Made by a program: the position numbers and the translations under genes. From NCBI GenBank assembly GCA_017519045.1, contig JAFWTC010000078.1, positions 1-59,053 on the forward strand: a stretch of DNA of 59,053 nucleotides. The letters run 5' to 3'. The notes under the pieces are model-generated. The model was not told the DNA's origin and did not search any database. It worked only from the letters and a program-made list of their open reading frames with translations. This stretch comes from Candidatus Methanomethylophilaceae archaeon (GTDB lineage Archaea > Thermoplasmatota > Thermoplasmata > Methanomassiliicoccales > Methanomethylophilaceae). Of this stretch, positions 1 to 59,053 are shown piece after piece (the stretch's first letter is position 1; each line of letters starts with the position of its first letter).

Positions 1-471
1 CCCCTGGTATATCATCATGAACAGGTCGCCGAGGTCGGCCTTGCGGACGCTGATCCTCCTCCCGTTCTTGTACGCCCCCTTCCCCTTCTCGGCGCAGATC
101 ACGTCGCCGGTGGCGAGATTGCGAAGATAACCCAGATACAGGTCCGAAAGCGACGACCTGCCCACGGCGAGCGACACCGTGTAGTACGGGACTGCTGCGA
201 TGGCGTTGGAGGTCCCGTCTATCGGGTCCATCACCAGCGTCTCCTCCGCCCCGTTGTCGACGAACCCTATCTCCTCGCTGAGGATGTTCACCGGGATCGA
301 GTTGCGCTGGATGTACATCATGGCGGCGTTCTCGGCCACCTTGTCGATCTGCGACGTCGGCGTGCCGTCGGCGCCCATGCAGACTTTCGCTCCCCTCTCG
401 GAATCGGGTATCTTGGAGATGGCCTCCTGGACCGCGTCGGCGATGAGGGACAGCGTCTCTAGGGTTATCAT
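1..471 (-). CDS. Inositol-monophosphatase/FBPase-family phosphatase (partial, 3' end outside window)
   Basis: The reading frame starts at ATG 471-469 and runs off the left edge, so only the N-terminal ~157 residues are visible. The signature DPIDGTSNA, preceded by an EEIGF segment, is the metal-binding core of the IMPase/archaeal FBPase-IV superfamily (Mg2+-dependent Li+-sensitive phosphatases). Members act on inositol phosphates, fructose-1,6-bisphosphate or NAD(P) phosphates; the substrate cannot be told from this fragment. An upstream ATG at 491-489 is in another frame and stops at once, which fixes the start. It is divergent from flpA. Confidence 0.85.
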   Translation of the reverse strand, partial: MITLETLSLIADAVQEAISKIPDSERGAKVCMGADGTPTSQIDKVAENAAMMYIQRNSIPVNILSEEIGFVDNGAEETLVMDPIDGTSNAIAAVPYYTVSLAVGRSSLSDLYLGYLRNLATGDVICAEKGKGAYKNGRRISVRKADLGDLFMMIYQG

Positions 472-553
472 GCGGCGAGCAATCGCATGCAGATAGATGG
501 TTCTTGCTCCCCGGACGGAGAATCGCTTATAGCGTACCGCCCGATTCACCGCC

Positions 554-1219
554 GTGCAACCATTGGATTTCACCGGCGGAAGGGTGTTCACGGACAGGGG
601 CCGCTTCTATACGGAGTCCCTGTGCCCTGGGAAAAGGATATACGGGGAGAGGCTGACGGCGACTTCCGGGACGGAGTACAGGGAATGGGACCCCCGCAGG
701 AGCAAGCTCTCGGCCTACCTCCACTGCGGCGGGAAGGAGTTCCCGTTCCGCAAGGACGGCAAGGTCCTCTACCTCGGAGCGTCCAGCGGGACCACCGCGT
801 CCCACGTCGCCGACGTATGCCCGGACGGGAGGGTGTTCTGCGTGGAGTTCGCGCAGAGGATGTTCAGGGACCTCGTGGGGACCTGCGGGACCCGGCCGAA
901 CATGATGCCCATACTCGGGGACGCCACCAGGCCGCAGGAGTACTCCATGTTCGTGGAATCCGTCGACGTGGTGTACCAGGACGTCGCCCAGAAGAGGCAG
1001 GCCGACATCGTCTGCGACAACATGGACGCGTTCGGCGCGGAATTCGGGATGGTGGCCGTGAAGGCCAGGTCCGAGGACGTCACCGCCTCTCCGGAGAGCA
1101 TATTCGCCGCCGCCGAGGAGAGGATCCGCGAAAGGGGGTTCCGCATAACGGATGCGAGGTCCATAGAGCCGTACGAGAAGTCGCACGAGATGATAGCGTT
1201 CCGCAGGGCGAGGGCATGA
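554..1219 (+). CDS. flpA: Fibrillarin-like rRNA/tRNA 2'-O-methyltransferase
   Basis: Archaeal fibrillarin, the SAM-dependent 2'-O-methyltransferase of box C/D sRNPs, which works with Nop5 and L7Ae on rRNA and tRNA. The 221-residue product matches the usual archaeal length. The SAM-binding loop KVLYLGASSGTTASHVADV and the following PDGRVFCVEF and GDATRP segments are the family's Rossmann motifs. The start is GTG at 554. Nop5, often adjacent in archaea, is not in view. The stop overlaps the next start (ATGA, 1216-1219), which suggests translational coupling to the Nudix/GrpE-like gene. Confidence 0.92.
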   Translation: MQPLDFTGGRVFTDRGRFYTESLCPGKRIYGERLTATSGTEYREWDPRRSKLSAYLHCGGKEFPFRKDGKVLYLGASSGTTASHVADVCPDGRVFCVEFAQRMFRDLVGTCGTRPNMMPILGDATRPQEYSMFVESVDVVYQDVAQKRQADIVCDNMDAFGAEFGMVAVKARSEDVTASPESIFAAAEERIRERGFRITDARSIEPYEKSHEMIAFRRARA

Positions 1220-2253
1220 GGACCGCCTATGCGGTGGCGTTCAGCGGAGGCCGCTTCCTGATGGTCTACAACGAGCGCCGCGGAGGATGGGAGATGCCGG
1301 GAGGGCACGTCGAGGAGGGGGAGACGTCCGCCCAGGCCGCCGCCCGCGAGTTCGAGGAGGAGTCCGGATACCGCATCGAGGTCCTGGAGGTCCGCGACAT
1401 AGGAAGCTGCGACGTGTGCGCCGCGGTCGTGGCCGGAAAGACGGGGGGCCCTTGCGAGATGCGGTCGGAGTTCTTCACGGAGCTGCCGTCGCCCCTGTCC
1501 TTCGGAAGGGAGGAGTACGAGGACACCGTGCCTTGGGCAAGGTCCGTGGTCGAATCGAAAACCGTTATAATCGCTCCGAACGATGGCGCCTCCATGGAAG
1601 AAGCGCCCGAAGAACTCGTTTTGGAAGAGACGGAGCAGAAGGAGGATCCTCAGACGGAAGAACCTCGGACGGAGGCCCCCGTTGAAGAAGCCGTTAAGGA
1701 AGAGGTCCAGGAGGCCTGCGACATCGACGGGATCCGGAAGGACGTCGAGGCCCTGGACGGGAAGATCGACGCCCTCGCGGACGACGTGCACAAGCTGGGC
1801 TCCATCCTTTCCGACAGGATGATGTCCCGCGACGTTCTGGCCCAGTTCGACAAGACCATGAAGGGGGAGCTCTCGGACGTCAAGAGCTCGTCCATACGCT
1901 CGCTCCTGGTGAAGATAGCGAACGTCAGGGAGAACGCCGCGTCCCTGGCGGACAAGATGCGCTCCGAGAAGGAGGCCGTGACCGCCGACGACGCCATAGA
2001 CGCCATAGAGAACTTCGGCGACATGCTGGAGGAGATCCTCCTCGTGAACGGCGCCGTGAGGTTCCGCGACGAGGCCGGCGCCCCCTACGACTATCCGACC
2101 CACAACAAGACCAAGCTCGTCGACACCGACGATCCGGCGCTCAACAAGATGATCGCCGAGGTAATGAGCTCCGGATACGTCCTGGACGGGAAGGTCCTGC
2201 TCCCGGAGAAGGTCCGCGTGTACCGCTACGTCGGCGAATCCGGAAAGGAATGA
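1216..2253 (+). CDS. Nudix hydrolase fused to a GrpE-like domain
   Basis: A 345-residue frame starting at the ATGA overlap with flpA. Residues ~1-125 are a Nudix domain with a complete Nudix box (G-x5-E-x7-REFEEESGY around residues 34-57), predicting hydrolysis of a nucleoside-diphosphate-linked substrate. After an acidic Glu/Pro-rich linker (~127-175) comes a coiled-coil-like stretch and a C-terminal part resembling GrpE: a YDYPTHNK-type segment, then SGYVLDGKVLLPEKVRVY, as in the GrpE beta-head. GrpE is the nucleotide-exchange factor of DnaK, and two Hsp70 genes lie nearby. No stop separates the domains, but a TTATAA at about 1565 and an ATG at 1593 could give a separate GrpE-like product. 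The last 28 bases overlap the convergent 983-residue gene. Confidence 0.7.
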   Translation: MRTAYAVAFSGGRFLMVYNERRGGWEMPGGHVEEGETSAQAAAREFEEESGYRIEVLEVRDIGSCDVCAAVVAGKTGGPCEMRSEFFTELPSPLSFGREEYEDTVPWARSVVESKTVIIAPNDGASMEEAPEELVLEETEQKEDPQTEEPRTEAPVEEAVKEEVQEACDIDGIRKDVEALDGKIDALADDVHKLGSILSDRMMSRDVLAQFDKTMKGELSDVKSSSIRSLLVKIANVRENAASLADKMRSEKEAVTADDAIDAIENFGDMLEEILLVNGAVRFRDEAGAPYDYPTHNKTKLVDTDDPALNKMIAEVMSSGYVLDGKVLLPEKVRVYRYVGESGKE

Positions 2254-5177
2254 CGTCGCAGCGGATGGATGAGACGATACCTGTTGTTATCCTCCGAATC
2301 GACGAAGAACAGCTTCATATGCTTGGCGGGCGACTTCACGGTCACCGCCAAGTTGAACCCCTTCATCTGCTGCGCGGGTATCTCCGCCAGGGTCCTGCCC
2401 AGAGTGCTCTTCAGAGGCATGGACCTGTCGTCCCCCCTCAGTATCATCGCGGGGATCTCCTTCACGTCGCCTGAGACCGTGATCTTGCAGGTGCATTTGC
2501 GGCCCAGGAGGGAATTGTTGAACGAGTACCTAATCACCGGCACGTCGCCCTTGGACGACAGGGACAGCCCCACGCCCTGCGAGCTCCCCTTGGCCCCGTA
2601 AAGGCAGTAGAGCTTCACGTACGTCCTCGGGAAGGGTAGCTTTATCCTGGCGTTCCCGTCGCGGGCGTACTTGTCCGGAAGGATGAGCGTCTCCATCTCG
2701 AAGTCCGAGACGCCGTTCGGGAACCTGTCGGACCTCATGGCCGCCTTTATCCTGTCGCATCCCGCCGGCCATTGGAAGGTGAGGATGCAGGAGTCCCCGT
2801 CCATCGTGGTCCTGACGTTGGTCACGTCCGCCAACGTGGAGACGAACGCCCCGTTGCCTATCACCGACGTGCCCCCGGAGGTTATGACCGCATAGACGTA
2901 GCCTACGGTCCCCGGAGGCAGGGTGAACGTGTATGCCCCCGTGTGGTTCTTTATCACGCCTCCCAGGCGCCTGGCGCTACGTCCGAGGTCCGAGGACATG
3001 CACGACGACATCCCCAGATCGCGGGACGGGTCGGAGATGAACAGCTCCGCGTCCTCCGAGGAGGTGAACTTGGCGATGAACCTGCCCCCTCCGTACGTCA
3101 CGACCAGGTCGGACACCGGCTTCGGAGGCGGCCTCGGCCTGCAGCGGACGACCGAGCCGGAGGTCCTGTAAGGGGTGGCCCTGCCGTCCGAATACTCCGC
3201 CGCGACCTTGTAATGGTAGTCGACCTCGCCGTCCGTGGCCTCCTTGTCGACGAAATAGGACAGCGTGCCCACGTCCGCGTACGGGACGCCCGCGGCGGCC
3301 GGGTCGGAGCCCTCGGCCCTGAACACCAGCACCCTGGAGCAGCCCCGGGGGACCTTGAAGTCCAGACGTATCCCCTCCTCCGCGGGCGAGGCGGAGACGT
3401 CCATGACCTCCGCGAACACGGAGATCGGCCCGGACAGCGCCGCGGAAGGCGACACGACCCCCCAGCGCTTGGAGAACACGGCGTAGCGGTACTCGGTCCC
3501 GTAGACGATCCCGCGGTCCACGATCTCCCTGTCCCTGGTCTCCGCCACCAGGTCCCCGTCGGTCTCGTCTAGAGGCGAGGAGCCCTTCTTCCTCACTATG
3601 AGGTAGCTCGTGTCCTCCGGAGGGGGCGACCCCATGGATATCAGGACGTTGCCGTCGTCGCTTTTCGATACGTCGGCGCGGGATGGCGGGGACGGACGGT
3701 TGCTCCTGAAATACGAGAGGAGGCCGGGATGGTCGGAGCACATGGACACCAGGTCTATGTACATCCTCTCCGAGCCCTTCGGGACCGCCTCGAACCTCCT
3801 GTCGACGTCCTTCACGATGGCGGAGTACCTCTCCCTCCTGTCCCTGACCTCGGTGAGACCGGGGTACATGCGGATGTACGAGTCGCACCTGGACACCGCC
3901 GCACAGTAGCGCTTGGACCCCTCCATGGAGTCCAGCTCCGAGAAGAGCGACTCGGTGTGCTTCACGAACTCCCTGGCGTCCCTCAGCAGGTTCTTGTCCG
4001 CGAACTCCTCGTAGCCCTCGAACTTGGCCAGGGTCGCCTTGACCGAGCGCAGGTTCCCGTGCTCCAGGTCCTCCCTGAGCCCCTTCTCCGCGAAGGGCAT
4101 GTTGGATATGAGCGAGAAGTCTATCCCGCACCCCTTGCAGTGGACGCTGAAGGACGGGTTGCGGACGCCGCATCTGGGGCAGTTGATCGCGACCGGCTTG
4201 TTGCAATAAGGGCAGAAATTGGTCTCGGCGTCGGCCTGGAAGCGGCATCCGCAGAATCCGCACACGGCGTACTCCTTGGATACCTTCGAGAAGTCCGCCA
4301 TTATCCCTTTGGAAAGACAGAACCTCTCCAGCTCGCGGAGGGCGTCCTCCACGTCGACGCCTTTGCCGGCGATCCTCGAGTTGACGAGCGCGATTATGTC
4401 CTGGTACCCCATGACGGAGACGCTGGACTGCAGCTCCGTCTCGACGGAATACATAACCGCGGCGGTCCTGAACGCCCTGTACGACTTCTCGTCGGCGAAC
4501 ATGGGCGTCAGCTTCTTCAGGACGGCGGAGTACTTCTCGGCCTCCTTGTAATGGGGGTTCTTCTGCTGCTTCTGGGCCCTGGAGGCTATCGTGTTTATGG
4601 TGGTCTTGAACGTCTCGAAGGACGTGGCGTCGGAGACCTTGGCGGGAGGGGCCTCGCTTCCTCCCTCCACGTAGAGATACCCTATGGCCTTGTTCGTCCA
4701 CGTCACCAGGTCGTCGGTCCCCAGCATTCCGAGGGTCCTGAAGGCCGTGTCGGAGCGGACGTCCTTGAAGTCGCTCTTGCTGACGGCCTTGATCCCCTTG
4801 AGCTGGCCCAGAGCCGACGTGCCGACGTTGTTCCAGCCCTTCTTCTTGACCAGGTCCATGATCTCCTCGGACTTCTCCTCGAAGAAGACGTCCGAGCCGT
4901 CGAGACGGTGGAAGAGATACGGCTGGATCGAGCCGGTTATTATGGAGAGGACCTCCTCCTTGGCCTTGGAGCGGCACTCCGGGTCGTCCAGGTCCTTGCG
5001 GCGGGACGGCAGGGCCTTGAGCGCCTCGTCCACGGCCTTCTTCTGCAGGACGGTCTGGGCCTTGGAGGCGCTACGGACCAGCTCCTGCCTCTTGGCCTCC
5101 ACCAGCGCGTCGAGCTCCGAAGGCTTGTACTCCTTGAACGGGTCGACCCCCAGTTCCTTGAAGCTTTCCGCGCCCAT
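2226..5177 (-). CDS. Large zinc-ribbon protein with fibronectin-like repeats, last gene of Hsp70/GTPase operon
   Basis: A 983-residue protein of no family I can name. Residues ~1-300 are mostly helical and charged. A double zinc ribbon at ~306-353 shows repeated CxxC pairs (CGFCG, CPYC, CPRCG, CKGCG). A helical region follows (~360-490), then several beta-rich segments (~500-970) with fibronectin-III-like features (EYRYAVFSKRWGVVSP and DYHYKVAAEYSDGRATPY strands). There is no signal peptide or membrane segment. The start ATG at 5177 lies 4 bases after the Hsp70-VWA stop. The stop is TAG, one of only two genes here not ending in TGA or TAA. It is probably a scaffold or target-recognition component of the operon (inference). 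Confidence 0.7.
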   Translation of the reverse strand: MGAESFKELGVDPFKEYKPSELDALVEAKRQELVRSASKAQTVLQKKAVDEALKALPSRRKDLDDPECRSKAKEEVLSIITGSIQPYLFHRLDGSDVFFEEKSEEIMDLVKKKGWNNVGTSALGQLKGIKAVSKSDFKDVRSDTAFRTLGMLGTDDLVTWTNKAIGYLYVEGGSEAPPAKVSDATSFETFKTTINTIASRAQKQQKNPHYKEAEKYSAVLKKLTPMFADEKSYRAFRTAAVMYSVETELQSSVSVMGYQDIIALVNSRIAGKGVDVEDALRELERFCLSKGIMADFSKVSKEYAVCGFCGCRFQADAETNFCPYCNKPVAINCPRCGVRNPSFSVHCKGCGIDFSLISNMPFAEKGLREDLEHGNLRSVKATLAKFEGYEEFADKNLLRDAREFVKHTESLFSELDSMEGSKRYCAAVSRCDSYIRMYPGLTEVRDRRERYSAIVKDVDRRFEAVPKGSERMYIDLVSMCSDHPGLLSYFRSNRPSPPSRADVSKSDDGNVLISMGSPPPEDTSYLIVRKKGSSPLDETDGDLVAETRDREIVDRGIVYGTEYRYAVFSKRWGVVSPSAALSGPISVFAEVMDVSASPAEEGIRLDFKVPRGCSRVLVFRAEGSDPAAAGVPYADVGTLSYFVDKEATDGEVDYHYKVAAEYSDGRATPYRTSGSVVRCRPRPPPKPVSDLVVTYGGGRFIAKFTSSEDAELFISDPSRDLGMSSCMSSDLGRSARRLGGVIKNHTGAYTFTLPPGTVGYVYAVITSGGTSVIGNGAFVSTLADVTNVRTTMDGDSCILTFQWPAGCDRIKAAMRSDRFPNGVSDFEMETLILPDKYARDGNARIKLPFPRTYVKLYCLYGAKGSSQGVGLSLSSKGDVPVIRYSFNNSLLGRKCTCKITVSGDVKEIPAMILRGDDRSMPLKSTLGRTLAEIPAQQMKGFNLAVTVKSPAKHMKLFFVDSEDNNRYRLIHPLRRHSFPDSPT

Positions 5178-5181
5178 CCCA

Positions 5182-7203
5182 TCACCTTATGCTCTTGTAT
5201 CCCCCGGAGCTGATCGTGGTCGCGATAGTCGAGAACGTCGCCGCCAGGCCGTCCACGCTGCTCATGAGGGCGGCCTCGTCCATGGAGGATATCATCTTCA
5301 GGAAGTCGTGGTCGGCGCTCCCGAACCCCACGGAGATGCAGCCTATGTCCTTCTTCATGCACTTCTTCGCCGAAGCGATGGCGTCGTCTGTGCAGTACCA
5401 GCATCCGTCCGTGAGCGTTATCTCGAATACCCTCATGTCGGACCGGGACGCCAGATCCAGGATCTTGTCGAAGGGGTGGGCCGAGTTCCCGCCGCCGACG
5501 TTGGTCGCAGCCAATTCGTCGATATGGCGCCCGACCTCGGCCGCGGAGCAGTTGGAGCACAGGACCTTCACCTTGTCGGCGTAGGCTATCACGGAGAACC
5601 TGGCGGTCGGCAGCATGTTCACGAAGTTGTGGGCGGCCGCGATGGCGTTCTTCTTCGGCCTGCCGGACATGCTCCCGGAAAGGTCCATGGAGAGGATGAC
5701 GTGCATCGGCACGATCTGGGGCTCCTTCCTCTCGATGGGCCTCCCCATCCAAGATATGTCCTCCGGGACCTCCCCCTTGACCATCCTCAGAGGAGTCCCG
5801 TCCTGGAACGCCTTGACGTTCACCATGCCGCTGCGGTCGTAGGAGTACTCTATGTCCACCTTGACTCCGCGCCCGTCGTTCTTCACGTCCTCGGCGGTGA
5901 CCATCTTGAGCACGGTGCACTCCAAGGGATGCCTGCTCTCGCCCTGCATCGTGTATATCTCTATCTTGTCGGTGAGGTTACCCGGCCTTATCTCGAAGCG
6001 GCGCTTCTCCACCGCCGGGATCTTGGAGCTGCGGCGGATGATTATGTCGTTGACGTAGGCAGTGCCGTCCTCATTCTCCGCCAGCGCGCCCAGGCTGTGG
6101 GCGATGGCGTCGCTCACCTTCATGAGGCGCCCCTCGCCGGAGACGGCCCTCTTGGATATGCGGCCCTCCTCCGATATTGAAAGAAGGGCTGCGCCCTTGG
6201 CCACGGCGGTGTCGGTGTCCTCGTTGATTATCAGGTGCACGCCCGTCGCCGCCAGCGCCCTCCTTATGGCGGGAAGGCGCGTGGACCCGCCCACTAGGAT
6301 GATGTCGGAGAGGTCGTCCCAGGCCATGTGCAGATCGGCTAGGATGCGCTCGCACATCGATATCGTGGACTCCACCAGGCCGGAGGAGCGGAACTCGAAG
6401 TCCTCGCGGGTGACCATGGCCACCATGCTCCTTCCCGCGAACCTCAACGGGACGCGGATGGGCGAGTTGAAGGTGAGCATCTTCTTGATCTTCTCCGCCT
6501 CCACCGAGAACGTGGTGTCGAAGAAGTCGTCCGTGGACAGGTCGATGGCGAACTCGTCGTAGAACTGCTCTACGAGGATCTCCTTCACCACGTCGTCCCA
6601 GTCCTTCCCGCCGAGGTTGGGGTCCCCCAGGGATCCGACCACGTCTATTGAGCCGTTCTCGATGCGGAGGATCGTTATGTCGAAGGTCCCTCCGCCGAGG
6701 TCGAAGGTCATGAGGGTGCCGTTCTTGGCGTTCTTCATGCCGTAGCATACGGAGGCGGCCGTCGGCTCGTGGACCAGCATCTCCACGTTCAGGCCGGCTT
6801 GGCGCCCGGCGTCGAGCGTGGCGCCCTTCTGGAGGTCGTTGAAATAGGCCGGGACGGTTATCACCGCGGACTCTATCTTGCGGCCCGTGCGCTCCTCCGC
6901 CACCTCCTTCATGTGCTTCAGGAGGATGGCCGACAGGTCCGTGGCCGTGTAGCTCCTTCCGTCGCATTCGAACTTGTATCCCGCGTCGCCCATGTTGCGC
7001 TTGAAGGACGACACGACGGTGCTGAGGCCCGCGGCCTGGAGCTCCCTGGCCTCGCGCCCCACCCTGATGTCGCCGTCGGCGAACGCGATGATCGACGGGG
7101 TCGTCTCCTCGTCGAACTCGTTCTTGATTATCACAGGCTGGCCGGTCTCGTCGACGTACGCCACCGCCGAATAGGTGGTCCCGAGGTCTATCCCTACCTT
7201 CAT
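5182..7203 (-). CDS. Hsp70-like ATPase with C-terminal VWA domain
   Basis: 673 residues. Residues ~1-345 are an Hsp70 nucleotide-binding domain: IDLGTTYSAVAY (phosphate 1), VHEPTAA, FDLGGGTFDI (phosphate 2) and ILVGGSTRLP (adenosine). Residues ~360-475 look like the beta substrate-binding domain (DIIIRRSSKIPA, YTMQGE). Instead of the helical lid, residues ~500-673 form a von Willebrand A domain with a MIDAS motif, DLSGSMSG, and ITLTDG. A chaperone ATPase fused to a metal-dependent protein-binding domain suggests ATP-regulated assembly of a complex. It sits 4 bases from both its upstream and downstream partners in the operon. It is probably cytosolic, as no signal sequence is seen. Confidence 0.88.
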   Translation of the reverse strand: MKVGIDLGTTYSAVAYVDETGQPVIIKNEFDEETTPSIIAFADGDIRVGREARELQAAGLSTVVSSFKRNMGDAGYKFECDGRSYTATDLSAILLKHMKEVAEERTGRKIESAVITVPAYFNDLQKGATLDAGRQAGLNVEMLVHEPTAASVCYGMKNAKNGTLMTFDLGGGTFDITILRIENGSIDVVGSLGDPNLGGKDWDDVVKEILVEQFYDEFAIDLSTDDFFDTTFSVEAEKIKKMLTFNSPIRVPLRFAGRSMVAMVTREDFEFRSSGLVESTISMCERILADLHMAWDDLSDIILVGGSTRLPAIRRALAATGVHLIINEDTDTAVAKGAALLSISEEGRISKRAVSGEGRLMKVSDAIAHSLGALAENEDGTAYVNDIIIRRSSKIPAVEKRRFEIRPGNLTDKIEIYTMQGESRHPLECTVLKMVTAEDVKNDGRGVKVDIEYSYDRSGMVNVKAFQDGTPLRMVKGEVPEDISWMGRPIERKEPQIVPMHVILSMDLSGSMSGRPKKNAIAAAHNFVNMLPTARFSVIAYADKVKVLCSNCSAAEVGRHIDELAATNVGGGNSAHPFDKILDLASRSDMRVFEITLTDGCWYCTDDAIASAKKCMKKDIGCISVGFGSADHDFLKMISSMDEAALMSSVDGLAATFSTIATTISSGGYKSIR

Positions 7204-7207
7204 CTCG

Positions 7208-9595
7208 TCACCTCTTGAACAGTCCGAAGAGGCCTCCCTTCTTCGGCTCCTCCTTGGCCTCTGGCTTCTTGGAGTCCTCCTTCTTCGCCTCGGGGTCCCT
7301 GGACGTCCTGGACAGCAGCCCCTTCAAGGGCCCCGGCTGCTCCTCCTCCTCGACGTAGTACTTGTCGAACGCCGCCTGGAGGTCCTCCGGCATCTGCTTC
7401 CTGACCTTGCGGGCGGTCTTGCGGTCCAGCCTGAGGGATGCGAACACGGCCTCGTCCGACGCCCCTATCGACTTCGCCGACTTTATGAACGCGGATATCG
7501 CGTCGGCGTCCTCGCCGGCTCCAGAGCGCGCTATCATCGTCTGCATGCGCTTGGCGGCCGCGTCCGGGCAGTCCTTGAACCACCTCATGCGGTCGGTAAT
7601 CCAGCTTTCGACGTTCTTCTGCGGAAGCGGCCCCTTGATGCACAGGGCGACGAACGCCTCAGGGTCCTGCAGGCAGGACAGGTCCAGAAGGCCGTCCACG
7701 GTGCCGTTGCGGCGTATCTCGTCGGCTGCCGCCAGCAGGCGTATGCGGGAGACGTCGTCGGCCGGCAGCATCCCCTCCATCTCCGGGAACATCCTCAGCG
7801 CCTCGACTGCGGCGGGAAGCGGCCCGTAGCTCGAGAAGTCGATGCTTTGAGCCAGGGCGGACAGGAGGCGTCTGGGCGCCTCGTTCCCTACGGACGAGGC
7901 CCTGGGCCCGATGAACGATATGGCGTGCTTCAGGTCCCCTCCGATCGCCCTCTCCACGTACTCCTCGGCCATGGTCTCCGCCAGATCCGTGGATCCGACG
8001 CCTATGGCCGCGTCTATGAACTCCTCCTTCACCGCCAGGCCGTCGGTCCTGGACGAGACCCCCTCGAACAGGGCGGAAGCGAGCGCCTGGTCCTTCTCCA
8101 GAGCGTATCCGAACACCTTCCCGAGCATCTCCTTGGGAAGCCTGGCCTCCATGCCGGCCATCTTGTCCTTCAGAAGCCTCTTGGCGGAATCCGGAAGCGG
8201 GGACCCGTCCCCGACGGCCGATATGAACACGTCCGCATCCTCGCACGCCGCCTCGGCGAAGGCCTCGCCGGGATCGGAATACCCGGAAAGCGCATCGGCG
8301 GCCTCCTTGCGGCCGGAGGCCATCCAATCCTTCAGGCAGTAGTATCTTCCGGCGGGGAAGTCCAGCATCCCCGCGGCTCCCAGGCGCAGGCAGTCGGATA
8401 CCGCGCCGGCGTTCCCGGCGTAGGACTCCGCGATGGAGCGCCCGTCCTCCAGACCGCGGAACGGCTCCAGAGAGCGGACCGCAAGCTCTGCCAGCATCCT
8501 GTCGGCCAGCGCCCGGTCCTTCACCGCCGACGCGGCCGCCTCCTTGTAGAACGCGGCGTCCCCGTCGTCCATGGCGCCCTTGACGGCGTCGTAGGCCAGG
8601 CGGATATCCTGGTCCGTCGCCGAGCCGATGACCGCCCTGAGGGCATCGGTGCACTTGTGGCAGAGCTCCGCCGGAGGGACGTACCCCTTCTCGCAGACCG
8701 AGAACAGATGATAGGCGTTGATCAGGCGCTTCCCGGCCTCGTTCCATCCCGTCCTGGACAGGAACGCGAAGAAGGCCTCCCTGTCGGAGCCCTCCGCGTA
8801 TGCGCCGTCCACGTAGGAGTCGAACAGCGGGTCCCTCTCGGACTCCTTGAGCCCCTTGACGGAGATCTTGAAGAGAGACACCTCGGGAGGCTGCGGACCG
8901 TCGTCGAATATCCCTGCGAGCTTGTGGAAGCAGCGCCCCGGCGTCCCCGTGTAGGTTATGAAAGGAACCGACTTGGACAGGTCCGGCGGAAGAAGCATGG
9001 TGGCGGCTGCCATCCAGTCGGCGTTGTCGTAGCCTTCCGCCACGAACACCCTCTTCAGCCTGTCGTCCACGGCGTCCAGCATCCTGTACGCCAGCTCGCG
9101 GAGGAACGCCTTGTCATGACCGGCGACGAACGCCTTCACGCGCCCCGTGATATCGGGGCAGGAGACCTCCATGGCCGGAAGGACCGGGGGAGCCACGGAG
9201 CAGTCCATCTCCTCGTAATGCATGTCGCCGCAGAATCCCTGGAACCCGAGGGCCTCTATCGGATGGAACGGAAAGCACGGATCCGTTATGGAATGCGATA
9301 TGAAGTTCCCCATCCTGGCGGGGTTGTCGTAGTCGGCGCCGGTGTAGACCTGCCTGGTGATGCACTCCGAGCCCGACCCGAGCCTCGCGAACCCCAGGCT
9401 CACGGGCATCCTGGCTATGTTCGGGTCGTCCGCCCCCGACACGGGGATGGATTCCGGAGCGGTGTAGAGGCTGTACTTCGCCTCGATCTCGGCCCTGTCC
9501 GCCGCGGACATCCCCGCCGATGTTGAGTACACGCCGTATCCCGCGGTGACCCCGACCCCGCTCCTGCATAGCGTGTATATGAGCTGCTCAGACAT
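7208..9595 (-). CDS. GTPase-associated protein of the GAP1 type
   Basis: 795 residues. The N-terminal ~170 residues (IYTLCRSGVGVTAGYGVYS, then SLGFARLGSG and ARMGNFISHSI) resemble the GAP1-N2 domain, defined computationally in bacterial systems where it is always linked to double or zinc-ribbon GTPases. The rest is helical and repeat-like (GAP1-M/GAP1-C-like) and ends in a highly charged Lys/Glu tail with GGLFGLFKR. It has no enzyme motif that I can recognise. The start ATG overlaps the stop of the upstream GTPase gene (ATGTCTGA, 9588-9595), so the two are almost certainly co-translated. The family assignment is from memory of motif patterns. Confidence 0.65.
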   Translation of the reverse strand: MSEQLIYTLCRSGVGVTAGYGVYSTSAGMSAADRAEIEAKYSLYTAPESIPVSGADDPNIARMPVSLGFARLGSGSECITRQVYTGADYDNPARMGNFISHSITDPCFPFHPIEALGFQGFCGDMHYEEMDCSVAPPVLPAMEVSCPDITGRVKAFVAGHDKAFLRELAYRMLDAVDDRLKRVFVAEGYDNADWMAAATMLLPPDLSKSVPFITYTGTPGRCFHKLAGIFDDGPQPPEVSLFKISVKGLKESERDPLFDSYVDGAYAEGSDREAFFAFLSRTGWNEAGKRLINAYHLFSVCEKGYVPPAELCHKCTDALRAVIGSATDQDIRLAYDAVKGAMDDGDAAFYKEAAASAVKDRALADRMLAELAVRSLEPFRGLEDGRSIAESYAGNAGAVSDCLRLGAAGMLDFPAGRYYCLKDWMASGRKEAADALSGYSDPGEAFAEAACEDADVFISAVGDGSPLPDSAKRLLKDKMAGMEARLPKEMLGKVFGYALEKDQALASALFEGVSSRTDGLAVKEEFIDAAIGVGSTDLAETMAEEYVERAIGGDLKHAISFIGPRASSVGNEAPRRLLSALAQSIDFSSYGPLPAAVEALRMFPEMEGMLPADDVSRIRLLAAADEIRRNGTVDGLLDLSCLQDPEAFVALCIKGPLPQKNVESWITDRMRWFKDCPDAAAKRMQTMIARSGAGEDADAISAFIKSAKSIGASDEAVFASLRLDRKTARKVRKQMPEDLQAAFDKYYVEEEEQPGPLKGLLSRTSRDPEAKKEDSKKPEAKEEPKKGGLFGLFKR

Positions 9596-10793
9596 TGAAG
9601 AGCCTCCTTATCCTGGAGACGGACTCCTTGACCGGTATCTGCGAAGCGGCGCCCTTGAACGCGCCGGTCTCCTCCTTGAGAAGCCACAGCATGGGGTCCT
9701 CGACCCTTATCGGCGAGATGCCTCCCAGCGCGCCCTTAGGATCCGGCTCCGATCCGAGCGCGGACACGGCGAAGTACCTGTAGTTCTTGTAGTCGTTCCT
9801 GACCGCCACGGGGAACGTCCCTCCGCTTATGCGGTCCAGGTACGCCTCTATCTCGGCGCTTATCTGCCTGCAGTTCTCGTCATCGAACACCCCGTACTTG
9901 CGAGGGTTGTTGACGGCCGAGTCCAATCCCAGGAATACCTCCTCCTCGGCCTCGTTGGTAGGCTCCTTCAGAAGGACGTCGCACTTGGTCATCACCACGG
10001 CCAGCGGGATGTCCAGCTTCTTGTTCACGTTGACGCCCTTTCCGGAGCGGTACACCTGGCTTATCACCGACAGCGCCGTCGTATAATTCGCGTTGTTGCT
10101 GTCCCTGGCGCCTATCCTGTCCTTGACGTAGTCGAACTGGAGCGGATCCACCAGGAAGATTATCCCCGACGAGTTGGAGATGTACTTCTGGATTGTGTAG
10201 GCGTAGTCGTCCGCGGAGACGTCCTCCCCCGCGGTGTCGACGAAGAACAGGCCGGCCACCTTCCCGTTGTACATCTTCAGGGTGTATGCAAGGGGCTCGT
10301 ACGTCTCCAGAACCACGCGGGGGGTGGACCCCATGCTCTGCTTCTTCGTGAAGAGGGTGTTGGCGTACTTCTTGTTGTACAGGTCGTTCACCTTGGAGTC
10401 GATCGGGCTCATGGACCACTCGAACTCCCTGCTCATGTTCTCCAGCACCTTGATCAGGACGCCGATGTAGTGCGACTTCCCGACCGCGCGGGGGCCCACC
10501 ACGGCGAAGAAGTTCAGGTCCCACTTGTCGATCCCGTAGGGAAGCGCGTTGTGGCAGGCCGGGCAGAGCATCCTTCTCAGGGGGGCGCCGCACACGTCGC
10601 ACTTGGGGCTGCGCCTGTCATAGTTCCTCACGACATGGCTGGTGCGGGTGTAGGTCTCCAGGCCGTGGTATCTGGCATACTCGAGGTCCTCCTCCAGTAT
10701 GGCCCTCTTGCTGTGACCCACGTCTGTGCACACGTAATGGACATCGTCTATCCTGTTGATAGATTCGAAGCAATACGGGCAGATGAACGACAT
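9588..10793 (-). CDS. Zinc-ribbon P-loop GTPase (double-GTPase-like), first gene of operon
   Basis: 401 residues, starting at ATG 10793-10791. An N-terminal CPYC and a CDVCG...CPAC pair (residues ~5-80) form zinc ribbons. The GTPase domain follows: P-loop VVGPRAVGKSHY (~98-109), G3 FVDTAGED, and G4 VMTKCD. It resembles the DO-GTPase families predicted in bacterial NTP-dependent conflict systems. An AAATATAA box at 10814-10821 lies ~25 bases before the ATG, so the mRNA should be leaderless or nearly so. The gene heads a four-gene minus-strand operon (GTPase, GAP1, Hsp70-VWA, zinc-ribbon/FN3) and is divergent from the membrane GTPase. It probably acts as a switch controlling the other components. 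Confidence 0.8.
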   Translation of the reverse strand: MSFICPYCFESINRIDDVHYVCTDVGHSKRAILEEDLEYARYHGLETYTRTSHVVRNYDRRSPKCDVCGAPLRRMLCPACHNALPYGIDKWDLNFFAVVGPRAVGKSHYIGVLIKVLENMSREFEWSMSPIDSKVNDLYNKKYANTLFTKKQSMGSTPRVVLETYEPLAYTLKMYNGKVAGLFFVDTAGEDVSADDYAYTIQKYISNSSGIIFLVDPLQFDYVKDRIGARDSNNANYTTALSVISQVYRSGKGVNVNKKLDIPLAVVMTKCDVLLKEPTNEAEEEVFLGLDSAVNNPRKYGVFDDENCRQISAEIEAYLDRISGGTFPVAVRNDYKNYRYFAVSALGSEPDPKGALGGISPIRVEDPMLWLLKEETGAFKGAASQIPVKESVSRIRRLFNV

Positions 10794-10916
10794 ATTGGGG
10801 CATCGGCATTCGGTTATATTTGCCCTACGAAATCCGCCGCGTCCCCTGCGTTTTGCATCGGAGCCGGCCCAGGCATAAACTAATAGGAACGGTAGCGAAT
10901 ACCGTGCACGACCCCC
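10794..10916. promoter_or_regulatory. Divergent promoter between the two GTPase genes
   Basis: The 123-base gap carries AAATATAA (minus, 10814-10821) about 25 bases before the cytosolic GTPase start and CATAAACTA (plus, 10874-10882) about 35 bases before the membrane GTPase start. The shared control region supports joint expression of the two GTPases. Confidence 0.6.
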
Positions 10917-12302
10917 ATGAAGACCTTGAACGCCGTGGTATGGTACACCGGTTACGTCGTATCCATGATAATGGCTGGAGCCATCTTCCTCTATTTCTGG
11001 GACTACGAAGATCTCTACATCCAGATCCCCGTGGTCATAGGCGCCTTCGGGACCGTCGTACTCATCTGCCTCAAGGACTCCGGCAAATCGGATCTGGGCA
11101 TGCCGGAGGTCACGGACTATCCGGTGCCGTTCACCGGCCTGAGCAAGATGGTCGGGTACCAGATAGTCAAGCTGGGCAAGGCGGGCCTGGTGATGCTGGG
11201 CGCCTGCATCGTGGCCATGGAGCACGGGGTCGTGGTAGCCGTCATAATTGGCCTGATAACCGTCCCGATAGGCCTGTTCATGCTGATGATGGCCGTGTGC
11301 ATCGTTCCGTTCAGCCTGATATCCGACGGGCTGTTCCTCCTGTCGGCGTTCGTGGCCAAGTCGATAGACATGTCGCAGTACGAATCCAACACCCGCAGGT
11401 TCATATGCCCCGAATGCGGAAAGCTGTCCCCCCGCCCCACGTACGACGCCGCCGGAAAGCTCATCAAGGGCCTCAGCCCCAGCGAGAAGGGGATATTCCA
11501 CGTGGAGATGGAGCATTCGAAGGTCCCCTGCTTCGGGTCCAAGGGAAAGAGGAAGGACGTCCCCCAGTACTGCCCGGACTGCGGCGCGTCGGTATACACG
11601 AGGGAGGGGAAGCCCTGGGTGCTGACGATGGCCGGAGCGCCGGGATCGGGGAAGACCAGCTTCATAATGTCCGCGTCCGGAAGGGCGATCGGCACGTCCT
11701 GCGGAGGGAAGGCGACCTCGGTCAAGTTCTACTACTCCAGGGACGACGCCCTGCTTTCCGACTACCGCTCCGGGACCTGCCGCCCAACTCCGGAGGACTT
11801 CGCCTCTCCGCGCATCCTCCGCATAGAGTCTGGCCGCCCCACCCAGAGACTGATCTACATGAGCGACGTGAGCGGGAACTACTTCCTCCCGACCGGCTCC
11901 GAGATGGACCTCCAGCCGCAGTACGCGTACAACGACGCCATCGTGTTCACCCTGGACCCGACCCGTCCCTCCCCTGAGAGCACGGCCTACGACGCGTACG
12001 TCGGATTCCTGGAGAAGTACCGCCAATACAACAGGATGGACGCGTCCAGGAAGATCGCGGTCCCCCTGGCCGTGGTGATCACCCGCGCCGACAAGGCCGG
12101 GCCGTTCAGCGGCGTGGGCGAGGACGACCTTCCCGGAAAGCTCTCCGAGAACGGCTACTTCAAGCTCGTCAACTCGATAGGGAAGGACTTCTCCCTCGCC
12201 AGGTACTTCTCCTGCGACGTGTCAAAGGAGACGGGGTCCACAGACGCCGTGATGAGCTTCCTGTGCGAGAGGAGCGGCTTCGACGGAAAGGGATTCTTCT
12301 GA
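10917..12302 (+). CDS. Membrane-anchored zinc-ribbon P-loop GTPase
   Basis: 461 residues. The N-terminal ~150 residues contain about four hydrophobic membrane segments (VVSMIMAGAIFLYFW, IPVVIGAFGTVVLICL, GLVMLGACIVAM and VVVAVIIGLITVPIGLFML). A zinc ribbon follows (ICPECGKLSP, then YCPDCGAS). The cytosolic P-loop domain has AGAPGSGKTSF as Walker A, MSDVSGN at the switch-II position, and VITRADK as a G4-like motif. The second zinc-ribbon GTPase of the locus, it is divergent from the cytosolic one and likely ties the system to the membrane. The nucleotide could be GTP or ATP. Confidence 0.8.
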   Translation: MKTLNAVVWYTGYVVSMIMAGAIFLYFWDYEDLYIQIPVVIGAFGTVVLICLKDSGKSDLGMPEVTDYPVPFTGLSKMVGYQIVKLGKAGLVMLGACIVAMEHGVVVAVIIGLITVPIGLFMLMMAVCIVPFSLISDGLFLLSAFVAKSIDMSQYESNTRRFICPECGKLSPRPTYDAAGKLIKGLSPSEKGIFHVEMEHSKVPCFGSKGKRKDVPQYCPDCGASVYTREGKPWVLTMAGAPGSGKTSFIMSASGRAIGTSCGGKATSVKFYYSRDDALLSDYRSGTCRPTPEDFASPRILRIESGRPTQRLIYMSDVSGNYFLPTGSEMDLQPQYAYNDAIVFTLDPTRPSPESTAYDAYVGFLEKYRQYNRMDASRKIAVPLAVVITRADKAGPFSGVGEDDLPGKLSENGYFKLVNSIGKDFSLARYFSCDVSKETGSTDAVMSFLCERSGFDGKGFF

Positions 12303-12317
12303 TCATTGAATAAAAAA

Positions 12318-12340
12318 CCGGGCGGGACGCGCCCGCCCGG
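12318..12340 (-). terminator. Terminator hairpin for the lidless Hsp70 gene
   Basis: A perfect 9-bp stem (CCGGGCGGG / CCCGCCCGG) with a 5-base loop. On the minus strand it is followed by TTTTTTATTC, so it suits termination of the Hsp70 gene ending at 12349. It also lies just after the convergent GTPase gene. Confidence 0.75.
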
Positions 12341-12348
12341 GACGGCCC

Positions 12349-13926
12349 TCATCCGAGGATGGACCTTCTGGCGTTGCGTATCTGCTCGTCGGTGAGCATT
12401 CCCTTGGCGGACAGGGTGTGGCTCTTGGTTATGTCCCTGAACGTGCAGGTGCATATGATGTCCGCCTTCTCGTTGGCCTCGATGGAGACCTTGACGGGCT
12501 CCCCCGCGCGGCTGTCCGAAGGAATGTCCACGGTGAAGTGGCCTATCTCCTCGCACTCCTCCGGAGCGACCTCCTTCCCGGTCTCGGGGTCTTCGAAGTC
12601 GCTCTGGAATATCCTGATGGTTAGGCCGGTCTGGCCGTCGCTGTGGACGCAGTAGTCGCCGGTGTCGACTATGGGCAGGTTGCAGTTCCTGAAGATGATG
12701 TTGGAGATTATGTCCTTGTTCTTGCCCTCGTCCCAGACCATCACCCCCATCGTGTGGGACAGGACCTTCTCGATCTCGATGTTTCCGACCGACGGGGCGA
12801 ACTTGGCGATCTTCCCTTCGGCGGTCACTCCGGCCACGGCGCCCTCGATGTCCGTGACGACGTCGCGGGTGTTCTGGTAGATGGCGGCCCCGGTGGCTAT
12901 GGCCAGATCGGGGTCGTGGATGTGGATCTTGGGCTCGCAGGACGGGAAGGCTGCTATGATCCCGGCCTTGACCTGCGGCATGCGCGAGGACCCTCCGACC
13001 AGGACGATGTCGTCGATGTCGTCCATGGTGAGCTTGGCGCTCTCGAGGGCGCTCTCGACCTTCATGATGGTCGCATGGAGCTCTCCCGCGGTAGCTGCCT
13101 CGAACTCCTCCCTCGTAACGGCGTACTTGATGGTGGAGGTCCCGAAGCGCACCCCTCCCTTGACCTCCTTGAGGGAGCTGAGGGAGATCTTCTTGCCTTC
13201 GGCCTCGGTGGTGATGACCATGATCGCGTCCTCGTCGGCCTCCAGCTCCTCCATGGTGATGTCGCCGTTCTCGCACACCTTCTCCTTGATGATCTGGATC
13301 AGCGCGGCGTCCCAGTCCTTTCCTCCGAGGTTGCAGTCCCCGTCCGTGGAGATGACCTTGAACTTGTTGTTGTCCACCCTCATGATGGTCACGTCGAACG
13401 TGCCTCCCCCGAGGTCGTAGACGAGGATGTTCTTGAGGCCGGAGTTCTTGAGGCCGTAGGATATGGCCGCGGCGGTGGGCTCCTCGATGATGTTGACCTC
13501 CTCGAATCCGGCGATAAGGCCGGCCTGGCGGGTCGCCTCCCTCTCCTTGGGCCCGAAGTACGCGGGACAGGTGATGGTGGCGCTCTTGAGCTCGGCATCG
13601 GGGTATTTCTCCAGGAAATCGTCGACGAGCTTCCTGACTATCCTGGCGGAGAGCTCGATGGGCCCGTACTCCACGCCGCCGATGGTCATGCGCCAGGTAT
13701 CGGCCTCGCTCATGTTCCTCTTGACGGCCTCCACGACCGCCTCGGCGAACGGAGCCTGGTCCTTCGCGGTCTCCCCGACGCAGAACTCCCCGTTGTCGTA
13801 CGTTATTACGGACGGGGTGGTGTCGTGCTCCATGTTGTTCTTGACCACGATCGGCGCCCCGGTCGCGTTGATTATAGAAAGGCAGGAATAAGTGGTTCCC
13901 AGGTCGATGCCTATGTCGTATATCAT
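12349..13926 (-). CDS. Hsp70/DnaK-like chaperone lacking the helical lid
   Basis: 525 residues from ATG 13926, which has a strong AGGAGGT ribosome-binding site just upstream; in-frame Met codons further upstream have none. All Hsp70 ATPase motifs are present: IDLGTTYSCLSI, IIEEPTAAAISYG, VYDLGGGTFDVT and IVLVGGSSRMPQV. A beta substrate-binding region follows (HTMGVMVWDEG, IIFRNCNLPI, TIRIFQSD). The protein ends shortly after it (DEQIRNARRSILG), about 100 residues shorter than DnaK, so the lid and C-terminal tail are missing. It is monocistronic, next to the Hsp70/GTPase operon, and probably a partner or specialised paralog rather than the housekeeping DnaK. No DnaJ is in view. Confidence 0.85.
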   Translation of the reverse strand: MIYDIGIDLGTTYSCLSIINATGAPIVVKNNMEHDTTPSVITYDNGEFCVGETAKDQAPFAEAVVEAVKRNMSEADTWRMTIGGVEYGPIELSARIVRKLVDDFLEKYPDAELKSATITCPAYFGPKEREATRQAGLIAGFEEVNIIEEPTAAAISYGLKNSGLKNILVYDLGGGTFDVTIMRVDNNKFKVISTDGDCNLGGKDWDAALIQIIKEKVCENGDITMEELEADEDAIMVITTEAEGKKISLSSLKEVKGGVRFGTSTIKYAVTREEFEAATAGELHATIMKVESALESAKLTMDDIDDIVLVGGSSRMPQVKAGIIAAFPSCEPKIHIHDPDLAIATGAAIYQNTRDVVTDIEGAVAGVTAEGKIAKFAPSVGNIEIEKVLSHTMGVMVWDEGKNKDIISNIIFRNCNLPIVDTGDYCVHSDGQTGLTIRIFQSDFEDPETGKEVAPEECEEIGHFTVDIPSDSRAGEPVKVSIEANEKADIICTCTFRDITKSHTLSAKGMLTDEQIRNARRSILG

Positions 13927-14057
13927 TTCAGGACCTCCTATGCGGTGAGCGGAAAAAACCTGTCTCCGCATGTTTCCATATCGATATAGCGGTTTCGGAT
14001 GCCGGACGGCGTCCATTCTGAAAATATAGAAAAACGACAGGCGGAAGTCATAGAAGG

Positions 14058-14065
14058 TTTAAATA
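14058..14065 (+). promoter_or_regulatory. TATA box of rps15
   Basis: TTTAAATA lies about 60 bases before the rps15 ATG, which is preceded by a GGAGGATC ribosome-binding site. This is the clearest core-gene promoter in this part of the window. Confidence 0.6.
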
Positions 14066-14124
14066 CGGATTGCCCATAGGCCGCATTAGCCTCGCCGCAT
14101 AGACATGATTCGGAGGATCAGACT

Positions 14125-14580
14125 ATGGCAAGAATGCACACCAGAAGAAAGGGAAAATCCTGTTCCAAACGCCCCATGATTTCCGAGAATCCCTCGTGGG
14201 TCCCTCTCAACGCCACCGAAATAGAGGACCTCGTCGCGAAGCTCGCTAAGGATGGACTCGTCTCCGCCAAGATCGGGCTCGTGCTCAGGGACCAGTACGG
14301 CGTCCCCAGCGTCAAGCTCGCCACCGGCAAGACCGTCACCCAGATCATGGACGAGAAAGGTGTCAAGCCCTCTCTTCCCGAGGACCTCTCCAACCTCATG
14401 AGGCGCGCCATCTCCCTCAACGTCCACCTCAAGGACAACAGGGGAGACATCTCCAACAAGAGGGGCCTCAACCTGATCGAGGCCAAGATCAGGAGGCTCG
14501 AGCGCTACTACAAGAGGAACGGCGTCCTTCCCGCAGACTGGAAATATTCTCTCAGCAACGCGGAGCTCATGCTTAAGTGA
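14125..14580 (+). CDS. rps15: 30S ribosomal protein S15 (uS15, archaeal S15p/S13e type)
   Basis: 151 residues with the archaeal/eukaryotic S15 layout: a basic N-terminus (MARMHTRRKGKS), a long N-terminal extension missing in bacteria, and the conserved core around LNVHLKDNRGDISNKRGL and RRLERYYKRNG. It binds 16S rRNA in the platform of the small subunit. It precedes recJ by a few bases, a linkage common in archaea, so the two are probably one operon. Confidence 0.97.
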   Translation: MARMHTRRKGKSCSKRPMISENPSWVPLNATEIEDLVAKLAKDGLVSAKIGLVLRDQYGVPSVKLATGKTVTQIMDEKGVKPSLPEDLSNLMRRAISLNVHLKDNRGDISNKRGLNLIEAKIRRLERYYKRNGVLPADWKYSLSNAELMLK

Positions 14581-14585
14581 GTCAA

Positions 14586-15932
14586 ATGGGCGATCAGGTC
14601 CCTGACAAACTACTTACAACCTTATCAAAAGCCGCGGACGTCGTCCGCGGCCACGATTTCATCCAAGTATACTCCCATTACGACGCGGACGGCGTATCGT
14701 CGGCGGCCATCATCGCGAAGACCCTTCTGCGCATGGGAAAGGAGTTCCGCGTGACGCTTTTCACCACGCTGAACGACCGCGGAGTGGACATAATACGCGA
14801 CTGCAGGGCCGAATGCGTCATAATCACCGACCTCGGCGCGTCATACATAGACAAGCTGGACGAGATGCCGTTCGACATCGTCGTGCTCGACCATCACACC
14901 ATCATATCCGAAGCCAAGCGCATAGTGTACGCCAACCCGCACCTCTACGGCATCGACGGGATGACCTCTGGATGCGGCGCCACCATGTCGCTGCTCTTCT
15001 CGGTCGCCGTCGATGAGAAGAACTGGGACCTGGTGCAGGTGGCCTTCGCCGGCATAGCGGGGGACAGGCAGCACATCAACGGCCTCACCGGGCTCAACAC
15101 CTACCTCCTCGCGGAAGGGACCAGGCGCGGATACATAGAGGAGATGCCGGGCTCCCTGATACCCTCCGGGGACCTCATGACCCAGCTCTACCTGATGACC
15201 GACCCCTACGTCAGAGGAGTCAGCGGCGACAAGGAGGGCGTTGCGAAGCTCATGCGCGACGCCGGGATCTCCAACGGGAAGTCGTACATGGGCCTCACCC
15301 AGGAGGAGAAGAGGAAGCTCTCGTCGCTTCTGGCGGTCAAGCTCGTCTCCCAGGGAGTGCAGCTGTCCTCGATGTACGAGGTCGCCCGCAGCAGATACCT
15401 CCTCAAAGGCCTGAACATGGATGCGGAGGTCCTATCCGCGGTGCTCAACAGCTGCGGACGCGCCGGCATAGGCGGAACGGGCGTGGCTGCCGGAATGGGC
15501 GATTCCAGAAGCCTGGAGGCCGGCGCGAAGGCCGACAGGGAATCCGCCGCCATGGTCGTGGAGAACATGGTCGAGCTGGACCGCAAGGGCCTGAACCAGA
15601 TGGAGCACATCCAGTGGTTCGACACCAGCGACTCGGGGTTCACGGGGATGCTCTGCGGCATCGCGATGCAGTCCATCGGCGACCCGGACAAGCCCACCAT
15701 CGGGCTCAACATGTCGAACGACCCGGTCAACATCTCTTCCAGGGGCATGTGGCGCCAGCTCGAGAAGGGAGTGGACCTGTCCGTGGCCATGAGGGAGTCC
15801 TGCGCGTCCGTCGGAGGAGCCGGCGGAGGCCACAAGATCGCGTCGGGGGGATCGGTCCCCTCCGACAAGGTGGAGCAGTTCCTGAAGAACCTCGACAAGA
15901 AGATAGGGGAGCAGATCGGCTCCTCCATGTGA
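14586..15932 (+). CDS. Archaeal RecJ-like DHH-family single-strand nuclease/phosphoesterase
   Basis: About 448 residues. Motifs of the DHH superfamily are clear: YSHYDADGVSSAAI (motif I), VVLDHHT (DHH) and a C-terminal DHHA1 segment with GGAGGGHKIASGG. Archaeal members include GAN, the RecJ-like nuclease bound to GINS in the replisome, and other RecJ paralogs; which one this is cannot be decided here. The start is taken as ATG 14586. A GTG at 14577 overlapping the rps15 stop (GTGA) would add three residues. It is co-transcribed with rps15. Confidence 0.88.
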   Translation: MGDQVPDKLLTTLSKAADVVRGHDFIQVYSHYDADGVSSAAIIAKTLLRMGKEFRVTLFTTLNDRGVDIIRDCRAECVIITDLGASYIDKLDEMPFDIVVLDHHTIISEAKRIVYANPHLYGIDGMTSGCGATMSLLFSVAVDEKNWDLVQVAFAGIAGDRQHINGLTGLNTYLLAEGTRRGYIEEMPGSLIPSGDLMTQLYLMTDPYVRGVSGDKEGVAKLMRDAGISNGKSYMGLTQEEKRKLSSLLAVKLVSQGVQLSSMYEVARSRYLLKGLNMDAEVLSAVLNSCGRAGIGGTGVAAGMGDSRSLEAGAKADRESAAMVVENMVELDRKGLNQMEHIQWFDTSDSGFTGMLCGIAMQSIGDPDKPTIGLNMSNDPVNISSRGMWRQLEKGVDLSVAMRESCASVGGAGGGHKIASGGSVPSDKVEQFLKNLDKKIGEQIGSSM

Positions 15933-16899
15933 CGGGCACCTCGTCCGTCCTGAACCTCTGCCTGACCTCGGTGTCGGCGATGTCCATCCTGACGCCGGAC
16001 GAGTACATCTCGCTGCCCAGCCAGGCTATCATCGCGCCGTTGTCCATGCAGAACCTGCGGTCGGGGACGAACATCTCCGCGCCCCTGTCCTCGGCCATCT
16101 CCTGGACCATCTCCCTCAGGCGGGCGTTCTGGGCCACGCCGCCACCGAGGAGGACCTGGTCCTTCCCCGTATGGGCCATCGCCCTCTCCGTGACCTCCGT
16201 GAGCATAGCGAACGCCGTCTCCTGGACCGAGAGCGCTATGTCTTCGAGCGGGACGCCGTCCCTGTGGAGCGCCAGCGCCGCGGTCATCAGGCCGGAGAAC
16301 GCCACGTCCATCCCCTTGACGGAATAGGGAAGCTCGTGGTACCTGACGCCGTCCTTGGCCAGCTTCTCGAACACGGGGCCGGCGTAGAAACCCATGCCGA
16401 GCTCCCTCCCGAGCTTGTCCAGCATGTTCCCTATCCCGATGTCCTGGGTCTCCCCGAATATCCTGTAGCGCTCGGCGGAATAGGCTATGACCTGCGTGTT
16501 GCCACCGGAGGCGTAGAGAAGGACCGGATCGGCGCATCCGGTCAAGGCGCGGCCGATCTCGATGTGCGCTATGCAATGGTTCACGCCGACTATCGGGACG
16601 TCCAGATAGCTGGACAGCGCCCTGGCCGCCGTGGCGGCGACGCGGAGGCAGGGGCCGAGGCCGGGCCCCATGGAGAAGGACACCAGGTCGATGTCGCTTA
16701 GCCTCAACCCCGCCTTGTCCAGCGCATCGTTCATGACGCGGGCGACCACGTCGGCGTGGTGGTTGGCGGCCTCCCTGGGGTGGAGCCCTCCCTCCTTCGG
16801 CCTGAACATGTCCACCTCGTTGGCGTACACCCTGCGGTCCGAATCCACTATGCCGACGCCCAAGGTGTGGGCGGTCCCCTCTATCCCGAGAGTGATCAT
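15727..16899 (-). CDS. kae1: Kae1/TsaD-type tRNA t6A threonylcarbamoyltransferase
   Basis: Catalytic subunit of the KEOPS complex, which makes t6A37 in ANN-decoding tRNAs. The ASKHA-fold motifs are present: GIEGTAHTLG, the metal-binding HCIAH, ASGGNTQV and GGGVAQNARLR. The start is ATG 16899 (a GTG six bases upstream is possible), with a CATATTAACC TATA-like box before it. The homologous region ends with QRFRTDEVPVTWR at about 15,930. In fused Kae1-Bud32 proteins of Thermoplasma and Methanocaldococcus this is where the Bud32 kinase begins. Here no Bud32 follows: the frame has no stop until 15727 and runs ~200 bases antisense to recJ, adding ~65 low-complexity residues. Confidence 0.92.
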   Translation of the reverse strand: MITLGIEGTAHTLGVGIVDSDRRVYANEVDMFRPKEGGLHPREAANHHADVVARVMNDALDKAGLRLSDIDLVSFSMGPGLGPCLRVAATAARALSSYLDVPIVGVNHCIAHIEIGRALTGCADPVLLYASGGNTQVIAYSAERYRIFGETQDIGIGNMLDKLGRELGMGFYAGPVFEKLAKDGVRYHELPYSVKGMDVAFSGLMTAALALHRDGVPLEDIALSVQETAFAMLTEVTERAMAHTGKDQVLLGGGVAQNARLREMVQEMAEDRGAEMFVPDRRFCMDNGAMIAWLGSEMYSSGVRMDIADTEVRQRFRTDEVPVTWRSRSAPLSSCRGSSGTAPPCRRGPIPPTRSCGLRRLLRRTRRTPSWPRTGPLPSRAGATCPWKRC

Positions 16900-16997
16900 C
16901 GCCACCGGAACTTTGAGCGACGGTTAATATGTGTCGGACGCCTGGCTGGGAACAATGAGCAACCTTTAAATAACAAAACTCTATCCACGGAACCAGC

Positions 16998-17071
16998 GGA
17001 CTCGTGGTCTAGATGGTTATGACGTCGCCTTGACATGGCGGAGGTCGCCGGTTCAAATCCGGCCGGGTCCA
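16998..17071 (+). tRNA. tRNA-Val (GAC)
   Basis: A complete cloverleaf: acceptor stem GGACTCG / CGGGTCC, D arm TGGTCTAGATGGTTATGA, anticodon stem-loop CGCC-TTGACAT-GGCG with anticodon GAC, and T arm GCCGGTTCAAATCCGGC. Discriminator base A; CCA is not encoded. A CTTTAAATA promoter box lies about 35 bases upstream. Confidence 0.95.
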
Positions 17072-17297
17072 CTCATTCTTCACCCTATTCCTATAATGCG
17101 TTCTGCATTTACGAATTCCATAGAATCGGCAATTATTATTCGTTTTTGCAATAATATATCTACGAAATTCGTAATTTTTTGAACAATTGTATTAATAAAA
17201 TGATTTCTTACCACCCGGCATCGGATTGCGTTGAAATGTCGAGTATCGACCGATTCCGGCATGAAGCAATCACTCATGCTTGGCATGGAGAGATACA

Positions 17298-18728
17298 ATG
17301 AGCGATTTACTGACAATCATAGACGGAATGGTGGGCGTCTGGAACACCTACTTCTGGCGCATATCGTTCGTCTTCCTGATAGGGCTGGGCATAGTCTTCA
17401 CCCTGAAACTCAAGGGGATCCAGATCACCCATCTCGGCGACAACGCCAAGCTCGCCCTGTCCGGAGTGAGCGAGGGAAAGGGGAAGAAGAAGCTCTCCGC
17501 CTTCGAGGCCTTCTGCATAAGCATGGGCGCCCGCATCGGCGTGGGAAACATTGCCGGAGTGGCGACCGCAATCGTCACCGGAGGCCCTGGGGCCGTGTTC
17601 TGGATGTGGATCTTCGCCATCATCGGATCCGCCAGCAGCTTCATGGAGTCCACGCTGGCCCAGATATACAAGGAGCAGAAGACGGACGAGGGATACCACG
17701 GCGGCCCTGCGTACTACGCCACCAAGGGCCTTGGCAGCAGGAAGCTGGGGATCTTCGTCGCCCTGCTGCTGGTGCTGACCTTCGGCGTCGGATTCGTCAT
17801 GGTGCAGTCCTGCAACGCGTCCAACGCCCTGTGCGGGGCCTTCGAATTCGAGAACAACAACATAATCTTCGCAGTGATGATCGCCGCCATCGCCGCCTTC
17901 CTGGTATTCGGAGGATTCAAGGTCATTGCGAAGTTCTCGGCCACGATCGTGCCCGTGATGGCCGCCCTGTGGATCGTGTTCGCCATCATCGCCATGGCCT
18001 TCAACGCCGGCAACATCGGCAGGGCCTTCGCGATGATCTTCGAGAACGCGTTCAGCCTTCCGAGCCTCATCGGAGGAGGAATCGGTACGATCATCATCAC
18101 CGGTCTGAAGAGGGGCGTGTTCTCCAACGAGGCCGGACTGGGTTCCATCGCGAACGTCGCCGCCACCTCCGACATCAAGCACCCCGTGAGGCAGGGAAAG
18201 ATACAGTCCTTCGGAGTCCTCGTGGACACCCTCCTGGTCTGTACGGTCACCGCCCTCGTCGTTCTGTCCTACGGCAGCTTCGATTCCATCATGGCGTTCG
18301 GGGACAAGGGATCCCTCCTGGTCCAAGACGTCATCAGCAGCACCCCGCTGGGAAGCGCCGCGAACATCGTGATCGCGATCTTCATGTTCGTATTCGCGTT
18401 CACCAGCATGATCGGATACTACACCATGAGCGAATCCAACGCCAGGTTCATCAAGGACAACAAGCTCACCGTCAACATCGTGCGCATAGTGGTCATCGCG
18501 GCCGCCCTGATCGCCGCCATAATCGCGGACGTCACCATCGTGGACGACATCAGCGACACGTTCATGGCCGCTATGGCAGCGGTCAACATGGCCATAGTCG
18601 CGCTGCTCAGCAGGCAGGTGTTCGAAGCCTACGCGGATTACCGCAGGCAAAAGAGGGAGGGCGTCGAGGAGCCTGTGTTCCACAAGAGCGCCCTCTCGGA
18701 CCAGGACGGCGTGACAGAGTGGGAGTGA
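17298..18728 (+). CDS. Alanine/glycine:cation symporter (AGCS family)
   Basis: 476 residues from ATG 17298, with GGAG 8 bases upstream; a TTG at 17280 is less likely. Roughly 10-11 membrane spans. Family signatures are visible: GARIGVGNIAGVATAI and GGPGAVFWMW near the N-terminus, then GGPAYYATKGLG and FSNEAGLGSIANVAA. The family imports alanine or glycine with Na+ or H+. A short two-span membrane protein follows after 4 bases and may be an accessory subunit. The 17,072-17,297 gap upstream is AT-rich and probably holds the promoter. Confidence 0.92.
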   Translation: MSDLLTIIDGMVGVWNTYFWRISFVFLIGLGIVFTLKLKGIQITHLGDNAKLALSGVSEGKGKKKLSAFEAFCISMGARIGVGNIAGVATAIVTGGPGAVFWMWIFAIIGSASSFMESTLAQIYKEQKTDEGYHGGPAYYATKGLGSRKLGIFVALLLVLTFGVGFVMVQSCNASNALCGAFEFENNNIIFAVMIAAIAAFLVFGGFKVIAKFSATIVPVMAALWIVFAIIAMAFNAGNIGRAFAMIFENAFSLPSLIGGGIGTIIITGLKRGVFSNEAGLGSIANVAATSDIKHPVRQGKIQSFGVLVDTLLVCTVTALVVLSYGSFDSIMAFGDKGSLLVQDVISSTPLGSAANIVIAIFMFVFAFTSMIGYYTMSESNARFIKDNKLTVNIVRIVVIAAALIAAIIADVTIVDDISDTFMAAMAAVNMAIVALLSRQVFEAYADYRRQKREGVEEPVFHKSALSDQDGVTEWE

Positions 18729-18732
18729 TATC

Positions 18733-18933
18733 ATGGAGACCATAAGCAAAGCAATAGCCGCCGTCGGCGTCATAGCGGTGCTCCTGGGAGTCGCCATGGC
18801 CTACATAGAGAGGCACAGCGACGACCTCAACCTCGCCTTCATCCCGCTGATCCTGGGATTCGTAGCCATATTCGCCTTCTTCTTCCTCATCGAGAAGAGG
18901 GGCGACGACAGGTACGGCAAGATAAAGGAATGA
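18733..18933 (+). CDS. Small two-span membrane protein
   Basis: 66 residues with two hydrophobic segments (AIAAVGVIAVLLGVAMAYI and FIPLILGFVAIFAFFFLI) and a charged tail ending GDDRYGKIKE. It begins 4 bases after the AGCS transporter stop and before a terminator, so it belongs to the same transcript. It may be a small accessory of the symporter; no family is recognised. Confidence 0.7.
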   Translation: METISKAIAAVGVIAVLLGVAMAYIERHSDDLNLAFIPLILGFVAIFAFFFLIEKRGDDRYGKIKE

Positions 18934-18941
18934 GGATAAAC

Positions 18942-18965
18942 GGGGGCCTGGCCCCCTTTCTTTTT
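18942..18965 (+). terminator. Terminator after AGCS operon
   Basis: GGGGGC-CTG-GCCCCC hairpin (18942-18956) followed by a T-rich run (TTTCTTTTT). It separates the plus-strand transporter operon from the convergent proB. Confidence 0.75.
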
Positions 18966-20083
18966 CAGATTTTAAGAAGGGCGATGTTCTCGGATATCGC
19001 CGCGTCGTCGTGAACCCTGTAGCCGAGGATCGCCTCGATCTCGTCGCTGTGCTTCCCGGCTATGGCGGCGAGGTCCTTGGACCCGTAGCTGGGGACCGCC
19101 TTGGCGATCACGCTCCCATTGCAGACGACCTCCACGACGTCGCCTTTCCCGAATGTTCCTTCGACCGAGAGGATTCCCACCGGAAGAAGAGACTTGTGCC
19201 CCAGGACGGCCTTCTCGGCGCCGGCGTCGACCACTATGCGGCCAACCGCATGGGCATGCTTGATCCACCTGCGCTTCTTGGTGACTTCGTCTCCGGAGAC
19301 GAACAAGGTCCCGACGTCGTCGCCCGCCACCGTGCGGTAGACCGCCCCGTACTCCCCGCTGGACGCTATTATCATGTTGCATCCGGCATCGGCGCATATC
19401 TCGGCGGCGTCCAGCTTCGTCCTCATGCCTCCGGTGCCCAGGCTGGAGCCGACGTCGCCGGCCATCGCCCTCACCTTCTCGTCGATCCTGTACACCACCG
19501 GGATGAACCTGGCATGCTTGTTCTCCCGGGGATTGCTGTCATACAACCCGTCGATGTCGGAGAGGATCACCAGAAGATCGGAGTCGGTCCTGCTGGCGAT
19601 GATCGCCGAGAGGGTGTCGTTGTCCCCGAACTTGATCTCGTTGATGCAAACGGCGTCGTTCTCGTTGAAGATCGGTATGACCTTGTTCTCCAGCAGGGAC
19701 TCCACTGTGTTGTTGAGGTTGATGGCGCTGTCCCTGTCCGAGTACACGTCCAGCGTCATGAGGATCTGCGCCACGAGTATGCCGTGCTTCTGGAAGCTCT
19801 CGGCCCATCTCTGCATGAGTATGCTCTGTCCGACCGAGGCGGCGGCCTGCCTTATCGGCATCTCGTGCGGCTTGGGCCTTACGCCCATCGCCTTCAGGCC
19901 TATGCCTATGGCTCCGGAGGTCACTATCAGAACCTCGCGCCCTTCGTCACGCAGGCGGGCGATCTGCTCGGCCACCGAATCCATGAATCCGGTGGACACG
20001 ATCCCGTCCTTGATCAAGGAGGAGGTGCCTATCTTCACGACCACGCGCCCGACCTTTCCCAGGATCTCCTTCCTCTCGGACAT
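18965..20083 (-). CDS. proB: Glutamate 5-kinase
   Basis: 372 residues. First step of proline synthesis: ATP-dependent phosphorylation of glutamate to gamma-glutamyl phosphate. The amino-acid-kinase domain shows VVKIGTSSL, VTSGAIGIGLKAMG, FNENDAV, FGDNDTLSA and LGTGGMRTKLDAA; a C-terminal PUA domain occupies ~275-360 (GRIVVDAGAEKAVLGHKSLLP). Its N-terminus overlaps the 3' end of proA by 49 bases, making a proA-proB operon. This bacterial-type route is not universal in archaea, so an old transfer is possible. Confidence 0.96.
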   Translation of the reverse strand: MSERKEILGKVGRVVVKIGTSSLIKDGIVSTGFMDSVAEQIARLRDEGREVLIVTSGAIGIGLKAMGVRPKPHEMPIRQAAASVGQSILMQRWAESFQKHGILVAQILMTLDVYSDRDSAINLNNTVESLLENKVIPIFNENDAVCINEIKFGDNDTLSAIIASRTDSDLLVILSDIDGLYDSNPRENKHARFIPVVYRIDEKVRAMAGDVGSSLGTGGMRTKLDAAEICADAGCNMIIASSGEYGAVYRTVAGDDVGTLFVSGDEVTKKRRWIKHAHAVGRIVVDAGAEKAVLGHKSLLPVGILSVEGTFGKGDVVEVVCNGSVIAKAVPSYGSKDLAAIAGKHSDEIEAILGYRVHDDAAISENIALLKI

Positions 20084-21411
20084 CGCCGGCCACCTCGGAA
20101 CGGGTACTCCTTATCCGACGGAACGTGGGTGAACGGCCTCGCGTCCTTCCCAACGTAGTCCTTGACGACCTGCCCGCTCCCGATCAGGACGTATTTATAG
20201 ATCATCAAGCCCTCCATCCCCACGGGCCCGCGGGAATGTATCTTGTTGGTGCTGATGCCAACCTCCGCGCCCTTGCCGTACCTGTATCCGTCGGCGAAGC
20301 GGGTGGACGCGTTGACGAAGACGTCTGCGGAATCCACCATGCTGGCGAACAATGCGGCGCTGGACATGTCGGATGTCAATATCGCATCGGTGTGATGGGA
20401 GCCGTGCAGGTTGATGAAGGCTATCGCCTCCTGGACGGAGTCCACGACCTTCACCGATATCGTCAGGTCGCCGTACTCGGTGTCCCAGTCCTCGTCGGTG
20501 GCGGGGACGGCGGAGGGCACCAGCTTCAAGGTCCTCTCGTCTCCCCTTATCTCCACTCCGCGGCTTCCGAGCGCGACGGCGGCCTTGGGAAGGAACTCCC
20601 CGGCCGCTTCGGAATGGACAAGCAGGGTCTCTGCCGCGTTGCAGACGGCGGGGTACTGCGTCTTGGAGTCCACGACCACGTCGACGGCCATGCCCATGTC
20701 GCAGACGCGGTCCACGTACACATGGCATATTCCGGCGGCGTGCCCCAGGACCGGGATCTTGGTGTGCGACTGGATGTACTGGACGAACGAGTTCGATCCC
20801 CTGGGTATGAGCAGATCGATGTACCCGTCAAGGCCGAGGATCGAGTCTATGTCGGAACGGGACTCCATGAGCACGAAGGCCTCCTTCGGAACGCCTGCGG
20901 AAGAAGCGGCGTCCCTGAGCACGGAGAACAGCGAGCGTATGGACTCAAGCGCCTCGCGGCCTCCTTTGAAAGCCACTGAATTCCCAGATTTCAGGCAGAG
21001 GGACATTATCTGGGGCACGACGTCCGGGCGGGACTCGAATATCACGCCGAGCATGCCTATGGGGCAGCGTATCTGGTACAAGGTGAGGCCGTCGTCCAGA
21101 TCCAAAGCGGACATCACCTCCCCCGCCGGGTCGGCAAGGCCGATGACGTCGCGTATGCCGGCGATCATCCCGTCTATCTTTGAGTCGTCAATCTTGAGGC
21201 GCTTGAACATGGATTGCGAAATCTCCCCGCGGCTCAGCATGGCGGACGCGACCTCCAGATCCCTGACGCTCGCCTCCAGGATCTCCGCCCTGCGGGAGTC
21301 CAGCGCCGAAGCCATGGCCTCCAGCGCGGCATTCTTGACGGATGTCGGCAACACCGCCATCGAGATGGATGCCTCCTTCGCCCTCTTGACTTCTAAGACC
21401 ACGTCGGACAT
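20035..21411 (-). CDS. proA: Gamma-glutamyl phosphate reductase
   Basis: 458 residues from ATG 21411. NADPH-dependent aldehyde-dehydrogenase-fold enzyme that makes glutamate-5-semialdehyde from the ProB product. Motifs: RCPIGMLGVIFESRPDV, LKSGNSVAFKGGREA, the catalytic-cysteine segment YPAVCNAAETLL, and a C-terminal RFADGYRYGKGAEVGISTNK. It is about 40 residues longer than usual. The extra tail (after PSDKEYPF) is encoded where the gene overlaps proB and is Arg-rich, so it is probably not structural. It starts about 50 bases from the divergent tRNA-Ser. Confidence 0.96.
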   Translation of the reverse strand: MSDVVLEVKRAKEASISMAVLPTSVKNAALEAMASALDSRRAEILEASVRDLEVASAMLSRGEISQSMFKRLKIDDSKIDGMIAGIRDVIGLADPAGEVMSALDLDDGLTLYQIRCPIGMLGVIFESRPDVVPQIMSLCLKSGNSVAFKGGREALESIRSLFSVLRDAASSAGVPKEAFVLMESRSDIDSILGLDGYIDLLIPRGSNSFVQYIQSHTKIPVLGHAAGICHVYVDRVCDMGMAVDVVVDSKTQYPAVCNAAETLLVHSEAAGEFLPKAAVALGSRGVEIRGDERTLKLVPSAVPATDEDWDTEYGDLTISVKVVDSVQEAIAFINLHGSHHTDAILTSDMSSAALFASMVDSADVFVNASTRFADGYRYGKGAEVGISTNKIHSRGPVGMEGLMIYKYVLIGSGQVVKDYVGKDARPFTHVPSDKEYPFRGGRRCPRGRRSWERSGAWS

Positions 21412-21464
21412 GTGCGCCCGATTGACCAAGACGTTAAATAATGTAATCCTAATCGCTCGGACAA

Positions 21465-21549
21465 GCCGAGATAGCCAAGCCCGGTATGGCGGCGGTCTCG
21501 AAAACCGCTGGAGCAATCCTCGGGAGTTCGAATCTCTCTCTCGGCGCCA
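21465..21549 (+). tRNA. tRNA-Ser (CGA)
   Basis: A type II tRNA with a long variable arm: acceptor GCCGAGA / TCTCGGC, anticodon stem-loop GCGGT-CTCGAAA-ACCGC (anticodon CGA), and T arm GGGAGTTCGAATCTCTC. Discriminator G with CCA encoded. A TTAAATAAT promoter box lies ~30 bases upstream. An integrase gene follows 144 bases downstream, the usual setting for a tRNA-targeted element. Confidence 0.95.
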
Positions 21550-21607
21550 TCTTACCCTTCTGGCACCCCTCATGGCGAGGAGGAACTCTCTCGCCATAAA
21601 GACTCAT

Positions 21608-21771
21608 TCTCCCGCGAAAAACGTAGCAAAGCTGCCGGTCTTCACAGTGTTGTTAAGTGGTTTCGTGGAGGATTCTACGGAATCCCCCGTTGTCATTGGT
21701 CCTCCCGTGGCGCAGAGCGCCTGCTATCGAACCCTCTGGGCATCTGGGAGTCGTTGTACTCCGGGGGAGCG
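21608..21771 (+). repeat. Direct repeat A: integrase 3' end plus flank
   Basis: A 164-base stretch spanning the last ~25 codons of the integrase and 85 bases beyond its stop. It is roughly three-quarters identical by eye to 49708-49870 in the same orientation. Shared landmarks are TCTCCCGC, AAAAACG, GCTGCCGGT, TAAGTG, TTGGTCCT, TGGCGCAGA and CGCCTGCT. It marks one edge of a ~28-kb segment. Confidence 0.8.
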
Positions 21772-22919
21772 TCCTCCATGTGCTCGAAGGTCTTCGCGAC
21801 CTCCTTCACGGCGACCGCGTGCTTGACACGTGCGTAGTGCTGCTCGGTGGTCCTGGTGCTGAGATGGCCCATCACCACGCTGACGACCGAGATCGCCACG
21901 CCTGCATCCACGAGCCTCTGACCGTAGGTGCGTCTGCACTTGCGGAGATCGAGGTCGATACCGAGGTCCTTTGAGACCTTATCCGCATACATCCTCGTGG
22001 TGTTGCTCGCAAGGTATCCGTCCGTGGGGACGGTGCCGAGGAACAGCGCCCTCGTGGATGCGCCGATGGCCCTGACGTGCTTCTGCCTCGCGACGAAGTA
22101 CCTGGTGAGGAACGGGTACGCATCCAGGTGGATGGGCGCTTCCCTCTCCTCGCCGTACTTGCCCTCGCCCTTCGGGTGGAGGACCTCCACAGTCCATGTC
22201 CCGTCGTTGATGTGTATGTCTCCGACGTTGCACAGCCTGAGCTCCTTCGACCTGAGGCCGGAGCAGATCGCGAATATGACCGTCGCATACCTGACCATCC
22301 CGGACCAGTCGTCCTCATCGACCTTCTCGGCTGCTTCCAATACGGCCCTGATCTCCTCGGGGGCGAGGGAAGGGAGCCTCTTGTGGCTGGCCGAGACCTT
22401 CAGGTGAGGGTACTTGGCGAGAGCGGTCTTGTACGCGTCGTTGCCGATGAAGGTGAAGATGTTCGACAGTGCCGCCATCTCGGAGTCGGAGACGTCCAGG
22501 CTCATCCTGTAGGAGATGAAATTGTGGACGTCCTCGGGAGTGAACTTGGCGGGCGACGTGGTGGAGAGCTTACCGAGCCTGTACAGGTAATCGATGTCCT
22601 TGTCCATTCTCTTGTATCTCCTCCATACGCTGTCCTTGGTCCCCTCCATGTACTTGCGATCCATGGATCTCATGAACTGCGCTCCGTAGGTCTTCATGGT
22701 GGCCCTGCCTCCCGATCCGCGCCTGTCGGACTTGCTCGGGGAGTAGGACACCTTATCGGTGTCGAGACCGGGGGCGGTCTTCCTCTGGTGGTTGCTGGTG
22801 GTGTTGACGTCGAGGTACGGTACGGTTGCGTCGAAATCCTCGGGCATCTGGCTTGCTGGCGTGTCTGCGTAGTCTATGGTGTTGTATTCTCTTGTCTTCC
22901 TTTCGTCGGGCATGACCAT
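21693..22919 (-). CDS. Tyrosine recombinase/integrase
   Basis: 408 residues from ATG 22919, chosen because GGAGG precedes it (a further in-frame ATG lies at 22970). The N-terminal part is a SAM-like core-binding domain (~90-190). The catalytic domain carries CSGLRSKEL (first Arg), HPKGEGK (Lys), RKCRRTYGQ (the box-II HxxR position, with Arg in place of His), GHLSTRTTEQHYARV (His and the nucleophilic Tyr). All other catalytic residues are present, so it may be active. It lies just beyond tRNA-Ser, pointing to site-specific integration there. A decayed copy of its 3' end lies at 49.7 kb. Confidence 0.9.
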   Translation of the reverse strand: MVMPDERKTREYNTIDYADTPASQMPEDFDATVPYLDVNTTSNHQRKTAPGLDTDKVSYSPSKSDRRGSGGRATMKTYGAQFMRSMDRKYMEGTKDSVWRRYKRMDKDIDYLYRLGKLSTTSPAKFTPEDVHNFISYRMSLDVSDSEMAALSNIFTFIGNDAYKTALAKYPHLKVSASHKRLPSLAPEEIRAVLEAAEKVDEDDWSGMVRYATVIFAICSGLRSKELRLCNVGDIHINDGTWTVEVLHPKGEGKYGEEREAPIHLDAYPFLTRYFVARQKHVRAIGASTRALFLGTVPTDGYLASNTTRMYADKVSKDLGIDLDLRKCRRTYGQRLVDAGVAISVVSVVMGHLSTRTTEQHYARVKHAVAVKEVAKTFEHMEDAPPEYNDSQMPRGFDSRRSAPREDQ

Positions 22920-22959
22920 TTCCTTTCCTCCGTTGCTGTGTGAGGGCCTTACACCCTCC

Positions 22960-23058
22960 GAATACTGCAAGTGTTCTCATCGTATTTATACTCTCTGAAA
23001 TCTGCAAGCGTAGAATACGGCAAGAATTGGGAAGAATCGGTGCGGAAGTCTGCAAATG
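22960..23058. repeat. Four spaced repeats between integrase and wHTH gene
   Basis: Four copies close to GAAnwCTGCAAGnG start at 22960, 22997, 23013 and 23045, with spacings of 37, 16 and 32 bases. They flank the integrase TATA box (AGTATAAATA on the minus strand, ~22982-22992). They are probable operators for the element's own regulator, or integrase arm-type sites. Confidence 0.5.
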
Positions 23059-23121
23059 CAGGCCTTTACACTTGTAGTAATCAGATAATATAATAAAGAG
23101 AGAAGGGGATATGGACCAACC

Positions 23122-23424
23122 ATGGACGCAACCACGCTGATCATCGAGCAGCGCTTCGCGACCTTCATCCTGCTGAACGTGTACCGCAACCCGGGCATAC
23201 TGAAGAAGATGGCGGTCGATGAGGACGGCGGATCGATGAGGGTGAAATACCAGACGCTGAACAAGCTCATAGACTACGGATTGATCCGCGAGGACGAGCA
23301 GAAGTACAAGCACAACGCCAAGCCACTGTTCTGCACAGACATGGGGAACATCGTCGGGGAGAACCTCGAGAGGATCTATCAGGCGCTGCCTCACAGGGAA
23401 TGCAGTCCCGACGAGTACAAGTGA
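23122..23424 (+). CDS. Small winged-helix regulator of the integrated element
   Basis: 100 residues. A compact winged-helix protein (FATFILLNVYRNPGILKK, then YQTLNKLIDYGLIRED), similar in layout to archaeal virus and plasmid repressors. It is divergent from the integrase across the four-repeat region and likely controls integrase expression. A TATA box (AATATAATAAAG) is at about 23,087-23,098. No exact family is named. Confidence 0.75.
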   Translation: MDATTLIIEQRFATFILLNVYRNPGILKKMAVDEDGGSMRVKYQTLNKLIDYGLIREDEQKYKHNAKPLFCTDMGNIVGENLERIYQALPHRECSPDEYK

Positions 23425-23428
23425 TCGT

Positions 23429-24091
23429 TCACATCCAGCTTGCAACCAGGCGGCCCTGACGTGTTAGGACTATCGTCCTGTATCTCCTGTCAGACTTACC
23501 ATTAGGAGCGATGCCGTCGGAATTCTCGACGAGACCCTCGTTACGAAGTATGTTGATCTGATGGTTCAGGCTCTGCTTGGTCTTGTCGAACTCCTCCATA
23601 AGGCCCGCGGTAGTGACAGGTCTTTTGAGCTCGGTCTGTTCGAGTATGTACCGAAGGATCCTCTTGGTATCATCCTTCAGAGCGGCCATGTTAGGAGTCT
23701 TCGGAGTCGGGATGGACACGACCTGGTCCTTTACCGAACCGGGGCCGTCCATAACGTAGTAGATCGTGGCCCCGATGAAGAAAGCACAGGAGCATGATGC
23801 GGCGGCCATGAGATTGGTTCCTCCTGTGATGTTGATAGAGAACGTGACCTGGGGGCCGTTCTCGGCTTCATAGATACGATAGATTGTATCAACGATCTCC
23901 TGGAAATCGAATCCGGAGACATATTCCGGACATACTTCCACCTGGAAACCTGAGAGGGATTCTTCGACATGGTCCACTGAATCGCTGTACTTCTTGTTGG
24001 TCAGGAGATAGAGCTTCTCGTAACCTAGAGCCTGGAAGGACTTGGTTACCGGTTCCGTGGCCTTCCCCATCATCGCTATATGTATCTGCAT
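23429..24091 (-). CDS. CARF-domain transcriptional regulator (Csa3/HFX_2341-like)
   Basis: 220 residues. The N-terminal Rossmann-like half shows AMMGKATEPV, LYLLTNKKYSDSV and the ligand-loop signature FSINITGGTNLMAAAS, typical of CARF (CRISPR-associated Rossmann fold) proteins that bind cyclic oligoadenylates or related nucleotides. The C-terminal half is a winged helix (TTAGLMEEFDKTKQSLNHQINILRNEGLV). This layout matches Csa3 and the haloarchaeal HFX_2341 regulators. No CRISPR array or cas gene lies in the window. It is convergent with the small wHTH gene (4-base gap) and sits in the integrase-proximal accessory block. Confidence 0.75.
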   Translation of the reverse strand: MQIHIAMMGKATEPVTKSFQALGYEKLYLLTNKKYSDSVDHVEESLSGFQVEVCPEYVSGFDFQEIVDTIYRIYEAENGPQVTFSINITGGTNLMAAASCSCAFFIGATIYYVMDGPGSVKDQVVSIPTPKTPNMAALKDDTKRILRYILEQTELKRPVTTAGLMEEFDKTKQSLNHQINILRNEGLVENSDGIAPNGKSDRRYRTIVLTRQGRLVASWM

Positions 24092-24157
24092 CAGTAAAAA
24101 TATTCATTTTACGGTATTAAGATTTTGAGATATAGCTACGACAATGAATACCTATTC

Positions 24158-24295
24158 ATGGCAACAGACAACCATGAAGAGAAAGAGGATAAGAGAACTG
24201 AAGAACAGATAAAGGCGGACAGGGACAATCACGCCAACCAGATGAACCCGAACAATCCCGCATATTGGTCATCGAGAGGCGTCAAGCGCAGGTGA
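24158..24295 (+). CDS. Conserved-looking 45-residue hydrophilic protein
   Basis: A complete frame, ATG 24158 to TGA 24293, encoding a very charged N-terminus (MATDNHEEKEDKRTEEQ) followed by DNHANQMNPNNPAYWSSRG and a basic end. The Asn/Pro-rich C-terminal motif looks like a conserved short peptide rather than random coding. It is followed after 4 bases by the small zinc/membrane protein. The function is unknown. Confidence 0.6.
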   Translation: MATDNHEEKEDKRTEEQIKADRDNHANQMNPNNPAYWSSRGVKRR

Positions 24296-24299
24296 TACC

Positions 24300-24521
24300 T
24301 TGAAGAAGGAATGCTGGTGCCCGATTTGCGGGATGAAGACGGAATCTGTAAAGATCAAGTGGACCTGGTTCTGGGTGACGTTGCTCTTCATCACGCCCGT
24401 CTTCCCGTTCTATCTGATCTACTGCCTGCTGACAAGCCAAAGGATCTGCACTCGCTGCCACAACAGGGTAAAGTTCTATTTGGACGAAGCGGATTTCTTA
24501 GGTGATAAGAATGACCGTTGA
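24300..24521 (+). CDS. Short zinc-ribbon/membrane-hairpin protein (LITAF-like layout)
   Basis: 73 residues from a TTG at 24300. CWCPICG, then a hydrophobic segment (FWVTLLFITPVFPFYLIYCLL), then CTRCHNRV. Two CxxC half-sites flanking a membrane-dipping helix is the layout of LITAF-like domains. The third gene in a row of small overlapping genes near the integrase; it overlaps the next gene by about 10 bases. Assignment is by pattern only. Confidence 0.55.
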   Translation: MKKECWCPICGMKTESVKIKWTWFWVTLLFITPVFPFYLIYCLLTSQRICTRCHNRVKFYLDEADFLGDKNDR

Positions 24522-24864
24522 CATCCCAGAAGAGATCACGTTGGAATTCGCTGAGGACAACGTGTTCGATGAGGACTGGGCAGAATATGTGAATACCAAT
24601 TATCTCGCTATACTGAACAGATTCAAGGAGGATGCACAGCTTCCGGAGATATGCCGCGCTCTGGCGTTCACACTCATCAATATGGTCGACGGTAAGGAAT
24701 TCAGCGATAGGACATATCAGATCAATCGCCATACGATAGACATCTGCCGCATCGGAATCAACTCATTCAGCGATGAAGCGGACAAGAAGACAATAGCGAT
24801 AAACCATCTCGGCAATTCAGAATTGGAAGGTGACCTGCTTGCTTACATGGCCACGGCCATGTAA
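24511..24864 (+). CDS. Unrecognised acidic protein in integrase-proximal block
   Basis: 117 residues from ATG 24511 (AGGTGAT upstream; a GTG at 24502 is an alternative). It begins MTVDIPEEITLEF and is acidic and mainly helical, with no catalytic motif, membrane span or zinc site. It ends in TAA, unlike most genes here. Codon use is less GC-biased than in the neighbouring chelatase genes, which fits recent acquisition. Confidence 0.6.
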   Translation: MTVDIPEEITLEFAEDNVFDEDWAEYVNTNYLAILNRFKEDAQLPEICRALAFTLINMVDGKEFSDRTYQINRHTIDICRIGINSFSDEADKKTIAINHLGNSELEGDLLAYMATAM

Positions 24865-25173
24865 ATTCCTCTTACCGGTGCTTGGAATCGCCAATCCGTA
24901 TTTATGATGTGGGGGAGACGCTTCGCGGCCAGCAGGAAGGCGCGGTCCCGCCGGAGCGGTCCGCACCGAGAACGGAGGAAAAGATGCGGCGGACCGGACC
25001 CCGCACCGCCAGGCGGAGGTCTTTCAAATCAATTAGGTACAATTCGTCCCCAAATCATCACTTTTATAAACGCACTCCGAGGTCAAAGGGCATCTCCCGC
25101 CTGAAGCGCAAGATATCGGCAGATACGGAGCCTGCAGGAAGGGACATCGGAATCGACGAACGGAGAGGGTCAG
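24865..25173 (+). promoter_or_regulatory. Upstream region of the first CobN-like gene with shared element and TATA box
   Basis: This 309-base gap holds no gene. TCAAATCAATTAGGTAC at 25024-25040 is followed, after 22 bases, by TTTATAAA at 25063-25070, about 100 bases before the ATG. The same 17-base sequence with identical spacing occurs before nifH (29449-29497). The part left of 25020 is GC-rich with no clear structure. Confidence 0.75.
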
Positions 25174-28100
25174 ATGAAGGTCAAGGTACTGGACAACGGA
25201 TGTCATGATGAGGAGAGGAAGCTCAAGGTGGTCCACATCGTCGGAGGGATGATGGCGACGGACTACATGGGCCCCGCGTTCGACCAGCTTGCCGAAACAG
25301 GCGTGGACATCAGGGCCGTCAGCACCACCTCCGAGCTGCTCGACTCCGATGCCGAGGCCATGGCCGGCGTCCTCGATTTCGCCGAGGAGGCCGACTTCAT
25401 CATCGTAAACGTGCACAGCGACCCTTCCCACTTCGGCAACATCGACAAGCTCTCCAACATCGCCTCCCGGGAGAAGATCCCGTTCTTCCTGTTCTGCAAC
25501 AACAAGGAGCCCATGGAGGAGTACCGCGACTTCGCCCTGCTGAACGACGAGGAGTACTCCCTCGTGTCCAAGTACATCGAGCTGTCAGGCGAAGCCAACT
25601 GCCAGTCGGTGCTCATCTGGGCGTGCAACCGCTTCGCCGGGACCGACCTGCCCGTCCCGGAACCGCACGTGGAGGCGCCCCAGGGGATCTACGGCACCGA
25701 GCTCCCCGAGGAGGAGTTCCTGCTCTCGATCGACCCGGGGCGGCCCTGCGTCGGCGTGCTGTTCCCGGCGCTCTACAACGTCCAGAACAACACCGGATAC
25801 GTCGACGCGCTGATCTCCGGAATGCGGTCCCTGGGCACCCAGGTCGTGCCCGTCTACTTCACGTCCACCCCCAGCGAGACCAGCGGCTCCCTCGGCATCC
25901 TGGGCGTCATCGAGAGGTACTTCATGCGCGACGGTGCCCCCATCGTCGGCTCGGTGGTCTTCGCCACCGGGTTCTCGCAGCTCTCGCTCTGCGGAAGGGA
26001 CATCCAGGAGGCCAAGGTGATCCTGAAGTCGTTCGACATCCCGCTGGTGCAGGCGCCCAACATCCTCCGCAGCCGCAAAGACTGGGAGGAGGACACCGTG
26101 GGCATGACCACCATCGAACTGTCCACCAACATCTACCAGCCGGAGTTCGACGGACAGATCATCTCCGCCCCCCTGTCCTTTAGAGAACGGGATGCGGACG
26201 GCATCTTCCGGATGGTGACGGTGGACGACCGGGTCCGGAGGATCGCGGAGCTGGCCACCGCCTGGGCCCGCCTGCGGCTGAAGCCCATCGGGGAGGTAAG
26301 GGCGTTCATCATGCTCAACATGTACCCCCCCTCCAACGACCGCCTGGGCGGCGCGGGCGGCCTCGACACCTTCGAGAGCATCCGCCTGTTCATGCAGAGG
26401 CTGGCCGACAGCGGCTTCAAGCTCGACAAGGTCCCGGAGACCTCCCGGGAGATAGTCGACGAGCTGCTGGCCGGGCTCACCCCTGACATGGAATGGGTCC
26501 CGCCCGAGCAGATCCCGGGCCGGGCCGCGGACATGATCGAGCTCCGGCAGTACCTGGACTGGCTGGACGCGGAGCCGGAGAAGGTGCGCACGGCGATATG
26601 CCGCAACTGGGGCGACCCGCCGGGGGAGCTGTCGGTGCTCGGCGACCGGATGATAGTGCACGGGGTCCGCAACGGCAACCTGTTCATCGGCATCCAGCCC
26701 AACCGGGGGCACCACGCGAACGCCGAGCAGTACTACCACTCCGCCGACTCAGTGACCCCGCACCAGTACCTGGGCTACTACCGGTGGATCCGCGACGTGT
26801 TCAAGGCGGACATCCTGATCCACATGGGCACCCACGGCACCCTGGAATGGCTCCCGGGGAAGGGCAACGGCCTGTCGCGCTGCTGCTACCCGGACGCGGT
26901 GCTGGACTCCATACCCAACGTGTACCCGTACATCATCGACGACCCCGGCGAGGGGATGGAGGCCAAGCGGCGCACGGACTCCGTCCTGATCGGCTACATG
27001 GTGGCATCGATGACCCGGGCGGACTCCTACGAGGAGATGGCGGACCTGGACGCCGCCCTCCAGATGTACCTCAACTCCAACACCGGCGAGAAGAAAGAAG
27101 GGCTCCTCGACACCATCTACGGATGCCTCTCCGAGCTGGACCTGTGGAAGGAGATCGGGCTAGAACCCGGCGCGCCGAAGGAGGAGGTCGCCGGCATGGT
27201 CGACTCCCTGTACGACTACATCTGCGACCTGAAGGACGCCGTCATCAAGGACGGCCTCCACATCCTGGGCAAGGTCCCCGAGGGGAAGCGCATGGAGGAG
27301 ATGGTCTATTCGATGACCCGCCTCCGCAACGGCGAGGTCCCCTCGCTGAGGAAGTCGGTCGCCGCCGCCAAGGGCCTCGACCTCGACGCCCTGCTGGACT
27401 CCCCGTCGGCCTGCACCGGCGGGAGGCTCAACGGCGCATGGGTGGACGAGATCGACCGGGAATGCTGCGGCATGATCTCCGACATCATCGCCAGCGGCTT
27501 CGACCGGGAGCGGTCCCCGCCGTCGGACGGAGGGGCGATGGGGACGATAATGGACTTCATCTGCGGGCCACTCCGCTACGGCATCACCCACATATCCGAC
27601 GAGCGCGACAACCTGCTCGGCGGGATGACGGGCGGATACGTGCCTCCGGGCCCCTCCGGCTCGCCGACCAGGGGCAACGCCCATCTGCTGCCCACCGGCA
27701 CCAACTACTTCTCCATCGACCCGTACGCCATCCCCAACGCCTCCAGCTGGGACATCGGGGTGAAGATGGCCGACGCCATGCTGGACAAGTACGTGGAGGA
27801 CAACGGCAAGTATCCCGAGAACGTCGCCATCGTCGTCTGGGCCACCGACACCATGAAGACCGGCGGCGACGACATCGCCTACATCCTCTACCTCCTGGGC
27901 CTCCGCCCGCGCTACTCCTCGTACGGGGGCAGGGTCGTGGGGCTCGACGTCATCCCACTGGAGGAGCTGGGGCGCCCGAGGGTCGACATGACCTTGCGCA
28001 TCAGCGGCATGTTCCGCGACTCCTTCCCCAATCTGGTCGAGCTGATCGACGGCGGGGTGGAGATGGTCTCCGAGCTGGACGAGGGCGACGAAAGCAACTT

Positions 28101-28923
28101 CCTCAGGAAGCACCTGCGCGAGGACATGGCCAAGCGCATATCGGAGGGCCTCTCCGAGCAGGAAGCCCGGGACCGGTCGCTGATCCGCATCTTCGGCGAC
28201 CCGCCCGGACAGCACGGATGCGGCACCGGGATCCTCATCGAATCGTCCAAGTGGGAGACCATCGAGGACCTGGCCCAGGTGTACACCGTCTGGGGCGCGT
28301 ACGCGTACGGGAGGGGGTGGAAGGGGGAGAAGGTCGAGAAGGAATTCATCGACCGGATGTCCGCCCAGGACGTGACGGTGAAGAACCACAACGACCGCGA
28401 GTTCGACCTGCTGGACATCGACGACGACTACGAGGTCCTCGGCGGCCTGAACGCCGTGGTCAGGGCCTACGGCAAGCACAAGCCCGCCACCTACATGGGG
28501 GACAGCTCGGACACCGACCGGCTCAAGCTCCGCTCTCTCGAGGAGGAGACCGCCTACGTCATGCGCAGCCGGGTGCTGAACCCCAGATGGTTCGAGGGGC
28601 TGAAGCCGCACGGCTTCCGCGGGGCCATGGAGCTGTCCAAGCTCACCGAGTACATGCTCGGATGGGACGCCACCTCCGACAACATCGAACCCTGGATGTA
28701 CAAGGCGGTCACTGAGAAGTACGTCCTCGACGACGAGAACCGCAAGTGGATCGAGGAGAACAACCCGTACGCGATGCACGAGATGATCGACGACCTCCTC
28801 GAGGCCATCGACCGGGACCTATGGGACGCCCCCGAGGAGATCCGCGAGCGGCTGCGCGACCTGTACCTGGAGAGCGAGGGCCTGCTGGAGATGCTGAACA
28901 ACGACGAGCGAGGTCGCTCTTGA
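25174..28923 (+). CDS. CobN/BchH-like chelatase large subunit 1
   Basis: 1,249 residues. Family: porphyrin/corrin-binding large subunit of the three-component ATP-dependent chelatases (CobN for cobalt, BchH/ChlH for magnesium). The conserved active-site stretch HMGTHGTLEWLPGKGNG starts at residue 550, with its GTHG histidine and the following Glu intact. Other signatures are YIIDDPGEG, LLPTGTNYFSIDP, ATDTMKTGGDDIAY and FGDPPGQHGCG. It would work with the ChlI/ChlD-like AAA+ pair at 45.5-48.4 kb. The metal and tetrapyrrole are not decidable from sequence. It starts the plus-strand side of the cluster. Confidence 0.92.
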   Translation: MKVKVLDNGCHDEERKLKVVHIVGGMMATDYMGPAFDQLAETGVDIRAVSTTSELLDSDAEAMAGVLDFAEEADFIIVNVHSDPSHFGNIDKLSNIASREKIPFFLFCNNKEPMEEYRDFALLNDEEYSLVSKYIELSGEANCQSVLIWACNRFAGTDLPVPEPHVEAPQGIYGTELPEEEFLLSIDPGRPCVGVLFPALYNVQNNTGYVDALISGMRSLGTQVVPVYFTSTPSETSGSLGILGVIERYFMRDGAPIVGSVVFATGFSQLSLCGRDIQEAKVILKSFDIPLVQAPNILRSRKDWEEDTVGMTTIELSTNIYQPEFDGQIISAPLSFRERDADGIFRMVTVDDRVRRIAELATAWARLRLKPIGEVRAFIMLNMYPPSNDRLGGAGGLDTFESIRLFMQRLADSGFKLDKVPETSREIVDELLAGLTPDMEWVPPEQIPGRAADMIELRQYLDWLDAEPEKVRTAICRNWGDPPGELSVLGDRMIVHGVRNGNLFIGIQPNRGHHANAEQYYHSADSVTPHQYLGYYRWIRDVFKADILIHMGTHGTLEWLPGKGNGLSRCCYPDAVLDSIPNVYPYIIDDPGEGMEAKRRTDSVLIGYMVASMTRADSYEEMADLDAALQMYLNSNTGEKKEGLLDTIYGCLSELDLWKEIGLEPGAPKEEVAGMVDSLYDYICDLKDAVIKDGLHILGKVPEGKRMEEMVYSMTRLRNGEVPSLRKSVAAAKGLDLDALLDSPSACTGGRLNGAWVDEIDRECCGMISDIIASGFDRERSPPSDGGAMGTIMDFICGPLRYGITHISDERDNLLGGMTGGYVPPGPSGSPTRGNAHLLPTGTNYFSIDPYAIPNASSWDIGVKMADAMLDKYVEDNGKYPENVAIVVWATDTMKTGGDDIAYILYLLGLRPRYSSYGGRVVGLDVIPLEELGRPRVDMTLRISGMFRDSFPNLVELIDGGVEMVSELDEGDESNFLRKHLREDMAKRISEGLSEQEARDRSLIRIFGDPPGQHGCGTGILIESSKWETIEDLAQVYTVWGAYAYGRGWKGEKVEKEFIDRMSAQDVTVKNHNDREFDLLDIDDDYEVLGGLNAVVRAYGKHKPATYMGDSSDTDRLKLRSLEEETAYVMRSRVLNPRWFEGLKPHGFRGAMELSKLTEYMLGWDATSDNIEPWMYKAVTEKYVLDDENRKWIEENNPYAMHEMIDDLLEAIDRDLWDAPEEIRERLRDLYLESEGLLEMLNNDERGRS

Positions 28924-29422
28924 CCCACCTCATCCTCCGGCGCCGGTCCGCAGACCCCTCCGGGGCAGGCATGGACACGTGCTCGTAGCCGAGGCCGGAG
29001 AGGATCACGTGCACCTGCTTCGGGGAGTAGCCGATCCCGAACTCGGAGCCGATGAACAGCCTGACCTCCTCGGTGGTGGGCCGGGAGGACTCGACCATGC
29101 GGCGGAGGGCGGCCCGCTGCTCCTCGTCCATGAGCGAATGCCTCCCGCCGTTGAAGCTGGGGTATACGGACCACATGCCGTCGCGGTTCCACGCGTTCTG
29201 CCAGTTGTAGCCGGTCTGCACGCTCACCCCGATGATGTCGGAGGCCTCCTTGACGGAATAGCCGTTGTAGCGGAGCCTGATGAAGCCCAGCCTCTGGATT
29301 GCGCGACTCGTCCGGGCCGGATCGTAGTTGTCCCCGCGGTTCCTCTTTTCGAGGCTCATGCGGGCGGAGATCTCCTCCAGAGGCAGCGAAACATCGATCC
29401 CGTCCCTCATGTTCCCGGACAT
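28709..29422 (-). CDS. Helix-turn-helix protein derived from an IS630-type transposase N-terminus
   Basis: Start ATG 29422, with GGGAGG upstream. About 165 residues are convincing: paired HTH domains (LGFIRLRYNGYSVKEASDIIG; VQTGYNWQNAWNRDG; TTEEVRLFIGSEFGIGYSPKQVHVIL) as in the DNA-binding half of IS630-family transposases. No DDE catalytic domain follows. From about 28,925 the frame runs antisense to the CobN1 3' end and becomes Arg/Gly/Ser-rich, stopping at 28709. It is either a truncated transposase or a domesticated regulator. It is divergent from nifH, and the shared promoter element lies directly between them. Confidence 0.6.
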   Translation of the reverse strand: MSGNMRDGIDVSLPLEEISARMSLEKRNRGDNYDPARTSRAIQRLGFIRLRYNGYSVKEASDIIGVSVQTGYNWQNAWNRDGMWSVYPSFNGGRHSLMDEEQRAALRRMVESSRPTTEEVRLFIGSEFGIGYSPKQVHVILSGLGYEHVSMPAPEGSADRRRRMRWVKSDLARRCSASPAGPRSPGTGRAAARGSPRGRPIGPGRWPRGGRRSSRASRTGCSPRSTCGSRRRGRTSQ

Positions 29423-29448
29423 GTGTCTCCCTCCCGTGCGGGCATCAT

Positions 29449-29497
29449 TCAAATCAATTAGGTACTATTTACCTGTTCATCACTATCTTTATAAAAC
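29449..29497 (+). promoter_or_regulatory. nifH-like promoter: shared element plus TATA box
   Basis: TCAAATCAATTAGGTAC at 29449-29465, then TTTATAAA starting at 29488, a 22-base gap identical to the CobN1 promoter. On the other strand the element lies ~27 bases before the HTH gene start and could act as its operator as well. Confidence 0.75.
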
Positions 29498-29541
29498 GTC
29501 CGCGGAAATCGGAGGCTATCTCCAATTCAGGATATGTGACC

Positions 29542-30381
29542 ATGATTCAGATAGCAGTGTACGGGAAGGGAGGCATCGGCAAGAGCACGGTCTCTGCCAA
29601 CGTCTCGTTCATACTCGCGCAGAAGGGAAAGAAGGTCCTGCAGGTCGGATGCGACCCCAAGCACGACTCCACCAGGCTGCTGCTGGGCGGCCAGGAGCAG
29701 CGCACCGTCCTCGACTACATCAGGAGCACCGCCCCCTACGACCGGAAGCTGGAGGACATCCTGATGAACGGGTCCAACGGCGTCAGATGCGTCGAGGCCG
29801 GCGGACCCGAGCCGGGGATCGGCTGCGCGGGCAGGGGGATCCTCTCCACCTTCGACGCGTTGAAGAAGCTGGGCGTCGACCGGATCGACACCGACGTCCG
29901 GCTGTACGACGTCCTGGGAGACGTGGTCTGCGGCGGCTTCGCCGTGCCGCTGCGCAACGAGTACTCCGACGCAGTCTTCATCGTGACCTCGGGCGAGTTC
30001 ATGTCCATCTACGCGGCCAACAACATCCTGAAGGGGCTCCGCAACTTCGACAACGGGGTCCCCAGGGTGGCCGGCATCATCCTGAACAGCCGCGGCAACG
30101 AGGACGAGTACGAGACGGTAAAAAGGTTCGCGGATGCCGTGGGCCTGCCCATCGTCGCCGCCGTCCCGAGGGATGCGGTCTTCGCGCAGGCGGAGGCGAG
30201 AGGCTGCACCTCCGCCGAGTTGTTCCCCGATTCCGCAGCGGTGGGGGAGATCCGCAAGGTCGCCGACCGCATCATCGGCATCATGGACGGCGAGGTGGAG
30301 CTCCACCATCCCAGCCCGCTCACCGACGCGGGACTATCCGACTACGCCAAAGGGCTCCCGGTCCAGCCCCAGAAGAGCTAG
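29542..30381 (+). CDS. NifH/BchL-like iron protein (group IV nitrogenase-like reductase component)
   Basis: 279 residues to the TAG at 30379. P-loop GKGGIGKST (8-16), the two cysteines that bridge a [4Fe-4S] cluster between subunits (GCAGRG, Cys95; VVCGGF, Cys130), and DPKHDST of switch I. It is an ATP-dependent electron donor to a NifDK/BchNB/CfbD-type partner, which follows directly. The window has two partner subunits, unlike CfbCD of F430 synthesis, which uses one. True nitrogen fixation is unlikely, as no nifE/N/B or cofactor-binding residues are seen. Its frame continues in register through the TAG into the NifD-like protein. Confidence 0.92.
   Translation: MIQIAVYGKGGIGKSTVSANVSFILAQKGKKVLQVGCDPKHDSTRLLLGGQEQRTVLDYIRSTAPYDRKLEDILMNGSNGVRCVEAGGPEPGIGCAGRGILSTFDALKKLGVDRIDTDVRLYDVLGDVVCGGFAVPLRNEYSDAVFIVTSGEFMSIYAANNILKGLRNFDNGVPRVAGIILNSRGNEDEYETVKRFADAVGLPIVAAVPRDAVFAQAEARGCTSAELFPDSAAVGEIRKVADRIIGIMDGEVELHHPSPLTDAGLSDYAKGLPVQPQKS
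30379..30381 (+). other. In-frame TAG joining NifH-like and NifD-like frames
   Basis: The NifH frame (ending PQKS) meets TAG and continues in the same frame as DGVACGGCRP. There is no ATG, GTG or TTG in frame between 30382 and 30513. Conserved NifD-type sequence begins within that interval. Only one other gene in the window ends in TAG. Amber readthrough as pyrrolysine, or initiation at an unusual codon, are the alternatives. Confidence 0.6.
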
Positions 30382-31689
30382 GACGGGGTCGCCTGCGGCG
30401 GCTGCCGGCCGGCCTCCGTCCGGGACCGCTCCGAAATCGGGACCGAGCGGACCATCATCCACAACTGCGCGGCGGCCGGCGCCACCTACCCGCTGCTCTA
30501 CCTGGAGGATGCGGTGACCATCGTCCACGGGCCCAGGAGCTGCGCCCACATCTTCGCCTCGTCGATGGACCTGGTGGAGATGAAGCGCGCCGACCGGTCC
30601 ACCCTGGCCTCCTCCCGGCTCAGGTGCACGGACATGGACGACTCCGTCTCCGTGTTCGGCGGCCTCGACCTGCTGAGGGACAGGATACTGGATGAGATCA
30701 ACTCCGGCCGCAGGTACATCTTCGTGGTCACCGCCTGCGTATCCGGCATCATCGGAGACAACGTCCCCGACCTGGTCGAAGCGATCGGCCGCGAGCACCC
30801 GGAGGTGTTCATCAGGGCCGTGATGGCCGACGGGAACATCCTGGGCGAATGGGACAAAGGGTACGTGGCCAGCGCCGAGGAGCTGCTAACCCTGGTGGAC
30901 GACCGGGTGCGGCCCGAGAACGGCTATGTGAATCTTATCGGGGAGAGGTACTTCTACCGGCAGGAGAGGGACATGAGCGAGGCCGCCGAGCTCTTCGAGA
31001 TGTTCGGCCTCGAAGTGAACTGCCACCTGATGTACAGGACCTCAGTCGACGACATCAGGAACTTCCGCCGGGCAGACCTGACCGCGATCGTCGAGGTGGA
31101 CAAGGTCTCGATGGCGCTGGCGGCGATGGTGGAGAACCGGCTGGATATCAGGGTCGAACGGGACCTGATCCCGACCGGCATAAGGTCCTTCGAGCGCTTC
31201 GCGGAGCGCATCGGCGAAATCACCGGCGACCCCGGTCCTGCCATCGAGGTCGCCGCCAAGGTCAGAAACGAATACGACCGGAGCATGTCGCTTTACCGCC
31301 GCCGCACCGCGGGGAAGCGCGTCATCGTCATCTCCAAGTTCACCGAGGACATCGACTGGCTGCTGGAGCTGCTGGCCGACCTGGGGATGGACGTCCTCAA
31401 GGTGGGCATCGGCGTCAAGCACATATGGGCCCAGGAGGTCAAGGTCTCCGCATACCGCGACGACTACCGGTTCCAGAAGGACTACGAGCTCGAGGACCTG
31501 AGGAGGGACCTGGACGAGCTCGCGCCCGACGCCGTGGTGTCCGACAGCGGCAACCTGTATCTCGAGGAGTGCAGGTGCCTGATCTACAGCCGCCCCGGCC
31601 CGGGGGTCAGGGGGACACTCGCCCACGCCAGGAGACTCTATGACCTGATGGTCCTCCCCGAGGTTCCCGGATGGAGGTGCATAGAATGA
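30382..31689 (+). CDS. NifD/BchN-like catalytic subunit (group IV), start uncertain
   Basis: About 435 residues if read from just after the TAG. A start at GTG 30514 would cut off the conserved N-terminus. The N-terminal region carries cysteine pairs (ACGGC) and the P-cluster-type ligands HNCAAAGATYP and VHGPRSCAHIF. Further segments: CVSGIIGDNVPDL, MADGNI, and a C-terminal TLAHARRLYDLM. It resembles the alpha subunits of nitrogenase-like reductases (BchN/CfbD/NflD). No FeMo-cofactor His/Cys pair is evident. The stop overlaps the NifK-like start (ATGA, 31686-31689). Confidence 0.8.
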   Translation, partial: DGVACGGCRPASVRDRSEIGTERTIIHNCAAAGATYPLLYLEDAVTIVHGPRSCAHIFASSMDLVEMKRADRSTLASSRLRCTDMDDSVSVFGGLDLLRDRILDEINSGRRYIFVVTACVSGIIGDNVPDLVEAIGREHPEVFIRAVMADGNILGEWDKGYVASAEELLTLVDDRVRPENGYVNLIGERYFYRQERDMSEAAELFEMFGLEVNCHLMYRTSVDDIRNFRRADLTAIVEVDKVSMALAAMVENRLDIRVERDLIPTGIRSFERFAERIGEITGDPGPAIEVAAKVRNEYDRSMSLYRRRTAGKRVIVISKFTEDIDWLLELLADLGMDVLKVGIGVKHIWAQEVKVSAYRDDYRFQKDYELEDLRRDLDELAPDAVVSDSGNLYLEECRCLIYSRPGPGVRGTLAHARRLYDLMVLPEVPGWRCIE

Positions 31690-32957
31690 ACCGCACCGCC
31701 TTGGACGGCTTCGCCGCCGCGCTGCTGGCCGTGGAGAGCTTCACCGACGGCCATGCCGTGCTCCACGGGCCGGGAGGATGCCGGAACTACAACTCCTTCA
31801 CCTCTTCCCAGTGCTTCCCGAGGAAAGAGCGCCGGGACAACGAGAGGTTCTACGGGAAGTACTTCTTCGGCAACCGCCGGTTGCCATGCACCTACGTGGA
31901 CGAGTACGACTACATCAACGGCACCAAGGAGAAGCTGATGGACTCGATCCCCATCATATGCGATTCGTTCCCCGGGGAGTTCTGCGTGTTCGTCCAGTCC
32001 CCCGGAGTCGCCCTGATCGGCGACAACATCACCGACTGCATCGCCAAGGCCGGCTACTCGAACCGGGCCGCCGCCGTCAACGAGTCCTTGATCTCCCAGC
32101 CCTTCGCCCCGAGCTACGACCACACCGTGCTGACCGTCCTCAAGTGGATGCACCCCGCCAGAAGGAAGGCCAGGAAGGGCACGGTCAACATCCTGGGGCT
32201 CCCGATCACCGCCAACGATTGGTCTGTCGCCCTGGAAGAGTTCCGCGGCCATCTGGAATCCATGGGCCTGGAGGTAATCAGCGCACCGGGCGCCGGCTGC
32301 AGCTCCGAGGAGCTCAGGGCCTCGGTGGAGGCGGAGTTCAACGTCGTCATCCAGAGGGAGTACTGCCGCCACACCGCCGACTACTACCGCGACGAGTACG
32401 GGATCGAATGCATCGAATGCGACCAGGGCGCACCTGTCGGCTTCGACGCCCTGGAGTCCTGGATCGACCGGATCGCGGAAGCCACCGGCGCCGACCCGGA
32501 GAAGCCCAGGGAGAAGATCATGGACGCCAAAAGGCGGGCGTTCCGCATCCTCTCCTCCACCGTCTACCTGAAGAGCCCGAAGTACCGCCGCTTCTCGGTG
32601 GTGTCCGAGAGCTCGGTGGCCCTGCCGCTGACCAGATGGCTGTTCAGCTACCTGTTCATGATGCCGGCCGCCGCAGTGTGCACGAAGGGCTCCGACCAGG
32701 AGTACCGCGGGCGCCTGTCCGGTTTCCTGGAGGGGATCGACTGCCCGGACGCCATGGACCGCGACCCCGACGGGGCGGAGACCTCGTACCTGTTCGCGGA
32801 CGGACAGTACGCCGCCCTGGCCGAAGCCACCGGCCTGTGCGATAAGGGCATCGACATCGGCCTCCCGAGCCTGCTGAGGGTCAACTTCCTGTCCCGCCCG
32901 ATCTTCGGGATCCACGGCGCCATGTATCTCCTGGACGAGATCTTCAGACGAGCCTGA
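31686..32957 (+). CDS. NifK/BchB-like subunit (group IV)
   Basis: 423 residues from ATG 31686, which has GGAGGTG upstream and overlaps the NifD stop; an ATG at 31671 is an alternative. Conserved features: HGPGGCRNYNSF (first cysteine ligand), RRLPCTYVDEYDYINGTKEKL (second), the VFVQSPGVALIGDNI segment and NILGLPITANDW. It pairs with the NifD-like protein as a hetero-oligomer using NifH as reductase. The last 14 bases overlap the convergent CobN2 gene. Confidence 0.82.
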   Translation: MNRTALDGFAAALLAVESFTDGHAVLHGPGGCRNYNSFTSSQCFPRKERRDNERFYGKYFFGNRRLPCTYVDEYDYINGTKEKLMDSIPIICDSFPGEFCVFVQSPGVALIGDNITDCIAKAGYSNRAAAVNESLISQPFAPSYDHTVLTVLKWMHPARRKARKGTVNILGLPITANDWSVALEEFRGHLESMGLEVISAPGAGCSSEELRASVEAEFNVVIQREYCRHTADYYRDEYGIECIECDQGAPVGFDALESWIDRIAEATGADPEKPREKIMDAKRRAFRILSSTVYLKSPKYRRFSVVSESSVALPLTRWLFSYLFMMPAAAVCTKGSDQEYRGRLSGFLEGIDCPDAMDRDPDGAETSYLFADGQYAALAEATGLCDKGIDIGLPSLLRVNFLSRPIFGIHGAMYLLDEIFRRA

Positions 32958-35900
32958 AGGAGGGGCCCTCCTCGATGGCCCCCTCGGCATCGAGGTAGGC
33001 GTCCCTCAGCGCCATCAGGGTCTTGGCCGGCGCATGCCAGACGCCGTCCTCCACCGCCTTGTACATGTCGCTGACGATGTCCCTCATCGCGAAGGGGTTG
33101 TTGGCGAGCATCCACTGGCGCACGGTATCGCTGAGCACATAGCGCTCGGTGACCCCCTGGAACATCCAATCCTTCACCACGTCGGTGTGGGTGGCCCATT
33201 CGAACAGCCCGTGGATGATGCGGCTCAGCTCCCCCGCGCCGACGAAGCCGTGGTCCATCATCCGGGAGATCCACTTGGGATTGAGGATGCGCCCCCTCAT
33301 GACCAGCGACATCTCGGTGGAGAGGGTGCGAACCTCCTCCCCCACCAGCATGACCTGAGCATCCTTGTTCAGCCCCTTCTCCATGGCTATCGACCGCATC
33401 AACGACTCCATGTTGCCGCCGAACAGGTCGAAAGAGCTCACGGCGGTGACATCTATCCGGCCGCTCCACCACCTGAATTGTATCGAAGGGGTCAGACCGT
33501 CCCCTTCGGCCATGGGCGCCGCACCCTCGGGCCCGGACCCTTCCTCCTCCAGGAACATGCGCATCCTCGACCGTGCCCGGGCGCCGACGGAGTCCACGCC
33601 CTCGCGGATGTACTTGGTCATGTCCTCCGAGAGATGCCGGCGGATGGCGTTGCTCTCCTCCTCCTCCTCGTCCAGCCCGGAGACCAGGTCCAAGGCCTCC
33701 TGCAGGAGCAGGACCAGGTTAGGGAAGGTGTTCAGGAACATGCTGCTGGTGCGGAAGACGACGTCCACCCGCGGACGGCCCAGCTCCTCCAGGGGTATGA
33801 CCTCGAGCCTGGACACGTGCCCATGGCGCCAGACCGGCCTGACCCCCATCAGCCTGAGCGCGTAAGACACCTCGTCCCCGCCCGTGTTAATCAGATTGGA
33901 GACGCCCATGCTGATTGAGATGGTGCTGGGATACTTCCCATTGATGTCAACATACCTCTTCACGACCTGCTCCGCCACGGCGGAGCCGGTCCCATAGCTG
34001 AGCTGGGTCGGCACCAGGGTGGGATCCATGGAGCAGAAGTTCCTCCCTGTGGGGAGGATCTGCAGGTTCCCCTCCTTGAGCGAGCCGGGCAGCCCGGGCA
34101 TGATGAATCCCCCCCGGAGGCCGCCGATCACCGCGTCCATCTCGTTCCTAATGCCCACCAGCTTGGGACGGACCTCATCGCAGACGAAGGAGACCACCGA
34201 CTCCAGGCTCTTGTCCCCGCCGCAGAGGGGGAGGCAGTCCTCGGCGACGAAACCTCTCTCGGCCATGTCCCCGATGAAAGCGGAGAGGGCGTCGCCCCCG
34301 CCCTCCTGGGACGTCCGGACCGCCTCCAGGGCCTTCACCAGCGAGGCACGGCGCCTCTCGTCGGTAGCGACCAGCTCCTCGATATACTCCAGCAGGCCCT
34401 TGCCCTTGGGGACATCGCCGAGGATATGGAGCCCATAGCTACTGCTGTAGCCCTTGATCTCCTGGATATAGCGGTAGAACACGTCCAGGTACGCGATTAT
34501 CCCGCGGTCCGTTATCTCCTCGGGCAGGCAGAGGTCGTGGAGGATGCCCATCCTCCGGACCAGGCCGATGATCCGGGGCTCGATGATGTCCAGCTTCTCC
34601 TGCAGCGAGGATGAGCTGAAGAGCATGTGCTGCTGGATCAGCGAATCCAGCTCCTCCAGGTCCCCGTAGGCGCCGGACCTGAGGGTGGGCGCGTCCACGT
34701 AGCCCACCAGCACCGAGTTGGTGCGGCGCTTGGCGACCATCCCACCGCCGGCGTCATCGACCGCGAACAGGTAGAGGTTCGGCAGTGCCCCGATGAGGAT
34801 GTCGGGCCAGCACTCCGCCGACAGGTTCACCGTCTTGCCCGGCATGCTCTCCAAAGTGCCGCGGGAACCCATGTGGACCACCACATCCGCTCCGAACACC
34901 TCCCTGACCCACCTGTAGAAGGCATAGTACTGGTGCGAAGGGACGCTGACCCTATAGTCGAGCTCGGCATACGTCCGGGGCTGCACCCCGATGAACACGT
35001 TGCCGTCGATGACCCCGGGGATGGGGATGCCACCATCCTCGGTGAGTATGCCGCCGGGCAAATCGCCCCATTCCCTCTCCATTTCCCGGCACTTGGCATG
35101 CGGCAGGTCCATCGCCCATTTCGCGTAGAGGCCCCCGGACACGGACAGGCCGCCCGGGCTCGGAGACGACTGCCCATATGGCCCGTATACCGTCCCGGCG
35201 CTCTTCAGCAGCCGGTCCAGGAGCTCGCCCTCACGCTTCGGGATCCAATCGATCTTGAAACCCTCCTTGGAGAGCCGCATGAGCAGCCGCCTGAGGCTGC
35301 TGAACGCATCGAACCCCGAGGCGAGACCCAGCCTTCCTTCGGACTGCCCGCCGGAGTTCAAAATGAGGGCCACCTTGAGGGCGCCGATCGGCTTGCGCTT
35401 CAGCCTCGCCCAGTTTAGACCCATCGATGCGATCTTGTCGACCCGGTCGGGGATGCAGTCGTAGCGGAAGTTCCCCTGCAGGTCCGAGCCTACGAAGCAG
35501 AACGGCACCGAGATTATCTGGCCGTCCATCTCCGGCTGGACGATGGTCGAGGCCAGGGAGGCCGCGTCGAGCACGCTGTCCCGGTTCTTCCACTCGTCGA
35601 CGGTGGCGTTGACTATCCCCGCCTGGATGATCGGGACGTTCAGCTTGGCGAAGATGTTGCTGATGAATCCGTCCGAGCCCCCTCCGATGTTGAGGGCGTT
35701 GTGGGAGAAGCCCCCCACGAGGATGACCGAATCCACCAGGGACCGGCGGCCGCGCATCAGATACCTCTTGATGACCCCCGCCGTTCCGATGGACCCGATG
35801 CCCTTGTCGGGGACCGACATGAAGAACACCGGGAGCGCCTGTCCCCCCTTGGCCTCGATCGATTGGACCAGGGCATCGATGGCGAAGAGGTTGTTCTCCA

Positions 35901-36525
35901 TCCACATCCTCTGATGGAAGAGCACCGCCACCGTGGGCTTGGTTGGATCCAGGGAATCGAGGAACCCGTCCTCTCTGAGCAGACCCTTGGACCCGGGGCG
36001 GTAGATGCCCTGGCAGACGGGGACAATGGGGTCGGGGACGCGGATGTCGCACCCTGCCATGTTCCGGCACATCCACAGGATGGCGTTGAGGCTGTTCTTC
36101 TCTCCGCCCAGCCTCATGTAGCGCCGGAGCTCCTCGGCCTTGTCCTCCGACAGTCCGGAGAGATGGGCGTACCCCCGGTTGACCTCGTCGTAGCCGCTGT
36201 TCATGAAGAGCGGGATGCGGTTGTTGTCGGCGACCAACAGGAGGCGGCCGAACTTGCTGAAGCGGTCGGGATCGTCGTGGGTGCTGACGATGAGGACATC
36301 GGAGTCGCGCACCACGTCGAGGAACTCCAGGAACGCCCCCTCGTCGTTGTCCAACTTGTTGGAATCGGCGTAGGTGACGCTCACATCCACATCCAGCCAT
36401 TCCAGGTTGCGGCAGGCGTCGATCATGGAGCATGAGTTCAAGATGTCCACCGACGTGTACGCTATGCGGAGATGCTTCTCCGCATGCCGGTTGGAATTGT
36501 CTTGATGAGCCATGTCCATAGACAT
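32944..36525 (-). CDS. CobN/BchH-like subunit 2 with degenerate active site
   Basis: 1,193 residues, full length for the family but diverged. The active-site segment reads HMGSRGTLESMPGKTVN where CobN1 and CobN3 have H-x-GTHG-x-x-EWLPGKGNG: the second histidine is replaced by Arg. The C-terminal FG-x-PPG motif is also missing, replaced by an acidic EEEGSGPEGAAP stretch. LLPTG and TGGDEVSYAL-type segments remain. It may bind a tetrapyrrole without inserting a metal, as a carrier, substrate-presenting subunit or regulator. The start at 36525 is ~27 bases after a TATATAAAGG box, so the mRNA is probably leaderless. It is convergent with the nif-like genes and divergent from the importer. Confidence 0.85.
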   Translation of the reverse strand: MSMDMAHQDNSNRHAEKHLRIAYTSVDILNSCSMIDACRNLEWLDVDVSVTYADSNKLDNDEGAFLEFLDVVRDSDVLIVSTHDDPDRFSKFGRLLLVADNNRIPLFMNSGYDEVNRGYAHLSGLSEDKAEELRRYMRLGGEKNSLNAILWMCRNMAGCDIRVPDPIVPVCQGIYRPGSKGLLREDGFLDSLDPTKPTVAVLFHQRMWMENNLFAIDALVQSIEAKGGQALPVFFMSVPDKGIGSIGTAGVIKRYLMRGRRSLVDSVILVGGFSHNALNIGGGSDGFISNIFAKLNVPIIQAGIVNATVDEWKNRDSVLDAASLASTIVQPEMDGQIISVPFCFVGSDLQGNFRYDCIPDRVDKIASMGLNWARLKRKPIGALKVALILNSGGQSEGRLGLASGFDAFSSLRRLLMRLSKEGFKIDWIPKREGELLDRLLKSAGTVYGPYGQSSPSPGGLSVSGGLYAKWAMDLPHAKCREMEREWGDLPGGILTEDGGIPIPGVIDGNVFIGVQPRTYAELDYRVSVPSHQYYAFYRWVREVFGADVVVHMGSRGTLESMPGKTVNLSAECWPDILIGALPNLYLFAVDDAGGGMVAKRRTNSVLVGYVDAPTLRSGAYGDLEELDSLIQQHMLFSSSSLQEKLDIIEPRIIGLVRRMGILHDLCLPEEITDRGIIAYLDVFYRYIQEIKGYSSSYGLHILGDVPKGKGLLEYIEELVATDERRRASLVKALEAVRTSQEGGGDALSAFIGDMAERGFVAEDCLPLCGGDKSLESVVSFVCDEVRPKLVGIRNEMDAVIGGLRGGFIMPGLPGSLKEGNLQILPTGRNFCSMDPTLVPTQLSYGTGSAVAEQVVKRYVDINGKYPSTISISMGVSNLINTGGDEVSYALRLMGVRPVWRHGHVSRLEVIPLEELGRPRVDVVFRTSSMFLNTFPNLVLLLQEALDLVSGLDEEEEESNAIRRHLSEDMTKYIREGVDSVGARARSRMRMFLEEEGSGPEGAAPMAEGDGLTPSIQFRWWSGRIDVTAVSSFDLFGGNMESLMRSIAMEKGLNKDAQVMLVGEEVRTLSTEMSLVMRGRILNPKWISRMMDHGFVGAGELSRIIHGLFEWATHTDVVKDWMFQGVTERYVLSDTVRQWMLANNPFAMRDIVSDMYKAVEDGVWHAPAKTLMALRDAYLDAEGAIEEGPSFRLV

Positions 36526-36939
36526 AAGGTAGCGACAAGTTTCGCACCTTTATATAGTCATAGAGAACCTCGGCCTGCGGCACCATCGGTGCGCGTCCGT
36601 CAAAGGGCTTCCGCGAGTAGCGCCGAAGGGGACCCCGCGGATTACTGTGTCCTTCAGCGACCGTCACGGGGAGCGGAGTCCCGCACCGGCTCCCCGCTGC
36701 CATCGGCGATCGGGATAGAGCCCGGGACCCTATGCCGGCAGATGCTGCGCCGGCCATACCATCTCCCCCGCCGATACGGGACCGAAGCCGTTCCAAAGGC
36801 GAATTGCCGAGCGTTCTTCTGATCGTTTAAAATCAATTATGTAAAAAACAGCTCTTTTCCAAGGCCTTCCCACAAAACCATATATATCGGTTTACGAAGT
36901 TGGTAGTTACTTCCAACTAAAATCAGGGAGAGGTATCTC
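36526..36939. promoter_or_regulatory. Divergent control region between CobN2 and the importer
   Basis: 414 bases with no gene. Minus side: TATATAAAGG (36548-36557) for CobN2. Plus side: AAATCAATTATGTAA (36830-36844), a variant of the shared element, then CATATATATC near 36880, 35 bases on rather than 22. The middle (36560-36820) is GC-rich with short inverted repeats but nothing I can identify. Confidence 0.6.
36898..36918 (+). promoter_or_regulatory. Inverted repeat operator before importer operon
   Basis: AGTTGG-TAGTTACTT-CCAACT lies between the TATA box and the ATG at 36940, near the expected transcription start. A 6-bp perfect dyad here suits a repressor, perhaps metal- or corrinoid-responsive. 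Confidence 0.5.
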
Positions 36940-38070
36940 ATGGCAATAAGCAAAACGATCATGATCGTGATCGCGGCGGTGGCAGTCCTCGCAGTCTGCG
37001 TCGCCTGCGTCCTGATCGTGAACAACCACGGAAACAGCGGCAACGACGACGGAGGTGACGATGATGTCATCGACTTCACCCTCACCGACGCTGTCGGGCG
37101 CGAAGTGAACTTCAAATCCTATCCCACCAGGGCCCTGTGCACCTCGGCCATGGAGGTCGAGAGCCTGATCTACATGGGCCTCGGCGACAAGGTGGCCGCC
37201 ATAAACGGCGACGACACCAACTATCGGGAGTACTCCGACGACATCACCGGCGTCAAATCCTACGGGAAGGGCACCATCAAGAACATGTCGTCCCTGATGA
37301 CGGCCGTGGAGAACGGCACCGTCAAGCTCCTCGACCCCACCTGGAGGCAGACCGCCGAGACCCTGGCCAACAACTACCAGGAAGGCGACCTCATCATCTT
37401 CGGATACACCTCCTACGAGAAGTCCAGCATCGGAAGCCAGTTGGACGCCCTCGGCTTGAGGTACTTCGTCTGCCCCTACGCCACCAGCGTGCAGGGCGTG
37501 TACGACGACATCGAGGTCCTCGGGAAGATCTTCGGCGAGGAGACGACCGCCACCAAGATCGTCGACAACTGCAAAGAAGTCATCAGCAAAGTGAAGGCTC
37601 TCGTGTCCAACTACTCCGCCCCCTCGTACGCTATAACCATGAGCAAGTACGCCTACGGCGGCGGATACATCCTGGGCGCCATCGCCGAGGAGCTCGGCTC
37701 CAAGAACGCCTTCGGCATCACCGCCAACTACGCGCAGATCTCCGCCGAGGACGTCATCCAGGGCAATCCCGGAGCCGTCCTCGAGGCGAGCTGGGGCAGA
37801 CAGGGGGAGGCGGTCATCTCGAACACGGACCCCCTGATGGCCGACCTGGACTTCGCCAAATTCGACCGTTACTACACGCTCAGCACCAACCTCTCCTACA
37901 AATACGGGCCCTCCTACCGCGCGCTGACCTCCACCTCCCCCCACCTGGTGGAGACCTACCTCATGATCACCCTGGTGCTCTATGGGGACCAGCTCGGCAT
38001 CGAGGTGCCCAACCACGTCTTCACCGATGACTACCAGACCTATCTCCAGAAGATAGTGGACAAGTTCTGA
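36940..38070 (+). CDS. FecB/BtuF-type substrate-binding lipoprotein-like protein, system 1
   Basis: 376 residues. An N-terminal membrane segment (IMIVIAAVAVLAVCVACVLIV) anchors or exports it, followed by an Asn/Gly/Asp spacer. The binding domain starts with FTLTDAVGREVNFKSYPTR, the usual opening of cluster A periplasmic binding proteins for iron-siderophores, heme or cobalamin, and includes MEVESLIYMGLGDKVAAI. It captures the ligand outside the cell for the permease/ATPase encoded next. Position in a tetrapyrrole cluster with CbiZ favours a corrinoid or other tetrapyrrole ligand over a siderophore (inference). Confidence 0.87.
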   Translation: MAISKTIMIVIAAVAVLAVCVACVLIVNNHGNSGNDDGGDDDVIDFTLTDAVGREVNFKSYPTRALCTSAMEVESLIYMGLGDKVAAINGDDTNYREYSDDITGVKSYGKGTIKNMSSLMTAVENGTVKLLDPTWRQTAETLANNYQEGDLIIFGYTSYEKSSIGSQLDALGLRYFVCPYATSVQGVYDDIEVLGKIFGEETTATKIVDNCKEVISKVKALVSNYSAPSYAITMSKYAYGGGYILGAIAEELGSKNAFGITANYAQISAEDVIQGNPGAVLEASWGRQGEAVISNTDPLMADLDFAKFDRYYTLSTNLSYKYGPSYRALTSTSPHLVETYLMITLVLYGDQLGIEVPNHVFTDDYQTYLQKIVDKF

Positions 38071-38079
38071 GGTGGAAAT

Positions 38080-39147
38080 ATGAAACACGAGTCAGGGCCA
38101 GATATCACGAATAAGCTCCATTACGACACGAAGAAGCGCTTCCTGACCGTACTGGCAGTAGGATCCGTAGCTCTGTTGGTGATATTCGTGTTCTCTCTGA
38201 CTCAAGGACACTATGTGATGACCTTCATGGAGGCCCTGGACAGCCTCTGTGGGGTCATCACGTCCTGCTTTACCGGAGAGGAATGGGACACCGGGGAGAT
38301 GGTCATCTACCATCTCAGGATGCCGCGCTCGATATCCGTCATCCTGGTGGGCATGGGCCTGGCCGCCGCAGGCACGGCGATGCAGGCCATGATCCGCAAC
38401 CCTCTGGTCGACCCTTACATCACCGGTGTATCCTCCGGAGCCTCCTTCGGGGTGATTCTGGTGACCCTCTCCGGCCTGTTCGCATTCTCGGCCCTGACCA
38501 TCCCGGTCGCCGCCGCCATCGGGGCCATCGCGGCCTTCGCGCTGACCATCACCATGTCGGAGATGGTGGGCGGCCGGGCCATGGCCTACGTGCTGAGCGG
38601 CACCATCATCGCCGCGGGTCTGTCCGCCGCCTCCACCCTGGTGATCACCTTCAACTCCGCGGACTACCAGAGCATCATGTATTGGCTGTTCGGCACCTTC
38701 GCCTACCAGACCTGGGACAACGTCTACGTGATGCTGTGCGTCCTCATACCCTGCTTCTTCGTCGTGATTATCGCCGCGAAGAGGCTCAACATGATGCTGT
38801 TGGGCGACGAGAACGCCCAGTACCTGGGCCTGAACACCCGCCAGTTCAAGCGCCTCATGATGACCATCATCGCCATCATCACCGCGATGAGCGTGGCCTA
38901 CTGCGGCGTCATCGGCTTCATCGGCCTGATCGTTCCCCACCTCACCAGGATGCTGGTGGGCGGGGACCACCGCGTGCTGTTCCCCGCATCCATGCTCGTG
39001 GGCGCCATCGTCCTGCTGGTCGCGGACATCTTCTGCAAATCGGTGGGCACCGCCGGAGAGCTCCCCATCGGCGCGATTGTGTCGGTGGTGGGGATACCGT
39101 TCTTCTTCGCTCTGCTGATCAAGGAGGGGAAGCACTATGTCATGTGA
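38080..39147 (+). CDS. FecCD/BtuC-type ABC permease, system 1
   Basis: 355 residues with about 9-10 membrane spans. Family signatures: HLRMPRSISVILVGMGLAAAGTAMQA, NPLVDPYITGVSSGASFG and GVIGFIGLIVPHLTRMLVG, with the cytoplasmic coupling helix in the last. It begins 9 bases after the binding-protein stop and overlaps the ATPase start by 11 bases. Confidence 0.93.
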   Translation: MKHESGPDITNKLHYDTKKRFLTVLAVGSVALLVIFVFSLTQGHYVMTFMEALDSLCGVITSCFTGEEWDTGEMVIYHLRMPRSISVILVGMGLAAAGTAMQAMIRNPLVDPYITGVSSGASFGVILVTLSGLFAFSALTIPVAAAIGAIAAFALTITMSEMVGGRAMAYVLSGTIIAAGLSAASTLVITFNSADYQSIMYWLFGTFAYQTWDNVYVMLCVLIPCFFVVIIAAKRLNMMLLGDENAQYLGLNTRQFKRLMMTIIAIITAMSVAYCGVIGFIGLIVPHLTRMLVGGDHRVLFPASMLVGAIVLLVADIFCKSVGTAGELPIGAIVSVVGIPFFFALLIKEGKHYVM

Positions 39148-39994
39148 ATCCCCCATGCTGGAGCTGGAAGGAGTCCAGTTCGGATACACCAAGGCGTTCA
39201 TCAACCTCCGCGGCATCAATCTCAGCGCCGACAAAGGGAAGTTCATCGCGCTCATGGGGCCCAACGGCTGCGGGAAGACGACGCTGATGAGATGCGTAAA
39301 CTGCCTCCTGAAGATCCAGGAGGGGTCCATCGACATCGAGGGCGAGGACGTCCTGGCGATGACCCGCAAGCAGGTCGCCAAGGTCTGCACCACCGTGCCC
39401 GCCGAGATGCCGGTGGAGTTCTCCCTGCTGCTGAAGGACTTCGTCTCGCTCGGGAGGGCGCCCATCAGCAGCGGCATCTGGTGGGACAGCGACGAGGACC
39501 AGAAGGCCATCGAGGACATCATGAGAGCGTTCGGGCTCCTCAAGTACCAGGACCGCCGCCTCTCCCAGCTCAGCAGCGGGGAGAGAGCCCGGGCGCTAGT
39601 GGCCAAGGGCGTCGTCCAGGAGCCCAAGGTCATGATGGTCGACGAGCCCAGCGCCCACCTCGACATCAAGTACAAGGTCCAGGTGATGGAGCTGCTGAAG
39701 GAGCAGGCCAAAAACGGGATCACCGTCATCATGGCCAGCCACGACCTCAACCTGGTGACCAGGTACTGCGACGAGGCGATGATGATCAAGGACGGCGTGA
39801 TCTACTCCTACGGCGACCCCAACGAGATCATCAACGAGCAGTCCATCAAGGACGTGTTCGGGATCGACGTGACCGTGGTCAACGTCGGCGGGATCAACTA
39901 CGTGGTCCCGAGACCGCCCTCCGAGTCGGACTCCATCAGAGACCCGGACTCCTACCGAGGTGAAAGGACATGGTCACCTGGAGGAAGGTCCTAG
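39137..39994 (+). CDS. FecE/BtuD-type ABC ATPase, system 1
   Basis: 285 residues. Walker A GPNGCGKTT, ABC signature LSSGERARA (a slightly variant LSGGQ), Walker B VMMVDEPSAHLD and the switch His in MASHDLN. It energises the importer made with the two preceding genes. Its 3' end overlaps the start of cbiZ by 25 bases, so import and CbiZ are translationally linked. Confidence 0.93.
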   Translation: MSCESPMLELEGVQFGYTKAFINLRGINLSADKGKFIALMGPNGCGKTTLMRCVNCLLKIQEGSIDIEGEDVLAMTRKQVAKVCTTVPAEMPVEFSLLLKDFVSLGRAPISSGIWWDSDEDQKAIEDIMRAFGLLKYQDRRLSQLSSGERARALVAKGVVQEPKVMMVDEPSAHLDIKYKVQVMELLKEQAKNGITVIMASHDLNLVTRYCDEAMMIKDGVIYSYGDPNEIINEQSIKDVFGIDVTVVNVGGINYVVPRPPSESDSIRDPDSYRGERTWSPGGRS

Positions 39995-41115
39995 ACGGCG
40001 AGCAGGTGGGGGACCCCATCGAGGTCCAAAGGCTCCCCGGCGGGCAGAGGGTGTACCGGCACGGCCGGTCCCTGGTCGTGCTCCCGAAGGAGGACAGCGC
40101 GGTGCTGTCGTCCGCCTACTACCATGGCGGCGTCTTCGACCGGCCGTCCGCGGTCTTCAACACCACCGGCATCGGCGGGGAGGCCGAGATGGACCTCATG
40201 CACGGTCCCAGGGAGAACTATCTGGAGTACTGCTCCAGATGCGCTGAGAAGATCGGACTCGACCCCGCCACGGTGGTCGGGCTCGGCACCGCGGTCACCA
40301 TGGACAAGGCGGCCGTCGTCTCCGAGACCTTCGGGAACCTGTCGGTCTCGGCCGTGGTCACCGCCGGCGTGGAGGGAAACGGCGGACGCGTCGGCGACCC
40401 CGCCTCCTACGACGAGACCGAGAAGTACCACCGCCCGAGCGGCACCATCGTCATCATCCTGGTGGTAGACGCCGACCTCCCGGTCCAGACCATGGCCCGG
40501 TGCATCATGACAGCCACCGAGGCCAAGACCGCGGCGCTGCAGGAGCTGATGGCGTCTAGCAGATACTCCGAAGGCATCGCCACCGGATCCGGGACCGACC
40601 AGATCGCCGTCGTCTGCGACCGCGGTTCGGAACTTCGCCTGACCGATGCGGGAAAGCACTCGAAACTGGGGGAGCTGATCGGCAGATGCGTGCTCGCGGC
40701 GGTGAAGAGGGCGCTCGGGAACTGGGCGGGGATGACCCCGGAGTCCCGGATGGATGCCCTGATCAGGCTCGACCGCTTCCGCATCCCCCCGGATTTCTAC
40801 ATCGACGCCGCCGACGCCTCCGGAAGAGACGGCTTCGCGGAATCGCTCGCGGAGACGGCCCGCCGTCCCGAGGTGGTGGCCGCGGCCGCGGCCGCCATCC
40901 ATCTCCACGACGAGATGGCCTGGGGCATCTGCGACCGGAGGTCCGGGACCGAGCTCGCCCGCAGGACGATCGCATCGGTCTGCCCCGGATTCGAGCCCGA
41001 CATGGACGAGGGCATCCCCCGCGCCCTGGCGAGGGCGGTCTCCCGGCTCGCCTTGCGGTCCCTTGACCGAGCGGACCCCTGGAGAAATATCCCTTCACCG
41101 AATCCAGATCTGTGA
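39970..41115 (+). CDS. cbiZ: Adenosylcobinamide amidohydrolase CbiZ
   Basis: 381 residues. The CbiZ domain occupies ~45-240 (NTTGIGGEAEMDL, SAVVTAGVEGNGGRVGDPASY, IATGSGTDQIAVVCD). CbiZ cleaves the aminopropanol arm of adenosylcobinamide to give cobyric acid for salvage. An unusual helical C-terminal extension (~245-381) follows. Its location directly after an importer of the BtuFCD class supports corrinoid or precorrin salvage. The final ~350 bases are overlapped on the other strand by the frame of the isochorismatase gene; the CbiZ family residues are not in that overlap. Confidence 0.85.
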   Translation: MVTWRKVLDGEQVGDPIEVQRLPGGQRVYRHGRSLVVLPKEDSAVLSSAYYHGGVFDRPSAVFNTTGIGGEAEMDLMHGPRENYLEYCSRCAEKIGLDPATVVGLGTAVTMDKAAVVSETFGNLSVSAVVTAGVEGNGGRVGDPASYDETEKYHRPSGTIVIILVVDADLPVQTMARCIMTATEAKTAALQELMASSRYSEGIATGSGTDQIAVVCDRGSELRLTDAGKHSKLGELIGRCVLAAVKRALGNWAGMTPESRMDALIRLDRFRIPPDFYIDAADASGRDGFAESLAETARRPEVVAAAAAAIHLHDEMAWGICDRRSGTELARRTIASVCPGFEPDMDEGIPRALARAVSRLALRSLDRADPWRNIPSPNPDL

Positions 41116-41599
41116 ATCTCGCGAACAGCTCCGCCGCCTCGTTGATCCTGTCCTCGGTGGAGATAAGCGCACCCCTGCCGAGATAGGGTTTGAACCCATG
41201 GTCCCAGGCCGAATAGTACGTGGACATCACGCAGGCCTGCGTGACCATCCCGACGATGACCAGCCCCTCGTTGCCGAATCCCCGGAGAACCTCCTCCAGC
41301 CGGCTGTCCTGGAAACTGTTCATGCGGGTCTTGTCGACGACGGGGTCCTCGGTACGCGCATCGATGCCGTCCAGCCAGGCGTCGCCGTCATCCCCCTCAT
41401 AGACCAAGTGGAACTCTGGGGTGTACCTGACGAACACCACCGGGGCCCCGGACCGCCTGAACTCGGCGATGTAGCCGTTCATGGCGGCGACCGCGGCACG
41501 CCGGACCTCCGGCCAGTCATCGCGGTCCAGCTGGAACTTCCTCTGCGGGTCGATCAGCACCAGGCTCAGACCGTCCTCGGACATCTCCCGGACGGCCAT
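40763..41599 (-). CDS. Isochorismatase-family cysteine hydrolase
   Basis: Starts at ATG 41599. Residues ~1-175 are a complete isochorismatase fold with the D-K-C triad: LVLIDPQRKF (Asp), VDKTRMNSF (Lys) and MVTQACVMST (Cys). Members hydrolyse isochorismate, nicotinamide or related amides. The frame then lacks a stop and runs antisense to cbiZ to 40763, adding ~100 Arg/Pro-rich residues that are probably meaningless. It overlaps the 3' tail of CobN3 by 83 bases and would be co-transcribed with it. A role in processing a cofactor side chain is possible but not shown. Confidence 0.8.
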   Translation of the reverse strand: MAVREMSEDGLSLVLIDPQRKFQLDRDDWPEVRRAAVAAMNGYIAEFRRSGAPVVFVRYTPEFHLVYEGDDGDAWLDGIDARTEDPVVDKTRMNSFQDSRLEEVLRGFGNEGLVIVGMVTQACVMSTYYSAWDHGFKPYLGRGALISTEDRINEAAELFARFTDLDSVKGYFSRGPLGQGTARRAGRPPSPGRGGCPRPCRARIRGRPMRSSCGRARSRTSGRRCPRPSRRGDGWRPRPRPPPRDGGPSPRAIPRSRLFRRRRRRRCRNPGGCGSGRA

Positions 41600-44500
41600 G
41601 TCGCTCGCCCCTCTTGTCCGCGGCCATCTCCTCCAGCATCCCTTCGGCCTCCAGGTATAACTCGCGCAGCCTGGAGAGAGTCTCATCATCGGGCTCCCAC
41701 ATGTCGCGGTCGACCGCCTCGAGCAGGTCCTCCAGGATGTCCTTCAGCGCATAGGGATTCTCCTTGGCGATCCATTCGTAGTTGTCTTGGTCGAAGAGGA
41801 AGTGCTCGATCAGCGACTGGTACATCCACGGCTCGATGACATCGGAGGTCGCATCCCATCCAAAGACATGATTGATGTCCTCATGCACCCAGGCGGCCCC
41901 GGTGAAGCCATGGTCCTTCATGCTCTCCACCCACTTGGGGTTGAGCACCCTGGTCCTGAGGATGTAGGCGATCTCATGCTCCAGGTCACGGGTCTTGATC
42001 CGGTCGGGGTCGGAGGTGTCGCACAGGTAGTTGACGGGAATCTCTCTCCCGGCGGCGCGGCACACGGCGTTGATGCCGCCGAGGAAGGCGTACCCGTCGT
42101 CGATGTCTACGAGGTCGATCTCGCGGTCGACCTGGTTCTTGACGGCCACGTCGAGGCTGACCAGGCGGTGGCGGAAGGTCTCGGGCATCTTCTCTCCCCG
42201 GTGCTTCCTCCCGTAGGCGCTGCAGCCGAAGGTGATGTAGATCTCCGCGAGGTCGCCGACATCCTTCCACTTCCTCGACTCGATGAGGGTGTTGACGCCG
42301 GCGCCGTACACCCCGGGAGGCTCGCCGAACACGCGGACCATGGCCCGGTCCTGGGCCGTCTCCGCGGACAGGCCCTCCTCGATCATCCGGGCGATGTCCT
42401 GCTTCAGATGCTTCCTCAGGTAGTTGTCCTCGTCCGACTCCTCGACATTGGCGGCCAGCTCCACCGCCTCGTCGATCAGCTGGAAGAGGTTGGGGAACGT
42501 GTCCCTGAAGAGGCTGCTGATGCGGACGGTCACATCGATGCGGGGCCGCTTGAGCTCCTCGCGGCTCATGACCTCCAGGCCGGTGATCTTGCCTCCCACC
42601 GAACCCCAGACCGGGCGCACCCCCAGAAGGTAGAGCACATAGGCGACGTCATCGCCGCCGGTCTTCATGGTGTCGATGGACCAGATCACGATCCCGACGC
42701 TCTCGGGATACTTGCCCTCCCGCTCTATGTAACTGCGGACCATATCCTCGGCCATCTTCTGGCCGGCCTTCCAGCTCTCCTCCGACGGGACCGTCTCCGG
42801 GTCGAGCGAGTAGTAGTTCTTGCCGGTGGGCAGGAGGTGGGCGTTGCCGCGCGAGGGGGCCCCCGAAGGGCCGGGAGGGACGTATCCTCCGGCCATGCCC
42901 ACGATCATGTTGTTGATCTCGTCCTCAATTCCGCAGATGTTGGGGTAGAGCTCCTCGCATATGTAGCCGGTCACCGAGGCGATATCATCGTCCTCGCCGA
43001 ACTCCTCCTCCATCATCGCCAGCGCCTTCCCGCGGTCGTAGCCGGTCTGGCGGATGGCGGTCACGCACTCCTGCATCCGATCGTCGATGAGGTCCACCAG
43101 CTGCCCGTTGAGCTTGCCGGTGGAAGGGTCCACCTCCGACATGTGATCGAGGAGGTGGTCCAGGTCGTACCCCATGTTCTTGGCGATGGACCTCCGGAAG
43201 GAGGGGATCCGTCCGTTCTTGAGGCGGGTGAGGCAGTAGATCATCTCGTCCAGCTTCTCCTCCTGGGGGATGTCGCCGGCGATGTGCAGACCATTGATCA
43301 TCAGGCCGTCCTTGAGCTCCGTGACGTAGTCGAAGACGACCTCGCACTTGGAGAGTATCTGGTCGGAAGGCGTTCCCTCCGGGATCCCCAGCTCCCCCCA
43401 CAGGCTCAGCTCGCCGATGAGCTGGCAGATCTTCTCCCCCTCCGACTCCATCTTCGAGCTCTGCATGGTCTGCTTGGCGTACAGGTATCCCTGGAGGTGC
43501 CCCTCCAGATCGCCCAGCTGGTCATAGGTGCCGGCCCGGGCCAGGGACGGCATCAGGTAGTCGACCAGGATTGATTTCTTCCTCCGCTTGGCCACAATCC
43601 CCTCCGAGGGGTCGTCGATGACGTAGAGGTAGAGGTGGGGGAGGTCCTCCATCATGATGTCCGGGAAGCACTCACGGGAGAGACCGTTGCCTTTCCCGGG
43701 GAGCCATTCGCAGGAGCCGTGGGTGCCGATGTGCAGATGGACGTCGGTCTTGAAGACCCTCGAGATCCAGCGGTAGTAGGCGTAATAGTGATGAGGCGTC
43801 GAGAGGTCGGGGTCGTGGATCAGCGCCTCCGCCTGCTCATGCTTGCCCCGGGGAGGCTCGAACCCGATGTACACGTTGCCGTTGAGCACGCCGGGGATGA
43901 TGAAGCGGCCCCGGTGGGACATGATCTCGCCGGGAGGCTGGCCCCAGTTGCGGCACACCCACTCCATGTATCCGGGCGCCTCCTCCTCGGTCCATCCAGT
44001 GTACTCCTCCGTGTCCAGGAAGTCGGCCGCCCGCTCCTCGATGGTCTCCTCCGTGTCCCAGTCCAGGTTGTCAGTGATGTTGGCCAGCAGCTCGTCGATG
44101 AGCTCCCGGCTGTTCCGGGGCACATGGTCGATGGTGTAACCCTCCTGCTTCATCCTCGCCAGCAGCCTGCAGACGCTCTCGAGGGCGTCCAGCCCCCCGG
44201 CCAGGCCGATGGAGGCGTTGGAGAGGGAGCTGGCGTTGAAGAGCATCGAGACCTTGCGCTCGCTGGTCGGCACCATGTGCACCTTGGACCACCTGACCGC
44301 CATGCGGGCGATCCTCTCCAGGCGGTCGGGGATGAAGCTGCGGTACTCGATGCCGTTCTCGTCCTTCTCGGTGAACACGTAAGGGACGGAGGTCAGCTGG
44401 CCGTCCAACTCGGGGAGGGCCACCGACACGCAGAGCTCGCCGCCGTCCATGCCGATGCCGTCGTTCCTCCACTCCTCCTGGGAACGGAACATCGCCAACG

Positions 44501-45398
44501 AGGCGATGACGGGCACGTTCAGCTCCTGGAAGTAGTTACGGAAGCCTTCCCGGCTGCCGTCCCCGGGGTTGGCCAGCGCCAGCGACGAGAATCCGAGGCC
44601 GCAGAGGATCAGCGCATCCACCAGGCCCCTCCCGTCCCTCGTCAAATACTCGCGCATCACGCCGGACAGGCCGATGGAGCCGTTGATGTCGCTCTGGATA
44701 ATGTTCAGGAACACCGGGAGGGCGTTGGCGCCGTGCTTCTCCACATATCCGATGATGAGGTCCTGCGGCTCCAGGTCCCCGTTCAGCCAGGACTGCTGGC
44801 CGATCAGGATCCCGACGGTGGGCTTCGAGGGGTCCAGCGTCGCCATGTAGTCGTCGAGGGAGATGTCCCGGGGCATCCCCGGATGGTACACCCCCTGCAT
44901 CCTCTCCATCTTGGGCTCCGGGACCGCGAGCGAGGGGTCGCCGTAGAGCTTGACCAGATACAGCAGAAGGTTCCGGCGGTTCTCCCGCCCGTCCAGGGAC
45001 AGGTACTTGGTGATGGCGATGTACTCCTCAGCATCACCCAGAAACATGGAGGAGGCCTCCTTCATGGATTCCGGCATCGCACAGGTTAGGTACGTGTTCA
45101 CCCGGTGCTTCTCGATATCCTTCTTGAGGGCATCGTACTTCTTGTAATCGCAAACGTCACCGTGAATGTCAACGACCAGCAGGTCGCAGCCGACTATCTC
45201 GTCCCGCAGCGCCGAGAACTCCATCGGATCGCGGACGGTCTCCTTGCCGTCGAAGACGATAAGGTCCAGGTCGGCGCGGTCGAGGGATGTCGACTCGCAT
45301 TCCTCCCCCAGACTGTTGGTTCCCTTATTCCCGCCGATCTTCAGGTAGACTACCTTCACATGCCCGCCGTCGGACCGCTTGCTCCTGTATATCCTCAT
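41517..45398 (-). CDS. CobN/BchH-like chelatase large subunit 3
   Basis: 1,293 residues. All CobN hallmarks are present: LHIGTHGSCEWLPGKGNGLSR, VIDDPSEG, LLPTGKNYYSLDP, SIDTMKTGGDDVAY and VFGEPPGVYGAGVN. It is closest in motif content to CobN1. The conserved part ends at about EGMLEEMAADKRG; the last ~30 residues overlap the isochorismatase start. It lies downstream of the ChlI-ChlD genes on the same strand, so it is the most likely cognate large subunit of that AAA+ motor. The long hairpin just before its start may modulate its expression. Confidence 0.92.
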   Translation of the reverse strand: MRIYRSKRSDGGHVKVVYLKIGGNKGTNSLGEECESTSLDRADLDLIVFDGKETVRDPMEFSALRDEIVGCDLLVVDIHGDVCDYKKYDALKKDIEKHRVNTYLTCAMPESMKEASSMFLGDAEEYIAITKYLSLDGRENRRNLLLYLVKLYGDPSLAVPEPKMERMQGVYHPGMPRDISLDDYMATLDPSKPTVGILIGQQSWLNGDLEPQDLIIGYVEKHGANALPVFLNIIQSDINGSIGLSGVMREYLTRDGRGLVDALILCGLGFSSLALANPGDGSREGFRNYFQELNVPVIASLAMFRSQEEWRNDGIGMDGGELCVSVALPELDGQLTSVPYVFTEKDENGIEYRSFIPDRLERIARMAVRWSKVHMVPTSERKVSMLFNASSLSNASIGLAGGLDALESVCRLLARMKQEGYTIDHVPRNSRELIDELLANITDNLDWDTEETIEERAADFLDTEEYTGWTEEEAPGYMEWVCRNWGQPPGEIMSHRGRFIIPGVLNGNVYIGFEPPRGKHEQAEALIHDPDLSTPHHYYAYYRWISRVFKTDVHLHIGTHGSCEWLPGKGNGLSRECFPDIMMEDLPHLYLYVIDDPSEGIVAKRRKKSILVDYLMPSLARAGTYDQLGDLEGHLQGYLYAKQTMQSSKMESEGEKICQLIGELSLWGELGIPEGTPSDQILSKCEVVFDYVTELKDGLMINGLHIAGDIPQEEKLDEMIYCLTRLKNGRIPSFRRSIAKNMGYDLDHLLDHMSEVDPSTGKLNGQLVDLIDDRMQECVTAIRQTGYDRGKALAMMEEEFGEDDDIASVTGYICEELYPNICGIEDEINNMIVGMAGGYVPPGPSGAPSRGNAHLLPTGKNYYSLDPETVPSEESWKAGQKMAEDMVRSYIEREGKYPESVGIVIWSIDTMKTGGDDVAYVLYLLGVRPVWGSVGGKITGLEVMSREELKRPRIDVTVRISSLFRDTFPNLFQLIDEAVELAANVEESDEDNYLRKHLKQDIARMIEEGLSAETAQDRAMVRVFGEPPGVYGAGVNTLIESRKWKDVGDLAEIYITFGCSAYGRKHRGEKMPETFRHRLVSLDVAVKNQVDREIDLVDIDDGYAFLGGINAVCRAAGREIPVNYLCDTSDPDRIKTRDLEHEIAYILRTRVLNPKWVESMKDHGFTGAAWVHEDINHVFGWDATSDVIEPWMYQSLIEHFLFDQDNYEWIAKENPYALKDILEDLLEAVDRDMWEPDDETLSRLRELYLEAEGMLEEMAADKRGERHGRPGDVRGRSEPGADRPAEEVPAGPR

Positions 45399-45418
45399 AT
45401 GGCCTCACTTCTTCCATG

Positions 45419-45482
45419 AAAAAACGATAAGGGCCCCATGCGGCTCCGGCCAATCCGATTTCAAACGCCGGAGCCGCATGGG
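45419..45482 (-). terminator. Long hairpin with T-run between ChlD-like and CobN3 genes
   Basis: A perfect 16-bp stem (45435-45450 with 45467-45482, CCCATGCGGCTCCGGC and its complement) and a 16-base loop. On the minus strand it is followed by CGTTTTTTC (T-run ~45419-45424). It sits 36 bases before the CobN3 ATG, leaving no room for a separate promoter, so it may be a partial terminator or processing site within one transcript. Confidence 0.65.
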
Positions 45483-45487
45483 TCCCA

Positions 45488-47404
45488 TCACCCTTCGATC
45501 GCATACTTGACCGAGCACTCGATGTACTCGGCGTTCAGGTTCTCCAGCCTGAGATAGGTGCCGTCCAGCGCCCGGCACAGCTCCAGCGCCAGGCCGAACT
45601 GCATGCGTCCGGCCTCGGTGTCGATGACGATGAAGCGGATCCCCGTCTTCGACAGGGACCTCGCCGTCGAGAGCATCTCGTCGACGGGTTTCTGGCCGCT
45701 GGTGTAGGCGACGTTGCACCGCCCGTCCGAGAGGATGACCATCACCGGGCGGGAGTCCTTGCCGTCGACCCCCTTCAGGATGTCATATCCCTTCAGCAGA
45801 CCGTGGATCAGGGGCGTCCTGCCCCCGGTGGGGATGTCCTGGAGGACGTTGTAGGCCTTCAGGATGCTCTTGGTGAGGGGCAGCACCTCCTCGGCAGTGT
45901 TCATGCGGAAGACTGCCATTCCGATGCGGTCCCGCTTCTGGTAGGCGTCCTTCAGCATCGAGAGGATGGCCCCCTTGACCGCCACCATACGCTTCTGGGC
46001 GCCGATGGAACCGCTCCCGTCCACCAGGAATAGGATGCTGTTGCCCTGCCGCTTCTCACGGACCTTCTCCCTGAGGTCCTCCCTCTTGAGGACGATGGCC
46101 AGCTCCGAATGGTCACGGTAGATCTGACTGGGAGCGGAGGCGCGTATGCTGGCGCACAGCGCGATGTCGGACACCTTGCCCTTGGGGATCCGGTACCCGA
46201 TGACCTTGCCGGCGGAATCGCGGATGTTGGCGCCAGACCGGCGCCCGGAGACGCCCTGATTGAGAGTGGCGTTCTCCTTCGGCATGTAGTCGACCACCTT
46301 GTAGACGTCCCCGATGTCGAACACCTGCTCCTGCATCCCGTCAGGGTCCACGGGCGGGGGGACCTCGGCATCGCCCTCCTCGGGCGGCCGCTGCTCCTGC
46401 TGGTCATCCGGCTCCTCGGGCGGCCGGTCCTGATCGTCCTGCTGCTGATCGTTCTGCTGCTCCTCCGGTTCTTCGTCCTCCCGGTCGTCCGGGGGATCCT
46501 CGGAGGGCTGCTGGTCCGGCTGCTGTTGCTGCTCGGGAGGGTTGTTCCTGCGATGCTCCAGGCACATGGCAGCGGCGTCCTTCAGATGGTCCAGGTTGGC
46601 GAGGTCCTTCCCGTCGAGGGCCGCCAGGGTGCAAGCGGCATTCATCACCGAGATGTCGCCCCGGTGCCCGGCGACGTTCAGCTGGTTGCAGACTTCGGAG
46701 ATGGCGGCGCAGTATCCCTCGGGCACCCGGGTGAAACGCGCTCTGGCACGTGCCTCGGTGACCTCGTCCCGCATCCTCCCGGTCTCCTCGGCGAAGGAGA
46801 GGATGAACCCCTCCGGGTCCTTCTGGAAGGAGAGGCAGCGCTCGCAGAGCGTCATCCTCAGCTCCTCGTCCTCCAATGTAGACAGGAACACGCAGATGTC
46901 AAAGCGGTCCAGAAGATGGTCGGATATCCCTCCCTCCTCCGGATCCATGGTGGCCACGAAGAGGAAGCGGCAGTCGTAGGTCTCGGAGATGCCTTCCCGC
47001 TCCACGACGTGGAAGCCGTTCTCGGCGGCGTTGAGCACCTGGTTGAGGACATAGTCGGGCAGGAGATTGACGTCATCCACGAACAGTATGTTGCCGTCCG
47101 CCCGGAGGAGTACGTTGTTGGAGAGCACCCGCCTGCCTTTGCGGAGGGTCTCCTCCACGGACATGCCGCCGAATATCTGGTCCTCAGAGGAATTGAGCGG
47201 GAGGTTCACTACCTTCCTGCCCTCGGCGATGTCCTCCATGGAGCGCGCGAGGACGGATTTGCCCGTCCCCTTCGGCCCGCAGATCAGCACCGAATGGATG
47301 TCTGCCGACGACGCCGCCACCTTCAGCGCCTTCCGGGCGAGGTCGTTGCCCACGAAGGCGGCGAACGGATAGTTCAGTTGGTCCCGAAGGTGCTCTTGAG
47401 CCAT
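45488..47404 (-). CDS. ChlD/BchD-like chelatase subunit (AAA+ plus VWA)
   Basis: 638 residues. The N-terminal AAA+ domain keeps Walker A ([11 protein letters not shown]) and Walker B-like [10 protein letters not shown], with sensor segment TMDPEEGG. A Gln/Glu/Asp/Pro-rich linker (~285-350) leads to the C-terminal VWA domain with [14 protein letters not shown] and TGGRTPL. It forms the second ring of the ChlI-ChlD motor, which remodels the CobN/BchH subunit during metal insertion. The start overlaps the ChlI-like gene by 31 bases. Confidence 0.92.
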
Positions 47405-48408
47405 GCGTCCAATTCCTCGCTGTTGAGGTTCGAATCCTGGAAGGGATTCCTTCTCATGCGGTGCGGCATGACCAGCTTGGCCACGTGGGTGACGTCGGAA
47501 GGGTAGACCTCCGTGCGCATCTGCATGGCCGCATAGGCCTCCGCGGCCTTGATCAGCGTGAGATCGGAGCGGTGCCCGTCGACCCCCAGATGCAGGGAAA
47601 TCCTGACCGCGGCGCGGATTACATCCCTGCCGGCGTCTATGCCCTTCAGCAGCTCGCGCGCCTTCAGGATGTTCTCGCGTATCTGGGCGTTCTGCTCCCG
47701 GTAGTCCTTGCAGAAGCTCTCGGGGTTCTTCTCGAACTCCATGCGGCGTTCGATGATGTCGGTCCTCCGGTCCTCGTCCTTCTCCGATACGACGTCCACC
47801 ATCATCCCGAACCTGTCGAGGAGCTGGGGCCTCAGGTCGCCCTCCTCCGGATTCATGGTCCCGACCAGGATGAACTTGGACGGGTGCGAGTAGGAGATCC
47901 CCTCCCGCTCGATGTAGTTGACCCCCATGGCGGCGGCATCGAGGAGCAGATCCACGATGTTGTCGTCGAGAAGGTTGATCTCGTCGACGTACAGGATGTT
48001 GCCGTTGGCCTTAGCCAGCACCCCCGGCTCGAACCTCTTCTTCCCGGTGGTGATGGCGGCCTCGATGTCGAGGGTCCCGGCCACACGGTCCTCGGTGGAG
48101 CTCAGCGGCAGCTCGACCACCGACATCGGCACGGCGGTGGACGGGAGCTCCCCCTCCTTGCGCCTTTCCTGGCATTCCGGGCACATGGCCCCCGGCACCC
48201 TCGGATCGCATCCGCAGGGGCATCCGAGCACCACTTCGCGCTCCGGGAGCAGACCCGCCAACGCCCTCACGGCAGTCGACTTGGCCGTCCCCTTCTCACC
48301 ACGGATCAGCACACCACCGATCAAGGGATTGATGGTATTCAATATCAGGGCCTCTTTCATATCCTCTTGCCCAACGATAGCGGAGAACGGGAATACCGGT
48401 CTGTTCAT
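47374..48408 (-). CDS. ChlI/BchI-like AAA+ chelatase subunit
   Basis: 344 residues from ATG 48408. Walker [11 protein letters not shown], Walker [13 protein letters not shown], sensor [19 protein letters not shown] with the Arg finger. A four-cysteine insert (GCPCGCD...CPEC) lies after the first strand and probably binds zinc. It is the ATPase that drives the chelatase. It is the first gene of the minus-strand ChlI-ChlD-CobN3 group, with a TTATATA box ~40 bases before the ATG and the shared upstream element further out. Confidence 0.94.
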
Positions 48409-48444
48409 GATATTGCCTCTAGAAATACCGATTGAGAATATCCA

Positions 48445-48493
48445 CATATATAAGTGGAGCAGGCAGGCACGTTTTATTACCTAATTGTTTTAA
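48445..48493 (-). promoter_or_regulatory. chlI-like promoter: shared element plus TATA box
   Basis: On the minus strand TTAAAACAATTAGGTAA (48493-48477) precedes TTATATATG (from 48453) by about 23 bases, the same arrangement as at CobN1 and nifH. This ties the chelatase motor genes to the same putative regulator. Confidence 0.7.
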
Positions 48494-48714
48494 AACCCGG
48501 CATTGGCAACCGACAGATGACGACGACCGCATGCGGCCTGTCCCGCGGACCGGCACAAAGAGACCCTAAATCAATCGAGTTAGGCTGCAAGTCGCCTCGA
48601 ATCGAACATGGCCCAACCTATGGAGGATGGATGGTGCCACGCACCGGCCATAGGTACTCGGTCCATGAAGCCGCCCGCACGGAGCCGGAATGCCCCCAAC
48701 GGTGCACGTGATGA
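48494..48714. other. Gene-free gap before chlI-like gene
   Basis: About 220 bases between the chlI promoter and the terminator of the surface protein. Nothing is recognised except a split look-alike of the shared element (AAATCAATCGAGTTAGG near 48,568-48,584), too altered to call. Confidence 0.4.
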
Positions 48715-48748
48715 GAAAAATCGGGCGGACCGTACTGCAGGTCCGCCC
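48715..48748 (-). terminator. Terminator of the surface-protein gene
   Basis: GGGCGGACC / GGTCCGCCC 9-bp stem (48723-48748) with an 8-base loop. On the minus strand it is followed by GATTTTTCTC. It lies 20 bases past the stop of the dockerin protein. Confidence 0.75.
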
Positions 48749-48767
48749 ATTGTACTCGGACAGGGAC

Positions 48768-49697
48768 TCAGTTCTTCAGACTGAGGATCTTCTTCATGAG
48801 GACGACGTCTCTGAGGTTGACCTTCCCGTCATGGGTGATGTCGAAGGTCTTGTCGGTCCCGCCGGCCTTCACCGCCTTCTTGAGCAGCGTCATGTCCCTG
48901 AGGTCGACCCTGCCGTCGTAGTTGAAGTCCGCGTCGAAGGGCACGGCCGAGAACCTGGCGGTGTAGGAGGCGTCCCCGGTGGCCGGGGAGAGCGCGAGGG
49001 TCCAGCCGGCGAAGGCGTAGCGGTTCTGCTCGTCGCTGGCCTTCTTCGGGGTGGCGCCCTTGTACACGGGCATCTCCCCGTACGCCACTGTCTCCTGGTC
49101 GAGCAGGGTCTCGCCGTCCTCGTCGTAGAAGCTAATGACGCACTCGCTGGGGACGGCCTCGTAAACCGCGGTGTAGGTGGCCGCCCCGGAGACGGGGACG
49201 ACCTCGGGCTCCCAGCCGGCGAACACGTAGACGTGCTCCTCGTCGGCGGGCCTGACCGGGACGGACCCGAGGTACTCGGGGAGCTCGCCCATCGCGTAGT
49301 TGAACATCTGCAGCACCTCGCCGTCGTAGTTCTGGAACTTGACCAGCACCCCCTCTCCGACCCGGAACTCGGGGGTGACGATCTCGGACTTCTGATAGCT
49401 GAGGATGATGTAGTACCGGCCGTCCTCCAGGAGGGGGACGTCCCGGAGCAGGGCGCCGGTGAAGGGCCCGGTCTTGGTGCTCTTGACCAGGACGTTGGCC
49501 GCGGTGTATATCGGTTCGCTGTCGTCCTCGACGTTGTAGAGGGCGGCGCTGGCCTGGACGGGCGGCGGATTGCCCAGGGCGACATAGATCATGCCGTAAT
49601 CCGGCCGGTAGTCAGGTACGACCACGTCGCCGGCGCTGCCCTCCACGGAAGAGGCCAGCGGTACGGCCAGCAGCAGCGCCACCATGGCGACGGCCAT
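48768..49697 (-). CDS. Secreted surface protein with InlB-type repeats and C-terminal dockerin
   Basis: 309 residues from ATG 49697. Signal peptide MAVAMVALLLAVPLASSVEGS. A beta-rich region is followed by two Listeria-Bacteroides (InlB B-type) repeats (VYVFAGWEPEVVPVSGAATYTAVY; YAFAGWTLALSPATGDASYTARF). The C-terminus is a type I dockerin: DFNYDGRVDLRD and DITHDGKVNLRD calcium loops. It is probably cell-surface and adhesion-related. The frame extends upstream to 49748 only through repeat B DNA, and no strong ribosome-binding site precedes 49697, so its original 5' end may have been replaced by the rearrangement. Confidence 0.8.
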   Translation of the reverse strand: MAVAMVALLLAVPLASSVEGSAGDVVVPDYRPDYGMIYVALGNPPPVQASAALYNVEDDSEPIYTAANVLVKSTKTGPFTGALLRDVPLLEDGRYYIILSYQKSEIVTPEFRVGEGVLVKFQNYDGEVLQMFNYAMGELPEYLGSVPVRPADEEHVYVFAGWEPEVVPVSGAATYTAVYEAVPSECVISFYDEDGETLLDQETVAYGEMPVYKGATPKKASDEQNRYAFAGWTLALSPATGDASYTARFSAVPFDADFNYDGRVDLRDMTLLKKAVKAGGTDKTFDITHDGKVNLRDVVLMKKILSLKN

Positions 49698-49707
49698 CGA
49701 ATTCGGA

Positions 49708-49870
49708 TCTCCCGCTAAAAACGCAGAATGGCTGCCGGTTTTCCACAATGATGCTAAGTGATTTTATGGATATTATACAAGATCCACACCATTTTGGTCC
49801 TACTATGGCGCAGAACGCCTGCTTTTTAACCTTCTGAGATCTGGAATTCGTTGCACTCCTCCGAACAGCG
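49708..49870 (+). repeat. Direct repeat B: decayed copy of integrase 3' end
   Basis: Same orientation as repeat A (21608-21771), roughly three-quarters identical by eye. The integrase C-terminal codons are recognisable but frameshifted and without the normal stop. It marks the right edge of the putative island and lies against the 5' end of the surface-protein gene. Confidence 0.8.
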
Positions 49871-49909
49871 AAAATCCCGCATCCCTGCTGCTCCGATATC
49901 ATGAAAGGA

Positions 49910-49931
49910 CCCGGTGGCCAAGGCCGCCGGG
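49910..49931 (-). terminator. Hairpin after importer system 2
   Basis: CCCGGTGGCC-AA-GGCCGCCGGG, a 10-bp stem with one G-T pair, 17 bases beyond the ATPase stop. It lacks a strong T-run, so it may be a processing or weak termination structure. Confidence 0.5.
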
Positions 49932-49947
49932 AGGTTTGAAGGCTTTC

Positions 49948-50763
49948 TCAGCTCTCCTCGCCCCAGTCCAGCGCATCCTCGTCAGCGCCGAACGTGGACT
50001 TCAGGATGACATGGGGGCTATTCTCGAAAGTCACGATCTCGCAATCTATCCCATAGATCCTGCGGATGACGTCCTCCGTGATGACCTCGTCGGGGGTCCC
50101 GACACAGTCGACGACGCCTGGAGGGGCCATGACTATGATCTGATGCGCGTATCTGGCCGCGATGTTCAGGTCATGGCAGATCATGATCACGGTGATGCCG
50201 CTGCGCGTGGACAGGTCCCTCAGCATCTCCGCGACGTAGACCTGGTGCTTCACATCCAAGTTGGCGGTCGGTTCGTCCAGGATCAGGACCGGGGTCTCCT
50301 GGACCAGTCCCCTGGCCAGGGCCACCCTCTGGTGCTGTCCCGCGGAGAGCTCGTTGAACCCGTGCATGGCCAGAGACCCGAGGTCGAGCATGTCCATCGC
50401 CTTGTGGACGATGTTCAGGTCTTTCGCGGTTGTGCGCCACTTCTGCTTGTTGTGCCTCCCGATCAGGATTGTGTCGATGACCGGCATCGAGAAGCAGTCG
50501 AAGGAGTTCGCGGGGACGAACGCGACGTAGTCGGCGACCTCCTTGATGGTCATGTCCTTGATGGACCTGCCGTCTATCGTGATGTCCCCTTCGGTGGGCT
50601 CCAAGAGCTTGTTGATGCATTTCACCAGGGTGGACTTCCCGACCCCGTTGGGTCCGATGATGCAGTACAGGCCCGGATGGTCCATGCTGAAGGTGACGTC
50701 CTTCAGCACGGGCGTCGACGCGTTGTATTTGAAGGACACGTGATTCAGATCGATCTTCGTCAT
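49948..50763 (-). CDS. FecE/BtuD-type ABC ATPase, system 2
   Basis: 271 residues. Walker A GPNGVGKST, signature LSAGQHQRVALARG, Walker B VLILDEPTANLD and CHDLN switch. Last gene of a binding-protein/permease/ATPase operon on the minus strand, 4 bases after the permease stop. It lies just outside repeat B, so it appears to belong to the chromosome rather than the island. Confidence 0.94.
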   Translation of the reverse strand: MTKIDLNHVSFKYNASTPVLKDVTFSMDHPGLYCIIGPNGVGKSTLVKCINKLLEPTEGDITIDGRSIKDMTIKEVADYVAFVPANSFDCFSMPVIDTILIGRHNKQKWRTTAKDLNIVHKAMDMLDLGSLAMHGFNELSAGQHQRVALARGLVQETPVLILDEPTANLDVKHQVYVAEMLRDLSTRSGITVIMICHDLNIAARYAHQIIVMAPPGVVDCVGTPDEVITEDVIRRIYGIDCEIVTFENSPHVILKSTFGADEDALDWGEES

Positions 50764-50767
50764 GTCA

Positions 50768-51904
50768 TCATCCCCAGACCCTGCTGTTCTTTCTCATCAG
50801 AAGCCACAGGAACATGGGGCCTCCGATGAAGGCCATCACGACCCCCACCTGCAGCACGACCGGCGAGAGGATCGCCCTTCCCAGAAGATCCGCGGTCACA
50901 AGCAACGCCGAACCGGCGATGGCCGATGCGGGAATCAGGTATCTGTTGTCGGCGCCTATGAAGATCCTCACGATATGCGGGGTCACCAGTCCGACGAATC
51001 CTATCAGTCCGGTGAAGCTGACCACGGCCGCGGACATGAGGGCGACGATCACCAGGAGTATGATCCTCATCTTCGAGGCGTCCACTCCCAAGGCCCTTGC
51101 GGTTTCGTCCCCCGTGGCCAGGACGTTGAGTTTCCTGGACAGGAGCTGGACCGCGATGATCCCTGCCAGAACCGCCACTATCATTACCGGAACCTCGTTC
51201 CAGGTCGTCCCCGCAAGGGTGCCCACCTGCCACTGATAGACCTCCGCCAGGGTGGATTCGTCGGCCCAGAGCATCATGACGGTCGTGAAGGCGTTGAAGA
51301 TGTACATGATGGCTATCCCCGCCATGATCATTGTCGTAGGGGATGCGTTTTTCATCTTCGAGACGGAGATGATCATCGCCGTGGGGATCAGTGCGAAAAG
51401 GAATGCGTTGATGACTATGGCTTGCGAACCTGCCGCCGCCGTCATTCCCAGCGTCATGGCGAGAGTCGCTCCGAACGAGGCGCCCGAGGACACGCCGGTC
51501 GTGTACGAGTCGGCGAGGGGGTTCATCAGGGTGCTCTGCATCACCGCTCCGGCCACAGAAAGTCCCGCTCCGGCCACGATGCCCACGACGACGCGCGGCA
51601 TGCGCAGATTCACGATTATGTGGTCCTTCGTCGTGTTGGTGATGTTATCGGTCAGATGGTCCCAGATTATCTGATATGATTCCAGGAATCCTATATCGTA
51701 TGTCCCGTATGTGACGGCGAACCCCATGACCATCACGATGACCACGACGCATATGGCCATGAAGACCCACTTGCGGGCCACGTATCTCTTGTAATCCAGG
51801 AAGCTCTCTTCTTGCTGTTCTAGGTCTGCATCCTCGCTCAGCCACCGCGTGACCTTGTGGCTGACGATTCTGCTGATGCGTGGATCGGCTTCGTAATCTT
51901 CCAT
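50768..51904 (-). CDS. FecCD/BtuC-type ABC permease, system 2
   Basis: 378 residues from ATG 51904, which has AGGTGAT 3 bases upstream. An unusually long cytoplasmic N-terminus (~50 residues, acidic) precedes ~9-10 membrane spans. Signatures: LRMPRVVVGIVAGAGLSVAGAVMQ, NPLADSYTTGVSSGASFGATL and GLIGFVGLVTPHIVRIFIG. It partners with the dockerin-bearing binding protein upstream. Confidence 0.93.
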   Translation of the reverse strand: MEDYEADPRISRIVSHKVTRWLSEDADLEQQEESFLDYKRYVARKWVFMAICVVVIVMVMGFAVTYGTYDIGFLESYQIIWDHLTDNITNTTKDHIIVNLRMPRVVVGIVAGAGLSVAGAVMQSTLMNPLADSYTTGVSSGASFGATLAMTLGMTAAAGSQAIVINAFLFALIPTAMIISVSKMKNASPTTMIMAGIAIMYIFNAFTTVMMLWADESTLAEVYQWQVGTLAGTTWNEVPVMIVAVLAGIIAVQLLSRKLNVLATGDETARALGVDASKMRIILLVIVALMSAAVVSFTGLIGFVGLVTPHIVRIFIGADNRYLIPASAIAGSALLVTADLLGRAILSPVVLQVGVVMAFIGGPMFLWLLMRKNSRVWG

Positions 51905-51980
51905 CAAATCACCTTGTGAGGAGGCCCATTATCAAATTCAGAGAATGTGCGGTTCCGATGTTCCCGGAACCGCGTTTTGA

Positions 51981-53330
51981 TCAGGCTTTAGCGTTCATGC
52001 GGTACAGATACGTGTATCCGGATTTCCTCACGTCGATGTGGTTGATCAAGGTGTCATCCAAGCATTTCTGCAGCGTGTCCCATCCGGCCTCCTCGTTGAA
52101 GGATCCGGGCCAGAGATACGATGCCAGCAGATTGAGCTGACTCACTCCGATGACCGTTCCCATCACGGCGTAGTACGAGCCAAACACCATTCCGCTCTTG
52201 TATGCCCTGCTCTCTGAGAAGTACGCTGCCCTTTCCTCGAACACGGCCTTGGCTTCTTCGGCCGTTTCCGCGGTATTGCCGGAGACCACCACGAATATAA
52301 CATCCGGGTCCCACTGCAGAACGGTCTCGATGTCCACCTCGTAGTAGTTCTTGCCTGAGTGGTCCGCGATGTCCGTCATCGGAAGGTGATTGTAGATCAT
52401 CCAGGTGTCGCCAGCGCACGAACCGTCGTTCGCGACCGTGTCGATGTGAGTCGTTACTGCGTTCTTGGTGTTGTAGCAGATGACATAGGACATGTTCTTG
52501 AGCTCGCTGGCGGCCTTCTTGACCTGGGACTGGATGTCGTCATAGTATCTGACGTACTCCCTGGCCTCGTCCGCGCAGTCCAGAAGGACGCCCATGGTCA
52601 TGGTCTTGGCCACCACGTCGGGTCCGCCGCCTGTGGCGATGAAGGCCGAGGTGTAGAGGAGGATGTAGTCATACTCTCCGGGAATCTGGTGCATGGCGTC
52701 GTAGACCGGCTGGTAGACTCCTCCGAGCGCCACGGAGCAGCCTGCGGTCATGATGTTCTCGACCGTCGTGTCGATGTCGCCGGAGTTGTAGTTCCCTATG
52801 TCCTTGAGCTTGCTGACGCCGGGGTAGATGGACTCGTCCATCGTGCGCAGGCTGCTGTCAGCCGCGGTGATCTTGTCGTAGAATCCGAGCATCTGCCCGG
52901 CGATGAGTCCGTGATATCCTCCGCTGGAGGATCCGACGACGGCGATCTTCCTGTCCCCGAGGGGGTAGTTGAAGTAGGACGTGTTCCCGTAGTGGTCGAT
53001 GTAATACATCTTGCCCTTTCCGCCCTTCAGGAAGTTCTGCATGTACGCGACGTCGTCTTGATTGACCTTTCCGTCGTTGTTCGCATCGGCAAAGGGGTTT
53101 TTCTTGGAATCCCAATTTCCCGAGTCGGCGATCTTCTTTATAAGATCGACATCAGCCTCGTCGTAATAGTCGTCATTGTCCGCGTTGCCGTAGACCAAAA
53201 GCCTTCCGGATCCCAGACTGGTCTTCCCCTTGTCGTCTTTATTGTTCATGACGAAGAAGACTGTCAGAGCGGCGGCGATGACGATCACAATCACGGCGAT
53301 TGTGAGAATTTTCGTCGTTTTTGAGTCCAT
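51981..53330 (-). CDS. FecB/BtuF-type binding protein with inserted dockerin-like domain, system 2
   Basis: About 449 residues from ATG 53330; a GTG nine bases upstream is possible. N-terminal membrane anchor (ILTIAVIVIVIAAALTVFFVM), then a dockerin type I-like pair of calcium loops: NADNDDYYDEADVDLIKKI and DANNDGKVNQDDVAYMQNFL (~residues 50-105). The binding domain follows (DRKIAVVGSSSGGYHGLIAGQ, WDPDVIFVVVSGNTAETAEEA). The ligand is unknown; the family binds iron complexes, heme or corrinoids. A dockerin-like domain between anchor and binding domain is unusual and could dock the receptor to a cohesin-like surface protein or act as a calcium-stabilised spacer. Confidence 0.85.
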   Translation of the reverse strand: MDSKTTKILTIAVIVIVIAAALTVFFVMNNKDDKGKTSLGSGRLLVYGNADNDDYYDEADVDLIKKIADSGNWDSKKNPFADANNDGKVNQDDVAYMQNFLKGGKGKMYYIDHYGNTSYFNYPLGDRKIAVVGSSSGGYHGLIAGQMLGFYDKITAADSSLRTMDESIYPGVSKLKDIGNYNSGDIDTTVENIMTAGCSVALGGVYQPVYDAMHQIPGEYDYILLYTSAFIATGGGPDVVAKTMTMGVLLDCADEAREYVRYYDDIQSQVKKAASELKNMSYVICYNTKNAVTTHIDTVANDGSCAGDTWMIYNHLPMTDIADHSGKNYYEVDIETVLQWDPDVIFVVVSGNTAETAEEAKAVFEERAAYFSESRAYKSGMVFGSYYAVMGTVIGVSQLNLLASYLWPGSFNEEAGWDTLQKCLDDTLINHIDVRKSGYTYLYRMNAKA

Positions 53331-53342
53331 AATCTTCACTTG

Positions 53343-53387
53343 GATTATATATCCATTAAAATGTTAAACTATCTCCATATATAATGG
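53343..53387 (-). promoter_or_regulatory. Promoter of importer system 2
   Basis: Two AT-rich boxes on the minus strand: GATATATAATC (53344-53354) about 20 bases before the ATG, and the near-palindrome CCATATATAATGG (53375-53387). The remaining gap to 53604 has no gene; it includes short hairpins and a TCGGCGCCAT at 53564 that matches the tRNA-Ser 3' end over only 10 bases. Confidence 0.5.
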
Positions 53388-53604
53388 GGTGGTTTCAACC
53401 TTACGAACAATCGACAAAGTTATCCGTGATTAAGAATAGAATGAATTTGAGAATTGCCGATTTCCGCAAGACATGGCGAAAAGAGATTGCCAGACAACTT
53501 TCGGAAACCCCGCCTGATGGCGAAGAGCACGCTTCGTCTGGCTCGATGCGTTTAGCATCCCAATCGGCGCCATTCTCACATTCCTGCATTCTTGATGGCC
53601 GGCA

Positions 53605-53940
53605 TCAATCGTTCCTGTGAACGTCTCCCCATTCGCACATCTGATCAAGGATCGGCACCAGGGACTTGCCTTTTTCAGTCAACGTGTATTCCACTTTCGG
53701 AGGGATCTGGGGATACTCTTTGCGGTAGATCATTCCGTCGGCTTCCAACTCCTTGAGATTGGTGCTCAAGGTCTTAAACGACAATCCAATGTATCTTTGC
53801 ATGTCGTTGAAGCGGACGGTGTCGAACTCCATCAAGGTGTACAGTATCGGCATCTTGTATCTGCCGTTGATCAGCGACAACGTGTAGCTGAATCCTGTCG
53901 TGTTCAGGTTCTCTTTCGATATGCATCTCAGGCCGGTCAT
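53605..53940 (-). CDS. HxlR-family winged-helix regulator
   Basis: 111 residues. Typical HxlR features: FSYTLSLINGRYKMPILYTL near the N-terminus, RFNDMQRYI-GLSFKTLSTNLKELEADGMIYRKEYP (recognition helix and wing), and VEYTLTEKGKSLVPILDQMCEWG. Such dimeric regulators often sense electrophiles or redox stress. It is divergent from a nitroreductase/flavoredoxin operon, which it probably controls. Confidence 0.9.
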   Translation of the reverse strand: MTGLRCISKENLNTTGFSYTLSLINGRYKMPILYTLMEFDTVRFNDMQRYIGLSFKTLSTNLKELEADGMIYRKEYPQIPPKVEYTLTEKGKSLVPILDQMCEWGDVHRND

Positions 53941-53957
53941 CTAATACTTTCCTTTAG

Positions 53958-53983
53958 GTAAGTATTTGTTATGAATGTAAGTA
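53958..53983 (+). promoter_or_regulatory. Direct-repeat operator in HxlR intergenic region
   Basis: GTAAGTA occurs at 53958-53964 and 53977-53983, a 19-base (about two helical turns) offset, next to an AT-rich TTTATTTATTTATTAT promoter stretch. Its position between the HxlR gene and its divergent operon fits a dimer-binding operator. Confidence 0.5.
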
Positions 53984-54060
53984 CTTTATTTATTTATTAT
54001 GCAAAACTTACAGCACATACCACATGGTCGGACTTCGCTGGCCTGTGAAGAAGGGATCGT

Positions 54061-54441
54061 ATGGAAAAGACGAAAGTATCGGATTATGAAGCAGTCGTCG
54101 CAACCGTCTCGAAATACACGGACGGATGCAAAGAAGGGAAGAGCCAGATCATGAAGCCCGCCTTCAAGGAGAATGCGCTCATGTACGGCTACCTCAACGG
54201 CGACTACTTCAACGGATCCATCGAGGCGCTCTACGGAGCGGTCGATGCGCTGGGGCCGGCTCCCGAATCCAAGGTCAGGATCGACGTCCTCGCCATCGAA
54301 GGGACGGCCGCCGCCGTTCGCGTGACCCTCGAGAACTGGCATGGACTGGCCTTCACCGATTTCCACAACCTCATCAAGGAGGACGGACAGTGGAAAATCG
54401 TCGCCAAGGTGTTCCACCAGTACCTGCGATGGTCCATATGA
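54061..54441 (+). CDS. NTF2-like (SnoaL/lumazine-binding-like) protein 1
   Basis: 126 residues. The single cystatin-like alpha+beta domain has a KEGKSQIMKPAFKENALMYGYLNG opening and ends FTDFHNLIKEDGQWKIVAKVFHQY, characteristic of the NTF2-like/putative lumazine-binding group. Function in such short proteins is often unknown; a small-molecule pocket is likely. The stop overlaps the nitroreductase start (ATGA). A paralog lies two genes downstream. Confidence 0.82.
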   Translation: MEKTKVSDYEAVVATVSKYTDGCKEGKSQIMKPAFKENALMYGYLNGDYFNGSIEALYGAVDALGPAPESKVRIDVLAIEGTAAAVRVTLENWHGLAFTDFHNLIKEDGQWKIVAKVFHQYLRWSI

Positions 54442-54956
54442 GCTTCATGGAGCTCGCAAAGGACAGGTACTCCGTCAGGTCGTTCTCGGAAAAGCCCGTC
54501 GAGCAGGAGAAGATGGACGCGATCCTCGAGGCTGCCAGGATAGCGCCCACGGCGGTGAACTACCAGCCCCAGAGGATCTACGTTCTCCGGAGCAAGGGCG
54601 CGGTCGATCTGATCAATGGGCTATGCAAATGCATCTACGGCGCACCTGTGGTCTTTCTGATCTGCAGCGACGAGAGACGCTCTTGGAAGAGCCGGACAGA
54701 ACGCGGATACAGTTCGGGAGAGATGGACTGCAGCATCGTCTGCACCCACATGATGCTGGAAGCGTGGGAACTGGGGATAGGATCGGTCTGGGTGAGGTTG
54801 TTCGATGTGGAGGAAGTGAGAAAAGCGTTCTCGCTCCCTCCGCATATAAGACCGATCTGCCTCCTGCCGATAGGATACCCTGCTGCGGACTGCGTACCGT
54901 ACGCACCGTGGCACAATGTGTATCGCCCGATAGAGGATTTTGTTGAATATCTTTGA
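54438..54956 (+). CDS. Nitroreductase-family flavoprotein
   Basis: 172 residues. RYSVRSFSEKPVE is the FMN-phosphate-binding opening of the family; ARIAPTAVNYQPQRIYVL, EMDCSIVCTHMMLEAWELGIGSVWV and LLPIGYPA are further matches. Uses FMN and NAD(P)H to reduce nitro, quinone or enone compounds. It is coupled to the NTF2-like genes on both sides by ATGA/overlap junctions. Confidence 0.92.
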   Translation: MSFMELAKDRYSVRSFSEKPVEQEKMDAILEAARIAPTAVNYQPQRIYVLRSKGAVDLINGLCKCIYGAPVVFLICSDERRSWKSRTERGYSSGEMDCSIVCTHMMLEAWELGIGSVWVRLFDVEEVRKAFSLPPHIRPICLLPIGYPAADCVPYAPWHNVYRPIEDFVEYL

Positions 54957-54970
54957 AAAGAGTCGATGTT

Positions 54971-55357
54971 ATGAGGTCAAGCATAGAGGAATACGCGGCT
55001 GTTGAAAAAGCAGCGAGCAATTTCGTGAAGAGCGTGGCAAGAGGAGACAGCAGATACGCCAAGAAGCTTTTCACAGACGACGCCGTCCTGTTCGGATTCC
55101 TGAACGGCAAGATGGAGCGCGGATCGATAGAGCAGTTCTATCACAACGTGGACACGGTCGGGGCGGGAGAGGCCTTCAAGGCTAGGATAGACGTCGTGGA
55201 TGTGGAGGAGACGCTAGCTGTCGTCAGGGTACTGGAGGAGTCTTGGGGAGGATCCATCGATTTCACCGATTACCTTCTGCTCATGAAGATCGAAGGCGAG
55301 TGGAAATGCGTAGCCAAGGCATACAACCAAAACAGCGACACCGTCGTGAAGGGGTGA
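54971..55357 (+). CDS. NTF2-like protein 2
   Basis: 128 residues from ATG 54971; a TTG at 54953 overlapping the nitroreductase stop is an alternative. It is clearly related to the first NTF2-like protein (AKKLFTDDAVLFGFLNGK; SIDFTDYLLLMKIEGEWKCVAKAYNQ). Two paralogs interleaved with flavoenzymes suggest a duplicated partner or substrate-binding role. The stop overlaps the next start (TGATG). Confidence 0.82.
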   Translation: MRSSIEEYAAVEKAASNFVKSVARGDSRYAKKLFTDDAVLFGFLNGKMERGSIEQFYHNVDTVGAGEAFKARIDVVDVEETLAVVRVLEESWGGSIDFTDYLLLMKIEGEWKCVAKAYNQNSDTVVKG

Positions 55358-55932
55358 TGGAGATCAAGAGTCTAGGCGTGATTCCTGCAGTGTACCCGAT
55401 GCCCGTCCTGATGGTCGCGGCTTACGACAAAGACGGAAAGATCAACGTGATGAACGCCGCCTGGGGAATGACCAGCGACGCGGACAAGATCGCGTTGTTC
55501 ATCGACGAGGGCCATAAGACCACGAAGAACATCAGGGAATCGAAAGCGTTCACCGTAAGCGTTGCAGACAAGGTCCACATGGATGTCGCCGACTTCTTCG
55601 GCATCGCCACCGGGAACAAGATGGAGAACAAGTTCGAGCGCACAGGCTATAATGCCGTGAAGAGCGATCTCGTCAATGCCCCCATAATCACCGAATTCCC
55701 CCTCTGCATGGAGTGCGAGCTTGCTGAGATCGTGCAGACCGAGAACCTTCATGCCGTCGTCGGCCTTGTCAAGGACGTGAAAGCTGACGAGAGAGTCCTC
55801 GATGAGGACGGCAAAGTCGACCCTGCCAAGCTGAACGCGCTGATATTCGACCAGTATCAGAACGGCTACTATGTGACGGGCGAGAAGGTGGGCAGAGCCT
55901 GGAATGCGGGGAAGGAGCTTATGAGGGGATAA
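55357..55932 (+). CDS. Flavoredoxin/flavin-reductase-like FMN-binding protein
   Basis: 191 residues. The split-barrel FMN-binding fold of the flavin reductase-like/flavoredoxin family: YPMPVLMVAAYDKDGKINVMNAAWGM, HKTTKNIRESKAFTVSVA, and the closing LIFDQYQNGYYVTGEKVGRAW. It likely transfers electrons or acts as a flavin reductase in the same pathway as the nitroreductase. It ends in TAA and is the last gene of the operon. Confidence 0.9.
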   Translation: MEIKSLGVIPAVYPMPVLMVAAYDKDGKINVMNAAWGMTSDADKIALFIDEGHKTTKNIRESKAFTVSVADKVHMDVADFFGIATGNKMENKFERTGYNAVKSDLVNAPIITEFPLCMECELAEIVQTENLHAVVGLVKDVKADERVLDEDGKVDPAKLNALIFDQYQNGYYVTGEKVGRAWNAGKELMRG

Positions 55933-56286
55933 GCGAGGACGCTGCCGCGCTGATTGTCTCCCGGACCTTCGTTCTGATGAACGCATTCTGCGCCTCTGAA
56001 GAACGGGAAAAGACGGCTGCTGAATGATTTAATACGGCCAGAGAGGGAGCAGCCCCCTCTTTGGCCGACATCTGCAGTAAACGTTTCCCGAAAATGGTGC
56101 CATGGTCCGTCCCAAGACGCCTACAGAGGTCCCCACGAATTCATTCTGGCGGCCTCTGTAAACAGGTGGAAATCCTCGCCCCGTTCCGATTTGCAAGAAC
56201 GCCAGGCGGACATCGCTGATGATCTTAGAGGACGACTGCAACAACGATAAAAGCGCCGTCTGACATCCATATCCAGTGAGGACAAG
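55933..56286. other. Gene-free region with two inverted repeats
   Basis: 354 bases without a convincing gene. A 12-bp stem (56036-56066, GGCCAGAGAGGG with its near complement) could end the flavoredoxin operon, though it lacks a T-run. A second pair, ACAGAGG (56123-56129) and CCTCTGT (56153-56159), is weaker. Confidence 0.4.
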
Positions 56287-56520
56287 ATGTGTAGCAGGAT
56301 AGTGGCTATAAACGCCAGCCCTCGCAAGGGATGGGACACGGACATGCTGGTCGACGAGGCCTCGAAGGGCGCGGCATCCAACGGCGCGGAGATCGAGAAA
56401 TTCGATCTGTACCGTCTAGAGAAATTCACAGGATGCATATCGTGCTTCGGATGCATGAGGGACGGCCACAAAGGGGAGTGCGTAGTCAAGGACGGACTCA
56501 AACCCGTTCTCGACGCATGA
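56287..56520 (+). CDS. Iron-sulfur flavoprotein, N-terminal part (split gene)
   Basis: 77 residues. RIVAINASPRKGWDTDMLVDEA is the FMN-phosphate loop of the NADPH-dependent FMN reductase/iron-sulfur flavoprotein family, and GCISCFGCMRDGHKGECVVKD carries the compact C-x2-C-x2-C-x7-C [4Fe-4S] motif. The frame stops at TGA 56518 in mid-domain (after KPVLDA). The rest of the protein continues in the +1-shifted frame, where ATG 56517 overlaps this stop (ATGA). Confidence 0.75.
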   Translation: MCSRIVAINASPRKGWDTDMLVDEASKGAASNGAEIEKFDLYRLEKFTGCISCFGCMRDGHKGECVVKDGLKPVLDA

Positions 56521-56975
56521 GGGAAGCGGACGGATTGATCGTGGGCGCACCCAACTATTTCGGGGACCTCTGCGCGGAATTCAAGCTGTTCTACGAAAGG
56601 CTCCTCTTCCAGTACCTCACATACAGGAAGGAATGCATATCCTACAACGAGAGGCCCGTCCCCGTGCTCCTGATTTCCACAAGCAACGCCCCGGTCGGAA
56701 TGTATTCGGACCTAATGGAATCCTACAGGACGAGGTTCGAGACGTTCATCGGACCCACGACCGTCCTGGAGGTGGGGGCGACCATGCAGGTGAAGGATTA
56801 CGGCAAATACGACTGGACCATGTTCGACGGCCCTTCGAAAGTCGAGAGGCGCGAGAGGATATTCCCCCAGGAGCTCAAGAAGGCATACGAGCTGGGCGCG
56901 TCCGTCTTCCGGCGATGGATTGCATTCCGCGAGCGGAATCATGCCGTCTGCTTGAACGGAGTCCCGCTCGGATGA
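56517..56975 (+). CDS. Iron-sulfur flavoprotein, C-terminal part (split gene)
   Basis: 152 residues from ATG 56517. It continues the flavodoxin-like fold: READGLIVGAPNYFGDLCAEFKLFYERL, then VPVLLISTSNAPVGMYSD and an ELKKAYELGASVFRRW end. One missing base near 56515 would explain the break; restoring it would give LDA-MREAD and one ~230-residue protein, the family's usual length. This is either a frameshift (mutation or sequence error) or a genuinely split, translationally coupled gene. Confidence 0.72.
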   Translation: MREADGLIVGAPNYFGDLCAEFKLFYERLLFQYLTYRKECISYNERPVPVLLISTSNAPVGMYSDLMESYRTRFETFIGPTTVLEVGATMQVKDYGKYDWTMFDGPSKVERRERIFPQELKKAYELGASVFRRWIAFRERNHAVCLNGVPLG

Positions 56976-57020
56976 CCCCTCGGGACGAGGGAGACGGGTG
57001 ACGCCCGTATCCGTCGTCCT

Positions 57021-58052
57021 TCAACCGGTGGTGATTTTGTCTCCGACGTATTCGACCGGTTCGAAGTAATCGTCATCGTCCTCCGTCGGCCTGCGCAGAT
57101 CGCCTTCTTCGATGAATATCCTGAGAAAGAACCCGTCGTCGCCGTACAGGCGCAGGTACTTGTCATCTCCGAACTCCTCTATTGTGTGCCCCCTGAGAAC
57201 GAATCCGCTTCCGTACAGCCTGTACTTGATGTCGGGCGCGATACTCACCCTTATCGCGTCTTCCCCCTTCCATCTGCAGGACGTGAGGTACACGATCTTC
57301 TTTCCGTCGCGGACCTCGGCCGTGTACTCCGACTCTATCGGATCGGCATCGCCGTTCACGGTCCAACCGGATGTATCGGACCCCGTCAAGGCGTTCACGT
57401 CCTTCGATCCGATGGAGACCGACGGTTCGGACACCAGCTTGGAGCCGACGACTATGACGCCCTTCCTCATCCTGCTCTTGACCGACTCCTCGCGCATTCC
57501 GGGCCTCAGCAGCACTATCATGAACACCAAGAGGAAGACGCACTCCACTATCATCCACCAGAAGGTCGTGTATCCGAGCGTGTAGTCGGTGAGTTCCAGT
57601 ACGTCCATGATCTGGGCCGAGAACGTCGTCACGAAGCTGATGAGGCATATTCCGAGAAGACGCAGGGATCCATAGCGGTCCCCCATGAGGCAGAGGATCG
57701 AGCTGATTATCATGGCGAGATCCATGATCACTGCCAGCACGGCCGACGGGACCGTCCCTATCTGGGTCAGTATAATCAGCTGCTGGAACATGTTCATCGC
57801 CCCGAAGGTCACCCCGGCCATGAAGACGGCGAATCTAAGGGGCCTGTCCAGGGAGAGGAGGACCACCACCCCCGAGTAGGCGTAGACCGGCATCAGCATG
57901 TAGCCCCAGTCCACGCCTATCAGCGGCTCCTCCAGCGTCATTATGGTCCCGGCTATGGCCATGCCTATCATGAACAGCCCCATGGCCGCCACCAGAACCT
58001 TGTTGACGGTCTTGATGCCGGCTTGGCTCTTCCACCATCCCTTAGAATTCAT
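57021..58052 (-). CDS. Six-span membrane protein with cytosolic C-terminal domain, paralog A
   Basis: 343 residues. About six hydrophobic segments (residues ~18-190: VLVAAMGLFMIGMAIAGTIM, YAYSGVVVLLSL, LAVIMDLAMIISSILCLMG and others) are followed by a soluble beta-rich domain ending in acidic TEDDDDYFEPVEY. No family is recognised. It overlaps paralog B by 11 bases; both share the plan of six spans plus a beta domain with VSIAPDIKYRLYG- or FDIFTGDLRS-type strands. They may form a heteromeric membrane sensor or channel. Confidence 0.65.
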   Translation of the reverse strand: MNSKGWWKSQAGIKTVNKVLVAAMGLFMIGMAIAGTIMTLEEPLIGVDWGYMLMPVYAYSGVVVLLSLDRPLRFAVFMAGVTFGAMNMFQQLIILTQIGTVPSAVLAVIMDLAMIISSILCLMGDRYGSLRLLGICLISFVTTFSAQIMDVLELTDYTLGYTTFWWMIVECVFLLVFMIVLLRPGMREESVKSRMRKGVIVVGSKLVSEPSVSIGSKDVNALTGSDTSGWTVNGDADPIESEYTAEVRDGKKIVYLTSCRWKGEDAIRVSIAPDIKYRLYGSGFVLRGHTIEEFGDDKYLRLYGDDGFFLRIFIEEGDLRRPTEDDDDYFEPVEYVGDKITTG

Positions 58053-59007
58053 TCGGATCCCTCCCTCTGATGAGGACGCTGAATTTCGTTCCGTCCTTCC
58101 CGAGTCCGTGCAGCACGCCGTCGGATTCGGTGAACCTGTCGACCCTGAACCTGTTGGCGTTGAAAATCGAGTCGCCCTCGTGCATCACGGTCATGAAGAG
58201 GGGCTCCTTCCCCTTCCATATCTGAACCACGGCGGTTGACCTCAGATCGCCTGTGAAGATGTCGAAGACGATCTCCGACTGCACGAAGCCGTCGTCGATG
58301 CGCCTCCAGGACGGGCCCGAACGGTTCAGGAGGTCCCTGGCGACGTCGTCGTAGATGTACGATCCCTCCTCCAGCGAGTGGGCCGCGCGTATCCTGTCGA
58401 GTACCAGGGTGTATCTGGCCATCACCGTGTTGTCACGGATGACCTTGGTGTCCAGAAGCGCGACCAATGCGACGTACATCAGGAAGTTCAGCATGAAGTA
58501 GTACGGATCTATCTCGAACGGCAGATAGGCGGAGAACTGTTCGACGTAATCCTCCGCCACGATCAGGAACAGGTCCGTGCTGGCCATTATGGACGCGGTC
58601 ATTATCAGCGACGTGCGGCTGACCACGTTCCCCCTGGCGAAATGGAACCCGATGCGAGCCAGGTTCAAAGCCAGCGCGACGAACACGAGCTCGAAGATGA
58701 TCACGTAGACCTCGGTGGTCGAGCATATGTCCCCGCAACGGAGGCATAGACGGGAAAGCCCGAGGGTGAGCGCATAGGCCCCCGTCATCCTCACCCTGTC
58801 CTTGAAGCTCAGGACGACGACGGACGCCCCGCCCAGGATCATTATCGAATAGCCGAGGTAATACAGGACGCTGGCATCGCCGTCGAATCCCGTGGAGATC
58901 CTTTGGAGCCCCTGGCCGATCATCGCCAGGCCCAATATCGCCCCCACCAGCAATGAGAGGATGTCGAAGGCTATCTTCGTCCTTGCCCTGGTCTTCTCCC
59001 AGTCCAT
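58042..59007 (-). CDS. Six-span membrane protein with cytosolic C-terminal domain, paralog B
   Basis: 321 residues. Six or so membrane segments (ILSLLVGAILGLAMIGQGL, YLGYSIMILGGASVVVL, VYVIIFELVFVALALNLA, FMLNFLMYVALVALL) precede a ~120-residue soluble domain (AHSLEEGSYIYDDVARDLL; QIWKGKEPLFMTVMHEGDSIF). Same plan as the downstream gene. The start at 59007 has GGGAGGAG upstream. Function unknown. Confidence 0.65.
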   Translation of the reverse strand: MDWEKTRARTKIAFDILSLLVGAILGLAMIGQGLQRISTGFDGDASVLYYLGYSIMILGGASVVVLSFKDRVRMTGAYALTLGLSRLCLRCGDICSTTEVYVIIFELVFVALALNLARIGFHFARGNVVSRTSLIMTASIMASTDLFLIVAEDYVEQFSAYLPFEIDPYYFMLNFLMYVALVALLDTKVIRDNTVMARYTLVLDRIRAAHSLEEGSYIYDDVARDLLNRSGPSWRRIDDGFVQSEIVFDIFTGDLRSTAVVQIWKGKEPLFMTVMHEGDSIFNANRFRVDRFTESDGVLHGLGKDGTKFSVLIRGRDPNEF

Positions 59008-59011
59008 TCCC

Positions 59012-59053
59012 TCACTCCTCCCGATTCGCGAAACGGCGCCTGCCTATCAGCAC
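59012..59053 (-). CDS. Possible 3' end of a further gene (partial)
   Basis: A frame open from the window edge ends at TGA 59014-59012 with IGRRRFANREE, 4 bases before the next start. The tight spacing fits a third gene of this operon, but only 13 codons are visible. Confidence 0.35.
   Translation of the reverse strand: MLIGRRRFANREE

Follow-up and report, generated by a model that had tools for sequence, protein, structure and literature searches.

Why would a gut methanogen keep a nitrogenase-like reductase beside three large-subunit chelatase homologs, their ATPase motor, and importers of the BtuFCD type? The window analyzed here, the whole stretch of 59,053 nucleotides of contig JAFWTC010000078.1 from a Candidatus Methanomethylophilaceae archaeon of the order Methanomassiliicoccales, contains such a combination. 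Only a few nitrogenase-like enzymes have a known role, in N2 fixation, the synthesis of chlorophylls and F430, or C-S cleavage. We propose that the cluster is probably a corrinoid salvage or remodelling system built around a new clade of nitrogenase-like reductase.

Cluster layout and the fused NifHD protein

The cluster spans positions 25174-53339 and uses both strands. The plus strand carries, in this order, CobN1, NifH, NifD and NifK, followed by an importer composed of a substrate-binding protein, FecCD permease and ATPase, and by CbiZ. The minus strand carries CobN2 and a CobN3-ChlD-ChlI group, with a second importer (48768-53339) upstream of ChlI. A preliminary description had limited the cluster to 25174-48408; its main components (NifHDK, CobN, ChlI/ChlD, importer, and CbiZ) are all present at about the positions given there, but the unit extends further right to include the second importer. 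The separate hydrolase listed in that description was not found; the open reading frame at 41063-41839 has no family match and is partly antisense to CobN3. To the left of the cluster, a phage-type integrase gene (21693-22970) lies beside a tRNA-Ser gene (21465-21549).

The NifH-like domain (29542-30381, plus strand; PF00142, 298 bits), in which the P-loop and both cluster cysteine motifs are readable, ends in a TAG codon at 30379-30381. The identical frame runs on into the NifD-like domain (30382-31689, plus strand; PF00148), which gives a single frame from 29542 to 31686. The NifD part has no ordinary start, because frame inspection showed no ATG, GTG, or TTG downstream of the TAG until GTG 30514, which directly precedes the P-cluster motif HGPRSC and is located past the first conserved cysteine. 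NifH-NifD fusions of about 715 amino acids were found many times in 60 related genomes, mostly without a stop codon, and about seven copies are present in the window's own genome. The preliminary description correctly reported a NifH and a two-subunit reductase, but missed that NifH and NifD share one reading frame with an in-frame TAG. We rejected an arrangement as two separate genes because of the continuous frame, the lack of a usual start after the TAG, and the relatives fused without a stop.

The amber codon in the NifH-NifD linker is most likely read through as pyrrolysine, as suggested by the uninterrupted fused relatives, by PylS encoded in the window's own genome, and by a second NifHD copy of that genome (L024) whose NifD domain is interrupted midway by a TAG. 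Pyrrolysine use is a known capacity of the order Methanomassiliicoccales (PMC4153887). Linker TAGs are also present in L041, L101, and L127, so that four of the eight TAGs seen in the NifHD family fall into the short linker, with a chance probability of approximately 0.0002 if 30 of the 715 positions are counted as linker. The mid-domain TAG of L024, the linker TAGs of L101 and L127, and the presence of PylS make an assembly error unlikely. The linker TAG might yield NifH alone as well as NifHD from one gene, although this is only a suggestion. In five other loci (L094, L105, L124, L149, and L168), NifH and NifD are located in different overlapping frames, owing to sequencing errors or frameshifts.

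A reductase clade with a predicted [4Fe-4S] cluster

The NifK-like subunit (31671-32957, plus strand; PF00148) contains one cluster cysteine, in the motif HGPGGC. In a D/K tree with references, which is a quick tree with long reference branches, the D and K proteins of the family form two clades of their own, with SH-aLRT support of 99 each, outside NifD/NifE, MarD/K, BchN/BchY, BchB/BchZ, and CfbD. The pair thus belongs to none of the characterized clades, a placement in one of which would, according to the preliminary description, have refuted its proposal. The model scores of the window subunits are far below all family cut-offs compared, including the COR model TIGR02014 (26.6 versus 529), the BchB model TIGR01278 (54.9 versus 490), and the CfbD model TIGR03282 (29.6 bits for the window NifD versus 268.4). 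A true CfbD, with 382 bits, is encoded elsewhere in the same genome (G000:C4). The AlphaFold models of the two subunits are confident, with pLDDT values of 87 and 92; in structure searches the K model is most similar to BchB of DPOR, and the D model is similar to chains of nitrogenase and NifE. The parallels with chlorophyll and F430 synthesis drawn in the preliminary description are valid for the type of enzyme, but not for family membership.

The cluster cysteines of NifD are conserved throughout the family (C62 in 136, C88 in 138, and C154 in 140 of 140 sequences). In NifK, the equivalent of C95 is kept in all 120 sequences, whereas C70 is replaced by Asp or Glu and C153 by Pro or Leu in every one, so that the P-cluster cysteine set of nitrogenase and Mar lacks two of its three NifK cysteines. 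The cofactor ligands Cys275 (of nitrogenase and Mar) and His442 (of nitrogenase) are not conserved among the 140 family members; the commonest residues are N, S, D, G, Y, Q, and E at the position of Cys275, where the window NifD has D, and V, P, I, A, F, and L at that of His442. DPOR BchB has an aspartate ligand at the position of C95, which is cysteine in the present family. The resulting pattern of three NifD cysteines and one NifK cysteine is that of the BchY/BchZ reference of COR. Judged from these residues, namely the four retained cysteines and the absence of both FeMoco ligands, we expect the enzyme to be an ATP-driven two-component [4Fe-4S] reductase of the DPOR/COR type.

NifB was considered as an indicator of a FeMoco-like cofactor, and is uninformative because it occurs in 57 of the 60 genomes regardless of NifHD. 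In two Methanomassiliicoccus-like genomes (L067 and L068), NifD/NifE-like genes come after NifH, in what is apparently a true nitrogenase set.

CobN paralogs and the corrinoid context

The class-I chelatase large subunit CobN1 (25174-28923, plus strand) has the intact motif THGTLEWLPGK and an intact C-terminal segment, and scores 890 bits against the TIGR02257 cut-off of 822. CobN3 (41517-45398, minus strand) contains the motif THGSCEWLPGK and passes the same model with 824.7 versus 822.05. Both therefore retain the THG-x-E motif, and PDB searches place both closer to CobN than to HmuS. In contrast, CobN2 (32944-36525, minus strand), with 537 bits, is below the cut-off; its THG-E motif is altered to GSRGTLES, and the C-terminal segment of approximately 96 amino acids is reduced to 49. 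From ChlH, we take this segment to hold active-site residues. The relatives of CobN2 in L027, L058, and L081 have likewise lost the THG-x-E motif and most of the segment, and in these loci, as in the window, the degenerate subfamily is kept beside intact CobN genes in NifHDK clusters. The motor subunits, both on the minus strand, are ChlD/BchD-like (45488-47404) and ChlI/BchI-like (47374-48447). The ChlI/ChlD/CobN chelatase with two extra CobN paralogs of the preliminary description is thus present, apart from the degeneracy of CobN2, which had been overlooked.

Among 60 genomes of the order, 34 contain both fused NifHD and CobN, two only NifHD, none only CobN, and 24 neither (Fisher 9e-15; rho of copy numbers 0.91, and 0.80 within genus), where relatedness is only partly corrected for. 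These counts were compiled by hand, include a few split CobN genes, and for G011 rely on a match truncated at a contig end. CbiC, which marks de novo corrin synthesis, occurs in 40 of the 60 genomes; several of these lack CobN, and G035 encodes CobN but no CbiC. Since CbiC does not track CobN, CobN cannot here be explained simply as the B12-synthesis cobalt chelatase. The window's own genome, of 1.9 Mb, has about ten CobN genes and 43 FecCD permeases; its close relatives without NifHD have no CobN.

The set of importer, CbiZ, ChlID, NifHDK, and CobN is also found in Methanospirillum and other Methanomicrobia, and in part in bacteria. A lack of co-occurrence in relatives, which the preliminary description had named as a refutation, was thus not observed. 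In another family of the order (L039 and L065), the order is substrate-binding protein-FecCD-ATPase-CbiZ-ChlI-ChlD-NifHD-NifK, to which CobN is convergent; the gene set of L032 is the same. The Methanomicrobia loci L115, L118, L122, L129, and L143 contain CbiZ-ChlI-ChlD-substrate-binding protein-FecCD-ATPase-NifHD-NifK in slightly varying order, and in the first three of these CobN and an ABC-2 exporter are convergent to the NifHDK set. L128 (Eubacteriaceae) has CobN-CobN-ChlD-NifHD-NifK, and L081 and L058 are rearranged versions of the cluster. Gene content remains constant while gene order changes, which points to function rather than to shared descent of a block. The plasmid pTS1 of Treponema saccharophilum (L090, 10001-16297) encodes a divergent unfused NifH and two nitrogenase-component-1 genes beside a FecCD importer; it was rejected as a close relative, as its NifD has no significant match.

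The first importer, on the plus strand, consists of a BtuF/FecB-type substrate-binding protein (36940-38070; PF01497, just below the cut-off), a FecCD/BtuC-type permease (38080-39147; PF01032, 272 bits; also matched by BtuC models), and a BtuD-type ATPase (39137-39994). It adjoins CbiZ, of the adenosylcobinamide amidohydrolase family (39970-41115, plus strand; PF01955, 189 bits). The second importer, on the minus strand, comprises a dockerin-domain protein (48768-49748; PF00404), an ABC ATPase (49948-50763; PF00005), a FecCD permease (50768-51907; PF01032, 294 bits), and the substrate-binding protein SBP2 (51981-53339; PF01497). FecCD importers also take up siderophores and heme, and with 43 permease copies in the genome the presence of an importer is by itself weak evidence of the substrate.

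Bacterial homologs also lie in a B12 context. Seven cobalamin riboswitches were found in 29 bacterial NifHDK loci, where the frequency in ten of the genomes predicts about one (Poisson 1e-4); counted by locus, five of the 29 have one (p 0.002). Control by cobalamin riboswitches is normally repression by B12, which suggests that the linked genes serve acquisition. In L141, a cobalamin riboswitch precedes a TonB receptor, NifHD, and NifK, with FecCD and a fusion of a substrate-binding protein to CbiZ nearby. In L136, the riboswitch is followed by an ABC/ECF ATPase, S-layer or surface proteins, a DUF4430 protein, NifHD, NifK, and an ECF S component. In L126 and L150, a DUF71 protein containing the motif ENGEFH abuts NifHD, and DUF4430 proteins and riboswitches lie beside it. 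The ENGEFH motif characterizes the B12-type subgroup of DUF71 (PMC3541065), and vertebrate B12 binders have DUF4430 as their C-terminal domain (PMC4350170).

In the window, we found no cobalamin riboswitch, DUF4430, or DUF71 gene, and DUF4430 is absent from the whole genome. Most Clostridia loci and many paralogs, among them several paralog clades, in the window's order have no CbiZ, CobN, or riboswitch nearby, and the corrinoid link may therefore cover only part of the family.

Proposed function and comparison with known systems

The preliminary description offered two readings, synthesis or remodelling of a metallo-tetrapyrrole and reductive modification of a salvaged corrinoid. CbiZ and the BtuCDF-type importers, together with DUF4430, B12-type DUF71, and cobalamin riboswitches at homologous loci, favor the second, whereas metallo-tetrapyrrole synthesis has no direct support. 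Judged from gene content and neighborhood, corrinoids are fairly likely to be the substrate class, and in our best reading NifHDK would be an ATP-driven reductase for imported corrinoids that is coupled here to the CobN/ChlID chelatase.

We infer the following scheme, which extends to the substrate, the reaction, the sequence of steps, and what CobN2 does. The two BtuFCD-type importers would bring in corrinoids, and CbiZ would cut the nucleotide-loop amide of the salvaged molecule. The fused NifHD would then pass single electrons, by ATP hydrolysis, to the [4Fe-4S] cluster, for which NifD would supply three cysteine ligands and NifK the fourth. The cluster may reduce a corrinoid that binds where NifD and NifK meet. 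The site of reduction would be the ring or else the cobalt, which would lose its upper ligand and go from Co(II) to Co(I). CobN1 and CobN3, with ChlI and ChlD, could subsequently insert, remove, or exchange the metal, and CobN2, having lost parts of its active site, may act as a partner or carrier. The most economical option, we propose, is reduction of the cobalt accompanied by loss of the upper ligand; to reduce the ring or exchange the metal would be more novel. More tentatively, the nitrogenase-type enzyme could reduce the corrin ring or the cobalt so that CobN/ChlID swaps the metal of scavenged corrinoids.

Another explanation is metal scavenging, in which metal is reductively removed from imported metallo-tetrapyrroles (heme, corrinoids, or chlorophyll derivatives), with CobN as a de-chelatase and NifHDK as the electron source. 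In gut bacteria, the CobN-like protein HmuS removes the metal from heme, for which it requires NADH rather than ATP (PMC12583661). Expansion of FecCD importers goes together with that of CobN in the same genomes, as would suit such a role. However, CobN1 and CobN3 are accompanied by the ATP-driven ChlID motor and are nearer to CobN than to HmuS, and CbiZ and the B12 markers at homologous loci speak for corrinoids and for expression under B12 limitation, not for iron, so that we consider scavenging unlikely. Also to be weighed is the synthesis of a new metallo-tetrapyrrole cofactor, with NifHDK reducing the ring and CobN/ChlID inserting the metal as for chlorophyll. The parts list equals BchHID plus BchLNB, the ligand set is COR-like, and genomes hold several paralogous sets; nevertheless, this route is rather improbable, because the cluster contains no other biosynthetic tetrapyrrole genes, its importers and CbiZ indicate uptake, and bacterial relatives without CobN are still found in a B12 context. 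That a known enzyme (CfbCD, DPOR, COR, Mar, or nitrogenase), to all five of which there is distant homology, merely stands in an unusual neighborhood with an ordinary B12 cobalt chelatase is highly improbable given the low scores, the separate D and K clades, the unconserved FeMoco ligands, the CfbD encoded elsewhere, and the lack of a tie between CobN and de novo corrin synthesis.

Our search of the open-access literature found no description of the NifHDK family, the gene combination, or its B12 link. A 'fused nifH/nifE' of Ca. M. intestinalis was named once, as an origin-flanking gene, with no family, partners, or function described (PMC4153887), and is probably a NifHD fusion of the window type. 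How Archaea use CobN/HmuS/ChlH homologs was stated to be unclear in the HmuS study (PMC12583661); that CobN occurs in Methanomassiliicoccales only with the NifHD reductase (60 genomes) bears on this question. Gut and rumen communities, methane producers included, are shaped by B12 exchange. If the clade is linked to B12 salvage in gut methanogens and gut bacteria, it would bring a new substrate class to nitrogenase-like enzymes. If the metal swap by CobN/ChlID is true, the nitrogenase superfamily would include a member that processes corrinoids, and B12 analogues would have a route of metal exchange.

The system resembles COR (BchXYZ) and DPOR (BchLNB) in combining a NifH-type ATPase with two NifD/K-type subunits in a tetrapyrrole context with CobN/ChlH and ChlID genes nearby, and COR in the one predicted interface [4Fe-4S] cluster with 3+1 all-cysteine ligands. 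It differs from both in the fusion of NifH to NifD, its own clade, scores far below the BchB/BchZ/BchY cut-offs, and the importer, CbiZ, and B12-linked context. CfbCD, the Ni-sirohydrochlorin a,c-diamide reductive cyclase of F430 synthesis, is also a nitrogenase-like tetrapyrrole reductase of methanogens, but CfbD is a single NifD-like subunit and is separately present in the genome. MarHDK and nitrogenase NifHDK/NifEN share the fold and the Fe-protein partner, whereas the window family has neither Cys275 nor His442, nor two of the three NifK P-cluster cysteines. CobNST, ChlHID, and HmuS correspond to CobN1 and CobN3, which pass the CobN cut-off, and to ChlI and ChlD; unlike in these systems, there are three CobN paralogs, one of them degenerate, tied to NifHDK, and the distribution of CobN is not accounted for by cobalt insertion in de novo synthesis. 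Although the described salvage by BtuFCD and CbiZ (or B12-type DUF71) uses no nitrogenase-like enzyme or CobN/ChlID chelatase, its importer and CbiZ are present in the window, and some homologous bacterial loci are located in B12-riboswitch operons.
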